From: Massilia frigida
GTDB taxonomy: Bacteria; Pseudomonadota; Gammaproteobacteria; Burkholderiales; Burkholderiaceae_D
Length of the DNA stretch: 48,561 nucleotides
Assembly: GCF_011682175.1 (NCBI RefSeq)
Contig: NZ_WHJG01000048.1
Location: 1 to 48,561 of the forward strand
Reading direction: 5' to 3'
Shown: positions 1 to 48,561 of the stretch, one piece after another
Layout of the letters: each line of letters starts with the position of its first letter
Position numbering within the stretch: position 1 is the stretch's first letter
The notes under the pieces: model-generated
What the model was told of the DNA's origin: nothing
Seen by the model: only the letters and a program-made list of their open reading frames with translations
Databases searched by the model: none
Made by a program: the position numbers and the translations under genes

Positions 1-127
1 ACCTACGAGATTGACCATGATTCCGCCACCTTAAACCAGCAGAGTCCGTCTAACTTCGAAAAACGTGATCAAAAATCACGATTTCCTCATGCCGACCGGT
101 TCAGGAAAATAGTTTTGCAACTGGCTC
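1..127. repeat. Left copy of 127-bp terminal inverted repeat (end of a multicopy element)
   Basis: These bases are the exact reverse complement of 48435-48561. The match stops abruptly at base 128 (c here, a in the reverse complement of the other end). The 127-base length equals a common largest k-mer in short-read assembly, so this is most likely the shared k-mer at which two copies of a repeated element were left unresolved. The element itself, probably an insertion sequence, lies outside the window. Its end would then be at 127/128, starting GAGCCAGTTGCAAAAC when read outward. A small hairpin with a T-run lies inside the repeat. Confidence 0.93.
59..80 (-). terminator. Hairpin plus T-run inside the left terminal repeat
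   Basis: On the minus strand a 6-bp stem (CGTGAT / ATCACG) with loop TTTTG is followed by five T. This has the form of a weak intrinsic terminator for transcription leaving the window leftward and entering the repeated element. It is the same sequence as 48482-48503 on the plus strand. Confidence 0.45.
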
Positions 128-140
128 CATACTCTATAAT
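112..140 (+). promoter_or_regulatory. Possible hybrid promoter at the repeat junction
   Basis: A perfect TATAAT lies at 135-140, 28 bases before the start codon at 168. Upstream, at the very edge of the repeat, are the -35-like stretches GTTTTG (112-117, spacer 17) and TTGCAA (115-120, spacer 14). The -10 is in unique DNA, while any -35 would come from the repeated element. The -35 match is poor, so this is only a suggestion. Confidence 0.35.
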
Positions 141-167
141 TCCAGCACCTTTTCGACAGGATGCCGC

Positions 168-1421
168 ATGACACCTTTTGACGCCCATCGTCTTCTTCGC
201 CCGGCGCTGGCCGCCACGCTGTGCCTGATGGCTGGCAGCGCCGCCGCAGCCGACAAATGCGGCGGCGCGCCACGCCTGGCCGTGACCACGCCGCCCGGCT
301 TTTGCGCGGCCATCATCGCCGGCGGCTTCAAGTTCGCGCGCGGGGTCCAGCCGCTCGACAATGGCGACGTGCTGGTGGTCGACCTGGGCGGCTGGGAGCC
401 GAACCAGGGCAGCGTCTGGACGCTCCGTCCCAGCGCGGCCGGGTATCGGAAAACACTGCTGATGAAGAAGATCGACCGTCCGAACGGCATCGTGCTGGGG
501 CCGGACGGGCTGGTGTATGTGGGCGCCATCAAGCGCGTATTCCGCTTCGATCCGCGCGATCCGGACGGCACCACCAAGGATGTCATCGGCGGCACCTCCG
601 GGGTGGCGGCGCTGCCCGGCATCGGGCGCCACCCGCTGACCGCCTTGCGCTTCGACGCCAAGGGCGACCTGTACGTCAACGTCGGTTCGGGCAGCGACCA
701 CTGCGAAGACAAGGAGGGCAAGGCGCCGGACCCGGCCAAACCGTGCGCGGAAGCGAGCGGGGCGAATGCGCTGGGCGCGCTGCGCAAATACCAGATGCAA
801 TGGCCGGCCGGCACCGTCAAGAGTTGGGACGTGCACGCCACCGGGCTGCGTAATTCAATGGCGCTGGCGATCCACCCGGTCACGCATGCCTTGTGGCAGG
901 GCGAAAACTCGCGCGACGCGATCCAGGCGGCTATCAAAACCTTGAAGAACGATAACGATCTGCCGCACGATGAGTTGAACCTGATCGAGGCCAAGGGCAA
1001 CTACGGCTGGCCCTATTGCTACGACAATAATGTGGCCAGTCCGGAGTATCCGGCCGCCAAGTGCGCCAGTTACCGCGCTCCGGCACGCCTGCTGCCGGCC
1101 CACTCCGCGCCGCTCGGCATGACCTTTTACACGGGCGACATGTTCCCGCCGCAATACAAGAATAGCCTGATCATGGGCTTTCACGGCTACCGCGCGAACG
1201 GCCACCGGCTGGTGGCCTTCCTGCCCGATGCGCAGGGCGCGCCGCTGGGCAAGATGATTGAACTGATCGGCGGCTGGAGCGCCAAGCCGAACCAGCCGGC
1301 CGGGGCTCCGGTCGACGTCAAGCAGGGGCGCGGCGGCGCGATTTTCCTGGTCGAGGACCGTAGCGGACGGGTGGTCAGGTTGCAGTATGACGCGCCGGCG
1401 AAGGCGTCGGCGGGCAAATAG
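168..1421 (+). CDS. Secreted glucose/sorbosone dehydrogenase-family beta-propeller (PQQ-type)
   Basis: This 417-residue protein has a signal peptide (about residues 1-28, ending AAA-DKC). The body has the marks of the GSDH/sorbosone dehydrogenase family: HPLTALRFDAKGDLYVNVGSGSD, GLRNSMALAIHP, GENSRD, a DELN...GNYGWPYCYD block, HSAPLGMTFYTG, and the closing GAPVDVKQGRGGAIFLVEDRSGRV. Members are six-bladed propellers that oxidise sugars in the periplasm using PQQ, so that role is likely but the substrate is unknown. An AGGA box six bases before the ATG supports the start. The 3' end overlaps the convergent EAL gene by 47 bases. It lies directly next to the terminal repeat, which may supply part of its promoter. 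Confidence 0.85.
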   Translation: MTPFDAHRLLRPALAATLCLMAGSAAAADKCGGAPRLAVTTPPGFCAAIIAGGFKFARGVQPLDNGDVLVVDLGGWEPNQGSVWTLRPSAAGYRKTLLMKKIDRPNGIVLGPDGLVYVGAIKRVFRFDPRDPDGTTKDVIGGTSGVAALPGIGRHPLTALRFDAKGDLYVNVGSGSDHCEDKEGKAPDPAKPCAEASGANALGALRKYQMQWPAGTVKSWDVHATGLRNSMALAIHPVTHALWQGENSRDAIQAAIKTLKNDNDLPHDELNLIEAKGNYGWPYCYDNNVASPEYPAAKCASYRAPARLLPAHSAPLGMTFYTGDMFPPQYKNSLIMGFHGYRANGHRLVAFLPDAQGAPLGKMIELIGGWSAKPNQPAGAPVDVKQGRGGAIFLVEDRSGRVVRLQYDAPAKASAGK

Positions 1422-3204
1422 GCTTCCATGGCGGGCGCGCGGCGGCCTGGCCGGCTTGCTCGCGCGCGCACCAGGCGAACAGGTCTTCCGGCGCCAGCGG
1501 CCTGGCGAACAGATAGCCTTGCCCCTCGTCGCAGCCCTGGTCGCGCAGCAACTGCCGCACCTCATCGGTTTCGATGCCTTCGGCCACCACGCGAAAGCCC
1601 AGCTCGTGCGAGAGTGAAATCATGGTGTTCACCAAGGTGCGGTTGCGTTCGCCGCCGGCCATGTTGCGCACGAAGGACTGGTCGATCTTGACCACGTGCG
1701 CGGGCATGCTCTGCAGGTAAGCCAGGCTGCTGTAGCCGGTGCCGAAGTCGTCGATCGCCAGGCGCACGCCGGCCTCGTCGAGCGCCGCCAGGGTGGCCAG
1801 GGCGGTGCCCTGGTTTTCCATGACCGCGCTTTCCGTCACTTCCAGTTCCAGCCAGCCCGGCGCCATGCGGTGCCGGTTCAGCAGCGCGGCGAGGTTGCTC
1901 ACAAAATCCTTTTCCAGCAGGTTGGCGGCCGAGACGTTGACCGACATTTGCAGCTGCAAGCCGGCGCCATGCCACGCAGCCAGCTGGCGCACGGCTTCGC
2001 GGATCACCCAGTTGGTGGCGGCACGCACCATCGAGGTCTGTTCCACCACCGGCATGAATTCGCCCGGCGGCACGTCGCCCAGCTCCGGATGGCGCCAGCG
2101 CAGCAGGGCTTCGGCGCCGACGCAGCGCCCGCTGGCCAGGTCGATGCGCGGCTGGTAGACCAGGCGCAGCTGGTGCCCGTCGTCGAGCGCGGCATCGAAG
2201 GCGTTGAGCAGGGTGAAGCGGCGCTGGTAGGCGGCGTCCTGCGCGGAGGAATAGGTGCCGATCAGCTGGCCGGTCTGGTGCGCGTCCTGCATCGCGTTCT
2301 GGCCGATGCGCAGCACGTCCAGGCACTCGGTGCGGCCCAGCAGGAAGGGTGCGATGCCGATCGCCGGGGTGGTCACGAAGCGCGAGGTGCACCACTCGGC
2401 GCGGCTGTCGAGCCAGTGCGCCAGGCGCGCGGTGTAGGCGCCGTCGTCAATATCGGGCGGGGCGATGGTGATGAACTGGGTCGCGGCCAGCTGGTACACC
2501 TTGTGTTCCTCGCCGAGGAAGGCGCGGTAGGAGCGGATCGCCTCGTCCATCAGGTCGTCGAAGTAGGAGGCGCCCATCACGCGCGCGGCGTTGTTGAGCT
2601 GTTCCTGGTTGGCCATGTTGACCAGCACCGCCACGCGCCGTTCGCCCTGCGGACGGTCCATTTGCAGGTCGGCGTAGTCTTCGATGAATTGTTTGCGGTT
2701 TGGCATGCCGCTGAGCGGGTCGACCCGGCCCAGGGTGTGCTGCAGCTCGATCTGGGCCATCACCATGGCCGCCAGGTCGGTCAGCGCATCGCGTTCGGTG
2801 GCGCTGATGGTGCGCGCTTCCAGGCCCAGCACGCACATCGCGCCCAGCGTGTAGCCGTCGCTGGTGATCAGCGGCGCGCCCGCATAGAAACGCACGCCGC
2901 TGTGGGCCAGGTGGCTGTCGCGGAAATGCGCATCCGCGTGCAGGTCGTTAATCACCAGCATGGCGCCGCTGTCGGCCACGGCGGAGCAGGGCGCCTTGAG
3001 GCGTGGAATCGATAAGTGGGCCACGCCGACGCGCGACTTGAACCACTGGCGGTCGCTGTCGGTCAGCGACACCGCCGCGATCGGCAAGCCGAAGACGCGC
3101 GCGGCCATGCGCGTGATGCGGTCGAACGCTTCGCTGGGCGCGCTGTCGAGCAAGTCGAGCTTGCGCAAGGCCAGCAGGCGGTCGGATTCGGTGCGGGTAT
3201 TCAT
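1375..3204 (-). CDS. GAF / degenerate GGDEF / EAL protein, likely c-di-GMP phosphodiesterase
   Basis: The 609-residue protein begins at the ATG at 3204 (MNTRTESDR), preceded by AAAAAGGC; a longer frame upstream to 3273 has no support. Order: a GAF sensor domain (about 10-150), a GGDEF-like domain (about 160-320) in which the signature is AATQF instead of GGDEF, so cyclase activity is unlikely, then an EAL domain. EAL at residues 365-367 sits in GAEALLRW. NVSA, ELEVTES, DDFGTGYSS, KIDQSF, AEGIE and QGYLFARPL all follow, as in active phosphodiesterases. No membrane segment is seen, so it is probably cytosolic. The last ~20 residues (rich in P, R and A) are antisense to the 3' end of the neighbouring dehydrogenase and look like an untrimmed tail. 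Confidence 0.9.
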   Translation of the reverse strand: MNTRTESDRLLALRKLDLLDSAPSEAFDRITRMAARVFGLPIAAVSLTDSDRQWFKSRVGVAHLSIPRLKAPCSAVADSGAMLVINDLHADAHFRDSHLAHSGVRFYAGAPLITSDGYTLGAMCVLGLEARTISATERDALTDLAAMVMAQIELQHTLGRVDPLSGMPNRKQFIEDYADLQMDRPQGERRVAVLVNMANQEQLNNAARVMGASYFDDLMDEAIRSYRAFLGEEHKVYQLAATQFITIAPPDIDDGAYTARLAHWLDSRAEWCTSRFVTTPAIGIAPFLLGRTECLDVLRIGQNAMQDAHQTGQLIGTYSSAQDAAYQRRFTLLNAFDAALDDGHQLRLVYQPRIDLASGRCVGAEALLRWRHPELGDVPPGEFMPVVEQTSMVRAATNWVIREAVRQLAAWHGAGLQLQMSVNVSAANLLEKDFVSNLAALLNRHRMAPGWLELEVTESAVMENQGTALATLAALDEAGVRLAIDDFGTGYSSLAYLQSMPAHVVKIDQSFVRNMAGGERNRTLVNTMISLSHELGFRVVAEGIETDEVRQLLRDQGCDEGQGYLFARPLAPEDLFAWCAREQAGQAAARPPWKPICPPTPSPARHTAT

Positions 3205-3712
3205 AAGCTTGCCTTTTTGGCCTGAGCCGGGCCACAGCGTGAACGCAACTCCGTCCGGGACGCTCGTCGTCACTATTAACCAGGAATGATGCGGGGCAGG
3301 GCATCCGGAAGCGTGAGGCGCGCGCTGCAGCCATCATTGACGCTCTCGCATCAGGCTGTCTGTGCAGGCCGGGACGAGCGGGGACTAGGCTCGTGCAACA
3401 AATTGTAGCACCGAAATGAAATTAGTGCTCCACGGCATTAAACGTGCGAACGGCGCAACAAACCGGGCGGGGTCAGGCGAATCGCCGTGATGCCAGAGGA
3501 ATATTTACACGTATAATCGATTGAACCGGACTGCGGATGCCTTCGCCTTCGGTTGCTTGTCCTCTTACCTGATCCCCCATCCCCCGGGATCGCCCAGATC
3601 CGCCTGTCGGCCCAAGCCCGCCGATGCATCAGAACGCCAGCTCGCGTCGGCCCGACGCGCTAACACAGTTGCCGCCGGTCGCCTTCGGGCCGGGCGCAGG
3701 GAAAAGGAAACG
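3205..3712. other. Intergenic region between divergent EAL and cheV genes
   Basis: About 500 bases without a convincing gene. It must hold promoters for both divergent genes. A TATAAT at 3512-3517 reads toward cheV, without a good -35 at the usual distance. An open frame in register with cheV begins at 3521, but its 64 residues are proline- and arginine-rich and resemble no domain, and a good ribosome binding site lies just before 3713. I read 3518-3712 as untranslated leader. I see no riboswitch-like structure. Confidence 0.5.
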
Positions 3713-4690
3713 ATGAATAACGTTCAACAGGATATCGACGAAAGAAGCAATCTGACCAGCCTCAACAAGCTGGAATTGCTCTTGTTCCGCCTGGGTGGCG
3801 ATGCGGAAGGCCAGCACTCGGAGTTGTATGCGATCAACGTGTTCAAGATTCGCGAAATCGTCGCGATGCCGCACGTCACGCCGATTGCCGATTCCCATCC
3901 GCATATGCTGGGTGTGGTCAATCTGCGCGAGCAGATTATTCCTGTGATTAATCTCCCCGCGGTGGTGGGATGCATCCCGACGGCGGGCCTCAAGCTGCTG
4001 TTGATTACCGAATTCGCGCGCACCACGCAAGCGTTCGCGGTGGAGGCGGTGGAAGAAATCGTGCGCCTGGAATGGACGTCGGTGCTGCCGGGCGATAAGA
4101 CGGCCAGCGGCGCGCTGGTGACCAGCATTGCCAAGGTCGATGGCGACGTGCCCAATACCCGCCTGGCCCAGGTGCTGGACGTGGAATCGATCCTGCGCCA
4201 GTTGCACAGCAATGAAGAGCCGGACGTGGATGTCGATTCGATCGGCGCTCCGCTCAACCTGCCCGAGGGACAGGTGATCCTGGCGGCGGACGACTCGGTG
4301 ATCGCGCGCGCGCTGATTGAAAACGCGTTGCAGGCGATGGGTGCGCAGTACGTGATGACCAATTCCGGCAAGCAGGCGTGGGACAAGCTCGAAGCGATCG
4401 ATATCGCGGCCAAGAAAGAGGGCAAGACGGCGCGCGACAAGGTGGCGCTGGTGCTGAGCGACCTGGAAATGCCAGAGATGGATGGTTTTACGCTCACGCG
4501 CAATATCAAGCAGGACAGCCGGTTTTCGACGATTCCGGTGATTATTCATTCGTCCCTGTCGGGCGCGGCGAACGAGAATCACGTCAATGGCGTGGGGGCG
4601 GACGCCTATATTGCCAAGTTCGTGCCGATTGAACTGGCGGCGCTGCTGCGCAAGACGCTCGCGAAAAACACGCCGCAAAAGCGCGGTTGA
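3713..4690 (+). CDS. cheV: Chemotaxis protein CheV (CheW-REC fusion)
   Basis: The 325-residue protein starts at MNNVQQDIDERS, with AAAAGGAAAC just upstream. Residues about 15-170 are a CheW-type coupling domain (AINVFKIREIV, HPHMLGVVNLREQIIPVINL, AVEAVEEIVRLEW). Residues about 190-320 are a response-regulator receiver: acidic pair in LAADDS, phospho-acceptor Asp250 in LSDLEMPEMDG, Ser in IHSSLSG and Lys in YIAKF. CheV couples chemoreceptors to CheA and tunes this through phosphorylation of its receiver. No other chemotaxis gene is nearby, so it is an orphan whose partners lie elsewhere. The gene ends before a strong hairpin shared with the convergent small gene. Confidence 0.93.
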   Translation: MNNVQQDIDERSNLTSLNKLELLLFRLGGDAEGQHSELYAINVFKIREIVAMPHVTPIADSHPHMLGVVNLREQIIPVINLPAVVGCIPTAGLKLLLITEFARTTQAFAVEAVEEIVRLEWTSVLPGDKTASGALVTSIAKVDGDVPNTRLAQVLDVESILRQLHSNEEPDVDVDSIGAPLNLPEGQVILAADDSVIARALIENALQAMGAQYVMTNSGKQAWDKLEAIDIAAKKEGKTARDKVALVLSDLEMPEMDGFTLTRNIKQDSRFSTIPVIIHSSLSGAANENHVNGVGADAYIAKFVPIELAALLRKTLAKNTPQKRG

Positions 4691-4710
4691 TCGCCCCCCT
4701 GGCACGGGGA

Positions 4711-4737
4711 GTCGTTTCCGCCAATGGCGGAAACGAC
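4711..4737. terminator. Strong convergent hairpin after cheV
   Basis: A perfect 12-bp stem (GTCGTTTCCGCC / GGCGGAAACGAC) with a 3-base loop AAT lies between the cheV stop and the stop of the convergent small gene. No long T-run follows on either strand, so it may act as a bidirectional terminator or an mRNA 3'-end stabiliser. Confidence 0.7.
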
Positions 4738-4747
4738 GGTTTGGCGC

Positions 4748-4930
4748 TTAGTGCTGTTGCTTCTGCTTCGCCCCGCCACCGGCACCTTCATCCTTGCCCG
4801 CTTTCACACGGCTCTTTTCGTCGTGGCTGCTCTTGTCATCCTTCTTGCCGGCGGCCGAATTCACGTCCGCTTCGGTTTCCGGGCTGCCGGACTGTTTGTT
4901 CTGCGTACCTTCCGATGTCGATTGGGTCAT
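4748..4930 (-). CDS. Small hydrophilic hypothetical protein (60 aa)
   Basis: The ATG at 4930 follows AAGGAG at an ideal distance, which makes this a credible gene even though it is short. The product is almost entirely polar and low in complexity (rich in S, E, K, D, G and Q, ending GGGAKQKQQH), with no hydrophobic core. It is likely intrinsically disordered. It resembles small stress-associated proteins in composition only, and I recognise no family. It ends at the hairpin shared with cheV and follows the alpha/beta hydrolase gene on the same strand after a 50-base gap, so they may be co-transcribed. Confidence 0.6.
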   Translation of the reverse strand: MTQSTSEGTQNKQSGSPETEADVNSAAGKKDDKSSHDEKSRVKAGKDEGAGGGAKQKQQH

Positions 4931-4980
4931 GGTAAATCTCCTTGTGGCAGTGAAAAAAAACGAATAAGCGTGGCGTCGCC

Positions 4981-6036
4981 TTAGTGCAGCGTGGCGCCGG
5001 CGTCGTGCTGGGCCCACGCCGGAATGTGTGCGAGGCCCGCGCGTGCCCCCACCTCCAGCCTGGCAACCGCTGCCATGATGAGGTCGGGACGAGCGTAGTG
5101 CAGCATGTGCCCGCAGCTTTCTTCCAGTTGCAGGTCGCTGTGTGGAACTTCTTGATGGAATCGCACCGCATGGCTCTCGGCGCTGACCAGCTGGTCTCCC
5201 CAGCCGGCCAGCACGGCAATCGGCAGGCGCAGCTCGCCGTAGCGCTGCGACAGGCGCGCGGCCGCAGCCGTCATCATGCCGATTTCGGCGGCGCTGGCGC
5301 CCAGCTGCGCCGGCCGCAATGACATCCAGGCGGGAAACTCGCTGAAGCGCTCCGGTACCGCGGCCGGGCTGAACATGCGCCGCGCCAGGGCGGGCCAGAG
5401 CAGGCGGCCGAGCAGTGGCGCCAGGGTATTTCTCAGCACCTGCCCCAACAGCGGCAGCGCGGGTGCCGCCGCCAGCGGCGCATCGAGCCGCACGCTCGGA
5501 TAGTAGTAGCCGGACACCAGCGTAATCCCCCGCACATAGCGCGGATAATCGAGCGCCAGCGCCAGCGTGACCAGGGTCCCCCAGGCATGCCCCACAATCA
5601 CTGGCCGCTCGACGCCCAGCATGCGCAAGGCCTTGTACATCAGGCGCGCCTGCGCTTCCGGGGTCCAGCTGGTGTCGCCGGGCCGTTCGCTGTGCCCGAA
5701 ACCCGGGCGGTCGAACGCGATCACGCGATGCGATTCGGCGGCCGTATCGAGCAGACCGCTGAGCGCGAAGTCTTCCGCATGCAATCCATTCCCGTGCAGC
5801 AGCACCAGCGGTGGTCCATCGCCGTGCTCAAGATAATGCAGGCGCACGCCATCGACCTCGATGACATTGCCCTGCGCGGGATTGGCCAGCTCGGCCTCGC
5901 GTTTCCTCGCTTGCACGTACACCGCCGACGCGGCCAGGCCGGCGGCGGCAAGCAGGGCGATACTGCCCCACCCGGGCGTGCGCGGCTCGGTAAAGGTTGA
6001 AATGCGGTTCGGCATGGCGCTACGGTCGTAAGGCAT
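4981..6036 (-). CDS. Alpha/beta-hydrolase fold protein with Ser-to-Ala nucleophile position
   Basis: A 351-residue protein with a hydrophobic N-terminal segment (about 23-42), probably a membrane anchor, then an alpha/beta-hydrolase core: LVLLHGNGLHAEDF oxyanion loop, FDRPGFGHSERPG, and the elbow VIVGHAWGTLV. The elbow normally reads GxSxG; here codon 151 is GCC, Ala. The other two triad candidates are present: Asp281 in AGWGDQLV and His310 in SCGHMLHY. Either it is a non-catalytic member or it uses another mechanism. The start at 6036 has AGGA five bases upstream; ATG at 6015 is possible. The reading frame is intact and otherwise well conserved, arguing against simple decay. Confidence 0.85.
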   Translation of the reverse strand: MPYDRSAMPNRISTFTEPRTPGWGSIALLAAAGLAASAVYVQARKREAELANPAQGNVIEVDGVRLHYLEHGDGPPLVLLHGNGLHAEDFALSGLLDTAAESHRVIAFDRPGFGHSERPGDTSWTPEAQARLMYKALRMLGVERPVIVGHAWGTLVTLALALDYPRYVRGITLVSGYYYPSVRLDAPLAAAPALPLLGQVLRNTLAPLLGRLLWPALARRMFSPAAVPERFSEFPAWMSLRPAQLGASAAEIGMMTAAAARLSQRYGELRLPIAVLAGWGDQLVSAESHAVRFHQEVPHSDLQLEESCGHMLHYARPDLIMAAVARLEVGARAGLAHIPAWAQHDAGATLH

Positions 6037-6153
6037 GTTATTCCTGCGGCAGGTTGATGAGTGGCTGTCGTGGGTATACTGTGCCTGCCGCGCTCACTGC
6101 TGGTCTGTGCGCCAGTCAACAGTGTGCGCACCTTCGCGGGCTGCGCGCCCCGC

Positions 6154-6966
6154 TCAGCCTTGCAGTTGCAGATAAGCGGCGCTGACCGCGTCAGGGCCAT
6201 ACAGCCGCTCCAGCCGGCGCACCGTGAAATGGCCGCGCGCCATGTCCTGGAAATGGTTGATGAACAGGGTGTTGAGCAGCGCGCCGCCGGCCGCGCCAAT
6301 GATCGGCACCATCATCGCCGCCGCCTTCTGCGACACGTGCACATTGAAGCGGGTGGCGATCTGGGCAATCAGGCGCACCAGCGCCGGCGCGCTTTCGCTG
6401 GCCAGGCTGTGTTTGGCCAGATAGACCGTGGCCTCCGACATCGCCTGCGCCAGCGCGATGCGGGCCGCGTAGTAGCCCGAGTCCGACGCATCGTCGGCGG
6501 CTGTCTTGCCGCCCAGCGAAAACACCATCAGGCAAGCCAGCTGCGCTTCACCCGAGGCGAGGTTTTCGCCTTGCGCGCGGCCGATGTCGGCGATCGAGCG
6601 CAGCATGACGACCGTGGACACCGGCAGCTCGACCGCCAGCCCGGCGATGCCGAAGGCGCCGCCGGCCGCGCCGCTCAGCGCCACCGCCGCGCTGTGCAGC
6701 TTGGGAAAGGACGAGGTGCCGGACGGGCGCAAGGTAGCGTTGGCCACGTTCAGGCATTTGGTCAGCGATGCGTTGGTGACGGCGGCAATCTTGCTGGTCC
6801 ACGCGGCGGGGAGGGCCTTGACCGCCGCTTCGAGCGGCATGCCGATCACGTCGGTAATGCGGGCCACGTAACCGGGATGCTCCAGCAGGCGCTTGGCTTG
6901 CTGCAATTCGGCCAGGTGTTCCTGTGACAAGCTCGATGCGCCGCCGGCCGGGTGTTCACGTTCCAT
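6154..6966 (-). CDS. EcsC family protein
   Basis: The 270-residue protein starts at MEREHPAGG with GAGGAATC directly before the ATG; the frame continues upstream to 7050 without a good start. It shows the EcsC family layout: amphipathic N-terminus (SLSQEHLAELQQAKRLLEHP), a Gly/Ala-rich hydrophobic centre (ALSGAAGGAFGIAGLAVELPVSTVVMLRSIADIGRAQGE), CLMVFSLGG, and a second hydrophobic hairpin near the end (MMVPIIGAAGGALLNTLFINHF). The family is named after a Bacillus ABC-transporter-linked protein whose activity is not defined, so no function is assigned. It is probably membrane associated. It is divergent from the SMP-30 gene, with about 156 bases between the starts. Confidence 0.85.
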   Translation of the reverse strand: MEREHPAGGASSLSQEHLAELQQAKRLLEHPGYVARITDVIGMPLEAAVKALPAAWTSKIAAVTNASLTKCLNVANATLRPSGTSSFPKLHSAAVALSGAAGGAFGIAGLAVELPVSTVVMLRSIADIGRAQGENLASGEAQLACLMVFSLGGKTAADDASDSGYYAARIALAQAMSEATVYLAKHSLASESAPALVRLIAQIATRFNVHVSQKAAAMMVPIIGAAGGALLNTLFINHFQDMARGHFTVRRLERLYGPDAVSAAYLQLQG

Positions 6967-7122
6967 GATTCCTCGCTGATCAGATGCCGCTGCGCACGGT
7001 GCGCCGGGGCGATGCGTGGAGTATAGGCGAGTCGCGCCCCGCCGGCCCACGCACGCGAACGCGGTAGCGCAACGCTGCTACAATTCGCGCCTTGATAGCG
7101 CTAACATTTCCCAAGGATACCG

Positions 7123-8100
7123 ATGCTGCCGCCCCTGACACTGCCTTCCCAGCCTTCCCTGGCACGCCTGGCGCTGCGCCTTGCCCTGGCCGTGCCGCTC
7201 GGCTGGAGCGTGGCGCGAGGCGCGGCGGCGGCCCAATGCGGCGGCCTTGCCCCCGCCGGCACGCTGAGCGCCGCGCGCGTGCCCGGCACGGCGCCGACCC
7301 ACGCCGAAGCGGGCCTGTACGAAGGCCCGGTCTGGATCGGCGACTCCCTGTATTTTTCCGATTTCACCTTCGGCCCCGGTTTTCCATCGCGTATCCAGCG
7401 GCTGGGTCCGGACGGCAAGGTCGGCACCGCGCTTGCCGACAGCGGCAGCAACGGCCTGGCGGTCGATGCGCGCGGCAACATCGTTGCCGGCACCCACAAA
7501 TACAAGGGCGTATCGCGCTTCGCGCTCCCCGGCGGCAAGCGCACCCTGGTGGCAGGCAGCTATAACGGCAAGGTCTTCAATTCGCCCAACGATCTCGCCA
7601 TTGCCGCCGACGGCACGCTGTATTTCACCGATCCCGCCTTCCAGCGCGACGCCGCCCCAGGCGGGCAGGATGCCACTTATGTCTACCGCGTGGCCCCCGG
7701 CGGCAAGGTGACGGTGGTCGAACGCGGCATCGCCAATCCGAATGGGGTGGCGTTATCGCCGGCGGGGGATATGCTGTATGTAAATGGTGGCGGCGAGCAT
7801 GGCGTGCTGCGCGCCTATCCCATCGTGCGCGGCGTGCCGGGCAAGGGACGCGACCTGGTCACGGGCCTGGCCGTGCCGGACGGGATGACGGTCGATTGCC
7901 AGGGCAATATTTACGTGACCGAACATACGGCGCAGCGCCTGCGCGTGTTTTCGCCGGCCGGCAAGGAGCTGGCCGTGATCAGGGTCGACGCCAACATCAC
8001 CAACGCCGCTTTTGGCGGCGCGGACGGCAAGACCTTGTACATGACGGGCGCCGGCGCGCTCTGGCAAATCCGGCTGGGCCTGGCCGGAAAGCCGTATTAG
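7123..8100 (+). CDS. Secreted SMP-30/gluconolactonase-type beta-propeller
   Basis: A 325-residue protein with an N-terminal signal peptide (to about residue 37, GAAAA-QCGG). Family marks in order: EGPVWIGDSLYFSDF, SNGLAVDARGNIVAG, FNSPNDLAIAADGTLYFTDP, NPNGVALSPAGDMLYVN, PDGMTVDCQGNIYVTE and ITNAAFGGADGKTLYMT. The Glu in EGPVW, the Asn in SPNDL and the Asp in PDGMTVD match the metal ligands of SMP-30/gluconolactonase enzymes, which open sugar lactones. The start is backed by AAGGA five bases before the ATG. With the dehydrogenase at 168-1421 it could form an oxidise-then-open pair in the periplasm, though the genes are 5.7 kb apart. Confidence 0.87.
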   Translation: MLPPLTLPSQPSLARLALRLALAVPLGWSVARGAAAAQCGGLAPAGTLSAARVPGTAPTHAEAGLYEGPVWIGDSLYFSDFTFGPGFPSRIQRLGPDGKVGTALADSGSNGLAVDARGNIVAGTHKYKGVSRFALPGGKRTLVAGSYNGKVFNSPNDLAIAADGTLYFTDPAFQRDAAPGGQDATYVYRVAPGGKVTVVERGIANPNGVALSPAGDMLYVNGGGEHGVLRAYPIVRGVPGKGRDLVTGLAVPDGMTVDCQGNIYVTEHTAQRLRVFSPAGKELAVIRVDANITNAAFGGADGKTLYMTGAGALWQIRLGLAGKPY

Positions 8101-8208
8101 GAGCACGAGGGCGCGATTTTGATGATTTGTGTTAAGAGTCGAACATACGCCGCAAGTCCGGGTGCGCATACTTGGTTCATGCAGTAAATGTTCTCACAGA
8201 AAGACATC

Positions 8209-8289
8209 ATGAAAACCGCGCAGTTGACCGTTTCCCGCCATGCCCGCATCGCCATGTTTATGCGCTGCACCTCGCGCCGGAGCGTCTGA
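8209..8289 (+). CDS. Possible 26-codon upstream peptide
   Basis: A short frame reads MKTAQLTVSRHARIAMFMRC and ends with TGA one base before the ATG of the 63-residue gene (TGAGATG arrangement). A purine stretch AGAAAGAC lies before its ATG. It could be a leader peptide translationally coupled to the next gene or a degraded copy, since both start MKT. There is no homology evidence. Confidence 0.25.
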   Translation: MKTAQLTVSRHARIAMFMRCTSRRSV

Positions 8290-8290
8290 G

Positions 8291-8482
8291 ATGAAAACCA
8301 CCAAATCCGATCCCCAGCCAGCGTCGCGCATCGAACGCGAAATCGAGCGCGAGCGCGAGCAGCGCCACAAGAACGATGACGAGCGCTCCGGCACCAGCCC
8401 GGCCTCCGATTTCCGCATCAAGGATGCGCGCGAAAGCAGCGATTCCGGCATTCTGCACCGTTCACGCTCGCGTTACGCCTGA
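8291..8482 (+). CDS. Small charged hypothetical protein (63 aa)
   Basis: The ATG at 8291 has GGAG eight bases upstream. The product is highly charged and probably helical or disordered (an IEREIEREREQRHKNDDER stretch at about residues 14-32), with no membrane segment or cysteine. It precedes the three AIM24 genes on the same strand by 135 bases. I recognise no family. Composition is compatible with a real gene but not proof of one. Confidence 0.45.
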   Translation: MKTTKSDPQPASRIEREIEREREQRHKNDDERSGTSPASDFRIKDARESSDSGILHRSRSRYA

Positions 8483-8617
8483 GCCAGCGCGGCAGCGACG
8501 CCCAGCCCGCGGCGTCGCGGATGCATTGCTGTCTTGACACGCTTGACTGACACAACCAGAATGGGACGTTCTGGTTGCCGGCGGCCGCGCCGCGACCGCT
8601 TTTGTCAGGAGCAAGCC

Positions 8618-9235
8618 GTGACCCGTTTCCGCAATAATTCCGATCGCCTGCTGGAAGTGACCCTTCAAAACGAGAAGGTGCTTGCCATCGCCGGTTCCAT
8701 GGTCGCCTATACGGGCACCATCAAATTCGAAAAATCCATCCTCGGTGGCGAGGGCATCTTCGGCGCCCTCAAGCGCAAGGTGACCAACGAGGGCATGCAG
8801 CTGATGCAAACCTCGGGCACCGGCACCGTGTTTTTCGCCCAGGATGCGGCCGAAATCACCGTGATCGCGCTGGCCGGCGAAAAGATGACCATCGAGAGCA
8901 GCAGCCTGCTGGCCTACGATACCTCGCTCAAGACCGGCACCAGCTTCGCCGGCCTGCGCGGGGCAGCCTCGGGCCAGGGCCTGTTCAGCACCACGGTCGA
9001 GGGGCAGGGCAACATCGCGGTCATCTCGCGCGGCAACCTGATCATGCTGGAAGTGACGCCCGCCAATCCGCTGCGCGTCGATCCGGACGCCTTCGTCGGC
9101 TTCAAGGGCAATATCACCCAGGAATTCGTGTTCGACGTGAACTGGCGCACCATGGTCGGCCAGTCCTCGGGCGAGTCCTACCAGCACAAGTTCACTGGCC
9201 AGGGCGTGGTCTTCATCCAGCCTGCGGAACGCTGA
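8618..9235 (+). CDS. AIM24 family protein, copy 1
   Basis: A 205-residue protein starting at GTG (VTRFRNNSDRLLEV) with AGGAG six bases upstream. An open frame from 8534 adds an arginine-rich segment unlike the family. It has the AIM24 pattern of beta-strand repeats: KVLAIAGSMVAYTGTIKFEKSIL, GTVFFAQDAAEITVIAL, a GAASGQGLFSTTVEGQGNIAVIS block and the closing SGESYQHKFTGQGVVFIQPAER. No signal peptide or membrane helix is seen. Yeast Aim24 helps mitochondrial inner-membrane organisation; the bacterial role is not established. It is the first of three related genes in a row and clearly parallels copy 2 in its last third. Confidence 0.87.
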   Translation: MTRFRNNSDRLLEVTLQNEKVLAIAGSMVAYTGTIKFEKSILGGEGIFGALKRKVTNEGMQLMQTSGTGTVFFAQDAAEITVIALAGEKMTIESSSLLAYDTSLKTGTSFAGLRGAASGQGLFSTTVEGQGNIAVISRGNLIMLEVTPANPLRVDPDAFVGFKGNITQEFVFDVNWRTMVGQSSGESYQHKFTGQGVVFIQPAER

Positions 9236-9285
9236 CAGGGCGGCGCGCACGCGCTCATGAACAATCGAATTATCTGGAGAATGCC

Positions 9286-9927
9286 ATGCCGGCGTATCAG
9301 CAAATCAATGAAAAAATGATTGAGGTCAAACTCAATAATGAAGAAGTCTTCGCCAAGAAGGGTGCGATGATTTCGTACCAGGGCGAAGTCGCGTTCAGCC
9401 GTTCCTTCCTGGCGGGGCAGGGCGTGCAATCCCTGGCGATGCGCGCCGCCACCAACGAGGGCTATTCCCTGATGATGGCCAAGGGCAGCGGCTCGGTCTA
9501 CTACGCCTACGATGGCTTGTTCGTCACCATCATCCCGGTGCGCGGCGAAACGCTGTACGTGGAAAGCGACAATGTGCTGGCTTTCGACGCGCGCCTGACC
9601 GCCGGCACCATGTTCCTCGGTAACCAGGGCGGCATCCAGGGCATCGCGCGCGGCGCCGTGTCGGGCCAGGGTTTGTTTACCAGCACTTTCCAGGGCTCGG
9701 GCGAGGTGGCGATCCTGTCGGACGGCAACGCCATCGGCTTGCCGGTCACGCCCGATGTGCCGGTCTGCGTCGACCCGCAAGCCTATATCGGTCACACCGG
9801 GCAGTTGAGTTCCGCCATCATCACCGACCTGAACTGGAAGACGTTTGTCGGCCAGGCCTCGGGCGAGTCGTATCAAGTCAAATTCACCGGCCAGGGCACG
9901 GTCTACATCCAAGCGAGCGAGAGGTAA
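9286..9927 (+). CDS. AIM24 family protein, copy 2
   Basis: A 213-residue protein (MPAYQQINEKMIEVKLNNEEV) following copy 1 by 50 bases, with TGGAG before the ATG. The strand pattern and motifs repeat those of copy 1: EEVFAKKGAMISYQGEVAFSRSFL, GSVYYAYDGLFVTIIPV, RGAVSGQGLFTSTFQGSGEVAILSDGN and ASGESYQVKFTGQGTVYIQASER. Copies 1 and 2 are the closest pair, suggesting local duplication. No export signal is seen. Copy 3 starts four bases after its end, so translation is probably coupled. Confidence 0.87.
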   Translation: MPAYQQINEKMIEVKLNNEEVFAKKGAMISYQGEVAFSRSFLAGQGVQSLAMRAATNEGYSLMMAKGSGSVYYAYDGLFVTIIPVRGETLYVESDNVLAFDARLTAGTMFLGNQGGIQGIARGAVSGQGLFTSTFQGSGEVAILSDGNAIGLPVTPDVPVCVDPQAYIGHTGQLSSAIITDLNWKTFVGQASGESYQVKFTGQGTVYIQASER

Positions 9928-9930
9928 ATC

Positions 9931-10668
9931 ATGACAATCTACAATCCAGCGAACTTGCCCAAGAACGATAACCTGAACCGGTTTGCCTTCGTGGTCGACG
10001 TGACCGACCAGATTTTCATCCGCAAGGGCAAGATGATCGCCTTTTACGGCAACCTGAGCTTCGAGGCCATGGGCAGCAGCGTCATCGACATGCTGGCGCG
10101 CCACGCCTTCAACGCGCCGAAATACATCCACAACTTCGTGGTGGCGCAGGGCCAGGGCCAGCTGATCTTGGGCGACAACGGCAACGACCTGGCTTGCTAT
10201 GACCTGGATGCGGCCAACATGACGATCCGCGCCAAGAATCTGCTGGGCTTTTCCAAGAACGTGATTTGCCAGGAATCGACCCTGCCGGGTTACCTGACCC
10301 TGCTCGGGACCGGCAAGGTGATCGCGTCCTCGAATGGGCCGGTGCACTTCATGGAACTGCCGTGCCGGGTCGATGAGCAGGCCGTGCTGGGCTGGGCCGA
10401 TTGCCCGAGTCCGTCGTACCGCTACGATTACGAGCACGTCAAGGGGTTCATCTCGACCGTGGGGGCCATGACCGGCTTTACACTGTCGGGCGAGGAAAAG
10501 CAGGTCGACTTTACCGGCAATGGCACCGTGCTGGTGCAGTCGTCCGAGCTGGAACTGAACGGCAGTTCGACCTTGTCGCATTTGCTGGCGCAGTTGCCGA
10601 TGCTGGGCAAGGAAGAATTGAGCCAGCTGGGCATGTCGATACAGCAGCATAGCCAGCAACGGCGCTAA
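9931..10668 (+). CDS. AIM24 family protein, copy 3 (divergent)
   Basis: A 245-residue protein beginning three bases after the copy 2 stop codon, with GAGAGG just upstream. It keeps the family's beta-strand rhythm (DQIFIRKGKMIAFYGNLSFEAM, FVVAQGQGQLILGDNGND, LPGYLTLLGTGKVIASSNGPVH) and the closing KQVDFTGNGTVLVQSSE. It diverges from the first two and adds a C-terminal helix-forming tail (about 25-30 residues, LSHLLAQLPMLGKEELSQLG). The tail may mediate assembly of the three proteins; that is inference. The gene ends at a GC-rich hairpin facing the convergent transporter gene. Confidence 0.82.
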   Translation: MTIYNPANLPKNDNLNRFAFVVDVTDQIFIRKGKMIAFYGNLSFEAMGSSVIDMLARHAFNAPKYIHNFVVAQGQGQLILGDNGNDLACYDLDAANMTIRAKNLLGFSKNVICQESTLPGYLTLLGTGKVIASSNGPVHFMELPCRVDEQAVLGWADCPSPSYRYDYEHVKGFISTVGAMTGFTLSGEEKQVDFTGNGTVLVQSSELELNGSSTLSHLLAQLPMLGKEELSQLGMSIQQHSQQRR

Positions 10669-10674
10669 GGCTGC

Positions 10675-10699
10675 CGGCGGCGCTAGCCGTGCGCCGCCG
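10675..10699. terminator. GC-rich convergent hairpin
   Basis: A 9-bp stem (CGGCGGCGC / GCGCCGCCG) with a 7-base loop spans the stop codon of the leftward transporter gene and lies seven bases after the AIM24 copy 3 stop. There is no T-run. It is a likely 3'-end structure for both convergent transcripts. Confidence 0.5.
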
Positions 10700-11543
10700 T
10701 CTGCTCGGCCACAGGCTGCACGGCGTGCATGCGCACTGCCCACACCACGCCTGCAATCAGCAGCACAATCGCCGCCATTTCCAGCATCCTCGGAAACTGG
10801 CGGTGGTAGACAAAGCCATACAGCAGCGCGAACAGGGTCTCGAACAAGATCAGTTGCCCCGACAGGGTGACCGGCACGCGCCGGCTGGCGATATTCCACA
10901 GATGGTTGCCGATGACCGATGCGCCCAGGGCGAGCAGGGCGTTGGTGATCCAGAATGCCGTCCAGTTGCGTCCGCTTGCCATGCCTGCGGCGCCGGTGAC
11001 CTCGCCATGCCAGATGGCGAAGTCGAGTGCGTACCAGCTCCAGCACAGCAGGGCACCGAAGGCGCACAGCACGCCCAGCAGGGTCGCGCCGGGCGACGCC
11101 CCGCTGGCGCGCGCGTGCAGGAACACGTCGACATTAATACAGGCGATGCCGGCACCCACCACCAGCAGCGGCAGCGCCAGTTGAGACAGGGGAATCGCGC
11201 CGTGATCCTTGCGCCCGAGCAGGGTGACGGTAATCGGCAGCAGGCCGATGATGAGCGAGGTCGGCGCCACGCCCGCCAGCTTGACACCCAACGCCAGCAG
11301 CATGTAATAGACGATGTTGCCGGCCAGCGCGTGGCGCACCAGCGCGCCGCAATCGCTGCGGTCGAGCCGTTTCATGAGGCCGCGCAGGCGCGGCAGCATT
11401 AGCCCGGTGGCGATGGCGCCGTAGGCGATGTAGCGCCCCACGGCCAGTTCGACCGGCGAAAACGCCGCCAGCAATTCCGGCACGATGAACACCATGCCCC
11501 ACATCGCGCCGGCCAGCAGGCCGCACAGTACGCCATTCCACAT
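10683..11543 (-). CDS. EamA/DMT-family transporter
   Basis: A 286-residue membrane protein. I choose the ATG at 11543 (MWNGVLCGLLAGAMWGMVFI); a TTG seven codons further up is possible, but GGGAAT precedes this ATG at a fitting distance. About ten hydrophobic segments are arranged as two halves, as in drug/metabolite transporters: helix 1 with the typical GAMWG, the second half opening near GVLCAFGALLCWSWYALDF, and the end helix MLEMAAIVLLIAGVVWAV. The substrate cannot be deduced. It is convergent with the AIM24 genes, and the starts of its nearest upstream neighbours run in the other direction. Confidence 0.85.
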   Translation of the reverse strand: MWNGVLCGLLAGAMWGMVFIVPELLAAFSPVELAVGRYIAYGAIATGLMLPRLRGLMKRLDRSDCGALVRHALAGNIVYYMLLALGVKLAGVAPTSLIIGLLPITVTLLGRKDHGAIPLSQLALPLLVVGAGIACINVDVFLHARASGASPGATLLGVLCAFGALLCWSWYALDFAIWHGEVTGAAGMASGRNWTAFWITNALLALGASVIGNHLWNIASRRVPVTLSGQLILFETLFALLYGFVYHRQFPRMLEMAAIVLLIAGVVWAVRMHAVQPVAEQTAAHG

Positions 11544-11762
11544 CGATATATTCCCGCTACGCAATTACACCAAAGTCCGTCAGTGTCGCACGAAGCGACC
11601 AGCGCTGCATGCGGACCAAGGAGCTCTGGCCACACCTCCCATTACTTGCCATTGGAGTAACAAGCGCTATACACTGCCCTTTACCGGTGTGTGCTTTCGA
11701 GCAGACACGGGCCTGGATGAAGGATAGCGAGCTTATCGTTATGTGAGTAGATTGGAGAAATT

Positions 11763-12041
11763 GTGGGAATGATCGAGCGGTGCAGTTATTGCAGAGTCGT
11801 GAGAGGTATTGCGTTCTGGGGAGCTTTTCCTGAAGCGAAATGGAAGCGTCCCGCTCTACTTATCGTCTCCCTCGTGATAGGAGGTGGTACAGTTATTTTA
11901 AACTGGGTGCTATTTGAAAAAGCAGCATATATTTCCTTTTTCCTGCTCTCACTGCCGTTGGGGGCTCTTGGATTCATGGGGGTGTTGGTCGCTCTCAAGG
12001 GCTGCGATGCTTGTGTCGCCCGTCTATTTGGAAGTCCCTAA
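11763..12041 (+). CDS. Small predicted membrane protein with CxxC (92 aa)
   Basis: The frame can start at GTG 11763 or at ATG 11769; GGAG lies five to eleven bases upstream, so either is possible. The protein has a CSYC pair near the start and a second CDAC pair near the end. Between them are two transmembrane helices (about 29-50, LLIVSLVIGGGTVILNWVLF, and about 56-80, ISFFLLSLPLGALGFMGVLVAL). Both CxxC pairs would then lie on the same side of the membrane and could bind a metal or form disulfides. Base composition is more AT-rich than its neighbours. I recognise no family. Confidence 0.5.
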   Translation: MGMIERCSYCRVVRGIAFWGAFPEAKWKRPALLIVSLVIGGGTVILNWVLFEKAAYISFFLLSLPLGALGFMGVLVALKGCDACVARLFGSP

Positions 12042-12082
12042 TCTCAATGGACGGTAAATAAAAGGTTTTGACAACCAGCGCG

Positions 12083-13162
12083 CTAAGGCGGACACCTTCT
12101 GCCGTTTTCGCCAAATACATGGATACGCGCCAGCGGCGCACCCAACGCCACGTGCTGGCCCACCTCCCAGGCGGTGTCCGGATCGGCCCGCACCACCACC
12201 TGTTCTGAGCTGCCGCCCACGCTGGCATACAGATACGTCCCTTCGCCCAGCCGTTCGACCGCGAACACGGTCGCCCGGATGCCGTCCACCGCATCGGTCA
12301 CGATGTGCTCGGGCCGCATTCCCAACGTGACGTGCGCGCCGGGCGCCATTTGCGCACCCACGCACACCATCAACTGGGCGCCGCCGGCCAGCGCCACCAC
12401 CGCCTGGCCCGCGTTCCACTGGCGGATTTCACCGCGCAGGAAATTCATCGGCGGGGCGCCAAGAAATCCGGCCACGAACAGGTTGTCGGGCCGGTGATAC
12501 AGCTCCAGCGGCGCGCCCACCTGCTCGATGCGGCCGGCGCGCAGTACCACGATGCGGTCGGCCAGAGTCATCGCCTCGACCTGGTCGTGCGTCACATAGA
12601 TCATGGTGGTGGCCAGGGTGCGGTGCAGCCTGGCCAGTTCGATGCGCATCTGCACCCGCAGCGACGCGTCCAGGTTCGACAGCGGTTCGTCGAACAGGAA
12701 CACGGCCGGCTGGCGCACGATGGCGCGTCCGATCGCCACGCGCTGGCGCTGGCCGCCTGACAGTTCCTTGGGCCGGCGCTGCAGCAGCGCCTCGATCTGC
12801 AGGGTGTGCGCGGCCTTGCGCACGGCTTCGTCGATCTGCGTCTTGCGCTTGCCCGCCAGTTTCAGCGCGAACGCCATGTTCTCGTACACAGTCATGTGCG
12901 GATACAGCGCGTAACTCTGGAACACCATGGCCAGCCCGCGCTGCGCCGGCGGCACGTCGTTCATGCGCACGCCGTCGATCAGGACGTCGCCGCCGTCGAT
13001 GTCTTCCAGCCCGCAGATCGCGCGCAGCAGGGTCGACTTGCCGCAGCCGGACGGGCCGACAAAGACCACGAACTCGCCATCGGCGATATCGAGGTCGATT
13101 CCATGCAGGACCGCCTGCGCTCCGTACGACTTGCGGATGCCTGTCAGTTGAACTTGTGCCAT
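12083..13162 (-). CDS. Carbohydrate ABC transporter ATPase (MalK/UgpC type)
   Basis: A 359-residue ATPase with Walker A GPSGCGKST (about residue 36), Q-loop in MVFQSYALYPHM, signature LSGGQRQRVAIGRA, Walker B VFLFDEPLSNLD and H-loop VTHDQ. A C-terminal regulatory TOBE-type region (about 240-359) is typical of MalK/UgpC sugar importer subunits. Its ATG follows the GH94 stop codon by one base (TGAGATG), so the two are co-translated. The permeases and binding protein that need it are in the divergent arm at 22533-25512. It therefore probably powers that importer, although such ATPases can serve several transporters. Confidence 0.92.
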   Translation of the reverse strand: MAQVQLTGIRKSYGAQAVLHGIDLDIADGEFVVFVGPSGCGKSTLLRAICGLEDIDGGDVLIDGVRMNDVPPAQRGLAMVFQSYALYPHMTVYENMAFALKLAGKRKTQIDEAVRKAAHTLQIEALLQRRPKELSGGQRQRVAIGRAIVRQPAVFLFDEPLSNLDASLRVQMRIELARLHRTLATTMIYVTHDQVEAMTLADRIVVLRAGRIEQVGAPLELYHRPDNLFVAGFLGAPPMNFLRGEIRQWNAGQAVVALAGGAQLMVCVGAQMAPGAHVTLGMRPEHIVTDAVDGIRATVFAVERLGEGTYLYASVGGSSEQVVVRADPDTAWEVGQHVALGAPLARIHVFGENGRRCPP

Positions 13163-13163
13163 C

Positions 13164-16100
13164 TCAGGCCGCGCGCAGTACGATGACCACGCGGTGCGCG
13201 GCGCCGTCGGCCTTCATCGGGATCATGGCCGCGCCGCCTTCGATTGGCGCTTCCTGGCCGTCGAGCGAGGCGGCCACCACCAGCGTGCCATCGCCGATGG
13301 CGTCGTTGATCACTTCGATGTGGTAGCTGGTCGCGCCGTCCGGCAGGCGGTAGCGGATGCTGAAACCCGGCCACGCCGCCGGCACCACCGGCTTGATGCG
13401 GATTGCCGCGCCACCCACCAAGGTAAAACCGAGCACCGATTCAAGCGCGACCCGGTAGGCCCAGCCGGCCGAACCCGTGTACCAGGTCCAGCCGCCGCGC
13501 CCCACGTGCGGTTCGGCGCCGTAGATGTCGGCCGCGATCACGTACGGTTCGACCTGATAGCGCGCCACCGCTTCCGGCGTAAGCGTGTGGCTGACGGGAC
13601 TGAGCATTTCGAGCAGCTGCGCGGCGCGCTCGTTGCGGCCCGCTTCGGCCATCGCGCGCACCGCCCAGCAGGCGGCGTGCGTGTACTGGCCGCCGTTTTC
13701 GCGCACACCGGCCACGTAGCCCTTGATGTAGCCGGGGTCCTGCACGGTGTCGACAAAAGGAGGGGTCAGCAGGCGGATCAGGCCATCGTGATCCGACACC
13801 AGCCGCTCTTCCATCGCGTCGAGCGCCATGTGCGCGCGCTCTTCCGGCGCGGCGCCGGAGATCACCGCCCAGGCCTGCGCCAGCGCGTCGATCTGGCATT
13901 CGTCGCTCTGGCTCGAGCCCATTACCGCGCCATTGTCGTAAAAGGCGCGCCGGTACCATTGGCCATCCCAGCCTTCGCCGTTGAGCGCGACGGACAGGTG
14001 GTCGCGGTAGGCACTGTAGGCGGCGATGCGTGCACTATCGCCGCGCTTTTCGCACGCAGGCAGGAAGTCGCCGATGATGCGGAACAGGAAAAAGCCCATC
14101 CACACGCTCTCGCCGCGGCCTTCGCGCCCGACCCGGCTCATGCCGTCGTTCCAGTCGCCGGTGCCCATCAGCGGCAGGCCGTGCGCGCCCTTGGTGAGCG
14201 AGCGGTCCAGCGCGCGGCAGCAATGCTCGTACACGTCGGCGCTGGTGCCGGCCGGCTGCGGCTCCAGGAATACTTCATCTTCGCCGTCTTCCAATTGCGG
14301 CGCGCTGAGGAAGCCCGCGACTTCATCGAGCACGCTCCAGTCGCCGGTGGAATTGAGATAGAAGGCGGTGATGTAGGGTAGCCACAGCAGGTCGTCCGAA
14401 AAGCGCGTGCGCATGCCTTTTTCCAGCGGGGCGGGATGCCACCAGTGCAGCACGTCGCCTTCCACGAACTGGTGCGCGGCGTGCAGGCAGATCTGCTTGC
14501 GCGTCATTTCGGGCAGGGTGTAGATCAGGGCACTGGCGTCCTGCAACTGGTCGCGAAATCCGTACGCGCCGCCCGACTGGTAAAAGGCCGTGCGGCCCCA
14601 GATGCGGCAGCTCAGGTTCTGGTAGGCCAGCCAGCCGTTGACCATCAGGTCGATGGCCGGCACCGGGGTGTCGATCTTGATGGCGCCCACGGTGTCGTGC
14701 CAGAACTGGCGCACCTCAAGCAGCGCCTGGTCGACCGCCGCGCCGCTGCGATAGCGCCGCACCAGGGCCTGCGCATCCTCGCTGGAGGTGGTTTCGCCCA
14801 GCAGCACGGCAAATTCGACCTGCTCGCCAGCGGCGATGGTCAGGCGTGCCTGGAACGCGGCGCATGGATCGAGACCGGGGCCGGTGCGCCCGTCCAGGCG
14901 CGCCTCGCCCAGCGCGGCCGGACGGGCGGTGGTGCCCTGCGGGCCGATGAAGGAGGCGCGATCGCCGCTGTGAAAGCTGGCGCTGGCCGGCGGCGCTACC
15001 AGGGCGGCGAAGGTCACGCCGTCCGCGAACGGGCCGGCCATGCGGCTGGTGGCCAGCAGCACGCCGGCGTCCCAGGTGGTGCACACGTGGCGCGCGCTGT
15101 CAGCGCTTGAACCGAGCACCAGCTGCTGGAACGAGAACAGCGAGATGGTGCGGCTGCGCGTATCGGTATTGCGCACGCGGATACGCACGATCTTGAGCGG
15201 GTCGTGGCGCGGCACGAATACCGTGCACTCCTGCTCGAAGCCGTAGCTGGCATGGCGGAAGGTGGTGTAGCCGAAGCCGTGCACCGCTTCGTAGCCGGCG
15301 GCGGCCGGTGCCGGGCCGGGCATGGGCGACCACCAGCTGCCGTCGTCCTCGTCGCGCAGGTACAGCGCTTCGCCGTGCGGGTCGCGCACCGGATCGTTGA
15401 ACCAGGGGGTGAGCCGGTGTTCGCGGCTGTTGCGGCTCCAAGTGGTGCCGGCGCCAGTTTCGCTCACCAGTACGCCCACCTGCTCGTTGGCGATCACATT
15501 GGTCCAGGGCAGGGGCGGGCGCGACAGGCCCGTGGCACCATCCCAGGCGAGCCGGATCACGTATTCCTTGCCATCGGCGGAAAAGCCGCCGTCGCCGTTG
15601 AAGAACCGCAGCGGCGCGGGTTCGGCGTCGTCCTGCACGTGCTTGCGCTGCGGTGGACGGGGCGGGCGCAAGATGCTGGCGCGCGGCGCGAACTCCGGCA
15701 GTTCGCCCTTGACCACCATGCGTGCCTGCGCGGCGATGCGATCCAGGTCGGCGCTGAGCACATGCATCGGGTCGAGCAGGGTCACCGGGCCTTGCAGGCC
15801 GGGCCAGTCGGCGGTGGCGCCGACCAGCACCAGGTGCAGTGGCAGTGCCAGCGCATCCCAGTAGCGCGCGGCGTCCAGCAAGGCTTGCGCGTGCGGGTCG
15901 CGCGCACCGATCGCGTGCACCACGCACAGCACGCGGTCCTTGGGTAAACCCAGGTCGTCGGGGATGGTGCCGCTCGATACGCGCGCGTCTCCCGGGGCGC
16001 GCAGGGCGCTCTCGCCATACAAGATCGCGGCGGCCAGCGCTTCGGCGTACGCGGCTTGCTCGGTGTCCAGCGCCAGTACGGTCAGGAGGGCGGCGCGGCG

Positions 16101-16943
16101 TTCGCCCGCCGTACGCGCCGCCAGTTGCGGCGACGGCGCGCTGGCCAGCAGCGCCAGTGCGGCATCGCGCTCGCCCGCCGCGCCCAGCGTGAACGCGATG
16201 ACGGCATTCGCGTCCGGTTCCAGCGTGACGTTGCGGCGCAGGCTGAAGGACGGATCGAGCACGTTGCCGGCGGTGCCCGATAGCGGTGCGCTTGCCGCCA
16301 GGGCGGCCGGTGCCCCCAGGCTGCGGCCACGCCCGATGAAGCGTTTGCGGTCGGTTTCGACGCCGGCGTCTTCACCGCCGCTGGCCGCGTGCACCAGCCA
16401 GATGCATTCTTCGCCGGCGTCGCGCGGGCGGCGCCGCGCCAGCACAGCGCCAGCGGCGGGAACCGATTCGGTCTGCACGAACAGCTTGGAAAAAGCCGGA
16501 TGCGCGGCTTCCGCGTCGCGCTTGTTGAGGACCACTTCCAGGTAGCTGGTGACCTCGATGCGGCGCGCCCGCGTGCTGGTATTGAGCAGGGTCAGGGTGC
16601 GCAGCTCGACGTCGGTTTCCGGCGCGACCACGATGTCGAGCCGCGCTTCGATGCCGAGGTGGCGGCAGGTCAGCCACGCGCCGCCATCGTCGCCGCCGAA
16701 GCCATAGCGGGCGCCGGCGACGGCACAGGGCTGGGCGCCGACCGACCAGAACTCGCCGCTGTCGAGGTCACGCAGGTAGATAAAGTAGCCGTCGCCATCT
16801 TCCACCGGGTCGCCCTGCCAGCGCGTCAGCGCATGCGCGCCGAGGTCCGTCGCGCCACTGCCGGCAGCCGTGACGAGCACCCGCAGGTGACCGTTGGAGA
16901 GAAAGCGGGCGCCGGCGGCTGGGCTGAACGGAATCGGAGTCAT
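13164..16943 (-). CDS. GH94-family glycoside phosphorylase, probably acting on beta-1,2-oligoglucan
   Basis: A 1,259-residue protein without signal peptide, hence cytosolic. It has two beta-sandwich regions of the family-36/94 type (about 1-330 and about 440-780) and a catalytic (alpha/alpha)6 domain (about 790-1190) containing YGFRDQLQDA, HWWHP, RFSDDLLWLPY and TGDWNDGMSRVG near residue 930. In GH94 enzymes the first Asp of the GDWNDG motif is the general acid. The length and double sandwich resemble beta-1,2-oligoglucan phosphorylases and the C-terminal half of cyclic beta-1,2-glucan synthases more than the ~800-residue cellobiose phosphorylases. The expected product is glucose 1-phosphate. 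It is the first gene of the leftward arm and sits behind a LacI-type operator; no clear Shine-Dalgarno precedes 16943. Specificity is inferred from the neighbouring GH144. Confidence 0.85.
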   Translation of the reverse strand: MTPIPFSPAAGARFLSNGHLRVLVTAAGSGATDLGAHALTRWQGDPVEDGDGYFIYLRDLDSGEFWSVGAQPCAVAGARYGFGGDDGGAWLTCRHLGIEARLDIVVAPETDVELRTLTLLNTSTRARRIEVTSYLEVVLNKRDAEAAHPAFSKLFVQTESVPAAGAVLARRRPRDAGEECIWLVHAASGGEDAGVETDRKRFIGRGRSLGAPAALAASAPLSGTAGNVLDPSFSLRRNVTLEPDANAVIAFTLGAAGERDAALALLASAPSPQLAARTAGERRAALLTVLALDTEQAAYAEALAAAILYGESALRAPGDARVSSGTIPDDLGLPKDRVLCVVHAIGARDPHAQALLDAARYWDALALPLHLVLVGATADWPGLQGPVTLLDPMHVLSADLDRIAAQARMVVKGELPEFAPRASILRPPRPPQRKHVQDDAEPAPLRFFNGDGGFSADGKEYVIRLAWDGATGLSRPPLPWTNVIANEQVGVLVSETGAGTTWSRNSREHRLTPWFNDPVRDPHGEALYLRDEDDGSWWSPMPGPAPAAAGYEAVHGFGYTTFRHASYGFEQECTVFVPRHDPLKIVRIRVRNTDTRSRTISLFSFQQLVLGSSADSARHVCTTWDAGVLLATSRMAGPFADGVTFAALVAPPASASFHSGDRASFIGPQGTTARPAALGEARLDGRTGPGLDPCAAFQARLTIAAGEQVEFAVLLGETTSSEDAQALVRRYRSGAAVDQALLEVRQFWHDTVGAIKIDTPVPAIDLMVNGWLAYQNLSCRIWGRTAFYQSGGAYGFRDQLQDASALIYTLPEMTRKQICLHAAHQFVEGDVLHWWHPAPLEKGMRTRFSDDLLWLPYITAFYLNSTGDWSVLDEVAGFLSAPQLEDGEDEVFLEPQPAGTSADVYEHCCRALDRSLTKGAHGLPLMGTGDWNDGMSRVGREGRGESVWMGFFLFRIIGDFLPACEKRGDSARIAAYSAYRDHLSVALNGEGWDGQWYRRAFYDNGAVMGSSQSDECQIDALAQAWAVISGAAPEERAHMALDAMEERLVSDHDGLIRLLTPPFVDTVQDPGYIKGYVAGVRENGGQYTHAACWAVRAMAEAGRNERAAQLLEMLSPVSHTLTPEAVARYQVEPYVIAADIYGAEPHVGRGGWTWYTGSAGWAYRVALESVLGFTLVGGAAIRIKPVVPAAWPGFSIRYRLPDGATSYHIEVINDAIGDGTLVVAASLDGQEAPIEGGAAMIPMKADGAAHRVVIVLRAA

Positions 16944-16980
16944 GGGCAGGAAACGTGGTTTTCATTTGGGGATGAAGCAA

Positions 16981-16994
16981 TGTAAGCGGTTACA
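16981..16994. promoter_or_regulatory. LacI-type operator, proximal to GH94
   Basis: TGTAAGCGGTTACA has perfect 5-base arms (TGTAA / TTACA) around a central CG, the form bound by LacI-family regulators. It lies 37 bases upstream of the GH94 start codon, where binding would block the leftward promoter. Confidence 0.8.
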
Positions 16995-17123
16995 TCGTGG
17001 TAAATTTTACATGACATCCTTGTTAAAACTATGAAATTTCGACCATCCGGCGTGTTATTTTCGATGAAAAATTTACAAAAAAACCACGGTGTGTTGCACC
17101 CGATTGGGTTACATTAGGAAAAA

Positions 17124-17137
17124 TGTAATCGGTTACC
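17124..17137. promoter_or_regulatory. LacI-type operator, proximal to lacI
   Basis: TGTAATCGGTTACC matches the other operator in 12 of 14 positions and keeps the AAnCGGTTAC core. It ends 38 bases before the regulator's ATG, so the regulator probably represses its own operon. A partly symmetrical TTACATT / AATGTAA pair overlaps it (17109-17128). Confidence 0.75.
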
Positions 17138-17175
17138 CGACTTCTATGCAGGGGGAATGACAAGGTGGCGTTTTC

Positions 17176-18216
17176 ATGGCCGTAACGATCAAGGATGTGG
17201 CGCGCTTGGCGAATGTGTCGGTCGCGTCGGTGTCGCGCGCGTTGAACGGCAGCGGCACCGTGACCGAGGAGACGCGCAAGCTGGTGTTGGCTGCCGCGCG
17301 CAGCTTGCGCTACATTCCGCACAGCGGCGCGCGCAGCCTGTCGACCAGCCGCACCCAGACTATCGGCGTGGTGCTGCCGGACCTGCACGGCGAATTCTTT
17401 TCGGAGCTCATTCGCGGCATCGACATGGCGGCGCACCGGCGCGGCCTGCACCTGCTGGTATCGAGTTCGCACGGCGATGCCGGCGAAGCGGCAATGGCCA
17501 TGCGCGCCATGAGTGGCCGGGTCGATGGCCTGATCGTCATGTCGCCCCACGTGGACGCCAGCTTTTTGGCCGACAACCTGGCAGGCAATCTGCCCATCGT
17601 GCTGGTCAACACGCGCGCCACCGGCCACGATTGTTCGGCCCTGGCGGTCGACAACCACGGCGGCGCGGCCGACATGGTGCAGCACCTGGTCGAGATGGGA
17701 CACCGCAGCATCGTCATGATCGCCGGACCGGCGGACAATTTCGAGTCGCAGGAGCGCCTGCGCGGCTTTCGCGAGACCATGGCGCGCCTGCTGCCCGGCG
17801 TGGCGCGGTTCGAGCCGGACGTGCTGCGCGGCGACTTCGGCGAGGAATCGGGCTACCGCGCGGGCCAGCAGCTGCGCGCCCTGAAACGCTTGCCCGACGC
17901 GGTGTTCGCCGCCAACGACATGATGGCGATCGGTTGCCTGTTCGCGCTGGGCGAGGGCGGACTGGTGGTGCCGCGCGATATCGCGCTGGCCGGCTTCGAT
18001 GACGTGCCTACGGCGCGTTTTGTCGCGCCGCCGCTGACCACGGTGCGGGTGCGGATCACCGAAATGGGCAGCCGCGCGCTCGAATGCCTGGCCTTCGAAA
18101 TCGAAAACCCGCAGGGGACCAAAAAAACCGTGCAGGTAGTGCAGACGGAACTGGTGGTGCGGCGCTCGTGCGGCGCGCATGCGCAGGGCGTCGCGGATAC
18201 CGGCAATAAAGAATAA
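17176..18216 (+). CDS. LacI-family transcriptional regulator
   Basis: A 346-residue regulator. Residues 3-50 are the LacI helix-turn-helix with hinge (IKDVARLANVSVASVSRALNGSGTVTEETRKLVLAAARSLRYIPHSGARSL), followed by a periplasmic-binding-protein-like sensor core (TIGVVLPDLHGEFFSELIRG, VDNHGGAADMVQHLVEMGH, AVFAANDMMAIG, ALAGFDDVPTARFVAPPLTTV). The ATG at 17176 has AAGGTGG seven bases upstream. The TonB receptor gene follows by 18 bases, so the regulator heads the operon it most likely controls. The inducer is probably an oligosaccharide released by the pathway. Confidence 0.93.
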   Translation: MAVTIKDVARLANVSVASVSRALNGSGTVTEETRKLVLAAARSLRYIPHSGARSLSTSRTQTIGVVLPDLHGEFFSELIRGIDMAAHRRGLHLLVSSSHGDAGEAAMAMRAMSGRVDGLIVMSPHVDASFLADNLAGNLPIVLVNTRATGHDCSALAVDNHGGAADMVQHLVEMGHRSIVMIAGPADNFESQERLRGFRETMARLLPGVARFEPDVLRGDFGEESGYRAGQQLRALKRLPDAVFAANDMMAIGCLFALGEGGLVVPRDIALAGFDDVPTARFVAPPLTTVRVRITEMGSRALECLAFEIENPQGTKKTVQVVQTELVVRRSCGAHAQGVADTGNKE

Positions 18217-18234
18217 CGACAACGGGAGAAATGC

Positions 18235-21102
18235 ATGAAAATGAAAGCAGGCGTGCGCGAACTGCGCCGGGCACTGGTGGGACTGTCGACGCTGGCCATG
18301 CTGGCCGCCGCGCCGGTGCAGGCGCAGTTAAGCAGCGCCACCATCAAGGGACACATTACGCAGAGCGGCGCGCCAGCGGCGCCGGCCACGCCGGTCATCG
18401 CCAGCAATTCGGCCACCGGCTACAACTACCGCACCACCACCGCCGCCGACGGCAGCTATGTGCTCACCGGCCTGCCGCCGGGCGAGTATGCGATCAAGGT
18501 CGGCGGCCAGACCACCGAAAAGCTCACGCTCTCGATCGGCCAGACCGCCTCGCTCGACCTGTCGGTCGGCGCCGCCGATCCGGCCAACGTCGCGCAGGTG
18601 GTGATCCTGGGTTCGGCCCAGCGCCGCAACGTCAAGACCTCGGAAGTCGGTACCAGCGTGTCGCGCGCGCAGATCGAGAGCCTGCCGCAAGTGTCGCGCA
18701 ATTTCCTCGCCTTTGCCGACCTGGCACCGGGCGTGCGCTTCGACGTCGAGGCCAAGACCGGCTACGGCAGCTTGCAGGGCGGGGCGCAGAACCAGGACAA
18801 TGTGAACGTCTTCATCGATGGCGTCGGACAGAAAAACTACATCCTGCGCGGCGGCGTGTCCGGGCTCAACTCGTCGCGCGGCAATCCGTTCCCGCAATCG
18901 GCGGTGGCCGAGTACAAGGTGGTTTCGCAGAACTACAAGGCCGAATTCGACCAGGTCAGTTCCACCGCGATCACGGCCATCACCAAGTCAGGCACCAACC
19001 AGCTGCATGGCGATGTGTTTTTCGACCGCACCGGCGCCAACCTGACCGCCTACGATCCATTCCAGAAGAAGAGGAAGGACGAGGGCGTGGACCGCCCGCG
19101 CTACTCCCAGAAGCAGTACGGCGCAACGCTTGGTGGGCCGATCAAGGAAGACGTGATGCATTACTTCATCGCGTACGAAGGCAAACGGATCGACACGCCG
19201 CGCCAGGTCGTCGCGCAGCGCCAGGACTTGCTGCCCAACGCCGGCATCGTGCCGTCCCTGCTGGCGCAGGCCGGATCGGCCACGTCCAAGTTCAAGGAAG
19301 ACCTGGTGCTCGGCAAACTCACCACGCGCATCGGCGACGACCACCTGATCGAACTGTCCACCCGCATCCGGCGCGAGAACGACCTGGTGCCGGAAGACTT
19401 CAAGCTGTCGGTGCCGGGCAACGAGAAGGACCGCAAGAACGACGAAACGCGCTTCGACCTGAAACACGAATTCACGCGCGGCGACTTCCTCAACGAGGCG
19501 CGCATCGACTACGAGAAGTTTCATTGGAATCCGAGCGGGCTGCGTTCGACGCCTTACGTGAAGTACGTGGTCTCGCCAAGCAACGAGACCAAGAACGTGG
19601 TCGATGTGCTGTTTACCGGCGGCTCGCCGGACGCCCAGGACCGCATGCAGAAAGGGCTGTCGTTCAGCGACAGCCTGACCTGGACGGGCCTGGCCGGCCA
19701 CACGATCAAGGGCGGCGTCAAGGTCAAGAAGGTCGACTTCGACCTGTATGGCACCTCGCGCAGCATCGATATCCGGCGCGAGATGATCGACAATGTGACC
19801 GGCATTGCGCAGTTGTTTGAAATATCGCCCGCCCTGGCGCCGACGGGGGTGAGCTACGTCGACCGCCAGTACGGCATCTACTTGCAGGATGACTGGAAAG
19901 TGACCAAGCAGCTCGAACTCAATCTGGGCCTGCGCTGGGATTACGAGACGAATATGCTCAACGACAGCTACGTCACGCCGGCCGACCGCGCGGGCCTGTT
20001 CGGCAAGCAGGACCCGCGCGCTGGCGCCCCTGCCGGCCAGACCTATGCGCAGTCGCTGGCCAAGGGCGGCGTAACGATCGGCGACTTTATCAGCACCGGA
20101 TCGAACCGCAAGCCGTTCAAGGATGCGTGGCAGCCGCGCGTGGGCATGTCGTACGACGTTTTCGGCGACGCCAATACCGTCTTCTTCGCCGGCGCCGGAC
20201 GCGCCTACGACCGCACCATCGCCAACGCGGCGCTGGACGAGCTGCAAAAGAATTCGCAGCCCGGCGGCGAAATCTGGCTGATCCGCAGCGAACATCAACT
20301 GCCGTACACCGACCAGTTCAGCCTCGGCGTGCGCCAGGCGCTCGGCGCGTGGAATACCGAAGCCGGTGCGACCGTGTCGCGCAGCCGCAACCAGTTCAAC
20401 TGGTTCGGCGGTAACCGCGATGTCAACGGCGGCTGGGGCAATGCCAGCCCGACCGATCCGATGTTCAGCTCCGTGCCCGGTTACGGTACCCTGATCCTGG
20501 GCGACTTCATCTCGCAGGCGAAGACCTCGTCGGCCTACCTGAAAGGCGACAAGCCGTTTTCAACCGCCTCCGGCTGGGGCCTGGCCGCCACCTACACCTA
20601 CTCCAAAGGCGAGACCACCAACAAGGAGTGGACCAACGACCTTTTCAACTGGACCTACGGGCGCTATGCCAATTCGTGGAATCCGTCCACCAACGTCGAA
20701 CGCCACCGCCTGGTGATGGCGGGGATGAGCGACCGCCTGCTCCCGTACGGGATCATGCTGTCGTCCAAACTCACCCTGGGCAGCGGCCTGCCGTACCGGA
20801 TCACCGACTGCTCCAAGGGTTTCAGTGCCTGCGTGTCGCGCAAGGGCGATGGCGGCTCGTTCCGCCAGGTGGACCTGGCCATGGCCAAGGATATCGCGGT
20901 CGGTTTCGGCAAGGTGTCGGTGCGCCTGGACGTCCTGAACCTGTTCAATACGATCAACTACGCCGGTTACGACGCCTGGGGCGGTGGGCCGACCACCAAG
21001 AATCCCAATTATCTTGGCGGCGACAACGTCAAGCTGGGAACGGCGGGCGAGGTCGGTGGCCCGATGCGCACGGTGAAACTGAGCGCGCGCTACGCATTTT
21101 AA
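18235..21102 (+). CDS. TonB-dependent receptor with carboxypeptidase-regulatory N-terminal domain (glycan uptake)
   Basis: A 955-residue outer-membrane protein. A signal peptide (to about residue 31, VQAQ) is followed by a carboxypeptidase-regulatory-like beta-sandwich (about 32-115, TTAADGSYVLTGLPPGEYAIKV), a plug domain (DNVNVFIDGVGQKNYILRGG ... VAEYKVVSQNYKAEFDQVSS) and a long beta-barrel ending in phenylalanine (KLSARYAF), as outer-membrane barrels do. The class is used for active import of large substrates powered by TonB. GGGAG stands before the ATG. Its place directly between the LacI regulator and a glucanase supports oligo- or polyglucan as substrate. Confidence 0.92.
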   Translation: MKMKAGVRELRRALVGLSTLAMLAAAPVQAQLSSATIKGHITQSGAPAAPATPVIASNSATGYNYRTTTAADGSYVLTGLPPGEYAIKVGGQTTEKLTLSIGQTASLDLSVGAADPANVAQVVILGSAQRRNVKTSEVGTSVSRAQIESLPQVSRNFLAFADLAPGVRFDVEAKTGYGSLQGGAQNQDNVNVFIDGVGQKNYILRGGVSGLNSSRGNPFPQSAVAEYKVVSQNYKAEFDQVSSTAITAITKSGTNQLHGDVFFDRTGANLTAYDPFQKKRKDEGVDRPRYSQKQYGATLGGPIKEDVMHYFIAYEGKRIDTPRQVVAQRQDLLPNAGIVPSLLAQAGSATSKFKEDLVLGKLTTRIGDDHLIELSTRIRRENDLVPEDFKLSVPGNEKDRKNDETRFDLKHEFTRGDFLNEARIDYEKFHWNPSGLRSTPYVKYVVSPSNETKNVVDVLFTGGSPDAQDRMQKGLSFSDSLTWTGLAGHTIKGGVKVKKVDFDLYGTSRSIDIRREMIDNVTGIAQLFEISPALAPTGVSYVDRQYGIYLQDDWKVTKQLELNLGLRWDYETNMLNDSYVTPADRAGLFGKQDPRAGAPAGQTYAQSLAKGGVTIGDFISTGSNRKPFKDAWQPRVGMSYDVFGDANTVFFAGAGRAYDRTIANAALDELQKNSQPGGEIWLIRSEHQLPYTDQFSLGVRQALGAWNTEAGATVSRSRNQFNWFGGNRDVNGGWGNASPTDPMFSSVPGYGTLILGDFISQAKTSSAYLKGDKPFSTASGWGLAATYTYSKGETTNKEWTNDLFNWTYGRYANSWNPSTNVERHRLVMAGMSDRLLPYGIMLSSKLTLGSGLPYRITDCSKGFSACVSRKGDGGSFRQVDLAMAKDIAVGFGKVSVRLDVLNLFNTINYAGYDAWGGGPTTKNPNYLGGDNVKLGTAGEVGGPMRTVKLSARYAF

Positions 21103-21114
21103 TAAGGGACGTTG

Positions 21115-22536
21115 ATGAGAAAACGCTTGATGCCGATGGCGGCGCTGGTTGGCGCCATCGCGACGCTGCCGCTGGCGCCGGCCATGGCGGCACCGCCCGC
21201 CACCGCCCCGGCGGCGCTGCTGGACGACCTGTCCGAGCGCACCTTCCGCTTCTTTTGGGAGACCACCAATCCGGCCAACGGGCTGGTGCCCGACCGCTAT
21301 CCGTCGCCGTCGTTCTCCAGCATCGCGGCGGTCGGTTTCGGCCTGACGGCGTACCCGATCGGCGTCGAGCGCGGCTACATCACACGGGCGCAAGCGCGCG
21401 AGCGCGTGCTCACCACCTTGCGTTTCTTCCGCAATGCGCCGCAAGGCAGGCAGGCGAAGGGCATGAGCGGCTACAAGGGCTTTTTCTATCACTTCCTGGA
21501 CATGAAAACCGGCGCGCGCAGCTCCAAATCGGAGCTCTCGACCATCGACACGGCCTTGCTGATGGCCGGCGTGCTGCACGTGCAATCGTATTTTGACGGG
21601 GCAGGCGACGAGGAGGCGGAAATTCGCCGCCTGGCCGACGAACTGTATCAACGCATCGACTGGCAATGGGCGCAGGCGCGCCCGCCGGCGATCGTGCTTG
21701 GCTGGCATCCGGAAACCGGCATGCTGCCTTACGACTGGCGCGGCTACAACGAGGCCATGCTGGTGTACGTGCTGGCGCTGGCCTCGCCGACCCATCCGGT
21801 CGAACCGAAGGCGTGGGACGAGTGGACCAGCACCTACGACAAGACCTGGGGCACTTCATGGGGCCAGGAGCACCTGGGGTTCGCCTCGCACTTCGGGCAC
21901 CAGTATTCGCACGTGTGGATCGATTTTCGCGGCATCCAGGATGCCTACATGCGCAAGCGCGGCATCGATTATTTCGAAAACAGCCGGCGCGCCACGTACG
22001 CGCAGCAGGCGTACGCGATTGCCAACCCGCTCGGCTGCAAGGGTTACGGCGCCAGCTTGTGGGGCGTGACGGCCAGCGACGGTCCGGCCGATGCCACCAT
22101 TACCGACGGCGGCGTCAGGCGAAAGTTCCGCAGCTATGCGGGACGCGGCATGGGCAAGGAGCATGCCGACGACTGCACCATCGCCCCGACCGGCGCGGTG
22201 GCGTCGATCGCGTTCGCGCCGGAGATCGCCATTCCGGCGATGACCGACATGCACGCGCGTTACGGCAAGCAGATCTACGGCAAATACGGCTTCCTGGACG
22301 CCTTCAATCCGAGCTTCGACTTCGGCATCAAGCTGGCCAACGGGCGGCGCGTGCCGGGCTTCGGCTGGATCGACACCGACTACCTGGGCATCGACCAGGG
22401 CCCGATCCTGGCCATGATTGCCAATCACCGCGACGAATCGGTCTGGCGCGTCATGCGCGGCAATCCGATCATCCGCACCGGATTGCGGCGCGCGGGATTT
22501 ACCGGCGGGTGGCTCGATAACGAGGCCAAGCCATGA
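21115..22536 (+). CDS. GH144-type endo-beta-1,2-glucanase (glucoamylase-like domain)
   Basis: A 473-residue protein; ATG at 21115 with AAGGGAC upstream. A signal peptide (about residues 1-26, ending PAMA-APPA) sends it to the periplasm or outside. The remainder fits the glucoamylase-like family now in GH144: LSERTFRFFWETTNPANGLVPDRYP at the start, YKGFFYHFLDMKTGAR, SELSTIDTALLMAGVL, LPYDWRGYNEAMLVYVLALASP, FGHQYSHVWIDFRGIQD, GCKGYGASLWGVTASDGP, APTGAVASIAFAPEIAIPAM, and DAFNPSF near the end. Characterised GH144 enzymes cut linear beta-1,2-glucan into sophoro-oligosaccharides. The stop codon overlaps the next gene's ATG (ATGA). Confidence 0.87.
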   Translation: MRKRLMPMAALVGAIATLPLAPAMAAPPATAPAALLDDLSERTFRFFWETTNPANGLVPDRYPSPSFSSIAAVGFGLTAYPIGVERGYITRAQARERVLTTLRFFRNAPQGRQAKGMSGYKGFFYHFLDMKTGARSSKSELSTIDTALLMAGVLHVQSYFDGAGDEEAEIRRLADELYQRIDWQWAQARPPAIVLGWHPETGMLPYDWRGYNEAMLVYVLALASPTHPVEPKAWDEWTSTYDKTWGTSWGQEHLGFASHFGHQYSHVWIDFRGIQDAYMRKRGIDYFENSRRATYAQQAYAIANPLGCKGYGASLWGVTASDGPADATITDGGVRRKFRSYAGRGMGKEHADDCTIAPTGAVASIAFAPEIAIPAMTDMHARYGKQIYGKYGFLDAFNPSFDFGIKLANGRRVPGFGWIDTDYLGIDQGPILAMIANHRDESVWRVMRGNPIIRTGLRRAGFTGGWLDNEAKP

Positions 22537-23807
22537 ATTTGCGGCGGCGCCACTGGGTCGCCGGTTCGGCGCTGGCGCTGCTGCTGGCCGGCTGCGAGCG
22601 GCGCAGCGGCGGCCCGGTGGAGCTGCGCCTGTGGGCCATGGGGCGCGAAGGCGAAGTGGTCAAGGAGTTGCTGGCCGACTTTGAAAACGCCAACCCCGGC
22701 ATCCGCATCAAGGTGCAGCAGCTGCCCTGGCTGTCGGCCCAGGAAAAACTGCTGACCGCGTTCGCCGGCGACGTCACGCCCGACCTGTGCCAGCTGGGCA
22801 ATACATGGATACCGCAATTCGCGGCACTGGGCGCGATCGAGCCGCTGGGCGACCGGATCGACCGTCCCCACGGCGTGGCCAGCGCCGACTATTTTCCCGG
22901 CATCTGGGCCTCGAACCAGATCGACGCCCAGTTGTACGGCGTGCCCTGGTACGTGGACACGCGCCTGATCTACTACCGCAAGGACTTGCTTCTCGATGCC
23001 GGTTTCGCCAAGGCCCCCGCCAGCTGGGCCGAATGGACCGAGGCGATGCGCGCGGTGAAGCAGCGCAGCCCGCAGAACTATGGGGTTCTGCTGCCCCTCA
23101 ACGAATACGAACAGCTGCTCTCGCTGGCGCTGCAGCAGGACGCGCCGCTGCTGCGCGAAGGAGGGCGCTTCGGCGACTTCCGCCACGCCGATTTTCGCGC
23201 CACGCTGCAGTTTTATCTCGACCTGTTCAAGAATGGCCTGGCGCCGCGCCTGTCGGCCACGGCGATTTCGAACGTGTGGGACGAATTTGCGAAGGGTTTT
23301 TTCGCCTTCTATATCTCCGGACCGTGGAATATCGGCGAATTCAAACGGCGCCTGCCGCTTGAAAAGCAGCACACCTGGATGACGGCGCCTTTGCCGGGAC
23401 CGCACGGCGCCGGTGCGTCGGTGGCCGGCGGCGCCAGCCTGGTGATATTCAAGGCGTCGCAGCATAAGGAAGAGGCATGGAAGGTGGTCGAATACCTGTC
23501 GCAGCCCCACGTGCAGCGCCGTTTTTACCAGATGACTGGCAACCTGCCGCCGCGCCGCAGCGCATGGAATGACCCGGCATTGCAGGGCGACCCGTATTCG
23601 GCCGCGTTCCGCGAGCAGCTCGAACGCGCCAAGTCGCCGCCCAAGGTGCCGGAATGGGAGCGCATCGGCACCGAGATGCGCATCGTCACCGAGGCGCTGG
23701 TGGCCGGGCGCATGACGATCGAGCAGGCCGTGACGGAACTCGATGCGCGCACCGACCGCATCCTGGAAAAGCGCCGCTGGATGCTCGATCAGCGGGGCCG
23801 GGCATGA
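22533..23807 (+). CDS. Sugar ABC transporter substrate-binding lipoprotein
   Basis: A 424-residue family-1 solute-binding protein with a lipoprotein signal (LLLAGC, lipidated Cys21). Typical features are VELRLWAMGREGEVVKELLADFE, PDLCQLGNTWIPQFAALGAIEPL, YGVPWYVDTRLIYYRKDLL, FAFYISGPWNIGEFK, VAGGASLVIFKASQHKEEAWKVVEYLS and GNLPPRRSAW. It would capture oligosaccharides released by the GH144 enzyme and pass them to the two permeases that follow. It overlaps both neighbours by four bases (ATGA), so synthesis is tightly coupled. Confidence 0.93.
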   Translation: MNLRRRHWVAGSALALLLAGCERRSGGPVELRLWAMGREGEVVKELLADFENANPGIRIKVQQLPWLSAQEKLLTAFAGDVTPDLCQLGNTWIPQFAALGAIEPLGDRIDRPHGVASADYFPGIWASNQIDAQLYGVPWYVDTRLIYYRKDLLLDAGFAKAPASWAEWTEAMRAVKQRSPQNYGVLLPLNEYEQLLSLALQQDAPLLREGGRFGDFRHADFRATLQFYLDLFKNGLAPRLSATAISNVWDEFAKGFFAFYISGPWNIGEFKRRLPLEKQHTWMTAPLPGPHGAGASVAGGASLVIFKASQHKEEAWKVVEYLSQPHVQRRFYQMTGNLPPRRSAWNDPALQGDPYSAAFREQLERAKSPPKVPEWERIGTEMRIVTEALVAGRMTIEQAVTELDARTDRILEKRRWMLDQRGRA

Positions 23808-24682
23808 CGACCGGGCGCGCCGCGTGGTGGATGGTGGGGCCGCCGCTGCTGGTGATCGGCATGTTTTTCTTCGTTCCGGTGCTGGCGGCGCTGGCGATGA
23901 GCATGACCGACTTCGACCTGTACGCGCTGGCGGACCTCGACAACCTGCGCTTCGTCGGTCTGGCCAATTATGCGGAGCTGCTGCAAACGCCGCTGTTCTG
24001 GAAGGCGCTGGGTAACACGCTGTTTTTCGTCGTGGCCGGCGTACCGCTCTCGATTGCCGCCTCGCTCGGCGCGGCGCTGCTGCTCAATTCACGGCTGGCG
24101 TGGTTCAAGCCGCTGTTTCGTACCGCCTTCTTCGCGCCGGTGGTGACGTCGATGGTGGCGGTCGCCGTCATCTGGCGCTACCTGTACCACTCGCGCTATG
24201 GTTTCATCAATTACGGGCTCGATCTGGCCGGGCTGGCGCCGGTCGACTGGCTGGGCGATCCACGCTTCGCGATGCCTTCGATTATCCTGTTCGCGGTCTG
24301 GAAAAACTTTGGCTACAACATGATCATCTTCCTGGCCGGCCTGCAAAGCATCCCGGGCGATCTGTACGAGGCGGCCGAACTCGATGGCGCGCGCAGCGTC
24401 GCCATGCTGCGCCATATCACCTTGCCGGCCCTGGCGCCGACCATGTTCATGGTCAGCATCCTCACCATGGCCGGCTATTTCCAGCTGTTCGCGGAACCAT
24501 ACATGATGACCGAGGGCGGGCCGCTGCAAAGCACCGTCAGCGTGCTGTACTTCATGTACGAGCAGGGCTTCAAATGGTGGAACCTGGGCAGCGCCACGGC
24601 GGTTGCCTTCATCCTGTTCCTGCTGATGTTCGGCGTGACCATGCTGCAAATGCGCGTGGCCGGCCGCGGGCTGGAAGAATGA
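23804..24682 (+). CDS. Sugar ABC transporter permease 1 (MalF/UgpA type)
   Basis: A 292-residue inner-membrane protein starting at MTTGRAAWWMVGPPLLVIG, overlapping the binding-protein stop by four bases. Six transmembrane segments are visible. The ATPase-contact loop EAA motif reads YEAAELDGARSVAMLRHITLPAL. FEPY/FxEPYMMTEGGP near the C-terminal part is typical of the MalF-like partner. It pairs with the next gene. Confidence 0.93.
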   Translation: MTTGRAAWWMVGPPLLVIGMFFFVPVLAALAMSMTDFDLYALADLDNLRFVGLANYAELLQTPLFWKALGNTLFFVVAGVPLSIAASLGAALLLNSRLAWFKPLFRTAFFAPVVTSMVAVAVIWRYLYHSRYGFINYGLDLAGLAPVDWLGDPRFAMPSIILFAVWKNFGYNMIIFLAGLQSIPGDLYEAAELDGARSVAMLRHITLPALAPTMFMVSILTMAGYFQLFAEPYMMTEGGPLQSTVSVLYFMYEQGFKWWNLGSATAVAFILFLLMFGVTMLQMRVAGRGLEE

Positions 24683-25512
24683 GCGCGCGCGCCGGCGCCA
24701 ATCCCCGGCGCGTGTTCGTCAACGCCATGCTGATACTGTGCGCGCTGCTGGCCATGTTCCCGCTGCTGTGGATGACGTCCGTGTCGTTCATGGCGCATGG
24801 CGAGGCGAGCCACTTTCCGCCGCCGCTGCTGCCGCGCCAGGCCACCCTGGCCAATTACATGGAGCTGTTTTCGCAGGCCGGCATCGGGCGCTATTTCCTC
24901 AACAGCCTGATGCTGGCGCTGGCGGCGACCTCGCTCTCGCTCGCGTTCAACGTGGGCGCGGGCTACGCCTTCGCCAAGCTGCGCTTCGCGGGACGCGACC
25001 GCATCTTCAAGCTGCTGCTGGGCGCACTGGTGATTCCGGGCCAGGTAGCGATGCTGCCGCTGTTTTTGATCATGAAGCAGATGGGACTTGTGAATACCTA
25101 CATCGGGGTATTGGTGCCGGCGGCGGCCAGCATCTTCGGGATTTTCCTGGTGCGCCAGTACGCGCTGACGATTCCCGATGCGCTGCTGGAGGCGGCGCGG
25201 CTCGATGGCGCCAGCGAGTTCCGCATCTTCCGCTCGATCGTGCTGCCGTTGCTGGCGCCGATCCTGGTGACCTTGGCGATCTTCAGTTTTCTCGGCAGCT
25301 GGAACGACTTCATGTGGCCCCTGATCGTCCTCACCGACAAGGATCTGTACACCCTGCCGGTGGCGCTGGCATCGCTCTCGCGCGAACATGTGCAGGATAA
25401 CGAGATGATGATGGCCGGGTCGGTGCTCACCATTTTGCCGGTGCTGCTGCTGTTCCTGGTCTTGCAGCGCTATTACATCCAGGGCCTGCTGGTCGGCAGC
25501 GTAAAGGGATAA
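24679..25512 (+). CDS. Sugar ABC transporter permease 2 (MalG/UgpE type)
   Basis: A 277-residue inner-membrane protein starting MSARAGANPRRVFVNAML at the ATG that overlaps the permease 1 stop (ATGA). The hallmarks are the first long helix with FPLLWMTSVSF, GYAFAKLRFAGRD, a second half with PLFLIMKQMGLVNTY, and the EAA loop LLEAARLDGASEFRIFRSIVLPLLAP. SWNDFMWPL is the usual MalG-type end motif. It completes the importer, with its ATPase in the divergent arm. Confidence 0.93.
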   Translation: MSARAGANPRRVFVNAMLILCALLAMFPLLWMTSVSFMAHGEASHFPPPLLPRQATLANYMELFSQAGIGRYFLNSLMLALAATSLSLAFNVGAGYAFAKLRFAGRDRIFKLLLGALVIPGQVAMLPLFLIMKQMGLVNTYIGVLVPAAASIFGIFLVRQYALTIPDALLEAARLDGASEFRIFRSIVLPLLAPILVTLAIFSFLGSWNDFMWPLIVLTDKDLYTLPVALASLSREHVQDNEMMMAGSVLTILPVLLLFLVLQRYYIQGLLVGSVKG

Positions 25513-25559
25513 GGCCGCCGGCCGCCATGTCATCGCAGTGAACATCACCAGGGCAAAAC

Positions 25560-26960
25560 ATGACGAACGCAATCGTATTTCCCAAGCACTTCCTGTGGGG
25601 CGCATCGACGTCGGCCTACCAGATCGAAGGCTCGCCGCTGGCCGACGGCGCGGGGCCGAGCATCTGGCAGCGCTTCGCTCACTCGCCCGGCAATATTCGC
25701 GATGGCGACACGGGCGATGTCGCCTGCGACCATTACCGCCGCTCGGCGCAGGATGTGGCGCTGATGCGCGAGATCGGCTTGCAGGCTTACCGCTTCAGCA
25801 TTTCGTGGAGCCGGATCATGCCGGCCGGCCGCGGCGCGGTCAATCCCGTCGGGATCGGGTTCTACGACGAGCTGGTGGACCGCTTGCTGGCGCACGGCAT
25901 CAAGCCGATGGTCACCCTGTTCCACTGGGATTTGCCGGAGGCGCTGGACAACCAGGGCGGCTGGCTCAATCGCGACATCGCCGGCTGGTTCGCCGACTAT
26001 GCGCGCGTGATGTTCGACCGCCTCGACGACCGGGTCACCTCGTGGGCCACGCTCAACGAGCCATGGGTGGTGTCCGACGGCGGCTACCTGAATGGTACCC
26101 TGGCGCCCGGGCACCGCAACCGCTTCGAAGCCCCCATCGCCGCGCATAACCTGATGCGCGCGCACGGTGCGGCGGTGAAGGTGTACCGCGAGGTGGGCAA
26201 GCACGAGATCGGGCTGGTGGTCAACCTGGAACCCAAGTACCCGGCCAGCGACAGCGCGGCCGACCTGGAAGCGGCCGCGCGCGGCCACGCTTACATGAAC
26301 GGGCAATTCCTCGATCCGGTGTTTTTCGGGTGCTATCCCGACAAGATGAAGGACGTGTACGGCGACGCCTGGCCCGAGTGGCCGGCCGAGGATTTCGACG
26401 TGATTCGCCAGCCGCTCGACTTCATCGGTGTCAATTACTACACGCGCAGCGTCACGCGCGACGAGGCGAGTACCTGTCCGCTGCGTGCGGTGGCGGTGCG
26501 CCAGCCGCTGGCCACCTACACCGAGACCGGTTGGGAGGTCTACGCCAAGGGCTTGAGCGACACGCTTGAATGGGTGGCGGCGCGCTACGGCAATCCGCCG
26601 CTGTACATCACCGAAAATGGCGCCGCGTTTTTCGATCCGCCGGTGGCCGAAGGAGGGCGGGTGCACGATCCGCTGCGCGTCGATTACTACCAGAAGCATC
26701 TGCGCGCGATTCACGAGGTGATGCAAAAGGGCGTGGACGTGCGCGGTTACTGCGCCTGGTCGCTGCTCGACAACCTGGAATGGGCGCACGGCTTTTCCAA
26801 ACGCTTCGGCATCGTGCACGTGAACTTCGCGACCCAGGAGCGCACGCTCAAGGACAGCGCGTATTTTTACCGTGAGGTTATCGCCACCAACGGCGCCGTG
26901 CTCGATGGCGTGCCGGCGCGGCCGTCCCCGTGGAGCGGCGCGGCCATGTGGACCGAGTAG
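25560..26960 (+). CDS. GH1 family beta-glucosidase
   Basis: A 466-residue cytosolic enzyme without signal peptide. GH1 marks are FLWGASTSAYQIEGSPLADG, YRFSISWSRIMP, HWDLPEAL, the acid/base Glu167 in TLNEPW, NYYTR, the nucleophile Glu352 in YITENG, and WSLLDNLEWAHGFSKRFGIVHV. It would release glucose from imported beta-linked di- or oligosaccharides such as sophorose. It lies 47 bases after permease 2 and is the last gene of the operon; an imperfect AGGG-like box before the ATG is weak. Confidence 0.94.
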   Translation: MTNAIVFPKHFLWGASTSAYQIEGSPLADGAGPSIWQRFAHSPGNIRDGDTGDVACDHYRRSAQDVALMREIGLQAYRFSISWSRIMPAGRGAVNPVGIGFYDELVDRLLAHGIKPMVTLFHWDLPEALDNQGGWLNRDIAGWFADYARVMFDRLDDRVTSWATLNEPWVVSDGGYLNGTLAPGHRNRFEAPIAAHNLMRAHGAAVKVYREVGKHEIGLVVNLEPKYPASDSAADLEAAARGHAYMNGQFLDPVFFGCYPDKMKDVYGDAWPEWPAEDFDVIRQPLDFIGVNYYTRSVTRDEASTCPLRAVAVRQPLATYTETGWEVYAKGLSDTLEWVAARYGNPPLYITENGAAFFDPPVAEGGRVHDPLRVDYYQKHLRAIHEVMQKGVDVRGYCAWSLLDNLEWAHGFSKRFGIVHVNFATQERTLKDSAYFYREVIATNGAVLDGVPARPSPWSGAAMWTE

Positions 26961-27244
26961 GCAAGCGGGGCGGCAAATAGGGGGAAAACCGCCGGCGGTT
27001 ACAAAATGGTGTTGTATTTATGCTGCAAAAATGGAAAGTAAGAAGTCAAAAAAATAATGCGCAGGTGGAATCATAGTTTTCCTATGACAGCGTGATTTTT
27101 ATAAGGCGCGCAGGCGTGCGGAATGCAGGGCACAGACGGGCTGAATGTCGAAAACAGCAGAATATTGTTATTAAACAATTTCTCAAATACACTTACATCT
27201 GCTAAACTGCTCGACTCGTTATAATTTGTGCAATAGATCAGGCC
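26961..27244. other. Intergenic region between glycan operon and TPS locus
   Basis: 284 bases, clearly more AT-rich than both flanks. A perfect palindrome AACCGCCGGCGGTT (26987-27000) and a small hairpin TCATAG-TTTTC-CTATGA (27071-27087) lie behind the GH1 gene and may end its transcript. Toward the TpsB gene, TATAAT at 27220-27225 is a good -10 candidate 20 bases before the start codon, with no convincing -35. No gene is seen here. Confidence 0.5.
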
Positions 27245-29059
27245 ATGTATGTGGGCTGTCGCCTGCCCGCCATGCTGCCTGCTCAACTTCAAAAATCGCT
27301 TCGTTTCCCGCCGCGCCGCCTCGCCTTGGCTTCCCTCGTGCGCGCTGCGCTGCTGCTCATGCCGGCGTCCACAGTGTCGGCGCAGCAGCTTCCGGTGCCG
27401 GCAGCAAGCGCGCCCAATCCGCTCGACGTCGCGCAGGAAGGCATCCGGCGGCAAGAGGAACGCCTGCGCGAACAGCAGCAGCAATTGCAGACCAAGGCCG
27501 ACCTGCTGCAACCGGCGCAGGCGGCCGCCGACATGAGCAAGCTGCCCGTCGAGACGCCTTGCTTCCTGATCAAGAGCATGACTGTTGGTAGCAAGCAGGA
27601 GCTCGGCTCGATGGCATCGGCCGTGGCGCCCTTTATCGGCCAGTGCGTCGGGGTGCAAGGGGTGCGCCAGATCGCCGCCGTGCTTGACGCCAGGCTGATC
27701 GCGCAGGGTTACGTCACCAGCCGGGTCAGCCTGCCGCAGCAAAACCTGAGCGAGGGCAAGCTGGTGTTCGCCCTGCACATCGGCCGCGTTGCCGGCGTGA
27801 AGATGGTCAAGGCCGGCGTGCCGGGCGACGTGGCGGACGATGCCTGGGGAACCTGGAAGAACGCCTTTCCGCTCTCCGCCGGCGACGTACTCAATATCCG
27901 CGACCTGGAGCAGGGCGTCGAGCAGATGAAGCGCTTGCCGAGCCAGGCGGTCACCACCCGCATCGAGCCTGGCATCGATGCGGACACCAGCATCGTGCTG
28001 CTCGAACGCCATGCCGGCAGCCTGCTGGAGCGCACGCACGCTTCCGTCAGCCTGGACAATTCCGGTTCGGTGGCTTTGGGCCGGGCGCAGTTGTCCGGTT
28101 CCCTGTCGCTCGACAACGCCGCCGGCCTGAACGATATTTTCAGCCTGAGCAGCAATATCAATGCCCAGCAGCCCAAGCGCGACCATCGCAGCACCAGCCT
28201 GTCGGCCAACTACAGCATTCCCTGGGACTATCACAGCTTCAGCGTGTCGCACAGCAGCAGCCGCTTCGCCCAGTTCGTGCAAGGTACGACAGCGCGTTTC
28301 CTGTCCAGCGGCAGCAGCAGCACGGCCGAGGCCAAATGGAATTACCTGGCGTGGCGCAGCGCGTCGGCCAAGGCCGGCGTGTATGCGGCCATCTCGACCC
28401 GCCGCGCGCAGAGTTTTCTCGACGACGTGGAACTGGTCGTGCAGCGCCGCCGCACCACCGGCGCCCAGGCCGGCCTGACCCTGAAGCAATACCTCGGCCA
28501 GGGCCTGCTCGATCTCGACCTCGGCTACCGCCAGGGCATCGGCCTGGGCAGCGCCGAGGCCGACTATCCGAGCGCGGCCGACGGCGGCCTGACCCTGCGT
28601 CCGCGCATCTATAGCTTCAACGCCTCGTACAGCCAGCCGTTCAAGCTGGCCGAACGCGCACTGCAGTACAGCGCCAGCCTGCGCCTGCAAAAGACCGGCG
28701 ACATGAGCTTGTCGGCCGACCAGATCAGCATCGGCGGGCGCTACAGCGTGCGCGGCTTCGACGGCGACAGCGTGCTGATGGCCGAAAGCGGCGCGATCCT
28801 GCGCCAGGACGTCTCGACCGGCCTGCCATCGTTCGCCGGTATCGACAGCAGTGTATTCATCGCGCTCGACGCCGGCAAGGTCTGGGGGCCGAGCGCCGCC
28901 GGCCTGGTGGGCGACACCCTGGCCGGTTTCGCCGCCAGCCTGCGCGGCAGGTGGAAGTCGCTGGTATTCGATATCAGCCTGGCCACCCCGGTCAGCAAGC
29001 CGGAGCGCTTCAAGACGCGCGCGCTCACGCCGTATGTATCGGTCACGTATTCGCGCTGA
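27245..29059 (+). CDS. TpsB two-partner secretion transporter (FhaC/ShlB/CdiB-like)
   Basis: A 604-residue outer-membrane transporter. The signal region ends near SAQQLP (about residue 47). Then come a charged, Gln-rich plug/linker helix (RRQEERLREQQQQLQTKADLL, about 70-90), POTRA domains (about 100-260; PCFLIKSMTV, GVRQIAAVLDARLIAQGYVTSRV, GDVLNIRDLEQGVEQMKRLPS) and a 16-strand barrel with the VRGF signature at residues 502-505 (YSVRGFDGDS). The family exports one TpsA partner, here the giant gene 73 bases downstream. No clear ribosome binding site precedes 27245; ATG at 27272 is an alternative that still leaves a signal peptide. Confidence 0.93.
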   Translation: MYVGCRLPAMLPAQLQKSLRFPPRRLALASLVRAALLLMPASTVSAQQLPVPAASAPNPLDVAQEGIRRQEERLREQQQQLQTKADLLQPAQAAADMSKLPVETPCFLIKSMTVGSKQELGSMASAVAPFIGQCVGVQGVRQIAAVLDARLIAQGYVTSRVSLPQQNLSEGKLVFALHIGRVAGVKMVKAGVPGDVADDAWGTWKNAFPLSAGDVLNIRDLEQGVEQMKRLPSQAVTTRIEPGIDADTSIVLLERHAGSLLERTHASVSLDNSGSVALGRAQLSGSLSLDNAAGLNDIFSLSSNINAQQPKRDHRSTSLSANYSIPWDYHSFSVSHSSSRFAQFVQGTTARFLSSGSSSTAEAKWNYLAWRSASAKAGVYAAISTRRAQSFLDDVELVVQRRRTTGAQAGLTLKQYLGQGLLDLDLGYRQGIGLGSAEADYPSAADGGLTLRPRIYSFNASYSQPFKLAERALQYSASLRLQKTGDMSLSADQISIGGRYSVRGFDGDSVLMAESGAILRQDVSTGLPSFAGIDSSVFIALDAGKVWGPSAAGLVGDTLAGFAASLRGRWKSLVFDISLATPVSKPERFKTRALTPYVSVTYSR

Positions 29060-29132
29060 TCGGCGCAGCGCAGACAGTTCAGTCCCCCCGCAGTACCCGT
29101 TTGACGCCGTTCAGGCACCCCAAGGACCCATC

Positions 29133-32100
29133 ATGAAATCACCTATCCGCCATCTGTTAAAGAGCAAACAATCGACCTTGACCGCGGCCGACCGGCAGGT
29201 CCAGGCGCAATTGGAGCAGCCGATGGAGGCGGTGGGCCGTGGCGGCCGTCCGTGGACGCGGGTGGTGGCGAGGATGATGATCGTGCTGCAGATCTTGCAG
29301 ACGGCGCTGATCGCGGGACCGGCTTACGCGCAGGTTGTGGCCGCCGGCAACGCGCCGGCCGGGCAAAAGCCGCTGGTCGATGCCGCCGCCAACGGCGTGC
29401 CGATCGTGCTGATCGCGCCGCCAAGCGCGGCCGGCGTGTCGCACAACCGCTACGACCAGTTCAACGTGGATAGCAGGGGCTTGATCCTGAATAACAGCCG
29501 GGAGAGTGTCGGCACCCAGCTGGGCGGTATCGTCAACGGTAATATGCAGTTGGGCACCACCAGCGCCCGCATCATCCTGAACGAAGTCACGTCCGGCAAT
29601 CCGTCGCGCCTGAACGGCTATATCGAAGTGGCAGGGCAGCGCGCCGACCTGGTCATCGCCAACCCCAACGGCATCAGCTGCGACGGCTGCGGCTTTCTCA
29701 ATACCGCCGGCCGCGCCACCTTGACCACCGGCACGCCGCAATACAATAGCGCCGGCCAGCTCGACAGCCTGAACGTGCAGCGCGGCGTGATTAGCATCGG
29801 CGCCCGTGGCTTAAATGCCAGCAATGTCGAGCAGCTCGACCTGCTGGCGCGCGGCATCGTGATCGAAGGCGAGATCTCCACCAAGAACTTGCAGGCCGTC
29901 CTGGGCGCCAACAAGGTCTTGTACGGCACGCTCAAGGCCACCCAGCAGGATGGCAGCGGCAATGCGCCCAAGTTCGCCATCGATATCGCCGACCTGGGCG
30001 GCATGTACGCCAACCAGATCTATCTGGTCGCCACCGAAAAGGGCCTGGGCGTAAACAGCGCCGGCCGCATTGCTTCCCTGTCGGAAAACCTGACCCTGAG
30101 CGCGCAGGGCGACCTGACCCTGAAGGACAATTACAGCAAGAAAGACGTCGACCTGTCCAGCAGCGGCAAGGTGACGTTGGCGGGACAGACCAACGCCGAG
30201 CGCAACGTGCGCATCGCTGCGGCCGAGCGCATTGCCGTCAACAACGGCGCCGTGCTGCGCGCGGAGCAAAGCGTGCTGCTCACCACCGGCCAGATCGACA
30301 ACAGCGGCAGCGTGATCCAGAAGTCCGCCAGCGAGACCCTGGTGCTGGCCGCCGAGCGCATCAACAGCAGCGGCAGCATGTATTCGGCCACCGACCTCAG
30401 TTTGCAGGCCCGGACTATCGACGGCAAGGGCGGCGTCTTGCAGGCAGAGCGCGCCCTGAAGGTGTCCGCCGACAGCATCATGGTGGACCAGCAGCAGTGG
30501 GCCGCCAACGAGGCGGTCACGGTCAAGGCCGGCCAACTGCGCGCTGCCAACAGCGTGCTGGCGGCCGGAACGGATCTGTCCCTCAATGCCAGCGGCGCCC
30601 TGAACATCCAGGGCAGTAGCTTGACGGCCAAAAAGGCCATCGACCTGCGCGGCCAGGGCGTAAACACCGCCGCCGCGACCGTCTCGGCGGCCGCGCTGGC
30701 CATCGATGCTGGCAAGGGCAAGCTGGACAACACCGGCGGCGTGATCTACGCGGCCGGCAACATCGACCTGCGCGCCGCCGGCATCGACAATACGCGCGGC
30801 AAGATCGTCGCGACCGACAAGCTGGCGCTCGATGCCGGTGGTGGCAGGCTCGACAACACGGGCGGCACGCTGGCATCGAAGGATGCCGTGTTCGGCAACG
30901 TCGGCAGCATCCGTAACCGCGAAGGCACCCTGTCCATCACCAGCGACCTGGTGCTGGACGGCGCCCTCGACAACAATAAAGGCAAGCTCATCACCGCCGG
31001 GGCGCTCACGTTCTCCGGTACGTCGCTGGACAATGCCGGCGGCGCCATCCAGGCCGGCAATGCCGTCAGCCTCACCGCCAGCGGCCTGATCGACAGTGCC
31101 GACGGTATCATCCAGAGTACCTCGGCCGGCGTCGCCATCAAGGCTGGGCGCCTCGACAATACCAAGGGCGCGATTGCGGCGGCCAAGGACATTGCCATCG
31201 ATGCCGGCCGCGTGCTCGGGCGCGATGGCGACATCAGTGCCGGCGGCAAGCTGGCCGTCAGCGGCGCGGCACTCGACCTGGGCGGCGCCAGCCTCGCCAG
31301 CAACGGCACGCTCGACCTTGCCGCCAGCGACATCCTGGCCGGCGCTGCCAAGCTGCAAGCCGGGCAGGCATTGACCGTCAAGGCAGGCAATCTGTCGGCC
31401 GCCGGCGCCACGATCGCCTCGGTCGGCAGCGTGAACGTTGCCGCCACCGGCGACGCCCGGCTGGACAAGGCCGCGATTGCCGCCAACGGCAACGTGGACA
31501 TCAATGGCCGCGACCTGCACGCCCAGCAATTGCGCGTGGAAAGTAGCGGCACCGTCGCGCTCAAGGCCGACAGTGTCGACCTGCAAGACGCCAGCCTGTC
31601 CGGCGCGCGCGGCCTCGGCCTGGCGGCCGGCACCTTGCTGATGAAGGGCGGCAGCGCCGTTTCCGGCGGCAAGCTGACCGTGACCGGCCAGAGCCAGCAG
31701 GGCGGCAAACTGTCGGCCGCGGGTGACGTCGAGGTCCGCATGGACAAGCAGCTCGACCTGACTGGCGGCGCCATCCGCGCTGGCGGCGATATTGCGGTGC
31801 GTGCCGAAGGCATCGTCACCGACCAGGCGCTGCTTGGCGGCAAGCACATCGTGCTCGATGCCGGCCTTGGAAGCGTGAGCAACGTGCAGGGCACGATCGT
31901 GGCCGAGTCCGGCGGCGGCACGCGCGCTCCGGCGCTGGTGGTGCGCGGCAATGGCATCGACAACAACCGTGGCGTCCTGTCGTCCGACGCGAATGCCGTG
32001 TTCGACGCAAAAACCCAGGCGTTCGACAACAACGGCGGCAAGGTCGTCGTGAGCGGCGACATGGATTTGTCGGCAGGCGCGCTGAAAAATCGCTCCGGCA

Positions 32101-35100
32101 GCATCGCCACGGGCAGCAGCATCGTCATGCGCGGCAACGACGTCGACAATACCGACGGCCAGCTGCGTTCCGGCAAGGATGTCATCATCGAAGCGAACGG
32201 CCAGCGCCTCGGCAACGACCGCGGCGTGATCGAGGCGCAGGGCACGATGACCCTGCTGGCAGCCGACTTGAGCAATATCGGCGGCCGACTCGCCGCCAAC
32301 CAGACCCTTAACCTGACTGCCGGTGCACTGAATAACAGCGGCGGCACGGTGGCGGCCGGCAAGGACCTGACCCTGAGCGTGAGCGGCGTGGCCAACAGCG
32401 GCAACGGCAGCTTGAACGCGGGCGGGCCGGTCAGCATCAGTGCCGGGCGTTTCGACGCGGACGGCGCACAGATCTCGTCGCACGAGCAGATCGTCATTGC
32501 AGCCGGCCAGGGCATGTACCTGGACCAGAGCACTATCCATGCCGGCGGCTCGGTCGATCTGTCCGCCAACAACATGCAAGCGAAGGGCGCGACTATTCTC
32601 AGCAACGGCGCCATCGCCGTTAGCGGACGCGACAGCGTCAACCTTGCCGGCAGCGACATCAACGCCAACGGCGCGGTGACCGTCAAGGCCGCCAACGGCG
32701 CCAGCCTGCAAGGCACGCAGATTGCGAGCAATGCCGAACTGCGCATCGACGCCGCCAACATCGACGGCGGCGCCAGCCGCCTGTCGAGCGCGGGCGACCT
32801 GGACTTGCATGCGGGCACGGGCGGCATCGTCCTTGCTGGCGCGCATGTGGCCAGCGGCGCCGGCCTGCGCATCGACGGCAAAGGCATCGATGCCGCCAAC
32901 GCAACCCTGGCGGCAAAGAGCGATATCGCGCTCGATACGCGCGGCGCGGACTACAAGGCTGACGGCAGCCGGCATCGCAGCGAGAGCGGCGGCATCACGC
33001 TCAAGGCCAACAATATCGACACTGGCGGCAGCGCCGGCCAGATTGCCGACAGCGGCTTCATCGCCAAGGGCAGCATTGCGCTCGAAGCAAGCGGGCAGAT
33101 TAACGTTGCCAACAGCACCATTTCTTCCGGCGGCAATGTGGCGCTCAATGCCGGTCAGGGCATCAGCACGGCTGGCGGCGCGGTATCGGCCATCGGCAGC
33201 GCGGCCTTGTCGGGCGCCACCATCAACAATGCCGGCGGCGCGATTGCCGCCAACGGCGCGCTCAAGCTGCTTGCCCGCGACGGCGGCATCGACAATGGCG
33301 GCGGCAGCATCTTGTCGCGCGACCAACTGACATTGCAAACGCACACCGGCCTCGACCGCATCGCCGGCAAGCCGGTTGCGGCCGGCGGCGCCACCGACCT
33401 GAACAACAAGGGCGGTTCGATCGTGGGTGTGGCCGGGGCCGTCATCAACAGCGGCACCATCGACAATAGCGGCGGCAAGATCGCCAGCGGCAACACCCTG
33501 GTGCTCGACCTCGGCAACAGCGACTTCAAGGGCGCCAAGGGTAGTGTGCTCAGTGAAAAAGCGCTGACCCTGACCGCGCGCCAGATCGACCTGAGCGCCG
33601 GCCAGCTGCGCGCGGGCAAGGGCGTGAGCCTGTCCGCCGAGCAGATCGTGGCGCAAGGCGCGGCCATCAGCGCCGCCGCCGGCGACCTGCTGATCGACAG
33701 TAAAGGCGGTTCCATCGACGCCAGCCACGCGGACATGCTGGCCTCGGGCCTGCTGAGCCTGAAATCGGGCGCGGCCGACCTGGCGCACGCCAAGCTCTCC
33801 AGCGGCGCCGGCACCAGTATTGCCAGCGCAGCGCTCGATGCGCGCCAGGCCATCATCCAGGCCGGCGGCGATATCGCCATCGCCAGCGGTGCGGCGATCA
33901 ACGCCCAGGACGCGGCCATCGGCGCCGGCGGCAAGCTGGACGTGACCGCCAGTTCGCTCAAGGGTGGCCAGTATTCGGCATTCAAGGACTTGACGGTGGT
34001 GACCACGGGCGCCATCGACTTGGGCAAGAGTGCCCTGCCGGGCGCGCAGGGCGGTGCCTTCCTCACGGATGCGGCGCTCAATGTCAAGGCGCAGGGCGTC
34101 ATCCTCGATGATGGCCGCGCGATCGGCAAGAACATCACGCTCGACGTCGGCAACGGCGTGCTGAGCAATCGCGGCGGCACCATCCTCGCCACCGATGCCG
34201 CCGCCAACGCGCCGGCCCTCAAGCTCACCAGCAATGGCATCGACAGCACGGGCGGCAGCATCGTCAGCAACGGCGACCTGCTCATCAACAGCGGCAGCGG
34301 CGCCGTGGACAACAGCAAGGGCACGCTTGGCGCCCTGGGAAAACTCGACATCGTGGCCGGCAAGCTCGGCAACGCGGGCGGCAAGGTGGTGGCCAACACG
34401 GCGCTCACGATGCAGGTGCAGGCCATTGACAACCATGCCGGCAAGATCCAGGCCGGCACCAGCCTGAACGTCAAGGCGGGCGATATCGACAACCGCGCCG
34501 GCACCCTGGCCGGCAGCACCGGCATTGAACTGACGGCCGGCAAGGTCGACAGCAGCGACAAGGCGCTGATCGGCAGTAATGGCAACGTTACCTTGCATAC
34601 CAAGGGCTTGGACAACAGCGGCAGCCAGGTCAAGGCCGGCGGCAAGCTGGCCATCGATACCGGCGCGGCGGGCGCCATCACAAACGTCAAGGGCAGCCTG
34701 GCCAGCGATGGCGGCATGACCCTGGCCAGCGCCGGCACGCTCGATAACAGCGGCGGCGCCATTGCGGCCGGCGCGGGCCTGGACGCGCAGATCCAGGGCG
34801 CGCTGGTCAACAAGGATGGCAATATCGTGGCCGGCAAGAACCTCGGACTGAGCGTAACGGACGGGCTCGCCAATCGGGGCGGCGCCATCCAGGCCGGCGG
34901 CGACATGCTGGTTGCCGCAAACAAGGGCATAGCCAACGATGCCGGCAAGCTGATCGCCAACGGAGCGCTCGACATCGACGGCGCCTCGCTCACCAGCAAG
35001 AAAGGCTTGATCAGCGCGGGCAAGGACTTGACGCTCGACGTCAAGACCCTCGGCGGCGCGCTCGACAACCAGGGCGGCCAGATCCAGGCCAGCGGCAAGG

Positions 35101-38100
35101 CCAGCATTGCGGCCAAGGGCGTGGGCAACGTCGACGGCGTGATCATCGCCAGCGACGACCTGATGCTCGACGCAGGCAAGGCGTTGCTCGACAACCGTGG
35201 CGGCATCGTGCAAAGCGCCAAGGCATCGGTCGCAATCGACGCCGGCGACATCGCCAGCCAGGGCACGGGCAGCGCCATCGTGGCGGCGGGCAAGCTGACG
35301 GTTGCTGGCAATAACATCGACAGCGGCAAAGGCTTGATCAGCGCGGGCAAGGACCTGTCGCTGATCGCGCAGGGCGCGCTCGGCAACGCGCAGGGCCGCA
35401 TCACGTCCGGCGCGCACGCCACCGTGCAGGGCAAGGGCATCGACAACAGCGGCGCGCTGCTGAGTGCCGGAAAAACCATGACCGTGCAGGCCGGCAGCGG
35501 CACCTTGCTCAACAGCGGCGGCAGCGTCCTGGCGGGCGAAACGCTCAAGCTGGACGCGGGCAGTGTACACAACCTGGGTGGCACCCTGGCATCGAACGGC
35601 GACCTGACCTTGCTGGCCGACACCGGCGGCACGGTCGACAACAGCGCCGGCACCATCCGCAGCGCGCAGGGCAGCGTCAGCCTGACGGGCGGACAGCTGC
35701 GCAATGGCGCCGTCGGCGCCGGCGGAGTGATCGCGGCCGGGAAAGATGTAACGATCAGCGTCAATGGCGCGCTGCTCAACCGCGACGGCGCCATCGAAGC
35801 GGCCAACAAGCTGACCATCCAGGCCGGCGCTGCGCTCGATAATACCAACGGCAAGCTGACCGGCGCCAAGGCGCTGGCCGTCAGCGCCAATGGCATCACC
35901 TCGGTCAACGGTTCCATGCTCAGCAATGGCGCACTGAGCGCCAACGCGGGTACGGGCGCGTTCGACAACAGCAAGGGCATCATTTCCGGCGGCGGCAACA
36001 CCACCGTGAACGCGGCCGGCCGATTCGACAATACCGACGGTAAAATCACTACGGGCGCCAATCTGGTGGCCACGACCGGCGCGTTCGACAATGTACGCGG
36101 CCTGGTCAGCGCCCAGGGTGGCGCCAACCTGAGCACTGCGGCCTTCGATGGCCGCAAGGGCGAGGTCATCGGCCAGCAAGCGCTGACGATCAATACCCAG
36201 GGTGCGCGTTTCGATGGCTCGGGCGGACGCTTTGCCAGCAATGGCGGTGTGACCCTGGCCACCGGCGACGCCGTGCTAACCGGCAGCACCATCGCCGCCG
36301 GCGACAGCTTCGCCATCCAGTCGCTGGGCGCGAACACGCGCCTGGACGCCAACGGCATCCAGATCGCCGTCACCAAGAACATCACCGTGACGGGCGCGGA
36401 CGTGGCCCTGAACGGCAGCAGCCTGCAAGCCGGCAATACGATTACCGTGGCAGGCAGCACGGTTGGCTTGAACAATGCGGCTCTGGCCGCGAACACCGCC
36501 GTCAATATCAACGGCACCGATGTGCAGGCCGCCGCCATCAACATCAGCACCCAGGGCGATATTTCCCTACAGGCGAGCAATACCCTGGACTACCGCAACG
36601 GGCAGTTCGCTGCGGGCAATAATGCCGCCATCTATGGTGGCGGCCTGGTGGCCACGTCCGGCGCCAAGCTGGCGGCCGGCAAACGCTTGTCGTTCGGCAT
36701 GGGGCAGCAGTCTGTCGATTTCAGCGCGCTCGACTTTACCTATCAGTTCGGTACCGACCTGCTGGTGCAAGCCATGGGCATTCGTACCGGCGGCGTGGCG
36801 ATCAGCGCCGACAACCTGTTCTTCGACGCCGGCACCGGCGTGCTCGACAACACTGGCGGCACTTTGTCCGCCACCGGCGTGATCGAATTCAAGGCGCGCG
36901 GCATGGTCAACAGCGGCGGCCTGATCGCGGCGGACCATCTGGTGTCGCTCGACTCCGGCAACGGCGCGCTGATCAACAGCGGCGGCACTATCGCCAGCGC
37001 TGCCGGCAAGATCGGCATCACGGGCAGCGACCTGCTCAATACCAATGGCGGCAATATCACCGCCGCCGACACGGTGACCGTGACGACCACGGGCCTGGCC
37101 GACAATGCGGGCGGCAATATCGTAGCCGATGGCGTGGTGAGCGTGGAGAGCGGTACCCTGGGCAACGCCAAGGGCCAGGTGGTCAGCAACAAGGACAAGG
37201 TCGCCATCAAGGCCGGCACTTTCGACAATAACGGCGGCCTGGTCAGCGCCAAGACGGCGCTGGATATCACAACCAAGCTTGGTGTCGGCAATAAGGGCGG
37301 CAGCCTGGTCGCCGGCCTTGACGCAAGCATCGTCGCCAAGAATGGCGTGGACAATACCGGCGGCGTCATTGGCGCTGCGGGGAAAGTGGCGCTGACCAGC
37401 AGCACTGGCGTTGTGATCAACCAGGGCGGCTCGATCCAGAGCGATACCTCGACGGTCGCCATCGATGCCGGCAACGGTATCTGGAACCAGAACGGCGATA
37501 TCTACGGCCTGACCGGCGTGCAGGCCAGGACCGACGCCAACCTGCTCAATATGCAGGGCGGCCGGATTGCCAGCCAGGGTGACGTCAAGCTCAGCAGCCT
37601 CAAGGGCAAGCTGGACAACACGGACGGCATCGTCAGTTCGGGCAGCGCCCTAATCGTGGCGGCCAAGGACGTGCACAATGCGGGCGGCGTGCTGTCGGGC
37701 TTGACGTCGGCCAAGGTCGATGCCGAGAGCGTCGACAACACTGCCGGCGTGATCGAAGCGGGCACGGGCGGCATCGCGATCACGGCCAAAACGCTGACCA
37801 ACGATAACAGCGGCACCCAGCGCGGGATTGTCAGCAAAGGCGACATCACCATCAGCGGCGGCACGGTCAAGCAGAACGGCGGCTATATCGGCGCCGACGG
37901 CAAGCTGACCATCGACGGCACCAGCATCGACAATACCGGCGGCTCGACCATGCTGGCCTTGAAGGAATTGAGCCTGACCGCAACCGCGGGCATCAATAAC
38001 CAGGACGGCAATATCAAGTCCGCGCTCGATACCACGCTCAAGGCGCCGGTGTTGAATAACGTCGGCGGCACGGTGTTTGCGAACAATAACCTCCTGGTGG

Positions 38101-41100
38101 ACGCGGCGGCCATTGATAACAGCAATACCAACAACGGCGCGTTCGACAAGGGTTTGCTGGCATCGAACACGGTGACCGTGAATGCGGCCACGGTGGGCAA
38201 TGTGAATGGCGCGATCGTGGCGCTGAAGAACCTCAAGGTGGCTGGTTCGGCCAGTATCAATAATACGGGCGGGCAGCTGAGCGGCGAAGCAGTCACGATT
38301 GACACGGCTGACTTCATCAATACCAGCGGGCGCACCGATGCCACCACCATGCTGACGGCGACCATGAAGAAATTCAGCGCCGACGGCGTGATGGCATCTA
38401 CCGGTACCCTGCGCCTGGCCATGGATGGCGATTACACCAACGGCGGTATCGTGGCGGCCGAGAACAATCTGGAGATTGTTCTCAATAACGGCAAGTACAC
38501 CAACACCAAGATCGGCACGATCAGCGCGGCCAAGGATCTGCGCCTGTCGGCCACGGAACTGAATAACTACGGCTCGATCAGCGCGACCAATACCACGCTC
38601 GATGTCGGCACGTTTACCAATGCCGGCACCGGCGTAGTCAATTCGATCGGCACCACGACGGTCACGGGTGGCAGCACCTTCAATAGCGGGCGGATTTACG
38701 GCGGCAACGTGGTGATGGGCGGCGCGGTGACGAATGAGAAGGATGCCACCATCGGCGCGCGCGATATCTTGACCATGAGCGGCTTGTTGATCAATAAGCC
38801 GGGCGCTAATGTGCTCAGCCTTGGCAATATGACGCTGGGTAGCGTGGTCAATGCGGGCGCGCGAATCGAATCAGGTGCAAACCTGGACATCGGCAGCCTG
38901 ACCAACCTGAATTGCGTGAACGGTGGCGTCGATAACGGCCAGGGCGCATCCAATTGCAGCGCGTATGGATTAAAGGGCGGAATTGCTTATTCCGACCAGA
39001 CCACGGTTGTGCCAGTCAATTTCATCACTATTACGCCCAGAGGCTCGAATACTGCCTATACGCTGGACCAGTTGTCGTACTACACGGACGACCAGCACTA
39101 CTATATTCATCCTAGCGATTTGCACAACAAGATCGAGGATTACACCAAGACCACGATCGACACTCGCACCATTGTGAAATCGGTTGTCGACAGCTCAAAC
39201 GCCGGATTGGTAACGGCGGCGGGTAATATCACGGCGAAAGCGGCGATGAACGTCGACAGCCAGATTGTCGCCGGCGGTAACGTCTCCATCACCGGCGCCG
39301 CTGAAGTTGGGAATGGCGTTGAGAAAACGCCAGGCGATACGGTCAACATCTCTACCCAGGGAACCCAGGCCATCACGGAAAATGGAAGTAGCTATTTTAC
39401 CGAAGTCAAGAATGATTGCGACTGGAAGGGGAAATGCAAACACTATCGAGTAGATAGCAAATTCACGGCCATTCAGGACGTCGGCCCTACAACATCGATC
39501 GATGTTGCCGCCGTTTTGTACGACAGTGGCGGCATGGCGCCCGCGCCGGCCGCTCCTGATGACGCAACGATTGCCCCTGCCGATCCGGCGAAAGTCGTCG
39601 GTACCCTTGGCACCGGCGTAGCCGGCAATCTCACCGCCAGCAGTGGCAACACTGCGGCGGGCGACGTGACGACTACGAAGACGGGTAACGTCGCCACCTA
39701 CACGACCGGCAGCACGACCGTCGGCATCAACGTCGGCGCGATCAATGCCGATACCGCGGTGCAGGGCGTGGCAGCTCAGGGCGTTAGCGCCGGCGGCACG
39801 CCATCGGTTGACACCTCCGTCGCCGCTGGCGGCACCAAGATCGACGCCCAGGCAGCCGGTACAGCCGGAGGGGCCGGCCCGGTCTCGACCGACGCCCAGC
39901 AACAAGGCAGCGGCGGCGCAACGGACGTTACGGTCGGCACGAGCGCCCAGCCTATCGTCAAGGGCCAGGTGGCAGGCAATGCCCTGCCTGGCAGCGTCAT
40001 CGCGGGCAATGCCCGCGCAGCCCAGCAAACGGCCATCGGCGACCTGACGACCTCGTTCGCCAAATTCGCCGCCGCACGTCCCGTGACCGTGGCGGACAAG
40101 AAAGTCGATGCCGGGGTCTTTGGCCCGAACACGAAAGACATCAACGGCCGGGTCACCGATCCGAAGGTGCCGAACGTCACCCTGACCAGCAACACGGACT
40201 GGAAAGCGCCGACCGGCAATCTGTTCTCCCTGAAACCGGGCGAGGGCGCCGGCTACCTGGTCGAAACCGACCCGCTGTTCACCGATAAAAACAAATGGAC
40301 CGGCAGCGATTACTTCCTGGACCAGCTTGACATTGATCCGCAGCGCACCCTGAAGCGCTACGGCGATGGTTTTGTCGAGCAACGCGCGTTCGCCGACCAG
40401 TTGATCAACATCACCGGGCGCAACAAGCTGTCCGGCTACGAGAACAACGAACAGGCGTTCAAGGCGTTGATGGATTCGGGCGTCGCCTACGCCAAACAGT
40501 TCCAGCTCACGCCTGGCGTGGCGCTGTCCGAGCAGCAGATGGCCCAGCTGACCACCGACATCGTGTGGATGCAGGAAGAAACCGTCAGCCTGCCGGACGG
40601 CAGCACCACCACGGCCCTGGTACCCAAGGTCTACCTGCGCCGTCCGCAGCAGGGCGACCTGTCGACCGGCGGCGCCCTGATCGCCGGCGACAACGTCACC
40701 ATCCGCAACCAGAACGGCGGCATCAGCAACAGCGGCACCATCCTGGCCGGCTACGCCAATGCGAAGCCGACCGACATGCATGGCGCGGTCACGCTCGACG
40801 CCCGCAATGTCAGCAATAGCGGCACCATCGCCGGCAATGTGATCGACATCAAGGCGGCGAACGATATCGCCAATGTGGGCGGGCGCATTGCCGGCCTGTC
40901 CAACAAGGGCGTGGACGGCAGCGCCACCGACGACAGCCGGGTCACGCTCAATGCCGGCCGCGACATTCTCGTGGCCAGCACGACGCAGACGCGCAGTATT
41001 GACACGGTTGGCAACAACGGCACCAGCACATCGAGCCGCACCAACATCGACAGGGTCGCCACCATTGCCGGCGGCAATGTGCTGATCGACGCCAGGGGCA

Positions 41101-44100
41101 ATTTCACGGCGCGCGCGGCGCAGGTCGACGCAGCCGCCAATCTCAGTGTATTGGCCGGCAAGAACATCGATATCGCCGGCGTGGAAGAAAAGCACGCGCT
41201 GTTTGTGCCGCTCGGCGGCAACACGATGGGCCGGACTGGCTACACCAACGAGGCGAGCGTATCGAACGTCGGCAGCAGCCTGACCGCCGGCAACAACGCC
41301 ACCATCAGGGCGGGCGGCGACGCTACGCTGAGCGGTAGCCGTGTTGCTGCCGCCAATGACGTGAACATTGGCGGCGCCAACGTCACCATCTCGGCGGTCA
41401 AGGACCGCACCCTCGTCGACGTACAAACGGTGGGCCGCAAGCAGTACGACCGTGCCATGAACGATGACGAAAGCCTGAGCGGCGGCTCCGTCAGCGCCGG
41501 CCACAACGTCACGATCAGCGCCACCGGCGTGGCAAGCGGCCAGCAAGACAAGGATGGCAAGGCGATGGCCCAAGCCGGCACCGGCAATCTGGTCCTCAAC
41601 GCGGGCACCATCGTGGCCGAAACCGGCGTAGCGAAGCTGCTGGCGAACAACGACCTCACGGTCCAGGCCATCACGACCGAGCACGACAGTCTGCGCGAGA
41701 GCTACAGCAAGAGCCGTACGCTTGGTGGCAGCAAGATGTCGAGCAGCACCAGCAGGGAGAGCTTGCAGCAGGTGACCGGCAGCCGAGTCGTTGGCGACAG
41801 CGTGCTGGTCGAGGCGGGCAAGGACTTGACGGTCAGCGGCAGCATGATTGCAGGCGTGAACGAGGTATCGCTGAAAGCGGTCGCCGGCAACGTCACGATC
41901 AAATCGGCGGAGGAAATCTACAAGGAGCGCAACAGCGCCGAACAGAAGCAGTCCGGGTTCACTGCGGCTTATGCCGGCGGCGCGGCCAGTGTGGGCTTCA
42001 GCAAGTCGAGTGGATCGAGCCAGTCGGCGCTGGACCTGGTCAGCCAGGTCGGATCGACCGTCAACTCCACCAACGGCAAAGTCAACGTGACGGCCGGCGA
42101 AGGCATCAAGGTGGTGGCGTCGGAACTCAAGGCCAAAGCCGACCTGAGTTTGAGCGGCAAGACGGTCGACCTGCTGGCAGCGCAGAACACCAGCGACGAG
42201 CGTAGCTCGTACACGTCGGCATCGAAAGGCATCTCGGTCGGGGTGACGCTCGATCCGAAGGCGGCGTTCAGCAATGCGCGTAAGGAAAGCGAAAAGGGCA
42301 ACAGCGCCGACAGCGGCGTGGGCAAGATCACCAAGCGCGCGGACGGGGTGGGGGAAGGCTTCCTCGCTGCAATTAACGGCGTGGTATTGCAAGGCAATTC
42401 GCGCAGCGCGGCCGGGACCAAGGATCATGTCAGCAGCACCGCCGAGGTCAGCACGCTCAAGGCGGGCGGCAACCTGCGCATTGACGCCACTGGCGGCAGC
42501 ATCACCAGCGAAGGCGCGACCCTGAAGGCCGAAGGCAATGCCACGCTGTCCGCCAAGGACAGCATCGTTCTCGATGTTGCCCATAGCACCGAGAGCGAAG
42601 GGCAGGACAACAAGGCCAAGGGCTGGAGCATCGATTCGCGCGGCAGCCTGCCGGTTGGCATGTTCAACAACAAGGACAATGGCAAAGGCAGTGCCGATAC
42701 GATTAGCGGCACCACCTTGTCGGTGGGCGGCAATGCCACGCTCAAGAGTACCGATGGCGACATTGTTCTCACGGCCGCTTCGGTGGTCGCCGACAAGGGC
42801 AATGTCGACATCGCCGCCGGCAGGAACCTGACCATTCAGAGTGGCCAGAACACCGTCTCGAACGATAACCACAGCAACAACAAGGCCATCGGCAAGGTGG
42901 TTGTATCCGACACCGAACGCTTTGCTGGATACAACAACATCAAGAAGAACGGCAGCAATGACGCGCTCACCCAGGTGCAGTCCGGCGTGGCCAGCATCAA
43001 CGGCAATATTACGTTGAAGGCAGGGGAGAAATACACACAGACCAGCAGTAATGTCATTGCGAACAAGGATGTGAGCGTGACTGCCAAGTCGATCGACATT
43101 GGCACGGCGCTCAATACGAGCAATAACGCGCAGGACAGTTCGGACCTGAAGATCGGCGGCTTTGCGCGTATCAGCTCGCCGTTGATCGACCTGGCCAACA
43201 ACCGCAAGGCGGCCAAGGAATCCGACGGACGCCTGTCGACCATGCAAAACATGGCCGCCGCAGCGAACGCATATCAGGCGGTTGCTGCGGGGATCGGTGG
43301 CAGCGGCACCCTGTTCAAGGCCGAGGCTGGCATTGGCATTGCCACCGCCAAGAGCCGCGACCAGAGCAGCGGCAGCATGGCAATCGGCAGCACGCTCACG
43401 GGCACCAGCGGCAATGTGACGCTGACCACGACCGAAGGCGATATCAAGGCCACCGGCGCTGGCATAACCGCCGGCAAGGAACTGAAACTCGACTCCGCGC
43501 GCGACATCGTCCTGCAATCGGCCACCAGCCAGATGAGCAGCGAAGGGAGCAACAATAACGCCGGCGTCGAGGTGGGTGTCGGGGTCCAGGTCGGTGCGCA
43601 GACCGGTACCTATGTGTACGCCACCGCCAACGTGGGCAAGGGCGAATACGATAACAATGCCACCGTTCATACCAATACCAGGCTGACTGGCGCTACGGTC
43701 AATATTGCCTCCAAAGACGACACCACGCTCAAGGGCGCAGTCGTCAAGGGCGACAGCATCACCGCCAATGTCGGCGGCAAGCTGGCGATCGAGTCCTTGC
43801 AGGACACCAACAAGCAGCACAACGAGCAAACCAACGTCGGTGCGCGGGTGCAGTTGTCGTTCGGCAGCGCGTGGGAAGCGTCGGGCAATATCGGCCATAC
43901 GTCGGCGGATGGCAGCAGCAAGGTCGTGCTGGAGCAGTCGGGCCTGTTTGCGGGCGACGGTGGCTATCACGTCAAGGCCGACACGATTGCCCTGAAGGGT
44001 GGCGCAATCGGTAGCACCAACGCGGCCAATTCGGCATTGACCACCAAGGCTATCACGTTCCAGAACCTGGACAACGAGATGGACTACAAGGCCATGTCGC

Positions 44101-47087
44101 TCAGCGCATCGGGCGGATTTACGGCTGGTGCGGTCAAGGGAGCCGCGCCGGGGACGCAAACCAGCACCGGCGCACGCAACCCGAATGCCACGCCCGGCCT
44201 GCCGATGCTGGACAAGGGCAAAGACAGTTCGACGACCTATGCAACGCTGACGGATGGCAAGATCAACATCGGCGGCAAGGACATGAGCAGTGCGGCAGAA
44301 CTCGGCGCGCATACCGATCTGGCAACCGCGAATAAAGCAGTCGACCCGTTGAAAGACATGAAGGCCGTGATGGCCGATCAGAAAGCGATGGGCGCGGCGG
44401 CAGGCACCTTGATTGCGACCGGCCAGCAGATCAACGGCGATATCGCACGCGGAGCGGCGAATCGACTGAGTCTGGCGGAAGCGGGCGTCAAATCTTCCCA
44501 AACGGAAATCGAGCGCGCTCGGGCGGTATTGAGTGATCCAGCCAGTACGCCGGAACAGCGTGCGCTTGCAACGTCGGATATTGCTGCGGCGACCCGGAAC
44601 CTGACTGCGGCAACGACTGCGCAAGACGTCGCCAACACCGACGTGAAGAACTGGGGACCGAAGGGTGACTATTCGCGCGCACTGACCGTTGCGACGGGCT
44701 TGCTGGTTGGCGGCTTGTCGGGACAAGGCACCGGGCAGCTCGCCGCCGGCGCCAGCGCGCCGTATGTGTACAAGGCGATTGGTGACCTTGCACAGACGAT
44801 GACCAAGCCGTATACCGATGCCCAGTTGCTGAAGACGGCGACCGAAGGACGACTTGCCGCCGAGACGGATCCGGCAAAGCGTGCAACGCTGGAGCAGACC
44901 TTGGCGCAGGCCGGCGCCACCATGCTCCAGTTCCAGGGGCAATATGACGATTGGAAAGATGGCAGCCTTTACAAGGCTGGCCTGCACGCGGCCGCAACCT
45001 CGATCCTGAGCCAGGTGGGCGGTGGCGATGCGCTGAAAGGTTTCGTGGCGGGCAGCTTGAATGAATTGAAGAGTCCGTTGATCGATGAATTGACGAAGGG
45101 GCTTGGGCCGACCGAGAAGAAATTTGTAGCGGATCTGAGCAGCGTGGTGGTCGGGGCCGCAATCGGTAACGCGCAGATGGCAGACTTGACGTTATCCGCA
45201 GAGTTAAATAATCGCCAATTACACACAGCAGACTATGAAGCGGCGGCGCGACTTGCAAAACTAAGCAAAGGCAAGTATTCGGAAAAAGAATTGCTGGATG
45301 CACTACGTTGGTCTGGTGTATCCGACGGGCGTCAGTTATTGGTCGAGCCCGAGCACCTTGAGTCTTATGCGGTTCACCCGACAAGTGGCCTGGTTGTCGC
45401 CATTCCCGGTGATGCCACCGAAGGATGGAAACCGCTTCACGAAGCTGCGCCGGGCATGTCGTTTACTGCCATCCCCGGCGACCAGCTGTTGTTGAGGGAA
45501 AAGTTGCCGCCCGCACCAACAAACGACATCTTGAAATTTATAAAGGCCAACACCGACGGGGCTAGCCCGTATGTTTTTGCTGCGCCCTCGAAACCGGCAG
45601 TGTCAAGTGGCCCACGTCTACCGCCGCCTCCTGATAAGTTGACGCGCGGGACCGTGATGGTCGACGGAAATTTGTATTTCCCATTGCTCGGAGATTGCCC
45701 GCTCGGCTGTATGGACCGGGTCGCGCGTGCCATCAAGGATCCAGGTACCGCAGAATATCTGCGCGCCTTGGATGAAAAAGCAAAGCGCGATGCGGTATTG
45801 AACGGATTGAGCTTGTTGAATCCATTCACGCGCGGTATGGGGCTAGTTCCTGGCAATGCGGTGAGAGCGACGGGCCGACTTGGAGTTGCGGCCGAGGCCG
45901 GTCCGGGCGCAGCCGCATTCGGCTCAGCCTTGCGCGGAGCGGAAGAGGTTGCGATTGTCCCTGGCTTGGCTAATGGTATGCGAGGCGCAACTACGGCTGA
46001 AATTGACGCGGCGTTGGATACTGCAGTTAAAGCTAAGACTGCTACTCCTCCAGTGCCGCCCGCAATTGGGCGTGACGCCGTCGACGATTTCATAGCGGGA
46101 CTGCCGTCCGATACGAAGAACTCGATTAGCAACGCTACAACGGTGGGAGGTGAAGGCAGCTCCGCTGTCATGAGCCAGACTGAAGTGCTCCGGCAAAACA
46201 TAGCGCCGTGTTGTTTTGCGCCAGGTACGCAGGTGGCAACTCCAAACGGATACGTTGCCATTGAAGCACTGAAACAGGGCGATCTGGTATGGACTAGGCG
46301 TGAAAATAACACTGGCGATGTGTTTGCGGCAACCGTGACGGCAACGCATATTCGGGACGATCAGCCAATTTATCGGCTTGTCTTGAATAAGCAGAGGAGC
46401 GAAGGCCAAAGCCAGGAAGAAATATTGCTGGTCACTCCGGGGCACCCGTTCTACATTGTCGGTAAGGGATTTGTCTCGGCCATTGACCTAAGGGCAGGCG
46501 AAAAGCTCACCGTGCGTGATCTATCGGACCATGCGGTGACGGTTGTGTCACTTGAATTGATCGAGCGACAGGGGCGTACGCATAACCTCACCGTTGACAT
46601 AGGTCATACTTTTTTTGTTGGAGCTTTTGAAACGTGGGTACACAATGTCGGACCGTGCGTCTCTGGCTGCGCGAATGGCACCTGTACGGTACACGTCTTC
46701 GAGGTTCCTGGACGTGTTCAATCTAGGATAAATATTCCATTTCTCCGAGCTGCCACCACGCCATTAAGGGGAAACTCAAAAGAACCGGTATCTGCAGGGT
46801 TTAAGCACGTTTTAGAGGGGCATTTCAACCGAGAAATTTCTAATAACCGATCTATATTTACAATTGCGCCTGATGAGTTAAAAGAGCTTTTGCAAAGTTC
46901 GACCGTCGTTAAGTCGCCAGTTACTGGAATAGACGGGGGGCAATTCGTGCGGACTGTCGATGTTGGACGTGAGATTGGTTTAACAACTAAAAAAGAAGGT
47001 GGTGCGCCTACCTCGGTTATTACCGTATTCACAGATCGTGGAGGTAATTTAATTACTGCTTATCCGGTAAGGGGAGTAAAGAAATGA
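29133..47087 (+). CDS. Giant TpsA / CdiA-like filamentous haemagglutinin with HINT-toxin C-terminus (5,984 aa)
   Basis: Starts at MKSPIRHLLKSK; AAGGA stands six bases before the ATG, while the frame upstream to 28851 overlaps the TpsB gene. Order: extended signal (1-66), TPS secretion domain (about 67-330, HNRYDQFNVDSRGLILNNS and NPNGIS near 177), thousands of residues of FHA-1 repeats built on DNTGG/DNSGG units (about 330-3250), a cysteine-containing segment (about 3255-3340), a Thr/Gly/Ala-rich linker (about 3460-3640), a block DPLFTDKNKWTGSDYFLDQL near 3712, FHA-2 repeats (about 3850-4980), a pretoxin helical region, NNRQLH at 5359-5364, a HINT domain (about 5694-5838) and the terminal toxin candidate (5839-5984). 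It is exported by the TpsB partner and should form a surface filament delivering the tip to neighbouring cells. The closest known system is contact-dependent inhibition. The last gene overlaps by four bases. Confidence 0.9.
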   Translation: MKSPIRHLLKSKQSTLTAADRQVQAQLEQPMEAVGRGGRPWTRVVARMMIVLQILQTALIAGPAYAQVVAAGNAPAGQKPLVDAAANGVPIVLIAPPSAAGVSHNRYDQFNVDSRGLILNNSRESVGTQLGGIVNGNMQLGTTSARIILNEVTSGNPSRLNGYIEVAGQRADLVIANPNGISCDGCGFLNTAGRATLTTGTPQYNSAGQLDSLNVQRGVISIGARGLNASNVEQLDLLARGIVIEGEISTKNLQAVLGANKVLYGTLKATQQDGSGNAPKFAIDIADLGGMYANQIYLVATEKGLGVNSAGRIASLSENLTLSAQGDLTLKDNYSKKDVDLSSSGKVTLAGQTNAERNVRIAAAERIAVNNGAVLRAEQSVLLTTGQIDNSGSVIQKSASETLVLAAERINSSGSMYSATDLSLQARTIDGKGGVLQAERALKVSADSIMVDQQQWAANEAVTVKAGQLRAANSVLAAGTDLSLNASGALNIQGSSLTAKKAIDLRGQGVNTAAATVSAAALAIDAGKGKLDNTGGVIYAAGNIDLRAAGIDNTRGKIVATDKLALDAGGGRLDNTGGTLASKDAVFGNVGSIRNREGTLSITSDLVLDGALDNNKGKLITAGALTFSGTSLDNAGGAIQAGNAVSLTASGLIDSADGIIQSTSAGVAIKAGRLDNTKGAIAAAKDIAIDAGRVLGRDGDISAGGKLAVSGAALDLGGASLASNGTLDLAASDILAGAAKLQAGQALTVKAGNLSAAGATIASVGSVNVAATGDARLDKAAIAANGNVDINGRDLHAQQLRVESSGTVALKADSVDLQDASLSGARGLGLAAGTLLMKGGSAVSGGKLTVTGQSQQGGKLSAAGDVEVRMDKQLDLTGGAIRAGGDIAVRAEGIVTDQALLGGKHIVLDAGLGSVSNVQGTIVAESGGGTRAPALVVRGNGIDNNRGVLSSDANAVFDAKTQAFDNNGGKVVVSGDMDLSAGALKNRSGSIATGSSIVMRGNDVDNTDGQLRSGKDVIIEANGQRLGNDRGVIEAQGTMTLLAADLSNIGGRLAANQTLNLTAGALNNSGGTVAAGKDLTLSVSGVANSGNGSLNAGGPVSISAGRFDADGAQISSHEQIVIAAGQGMYLDQSTIHAGGSVDLSANNMQAKGATILSNGAIAVSGRDSVNLAGSDINANGAVTVKAANGASLQGTQIASNAELRIDAANIDGGASRLSSAGDLDLHAGTGGIVLAGAHVASGAGLRIDGKGIDAANATLAAKSDIALDTRGADYKADGSRHRSESGGITLKANNIDTGGSAGQIADSGFIAKGSIALEASGQINVANSTISSGGNVALNAGQGISTAGGAVSAIGSAALSGATINNAGGAIAANGALKLLARDGGIDNGGGSILSRDQLTLQTHTGLDRIAGKPVAAGGATDLNNKGGSIVGVAGAVINSGTIDNSGGKIASGNTLVLDLGNSDFKGAKGSVLSEKALTLTARQIDLSAGQLRAGKGVSLSAEQIVAQGAAISAAAGDLLIDSKGGSIDASHADMLASGLLSLKSGAADLAHAKLSSGAGTSIASAALDARQAIIQAGGDIAIASGAAINAQDAAIGAGGKLDVTASSLKGGQYSAFKDLTVVTTGAIDLGKSALPGAQGGAFLTDAALNVKAQGVILDDGRAIGKNITLDVGNGVLSNRGGTILATDAAANAPALKLTSNGIDSTGGSIVSNGDLLINSGSGAVDNSKGTLGALGKLDIVAGKLGNAGGKVVANTALTMQVQAIDNHAGKIQAGTSLNVKAGDIDNRAGTLAGSTGIELTAGKVDSSDKALIGSNGNVTLHTKGLDNSGSQVKAGGKLAIDTGAAGAITNVKGSLASDGGMTLASAGTLDNSGGAIAAGAGLDAQIQGALVNKDGNIVAGKNLGLSVTDGLANRGGAIQAGGDMLVAANKGIANDAGKLIANGALDIDGASLTSKKGLISAGKDLTLDVKTLGGALDNQGGQIQASGKASIAAKGVGNVDGVIIASDDLMLDAGKALLDNRGGIVQSAKASVAIDAGDIASQGTGSAIVAAGKLTVAGNNIDSGKGLISAGKDLSLIAQGALGNAQGRITSGAHATVQGKGIDNSGALLSAGKTMTVQAGSGTLLNSGGSVLAGETLKLDAGSVHNLGGTLASNGDLTLLADTGGTVDNSAGTIRSAQGSVSLTGGQLRNGAVGAGGVIAAGKDVTISVNGALLNRDGAIEAANKLTIQAGAALDNTNGKLTGAKALAVSANGITSVNGSMLSNGALSANAGTGAFDNSKGIISGGGNTTVNAAGRFDNTDGKITTGANLVATTGAFDNVRGLVSAQGGANLSTAAFDGRKGEVIGQQALTINTQGARFDGSGGRFASNGGVTLATGDAVLTGSTIAAGDSFAIQSLGANTRLDANGIQIAVTKNITVTGADVALNGSSLQAGNTITVAGSTVGLNNAALAANTAVNINGTDVQAAAINISTQGDISLQASNTLDYRNGQFAAGNNAAIYGGGLVATSGAKLAAGKRLSFGMGQQSVDFSALDFTYQFGTDLLVQAMGIRTGGVAISADNLFFDAGTGVLDNTGGTLSATGVIEFKARGMVNSGGLIAADHLVSLDSGNGALINSGGTIASAAGKIGITGSDLLNTNGGNITAADTVTVTTTGLADNAGGNIVADGVVSVESGTLGNAKGQVVSNKDKVAIKAGTFDNNGGLVSAKTALDITTKLGVGNKGGSLVAGLDASIVAKNGVDNTGGVIGAAGKVALTSSTGVVINQGGSIQSDTSTVAIDAGNGIWNQNGDIYGLTGVQARTDANLLNMQGGRIASQGDVKLSSLKGKLDNTDGIVSSGSALIVAAKDVHNAGGVLSGLTSAKVDAESVDNTAGVIEAGTGGIAITAKTLTNDNSGTQRGIVSKGDITISGGTVKQNGGYIGADGKLTIDGTSIDNTGGSTMLALKELSLTATAGINNQDGNIKSALDTTLKAPVLNNVGGTVFANNNLLVDAAAIDNSNTNNGAFDKGLLASNTVTVNAATVGNVNGAIVALKNLKVAGSASINNTGGQLSGEAVTIDTADFINTSGRTDATTMLTATMKKFSADGVMASTGTLRLAMDGDYTNGGIVAAENNLEIVLNNGKYTNTKIGTISAAKDLRLSATELNNYGSISATNTTLDVGTFTNAGTGVVNSIGTTTVTGGSTFNSGRIYGGNVVMGGAVTNEKDATIGARDILTMSGLLINKPGANVLSLGNMTLGSVVNAGARIESGANLDIGSLTNLNCVNGGVDNGQGASNCSAYGLKGGIAYSDQTTVVPVNFITITPRGSNTAYTLDQLSYYTDDQHYYIHPSDLHNKIEDYTKTTIDTRTIVKSVVDSSNAGLVTAAGNITAKAAMNVDSQIVAGGNVSITGAAEVGNGVEKTPGDTVNISTQGTQAITENGSSYFTEVKNDCDWKGKCKHYRVDSKFTAIQDVGPTTSIDVAAVLYDSGGMAPAPAAPDDATIAPADPAKVVGTLGTGVAGNLTASSGNTAAGDVTTTKTGNVATYTTGSTTVGINVGAINADTAVQGVAAQGVSAGGTPSVDTSVAAGGTKIDAQAAGTAGGAGPVSTDAQQQGSGGATDVTVGTSAQPIVKGQVAGNALPGSVIAGNARAAQQTAIGDLTTSFAKFAAARPVTVADKKVDAGVFGPNTKDINGRVTDPKVPNVTLTSNTDWKAPTGNLFSLKPGEGAGYLVETDPLFTDKNKWTGSDYFLDQLDIDPQRTLKRYGDGFVEQRAFADQLINITGRNKLSGYENNEQAFKALMDSGVAYAKQFQLTPGVALSEQQMAQLTTDIVWMQEETVSLPDGSTTTALVPKVYLRRPQQGDLSTGGALIAGDNVTIRNQNGGISNSGTILAGYANAKPTDMHGAVTLDARNVSNSGTIAGNVIDIKAANDIANVGGRIAGLSNKGVDGSATDDSRVTLNAGRDILVASTTQTRSIDTVGNNGTSTSSRTNIDRVATIAGGNVLIDARGNFTARAAQVDAAANLSVLAGKNIDIAGVEEKHALFVPLGGNTMGRTGYTNEASVSNVGSSLTAGNNATIRAGGDATLSGSRVAAANDVNIGGANVTISAVKDRTLVDVQTVGRKQYDRAMNDDESLSGGSVSAGHNVTISATGVASGQQDKDGKAMAQAGTGNLVLNAGTIVAETGVAKLLANNDLTVQAITTEHDSLRESYSKSRTLGGSKMSSSTSRESLQQVTGSRVVGDSVLVEAGKDLTVSGSMIAGVNEVSLKAVAGNVTIKSAEEIYKERNSAEQKQSGFTAAYAGGAASVGFSKSSGSSQSALDLVSQVGSTVNSTNGKVNVTAGEGIKVVASELKAKADLSLSGKTVDLLAAQNTSDERSSYTSASKGISVGVTLDPKAAFSNARKESEKGNSADSGVGKITKRADGVGEGFLAAINGVVLQGNSRSAAGTKDHVSSTAEVSTLKAGGNLRIDATGGSITSEGATLKAEGNATLSAKDSIVLDVAHSTESEGQDNKAKGWSIDSRGSLPVGMFNNKDNGKGSADTISGTTLSVGGNATLKSTDGDIVLTAASVVADKGNVDIAAGRNLTIQSGQNTVSNDNHSNNKAIGKVVVSDTERFAGYNNIKKNGSNDALTQVQSGVASINGNITLKAGEKYTQTSSNVIANKDVSVTAKSIDIGTALNTSNNAQDSSDLKIGGFARISSPLIDLANNRKAAKESDGRLSTMQNMAAAANAYQAVAAGIGGSGTLFKAEAGIGIATAKSRDQSSGSMAIGSTLTGTSGNVTLTTTEGDIKATGAGITAGKELKLDSARDIVLQSATSQMSSEGSNNNAGVEVGVGVQVGAQTGTYVYATANVGKGEYDNNATVHTNTRLTGATVNIASKDDTTLKGAVVKGDSITANVGGKLAIESLQDTNKQHNEQTNVGARVQLSFGSAWEASGNIGHTSADGSSKVVLEQSGLFAGDGGYHVKADTIALKGGAIGSTNAANSALTTKAITFQNLDNEMDYKAMSLSASGGFTAGAVKGAAPGTQTSTGARNPNATPGLPMLDKGKDSSTTYATLTDGKINIGGKDMSSAAELGAHTDLATANKAVDPLKDMKAVMADQKAMGAAAGTLIATGQQINGDIARGAANRLSLAEAGVKSSQTEIERARAVLSDPASTPEQRALATSDIAAATRNLTAATTAQDVANTDVKNWGPKGDYSRALTVATGLLVGGLSGQGTGQLAAGASAPYVYKAIGDLAQTMTKPYTDAQLLKTATEGRLAAETDPAKRATLEQTLAQAGATMLQFQGQYDDWKDGSLYKAGLHAAATSILSQVGGGDALKGFVAGSLNELKSPLIDELTKGLGPTEKKFVADLSSVVVGAAIGNAQMADLTLSAELNNRQLHTADYEAAARLAKLSKGKYSEKELLDALRWSGVSDGRQLLVEPEHLESYAVHPTSGLVVAIPGDATEGWKPLHEAAPGMSFTAIPGDQLLLREKLPPAPTNDILKFIKANTDGASPYVFAAPSKPAVSSGPRLPPPPDKLTRGTVMVDGNLYFPLLGDCPLGCMDRVARAIKDPGTAEYLRALDEKAKRDAVLNGLSLLNPFTRGMGLVPGNAVRATGRLGVAAEAGPGAAAFGSALRGAEEVAIVPGLANGMRGATTAEIDAALDTAVKAKTATPPVPPAIGRDAVDDFIAGLPSDTKNSISNATTVGGEGSSAVMSQTEVLRQNIAPCCFAPGTQVATPNGYVAIEALKQGDLVWTRRENNTGDVFAATVTATHIRDDQPIYRLVLNKQRSEGQSQEEILLVTPGHPFYIVGKGFVSAIDLRAGEKLTVRDLSDHAVTVVSLELIERQGRTHNLTVDIGHTFFVGAFETWVHNVGPCVSGCANGTCTVHVFEVPGRVQSRINIPFLRAATTPLRGNSKEPVSAGFKHVLEGHFNREISNNRSIFTIAPDELKELLQSSTVVKSPVTGIDGGQFVRTVDVGREIGLTTKKEGGAPTSVITVFTDRGGNLITAYPVRGVKK
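35001..35354 (+). repeat. 27-bp exact direct repeat within the FHA-1 array
   Basis: A 27-base unit at 35001-35027, encoding K-G-L-I-S-A-G-K-D, recurs exactly at 35328-35354, 327 bases (109 codons) later. It reflects the repeat architecture of the haemagglutinin and could serve as a site for in-frame deletion or assembly error. Confidence 0.8.
39520..40050 (+). other. Low-complexity Thr/Gly/Ala linker inside TpsA
   Basis: This part of the giant gene codes for about 175 residues dominated by G, T, A, V and S (TTKTGNVATYTTGSTTVGIN, AAGGTKIDAQAAGTAGGAGP). It interrupts the regular FHA repeat pattern and lies between the cysteine-containing segment and the DPLFTDKNKW block. It is probably a flexible linker that separates the outer filament from the part following it. 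Confidence 0.5.
46212..46646 (+). other. HINT (intein/hedgehog-like) autoprocessing domain within TpsA
   Basis: Residues 5694-5838 show the HINT pattern: the first catalytic Cys5694 in CFAPGTQVATPNGYVAIEAL, GDLVWTRRE, the block-B TPGHPFYI with His5771, and the terminal HTFFVGAFETWVHN (His5837-Asn5838). These are the residues needed for N-S acyl shift and Asn cyclisation in inteins. In polymorphic toxins such domains stand directly before the toxin and are thought to release it. The residue after the Asn is Val, not Cys/Ser/Thr, so C-terminal cleavage rather than splicing is expected. Confidence 0.8.
46647..47084 (+). other. C-terminal toxin domain candidate of TpsA (RNase-like)
   Basis: Residues 5839-5984 form a compact module after the HINT domain. 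Visible features are a Cys-containing lead (VGPCVSGCANGTC), FKHVLEGHF with two His, SIFTIAPDELKELLQS, DGGQFVRTVDVG with an Arg, and the closing SVITVFTDRGGNLITAYPV. His early, Arg in the middle and a Thr in a TAYP-like last strand are typical of BECR-fold ribonuclease toxins. This is pattern recognition, not a search result. Base composition is clearly lower in GC than the FHA repeats. Confidence 0.5.
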
Positions 47088-47596
47088 GTGATCGTTTTAA
47101 AGGAATATGGTCGGAATTTCAAGAGAATATTCGAAATTTGGATGAGGGTGCGAGTCCGCGCGAAATTCTAGACGTAATTCTGGATTGGCTCCGGAAGTAT
47201 AAAGAATATTTTTTGCGACCGCCATTCAGTGATTATGGATTTAATCGATTTATAACTTTGGATGCGCCAGATTATCCCGTTGAAATATCATTAATGCGTG
47301 GCGAAGAATTACTTTTTTTTAAAAAACTAGTCTTTAATCAACAAGGAAAAGATAAGGAAAGCATTGCGCGGATTTTACGAGATACTTTTGAGATGTTGCT
47401 CGTACTTGAGATGGATGAAAAGTGCGCTAATTGTGGTCGCGACGGATTGGGTGTGTATTTAAACGAGGAAAATGCCAAGCTGGTATATGAATGCAAGCAA
47501 TGTGGCATTGCAAAATACACTGATGGAGCGAAATTGGACGGCGGGCACTATGTATTTGCTAAAACGGTTGATTTGATTAAAGAAAAACTCATATAG
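47084..47596 (+). CDS. Putative immunity protein with zinc-ribbon-like cysteines (170 aa)
   Basis: The ATG overlaps the TpsA stop codon (ATGA), the classical position of a CDI immunity gene. The product has a predicted helical N-terminal half (SPREILDVILDWLRKYKEYF), a strand-rich centre, and a C-X2-C...C-X2-C arrangement (Cys114, Cys117, Cys137, Cys140; CANC and CKQC) typical of a zinc ribbon. No signal peptide or membrane helix: cytosolic, as needed to neutralise a cytosolic RNase. Base composition is the lowest in the window (15 of 60 bases are G or C in 47281-47340). The assignment rests on position and composition; I do not recognise the family. Confidence 0.75.
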   Translation: MSDRFKGIWSEFQENIRNLDEGASPREILDVILDWLRKYKEYFLRPPFSDYGFNRFITLDAPDYPVEISLMRGEELLFFKKLVFNQQGKDKESIARILRDTFEMLLVLEMDEKCANCGRDGLGVYLNEENAKLVYECKQCGIAKYTDGAKLDGGHYVFAKTVDLIKEKLI

Positions 47597-47680
47597 ATTG
47601 GGCATCTTGCAAAACTCAAAAACTGCAATGGTGCGCACTGCAATGTCCGCTCCAAGCGCGGCATTTTTGAAAAACCAGTT

Positions 47681-48407
47681 TTAACGGATCATTTCATCCT
47701 CCAGCGGCGCGACGGCGCGGCCGGCCTCGCGGATGGTTTCGTCGATGACGCTGGTACTCAGCCGCAGGTCGAACAGTTCGGTGAAGAATTCCCGGATGCG
47801 CGCACGCGACAGGCGCATGCGCAGCGCCAGAAAGAATGGCACCGGCCAGATGCGGGCCGATCAGGCGCCATTGCCCCAGCGCGACTGCGGCCTAGAACGG
47901 ATCGTCCGGGGCCGCGTGGTGCGGCGCGTGTGTCACATGTCCGCAGTCGCAGGTGCTTGCGTGAAGCAAATGGCGGCTCACCCGCAACCGCAGCCCGGCA
48001 ACGCCGTCGATCTTGGTGGCGATATCGATTTCGTCCCAGCCGGTATAGGCTTGGGCTCCTTCGTGTAGCAGGGCATGGCCGCACACTGCGCATTGGTCGG
48101 CGAAATGGGGAACCGTCGCGTCGATGGCGAGTTGCTGGGTGCGGCCGAAGCCTTGCGCACCCGGTTGCTTGCCAGCCTTCCTAGTGTGCGATTTCCTGCT
48201 CGGCGAGCGGGACTTGCCATGGTTGGTGACCGGCGCGGCTTTGCCGTCATGGGCCGTGCCTTCGGCCTCACTTCCCGTCGGCGGCGCGGCGCCATCCGTG
48301 TCGCTTGATGCCGACTCCGGCAAGGCAGCAACGCCATCGCCCACCTTGAACACAACACGCAGATCGGGATAAGAAATGGTAAAAACGGAACCGTTTCTGG
48401 AGCTCAT
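47681..48407 (-). pseudogene. Broken IS66-family transposase remnant
   Basis: The first 171 codons (MSSRNGSVFTISYPDLRVV ... ) include the IS66 TnpC zinc-finger region: RKAGKQPGAQGFGRTQQLAI, then CAVCGHALLHEGAQAYTGWDEIDIA and CDCGHVTHAP. An in-frame TAG interrupts at 47892-47894. The family's continuation is recognisable (ALGQWRLIGPHLAGAI), then one base is missing near 47850. In the shifted frame FLALRMRLSRARIREFFTEL, FDLRLSTSVIDETIREAGRA and VAPLEDEMIR follow, up to a TAA at 47681-47683. The DDE catalytic portion of the usual ~450-520 residue protein is absent. It is a decayed element adjacent to the toxin cassette. Confidence 0.82.
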
Positions 48408-48434
48408 GACGCCGACGCATTTCTTGAGTCCATT

Positions 48435-48561
48435 GAGCCAGTTGCAAAACTATTTTCCTGAACCGGTCGGCATGAGGAAATCGTGATTTTTGATCACGTT
48501 TTTCGAAGTTAGACGGACTCTGCTGGTTTAAGGTGGCGGAATCATGGTCAATCTCGTAGGT
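48435..48561. repeat. Right copy of 127-bp terminal inverted repeat
   Basis: Exact reverse complement of 1-127. The identity starts at 48435 (GAGCCAGTTGCAAAAC reading rightward) and runs to the last base. A related stretch, TTGCAAAACT, also appears at 47607-47616 in the same orientation, just after the immunity gene. The unit probably is the end of an insertion sequence present in at least two copies in the genome. Confidence 0.93.
48482..48503 (+). terminator. Hairpin plus T-run inside the right terminal repeat
   Basis: CGTGAT-TTTTG-ATCACG followed by TTTTT on the plus strand, reading outward into the repeated element. Such structures near insertion-sequence ends can stop transcription entering from the host side. 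The stem is only six base pairs, so strength is uncertain. Confidence 0.45.

Follow-up and report, generated by a model that had tools for sequence, protein, structure and literature searches.

The window (the whole stretch of 48,561 nucleotides analysed here) belongs to a genome of 7.79 Mb and carries a two-partner locus in which a TpsB transporter gene is followed by a giant TpsA effector gene and by a gene for a 170-residue partner protein (Table 1). The stop codon of the effector gene and the start of the partner gene share the sequence ATGA. Open frames and domain scans show that the gene order and lengths given in the initial annotation were exact, as were the overlap of the last two genes and every residue position listed for the effector (NNRQLH at 5359-5364, Cys5694, His5771, His5837 and Asn5838). 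The locus had been proposed to be a toxin/immunity system of the contact-dependent inhibition (CDI) type, and its content supports this: a TpsB with POTRA and ShlB domains lies beside the effector, the effector combines a TPS domain with haemagglutinin repeats and ends in a variable tip, and a partner gene is linked downstream. Upstream of TpsB, positions 13164-26960 hold what looks like an oligosaccharide-use cluster (six open reading frames scanned: GH94, a TonB-type outer-membrane protein, a glucoamylase-like protein, a solute-binding protein, a permease and GH1). Near the contig end, a minus-strand frame of 171 residues (47892-48407) is, as we take it by eye, similar to part of an IS66-type transposase, and the end of the contig near 48,561 may stem from it.

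Table 1. Features of the two-partner locus, in window coordinates.
Feature	Position	Strand	Evidence
TpsB/CdiB outer-membrane transporter, 604 aa	27245..29059	+	ShlB E 4e-84, POTRA_3 E 2e-17, POTRA_2 E 4.9e-13
TpsA/CdiA-type effector, 5,984 aa	29133..47087	+	open frame; TPS domain; Fil_haemagg repeats E 2.1e-44
TPS secretion domain, TpsA residues 66-329	29328..30119	+	PF05860 E 1.3e-51
NNRQLH boundary motif, TpsA residues 5359-5364	45207..45224	+	residue check; alignment to displaced G009 module ends there
Pretoxin HINT domain, Cys5694 to His5837-Asn5838	46212..46646	+	PF07591 E 5.9e-16; residues checked
Cys-bearing linker, TpsA residues 5839-5859	46647..46709	+	partly common to relative with other tip; low pLDDT
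Predicted RNase toxin core, TpsA residues 5860-5984	46710..47084	+	relatives, conservation, predicted fold
Predicted immunity protein, 170 aa: helical N-terminal part and zinc ribbon	47084..47596	+	linkage in related loci; structure model
Partner zinc ribbon, residues 109-147 (Cys114, 117, 137, 140)	47408..47524	+	RPB9 profile match E 5.4e-07

The HINT domain noted before the tip was confirmed by a profile scan of TpsA, in which PT-HINT (PF07591) covered residues 5701-5838 and scored 59.4 bits (cut-off 27.7). The domain has the Cys start (5694), the block-B His (5771) and the His-Asn end (5837-5838), which are the motif roles of inteins. In intein chemistry a Cys, Ser or Thr after the His-Asn pair is the usual splicing nucleophile, and the HINT end of TpsA has none because its next residue is Val5839. 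A scan of 17 genomes of the genus gave 12 PT-HINT matches in 7 of them, 11 above the cut-off. Open frames of at least 4,990 residues hold 8 of the 12 matches; 2 of 14 control genomes matched as well. Seven HINT ends could be taken from the 12 matches (L054 was read by eye; no end was obtained from L056 or L057, and the set excludes G007:C30 and both G005 matches). The residue following His-Asn is Val in three of them and Ala, Ile, Met and Thr in one each, so that six of the seven lack Cys, Ser or Thr at this place, a pattern more in keeping with cleavage than with splicing. The window's own genome has a further PT-HINT (L053, G000:C66:54075-54461), carried by an open frame of 10,955 residues whose tip and downstream gene are both different. 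The suggestion that such a release step is exceptional in a type V effector is not supported: besides its occurrence in the genus as counted above, HINT stands among the processing proteases of T5SS toxins in Zhang et al. 2012 (PMC3482391), and it is also described as a processing domain in the MafB toxins of Neisseria (PMC4524018). A study of one PT-VENN effector reports that entry into the target cytoplasm depends on precise excision of the VENN peptide (PMC9424206), and HINT may therefore meet the same need.

Comparison with a second member of the genus (G009) shows where the effector varies. Its TpsA (L058), a frame of 5,924 residues closely preceded by a TpsB-like frame of 611 residues, has 72% identity to the window TpsA over window residues 1-5209, diverges up to about residue 5554, and is again alike in HINT and in the first part of the linker behind it. 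Its tip is a different one (CdiA_C, PF18451, E 2.4e-18), and the downstream gene differs too. Behind this main TpsA lies a displaced module of 2,383 residues (L051, 4561-13162) with 92.4% identity to window residues 3679-5364. The alignment ends exactly with NNRQLH and reaches no further than residue 5364, in support of the earlier proposal that this motif is a boundary. The displaced module has a HINT domain of its own and a third tip, in which a deaminase-like HAE...CxxC pattern can be seen by eye; a Pfam scan of this tip gave no match, and the gene that accompanies it is SUKH_6-like (E 0.00017, under the family cut-off). The window tip is present in 3 of 100 relatives' genomes (its own, G006 and, more distantly, G053), whereas the trunk end (residues 5100-5364) occurs in 2 of 17 genus genomes, its own and G009, and is absent from G006. 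Trunk and tip have therefore been inherited apart. Conservation of the tip across all strains, which had been named, in combination with the lack of a predicted toxin-partner interface, as an argument against the proposal, was looked for, and the tip proved to be exchanged between relatives. Such differences would result from recombination that swaps tips downstream of HINT.

The 146-residue terminal module described initially is real, but it was made to start about 21 residues too early: residues 5839-5859 form a Cys-bearing linker, partly common to the L058 effector with its different tip and mostly of low confidence in the structure model (pLDDT below 50 at tip residues 1-16 and 21-24), and the core spans approximately 5860-5984. 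Pfam, NCBIfam and PADLOC gave no family match to residues 5839-5984, nor did a convincing one emerge when 31 members of the tip family were scanned. Ntox50 (PF15542) gave no match to the window tip at E up to 1 and matched one of the 31 members at E 0.088; 10 families were hit at E up to 1 by at least one member, and EndoU_bacteria (PF14436) is not one of them. Relatives of the tip were recovered as 30 proteins of similar size, 36 loci and 61 large proteins including the query. The 36 loci are a sample, obtained from a species-representative genome set with one peptide pattern. Alignment A1 holds 22 of the 30 similar-size proteins and three others, and alignment A2 holds 24 of the 36 loci together with L005, five similar-size proteins and the window. 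Hosts of the 36 loci include Pseudomonas, Burkholderiales, Neisseria, Acinetobacter, Stenotrophomonas, Myxococcota, Paenibacillus, Enterococcus, Listeria and Chryseobacterium. In ten loci scanned upstream of the tip, we found haemagglutinin-type trunks in L008 (with PT-VENN), L011 (HINT) and L013 (DUF637), DUF637/PT-VENN in L021, Rhs in L016, L020 and L031, LXG in L024, TadE only in L006 and no domain in L017. Of the 61 large proteins, 54 are listed with PT-VENN and 3 with PT-HINT; the set is redundant, with 27 entries under P. aeruginosa and 14 under S. maltophilia. In this material the toxin family is not bound to HINT, and the two release modules can therefore be compared with one and the same cargo.

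The initial annotation had also named a match of the terminal module to a BECR or other toxin fold as evidence that would support its claim, and our structure model provides it, its predicted fold being close to solved BECR and RNase A-like members. Among the top eight fold matches, seven are RNase toxins (YxiD-CT, the CdiA-CT of Yersinia kristensenii, BrnT and four of colicin D) and the eighth is 7m5f_C, a CDI chain with no activity in its title; the other 42 rows contain 26 RNase A-type proteins, including many angiogenin variants. Candidate active-site residues are His5892, His5897, Arg5940, Thr5975 and Tyr5977. The two His, five residues apart, are invariant in the 31-member family; position 137 is Thr in 31/31 members, and its equivalence to the BECR Ser/Thr position is deduced from the end pair of the fold alignment; position 139 is Tyr in 22/31 and Phe in 9/31. 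YxiD-CT, the BECR tRNase of Bacillus subtilis, represents Ntox50, which is described with a C-terminal His where the window family has, by the same deduced equivalence, an invariant Thr. The RNase A-like CdiA-CT of Y. kristensenii (5E3E) is 16% identical to the window tip in an alignment known by its range ends; its active site is given as His175, Arg186, Thr276 and Tyr278 in PMC9086364. The window family has its two invariant His five apart and Tyr or Phe at position 139. The invariant His and Thr fit the pattern of metal-independent RNases, and we predict from the model that the tip is an RNA-cutting toxin directed against neighbouring bacteria. A BECR-like toxin acting on DNA or another substrate is conceivable, as fold similarity does not fix function, but we consider it unlikely given the RNase toxins and RNase A-type proteins that dominate the fold matches and the suitability of the conserved His and Thr for metal-independent RNA cleavage.

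Of the 36 related loci, 32 have a member of the partner family directly 3′ of the toxin; left out of the count are L037 (broken frame), L038 (masked), L039 (doubtful relative) and L040 (partial). The partner was modelled with a mean pLDDT of 92.3, and the family profile matched zinc ribbons of the RPB9 type (best E in Table 1), which bears out the zinc-ribbon-like nature attributed to it. The ribbon has a TFIIS/RPB9-like fold with two Cys-x2-Cys knuckles, and all four Cys columns are kept in 28 of 34 partner rows; Thr replaces the second Cys in the Enterococcus and Listeria partners (L024, L025, L027 and L029). Compared with TFIIS/RPB9-type ribbons, the partner adds a linkage to a toxin gene and a helical N-terminal part whose fold matched nothing convincingly. 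YxxD, the immunity protein of YxiD-CT, is by contrast reported to be Sm-like. In titles and abstract starts, a coverage outside which most subscription journals lie, we found no polymorphic toxin reported to have a zinc ribbon as its immunity protein. The linkage, together with the parallel divergence of toxin and partner (distance test on 25 pairs), suggests that the 170-residue protein probably protects its producer. A 30%-identical paralogue of the partner occurs in the same genome (L052, G000:C122:86000-100000, 1944-10344), where an NPP1-domain gene, a SUFU gene and the paralogue stand behind an Rhs gene in the manner of an orphan immunity array; no second copy of the tip was found in this genome. 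Since many proteins of transcription and translation carry zinc ribbons, the partner might instead serve the toxin as a chaperone or export factor, or regulate it; we hold this to be very unlikely, as it keeps a strict place behind the toxin on three kinds of trunk and its paralogue sits beside a SUFU gene without a tip copy, as orphan immunity genes do. A reading of the tip as a structural adhesin module, and of the whole locus as an adhesin rather than a weapon, which the filamentous haemagglutinin-type trunk might suggest, is extremely improbable in view of the exchange of tips between relatives, the reuse of this tip on LXG and Rhs trunks, the RNase-like predicted fold, the dedicated partner and the absence of any adhesin-domain match to the tip in profile scans and fold comparison, a match that had been named as an argument against a toxin.

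Most probably, then, this is a contact-dependent, CDI-type two-partner polymorphic toxin locus with an RNase tip and zinc-ribbon immunity. Judging by domain content, TpsB would export TpsA, and, as in the CDI family, the TpsA tip would enter a neighbouring bacterium on contact. HINT would cut at Asn5838 by asparagine cyclisation, as suggested by its His-Asn end followed by Val, and free the tip. On the basis of predicted fold and invariant residues, the core would then act on tRNA or rRNA as an RNase of BECR/RNase A-like fold, with His5892 and/or His5897 and Thr5975 in catalysis, while in the producer the 170-residue zinc-ribbon protein would bind and block the toxin.

The overall design of the locus is already known. 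It shares with CdiB/CdiA/CdiI systems the TPS transporter, the giant TPS effector, the exchangeable C-terminal tip and the downstream partner gene, and likewise the displaced tip module seen in the G009 relative; it differs in that its tip is preceded by HINT, whereas PT-VENN precedes that of the VENN class, and in that its delivery and toxicity are predicted from sequence. Polymorphic toxins with PT-HINT, such as the T5SS toxins of Zhang et al. 2012 and Neisseria MafB, have the same HINT directly before a variable toxin, and the window differs from them not in kind but in its particular tip. This tip and its partner seem to be a cross-phylum toxin-immunity family, apparently unnamed in the domain databases searched, which would add a widely shared family to the polymorphic toxins and offers in the partner a test case for zinc-dependent immunity. 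Distinctly unlikely, in our estimation, but worth stating is that the immunity protein of this cross-phylum cassette, being of the TFIIS/RPB9 type, folds only with zinc and enters the RNase active site, such that the balance between protection and self-intoxication would be tuned by zinc supply and the Cys-loss forms of Enterococcus and Listeria would be natural zinc-independent versions. Window-type tips may already be catalogued as sequence types in a P. aeruginosa CDI survey; Pseudomonas CDI toxins of unknown type were tested by Mercy et al. 2016 (PMC4725963). Finally, two short Listeria phage records (OR848241.1 and OR846895.1) carry a 42%-identical relative of the tip, and five plasmid records carry tip relatives as well.
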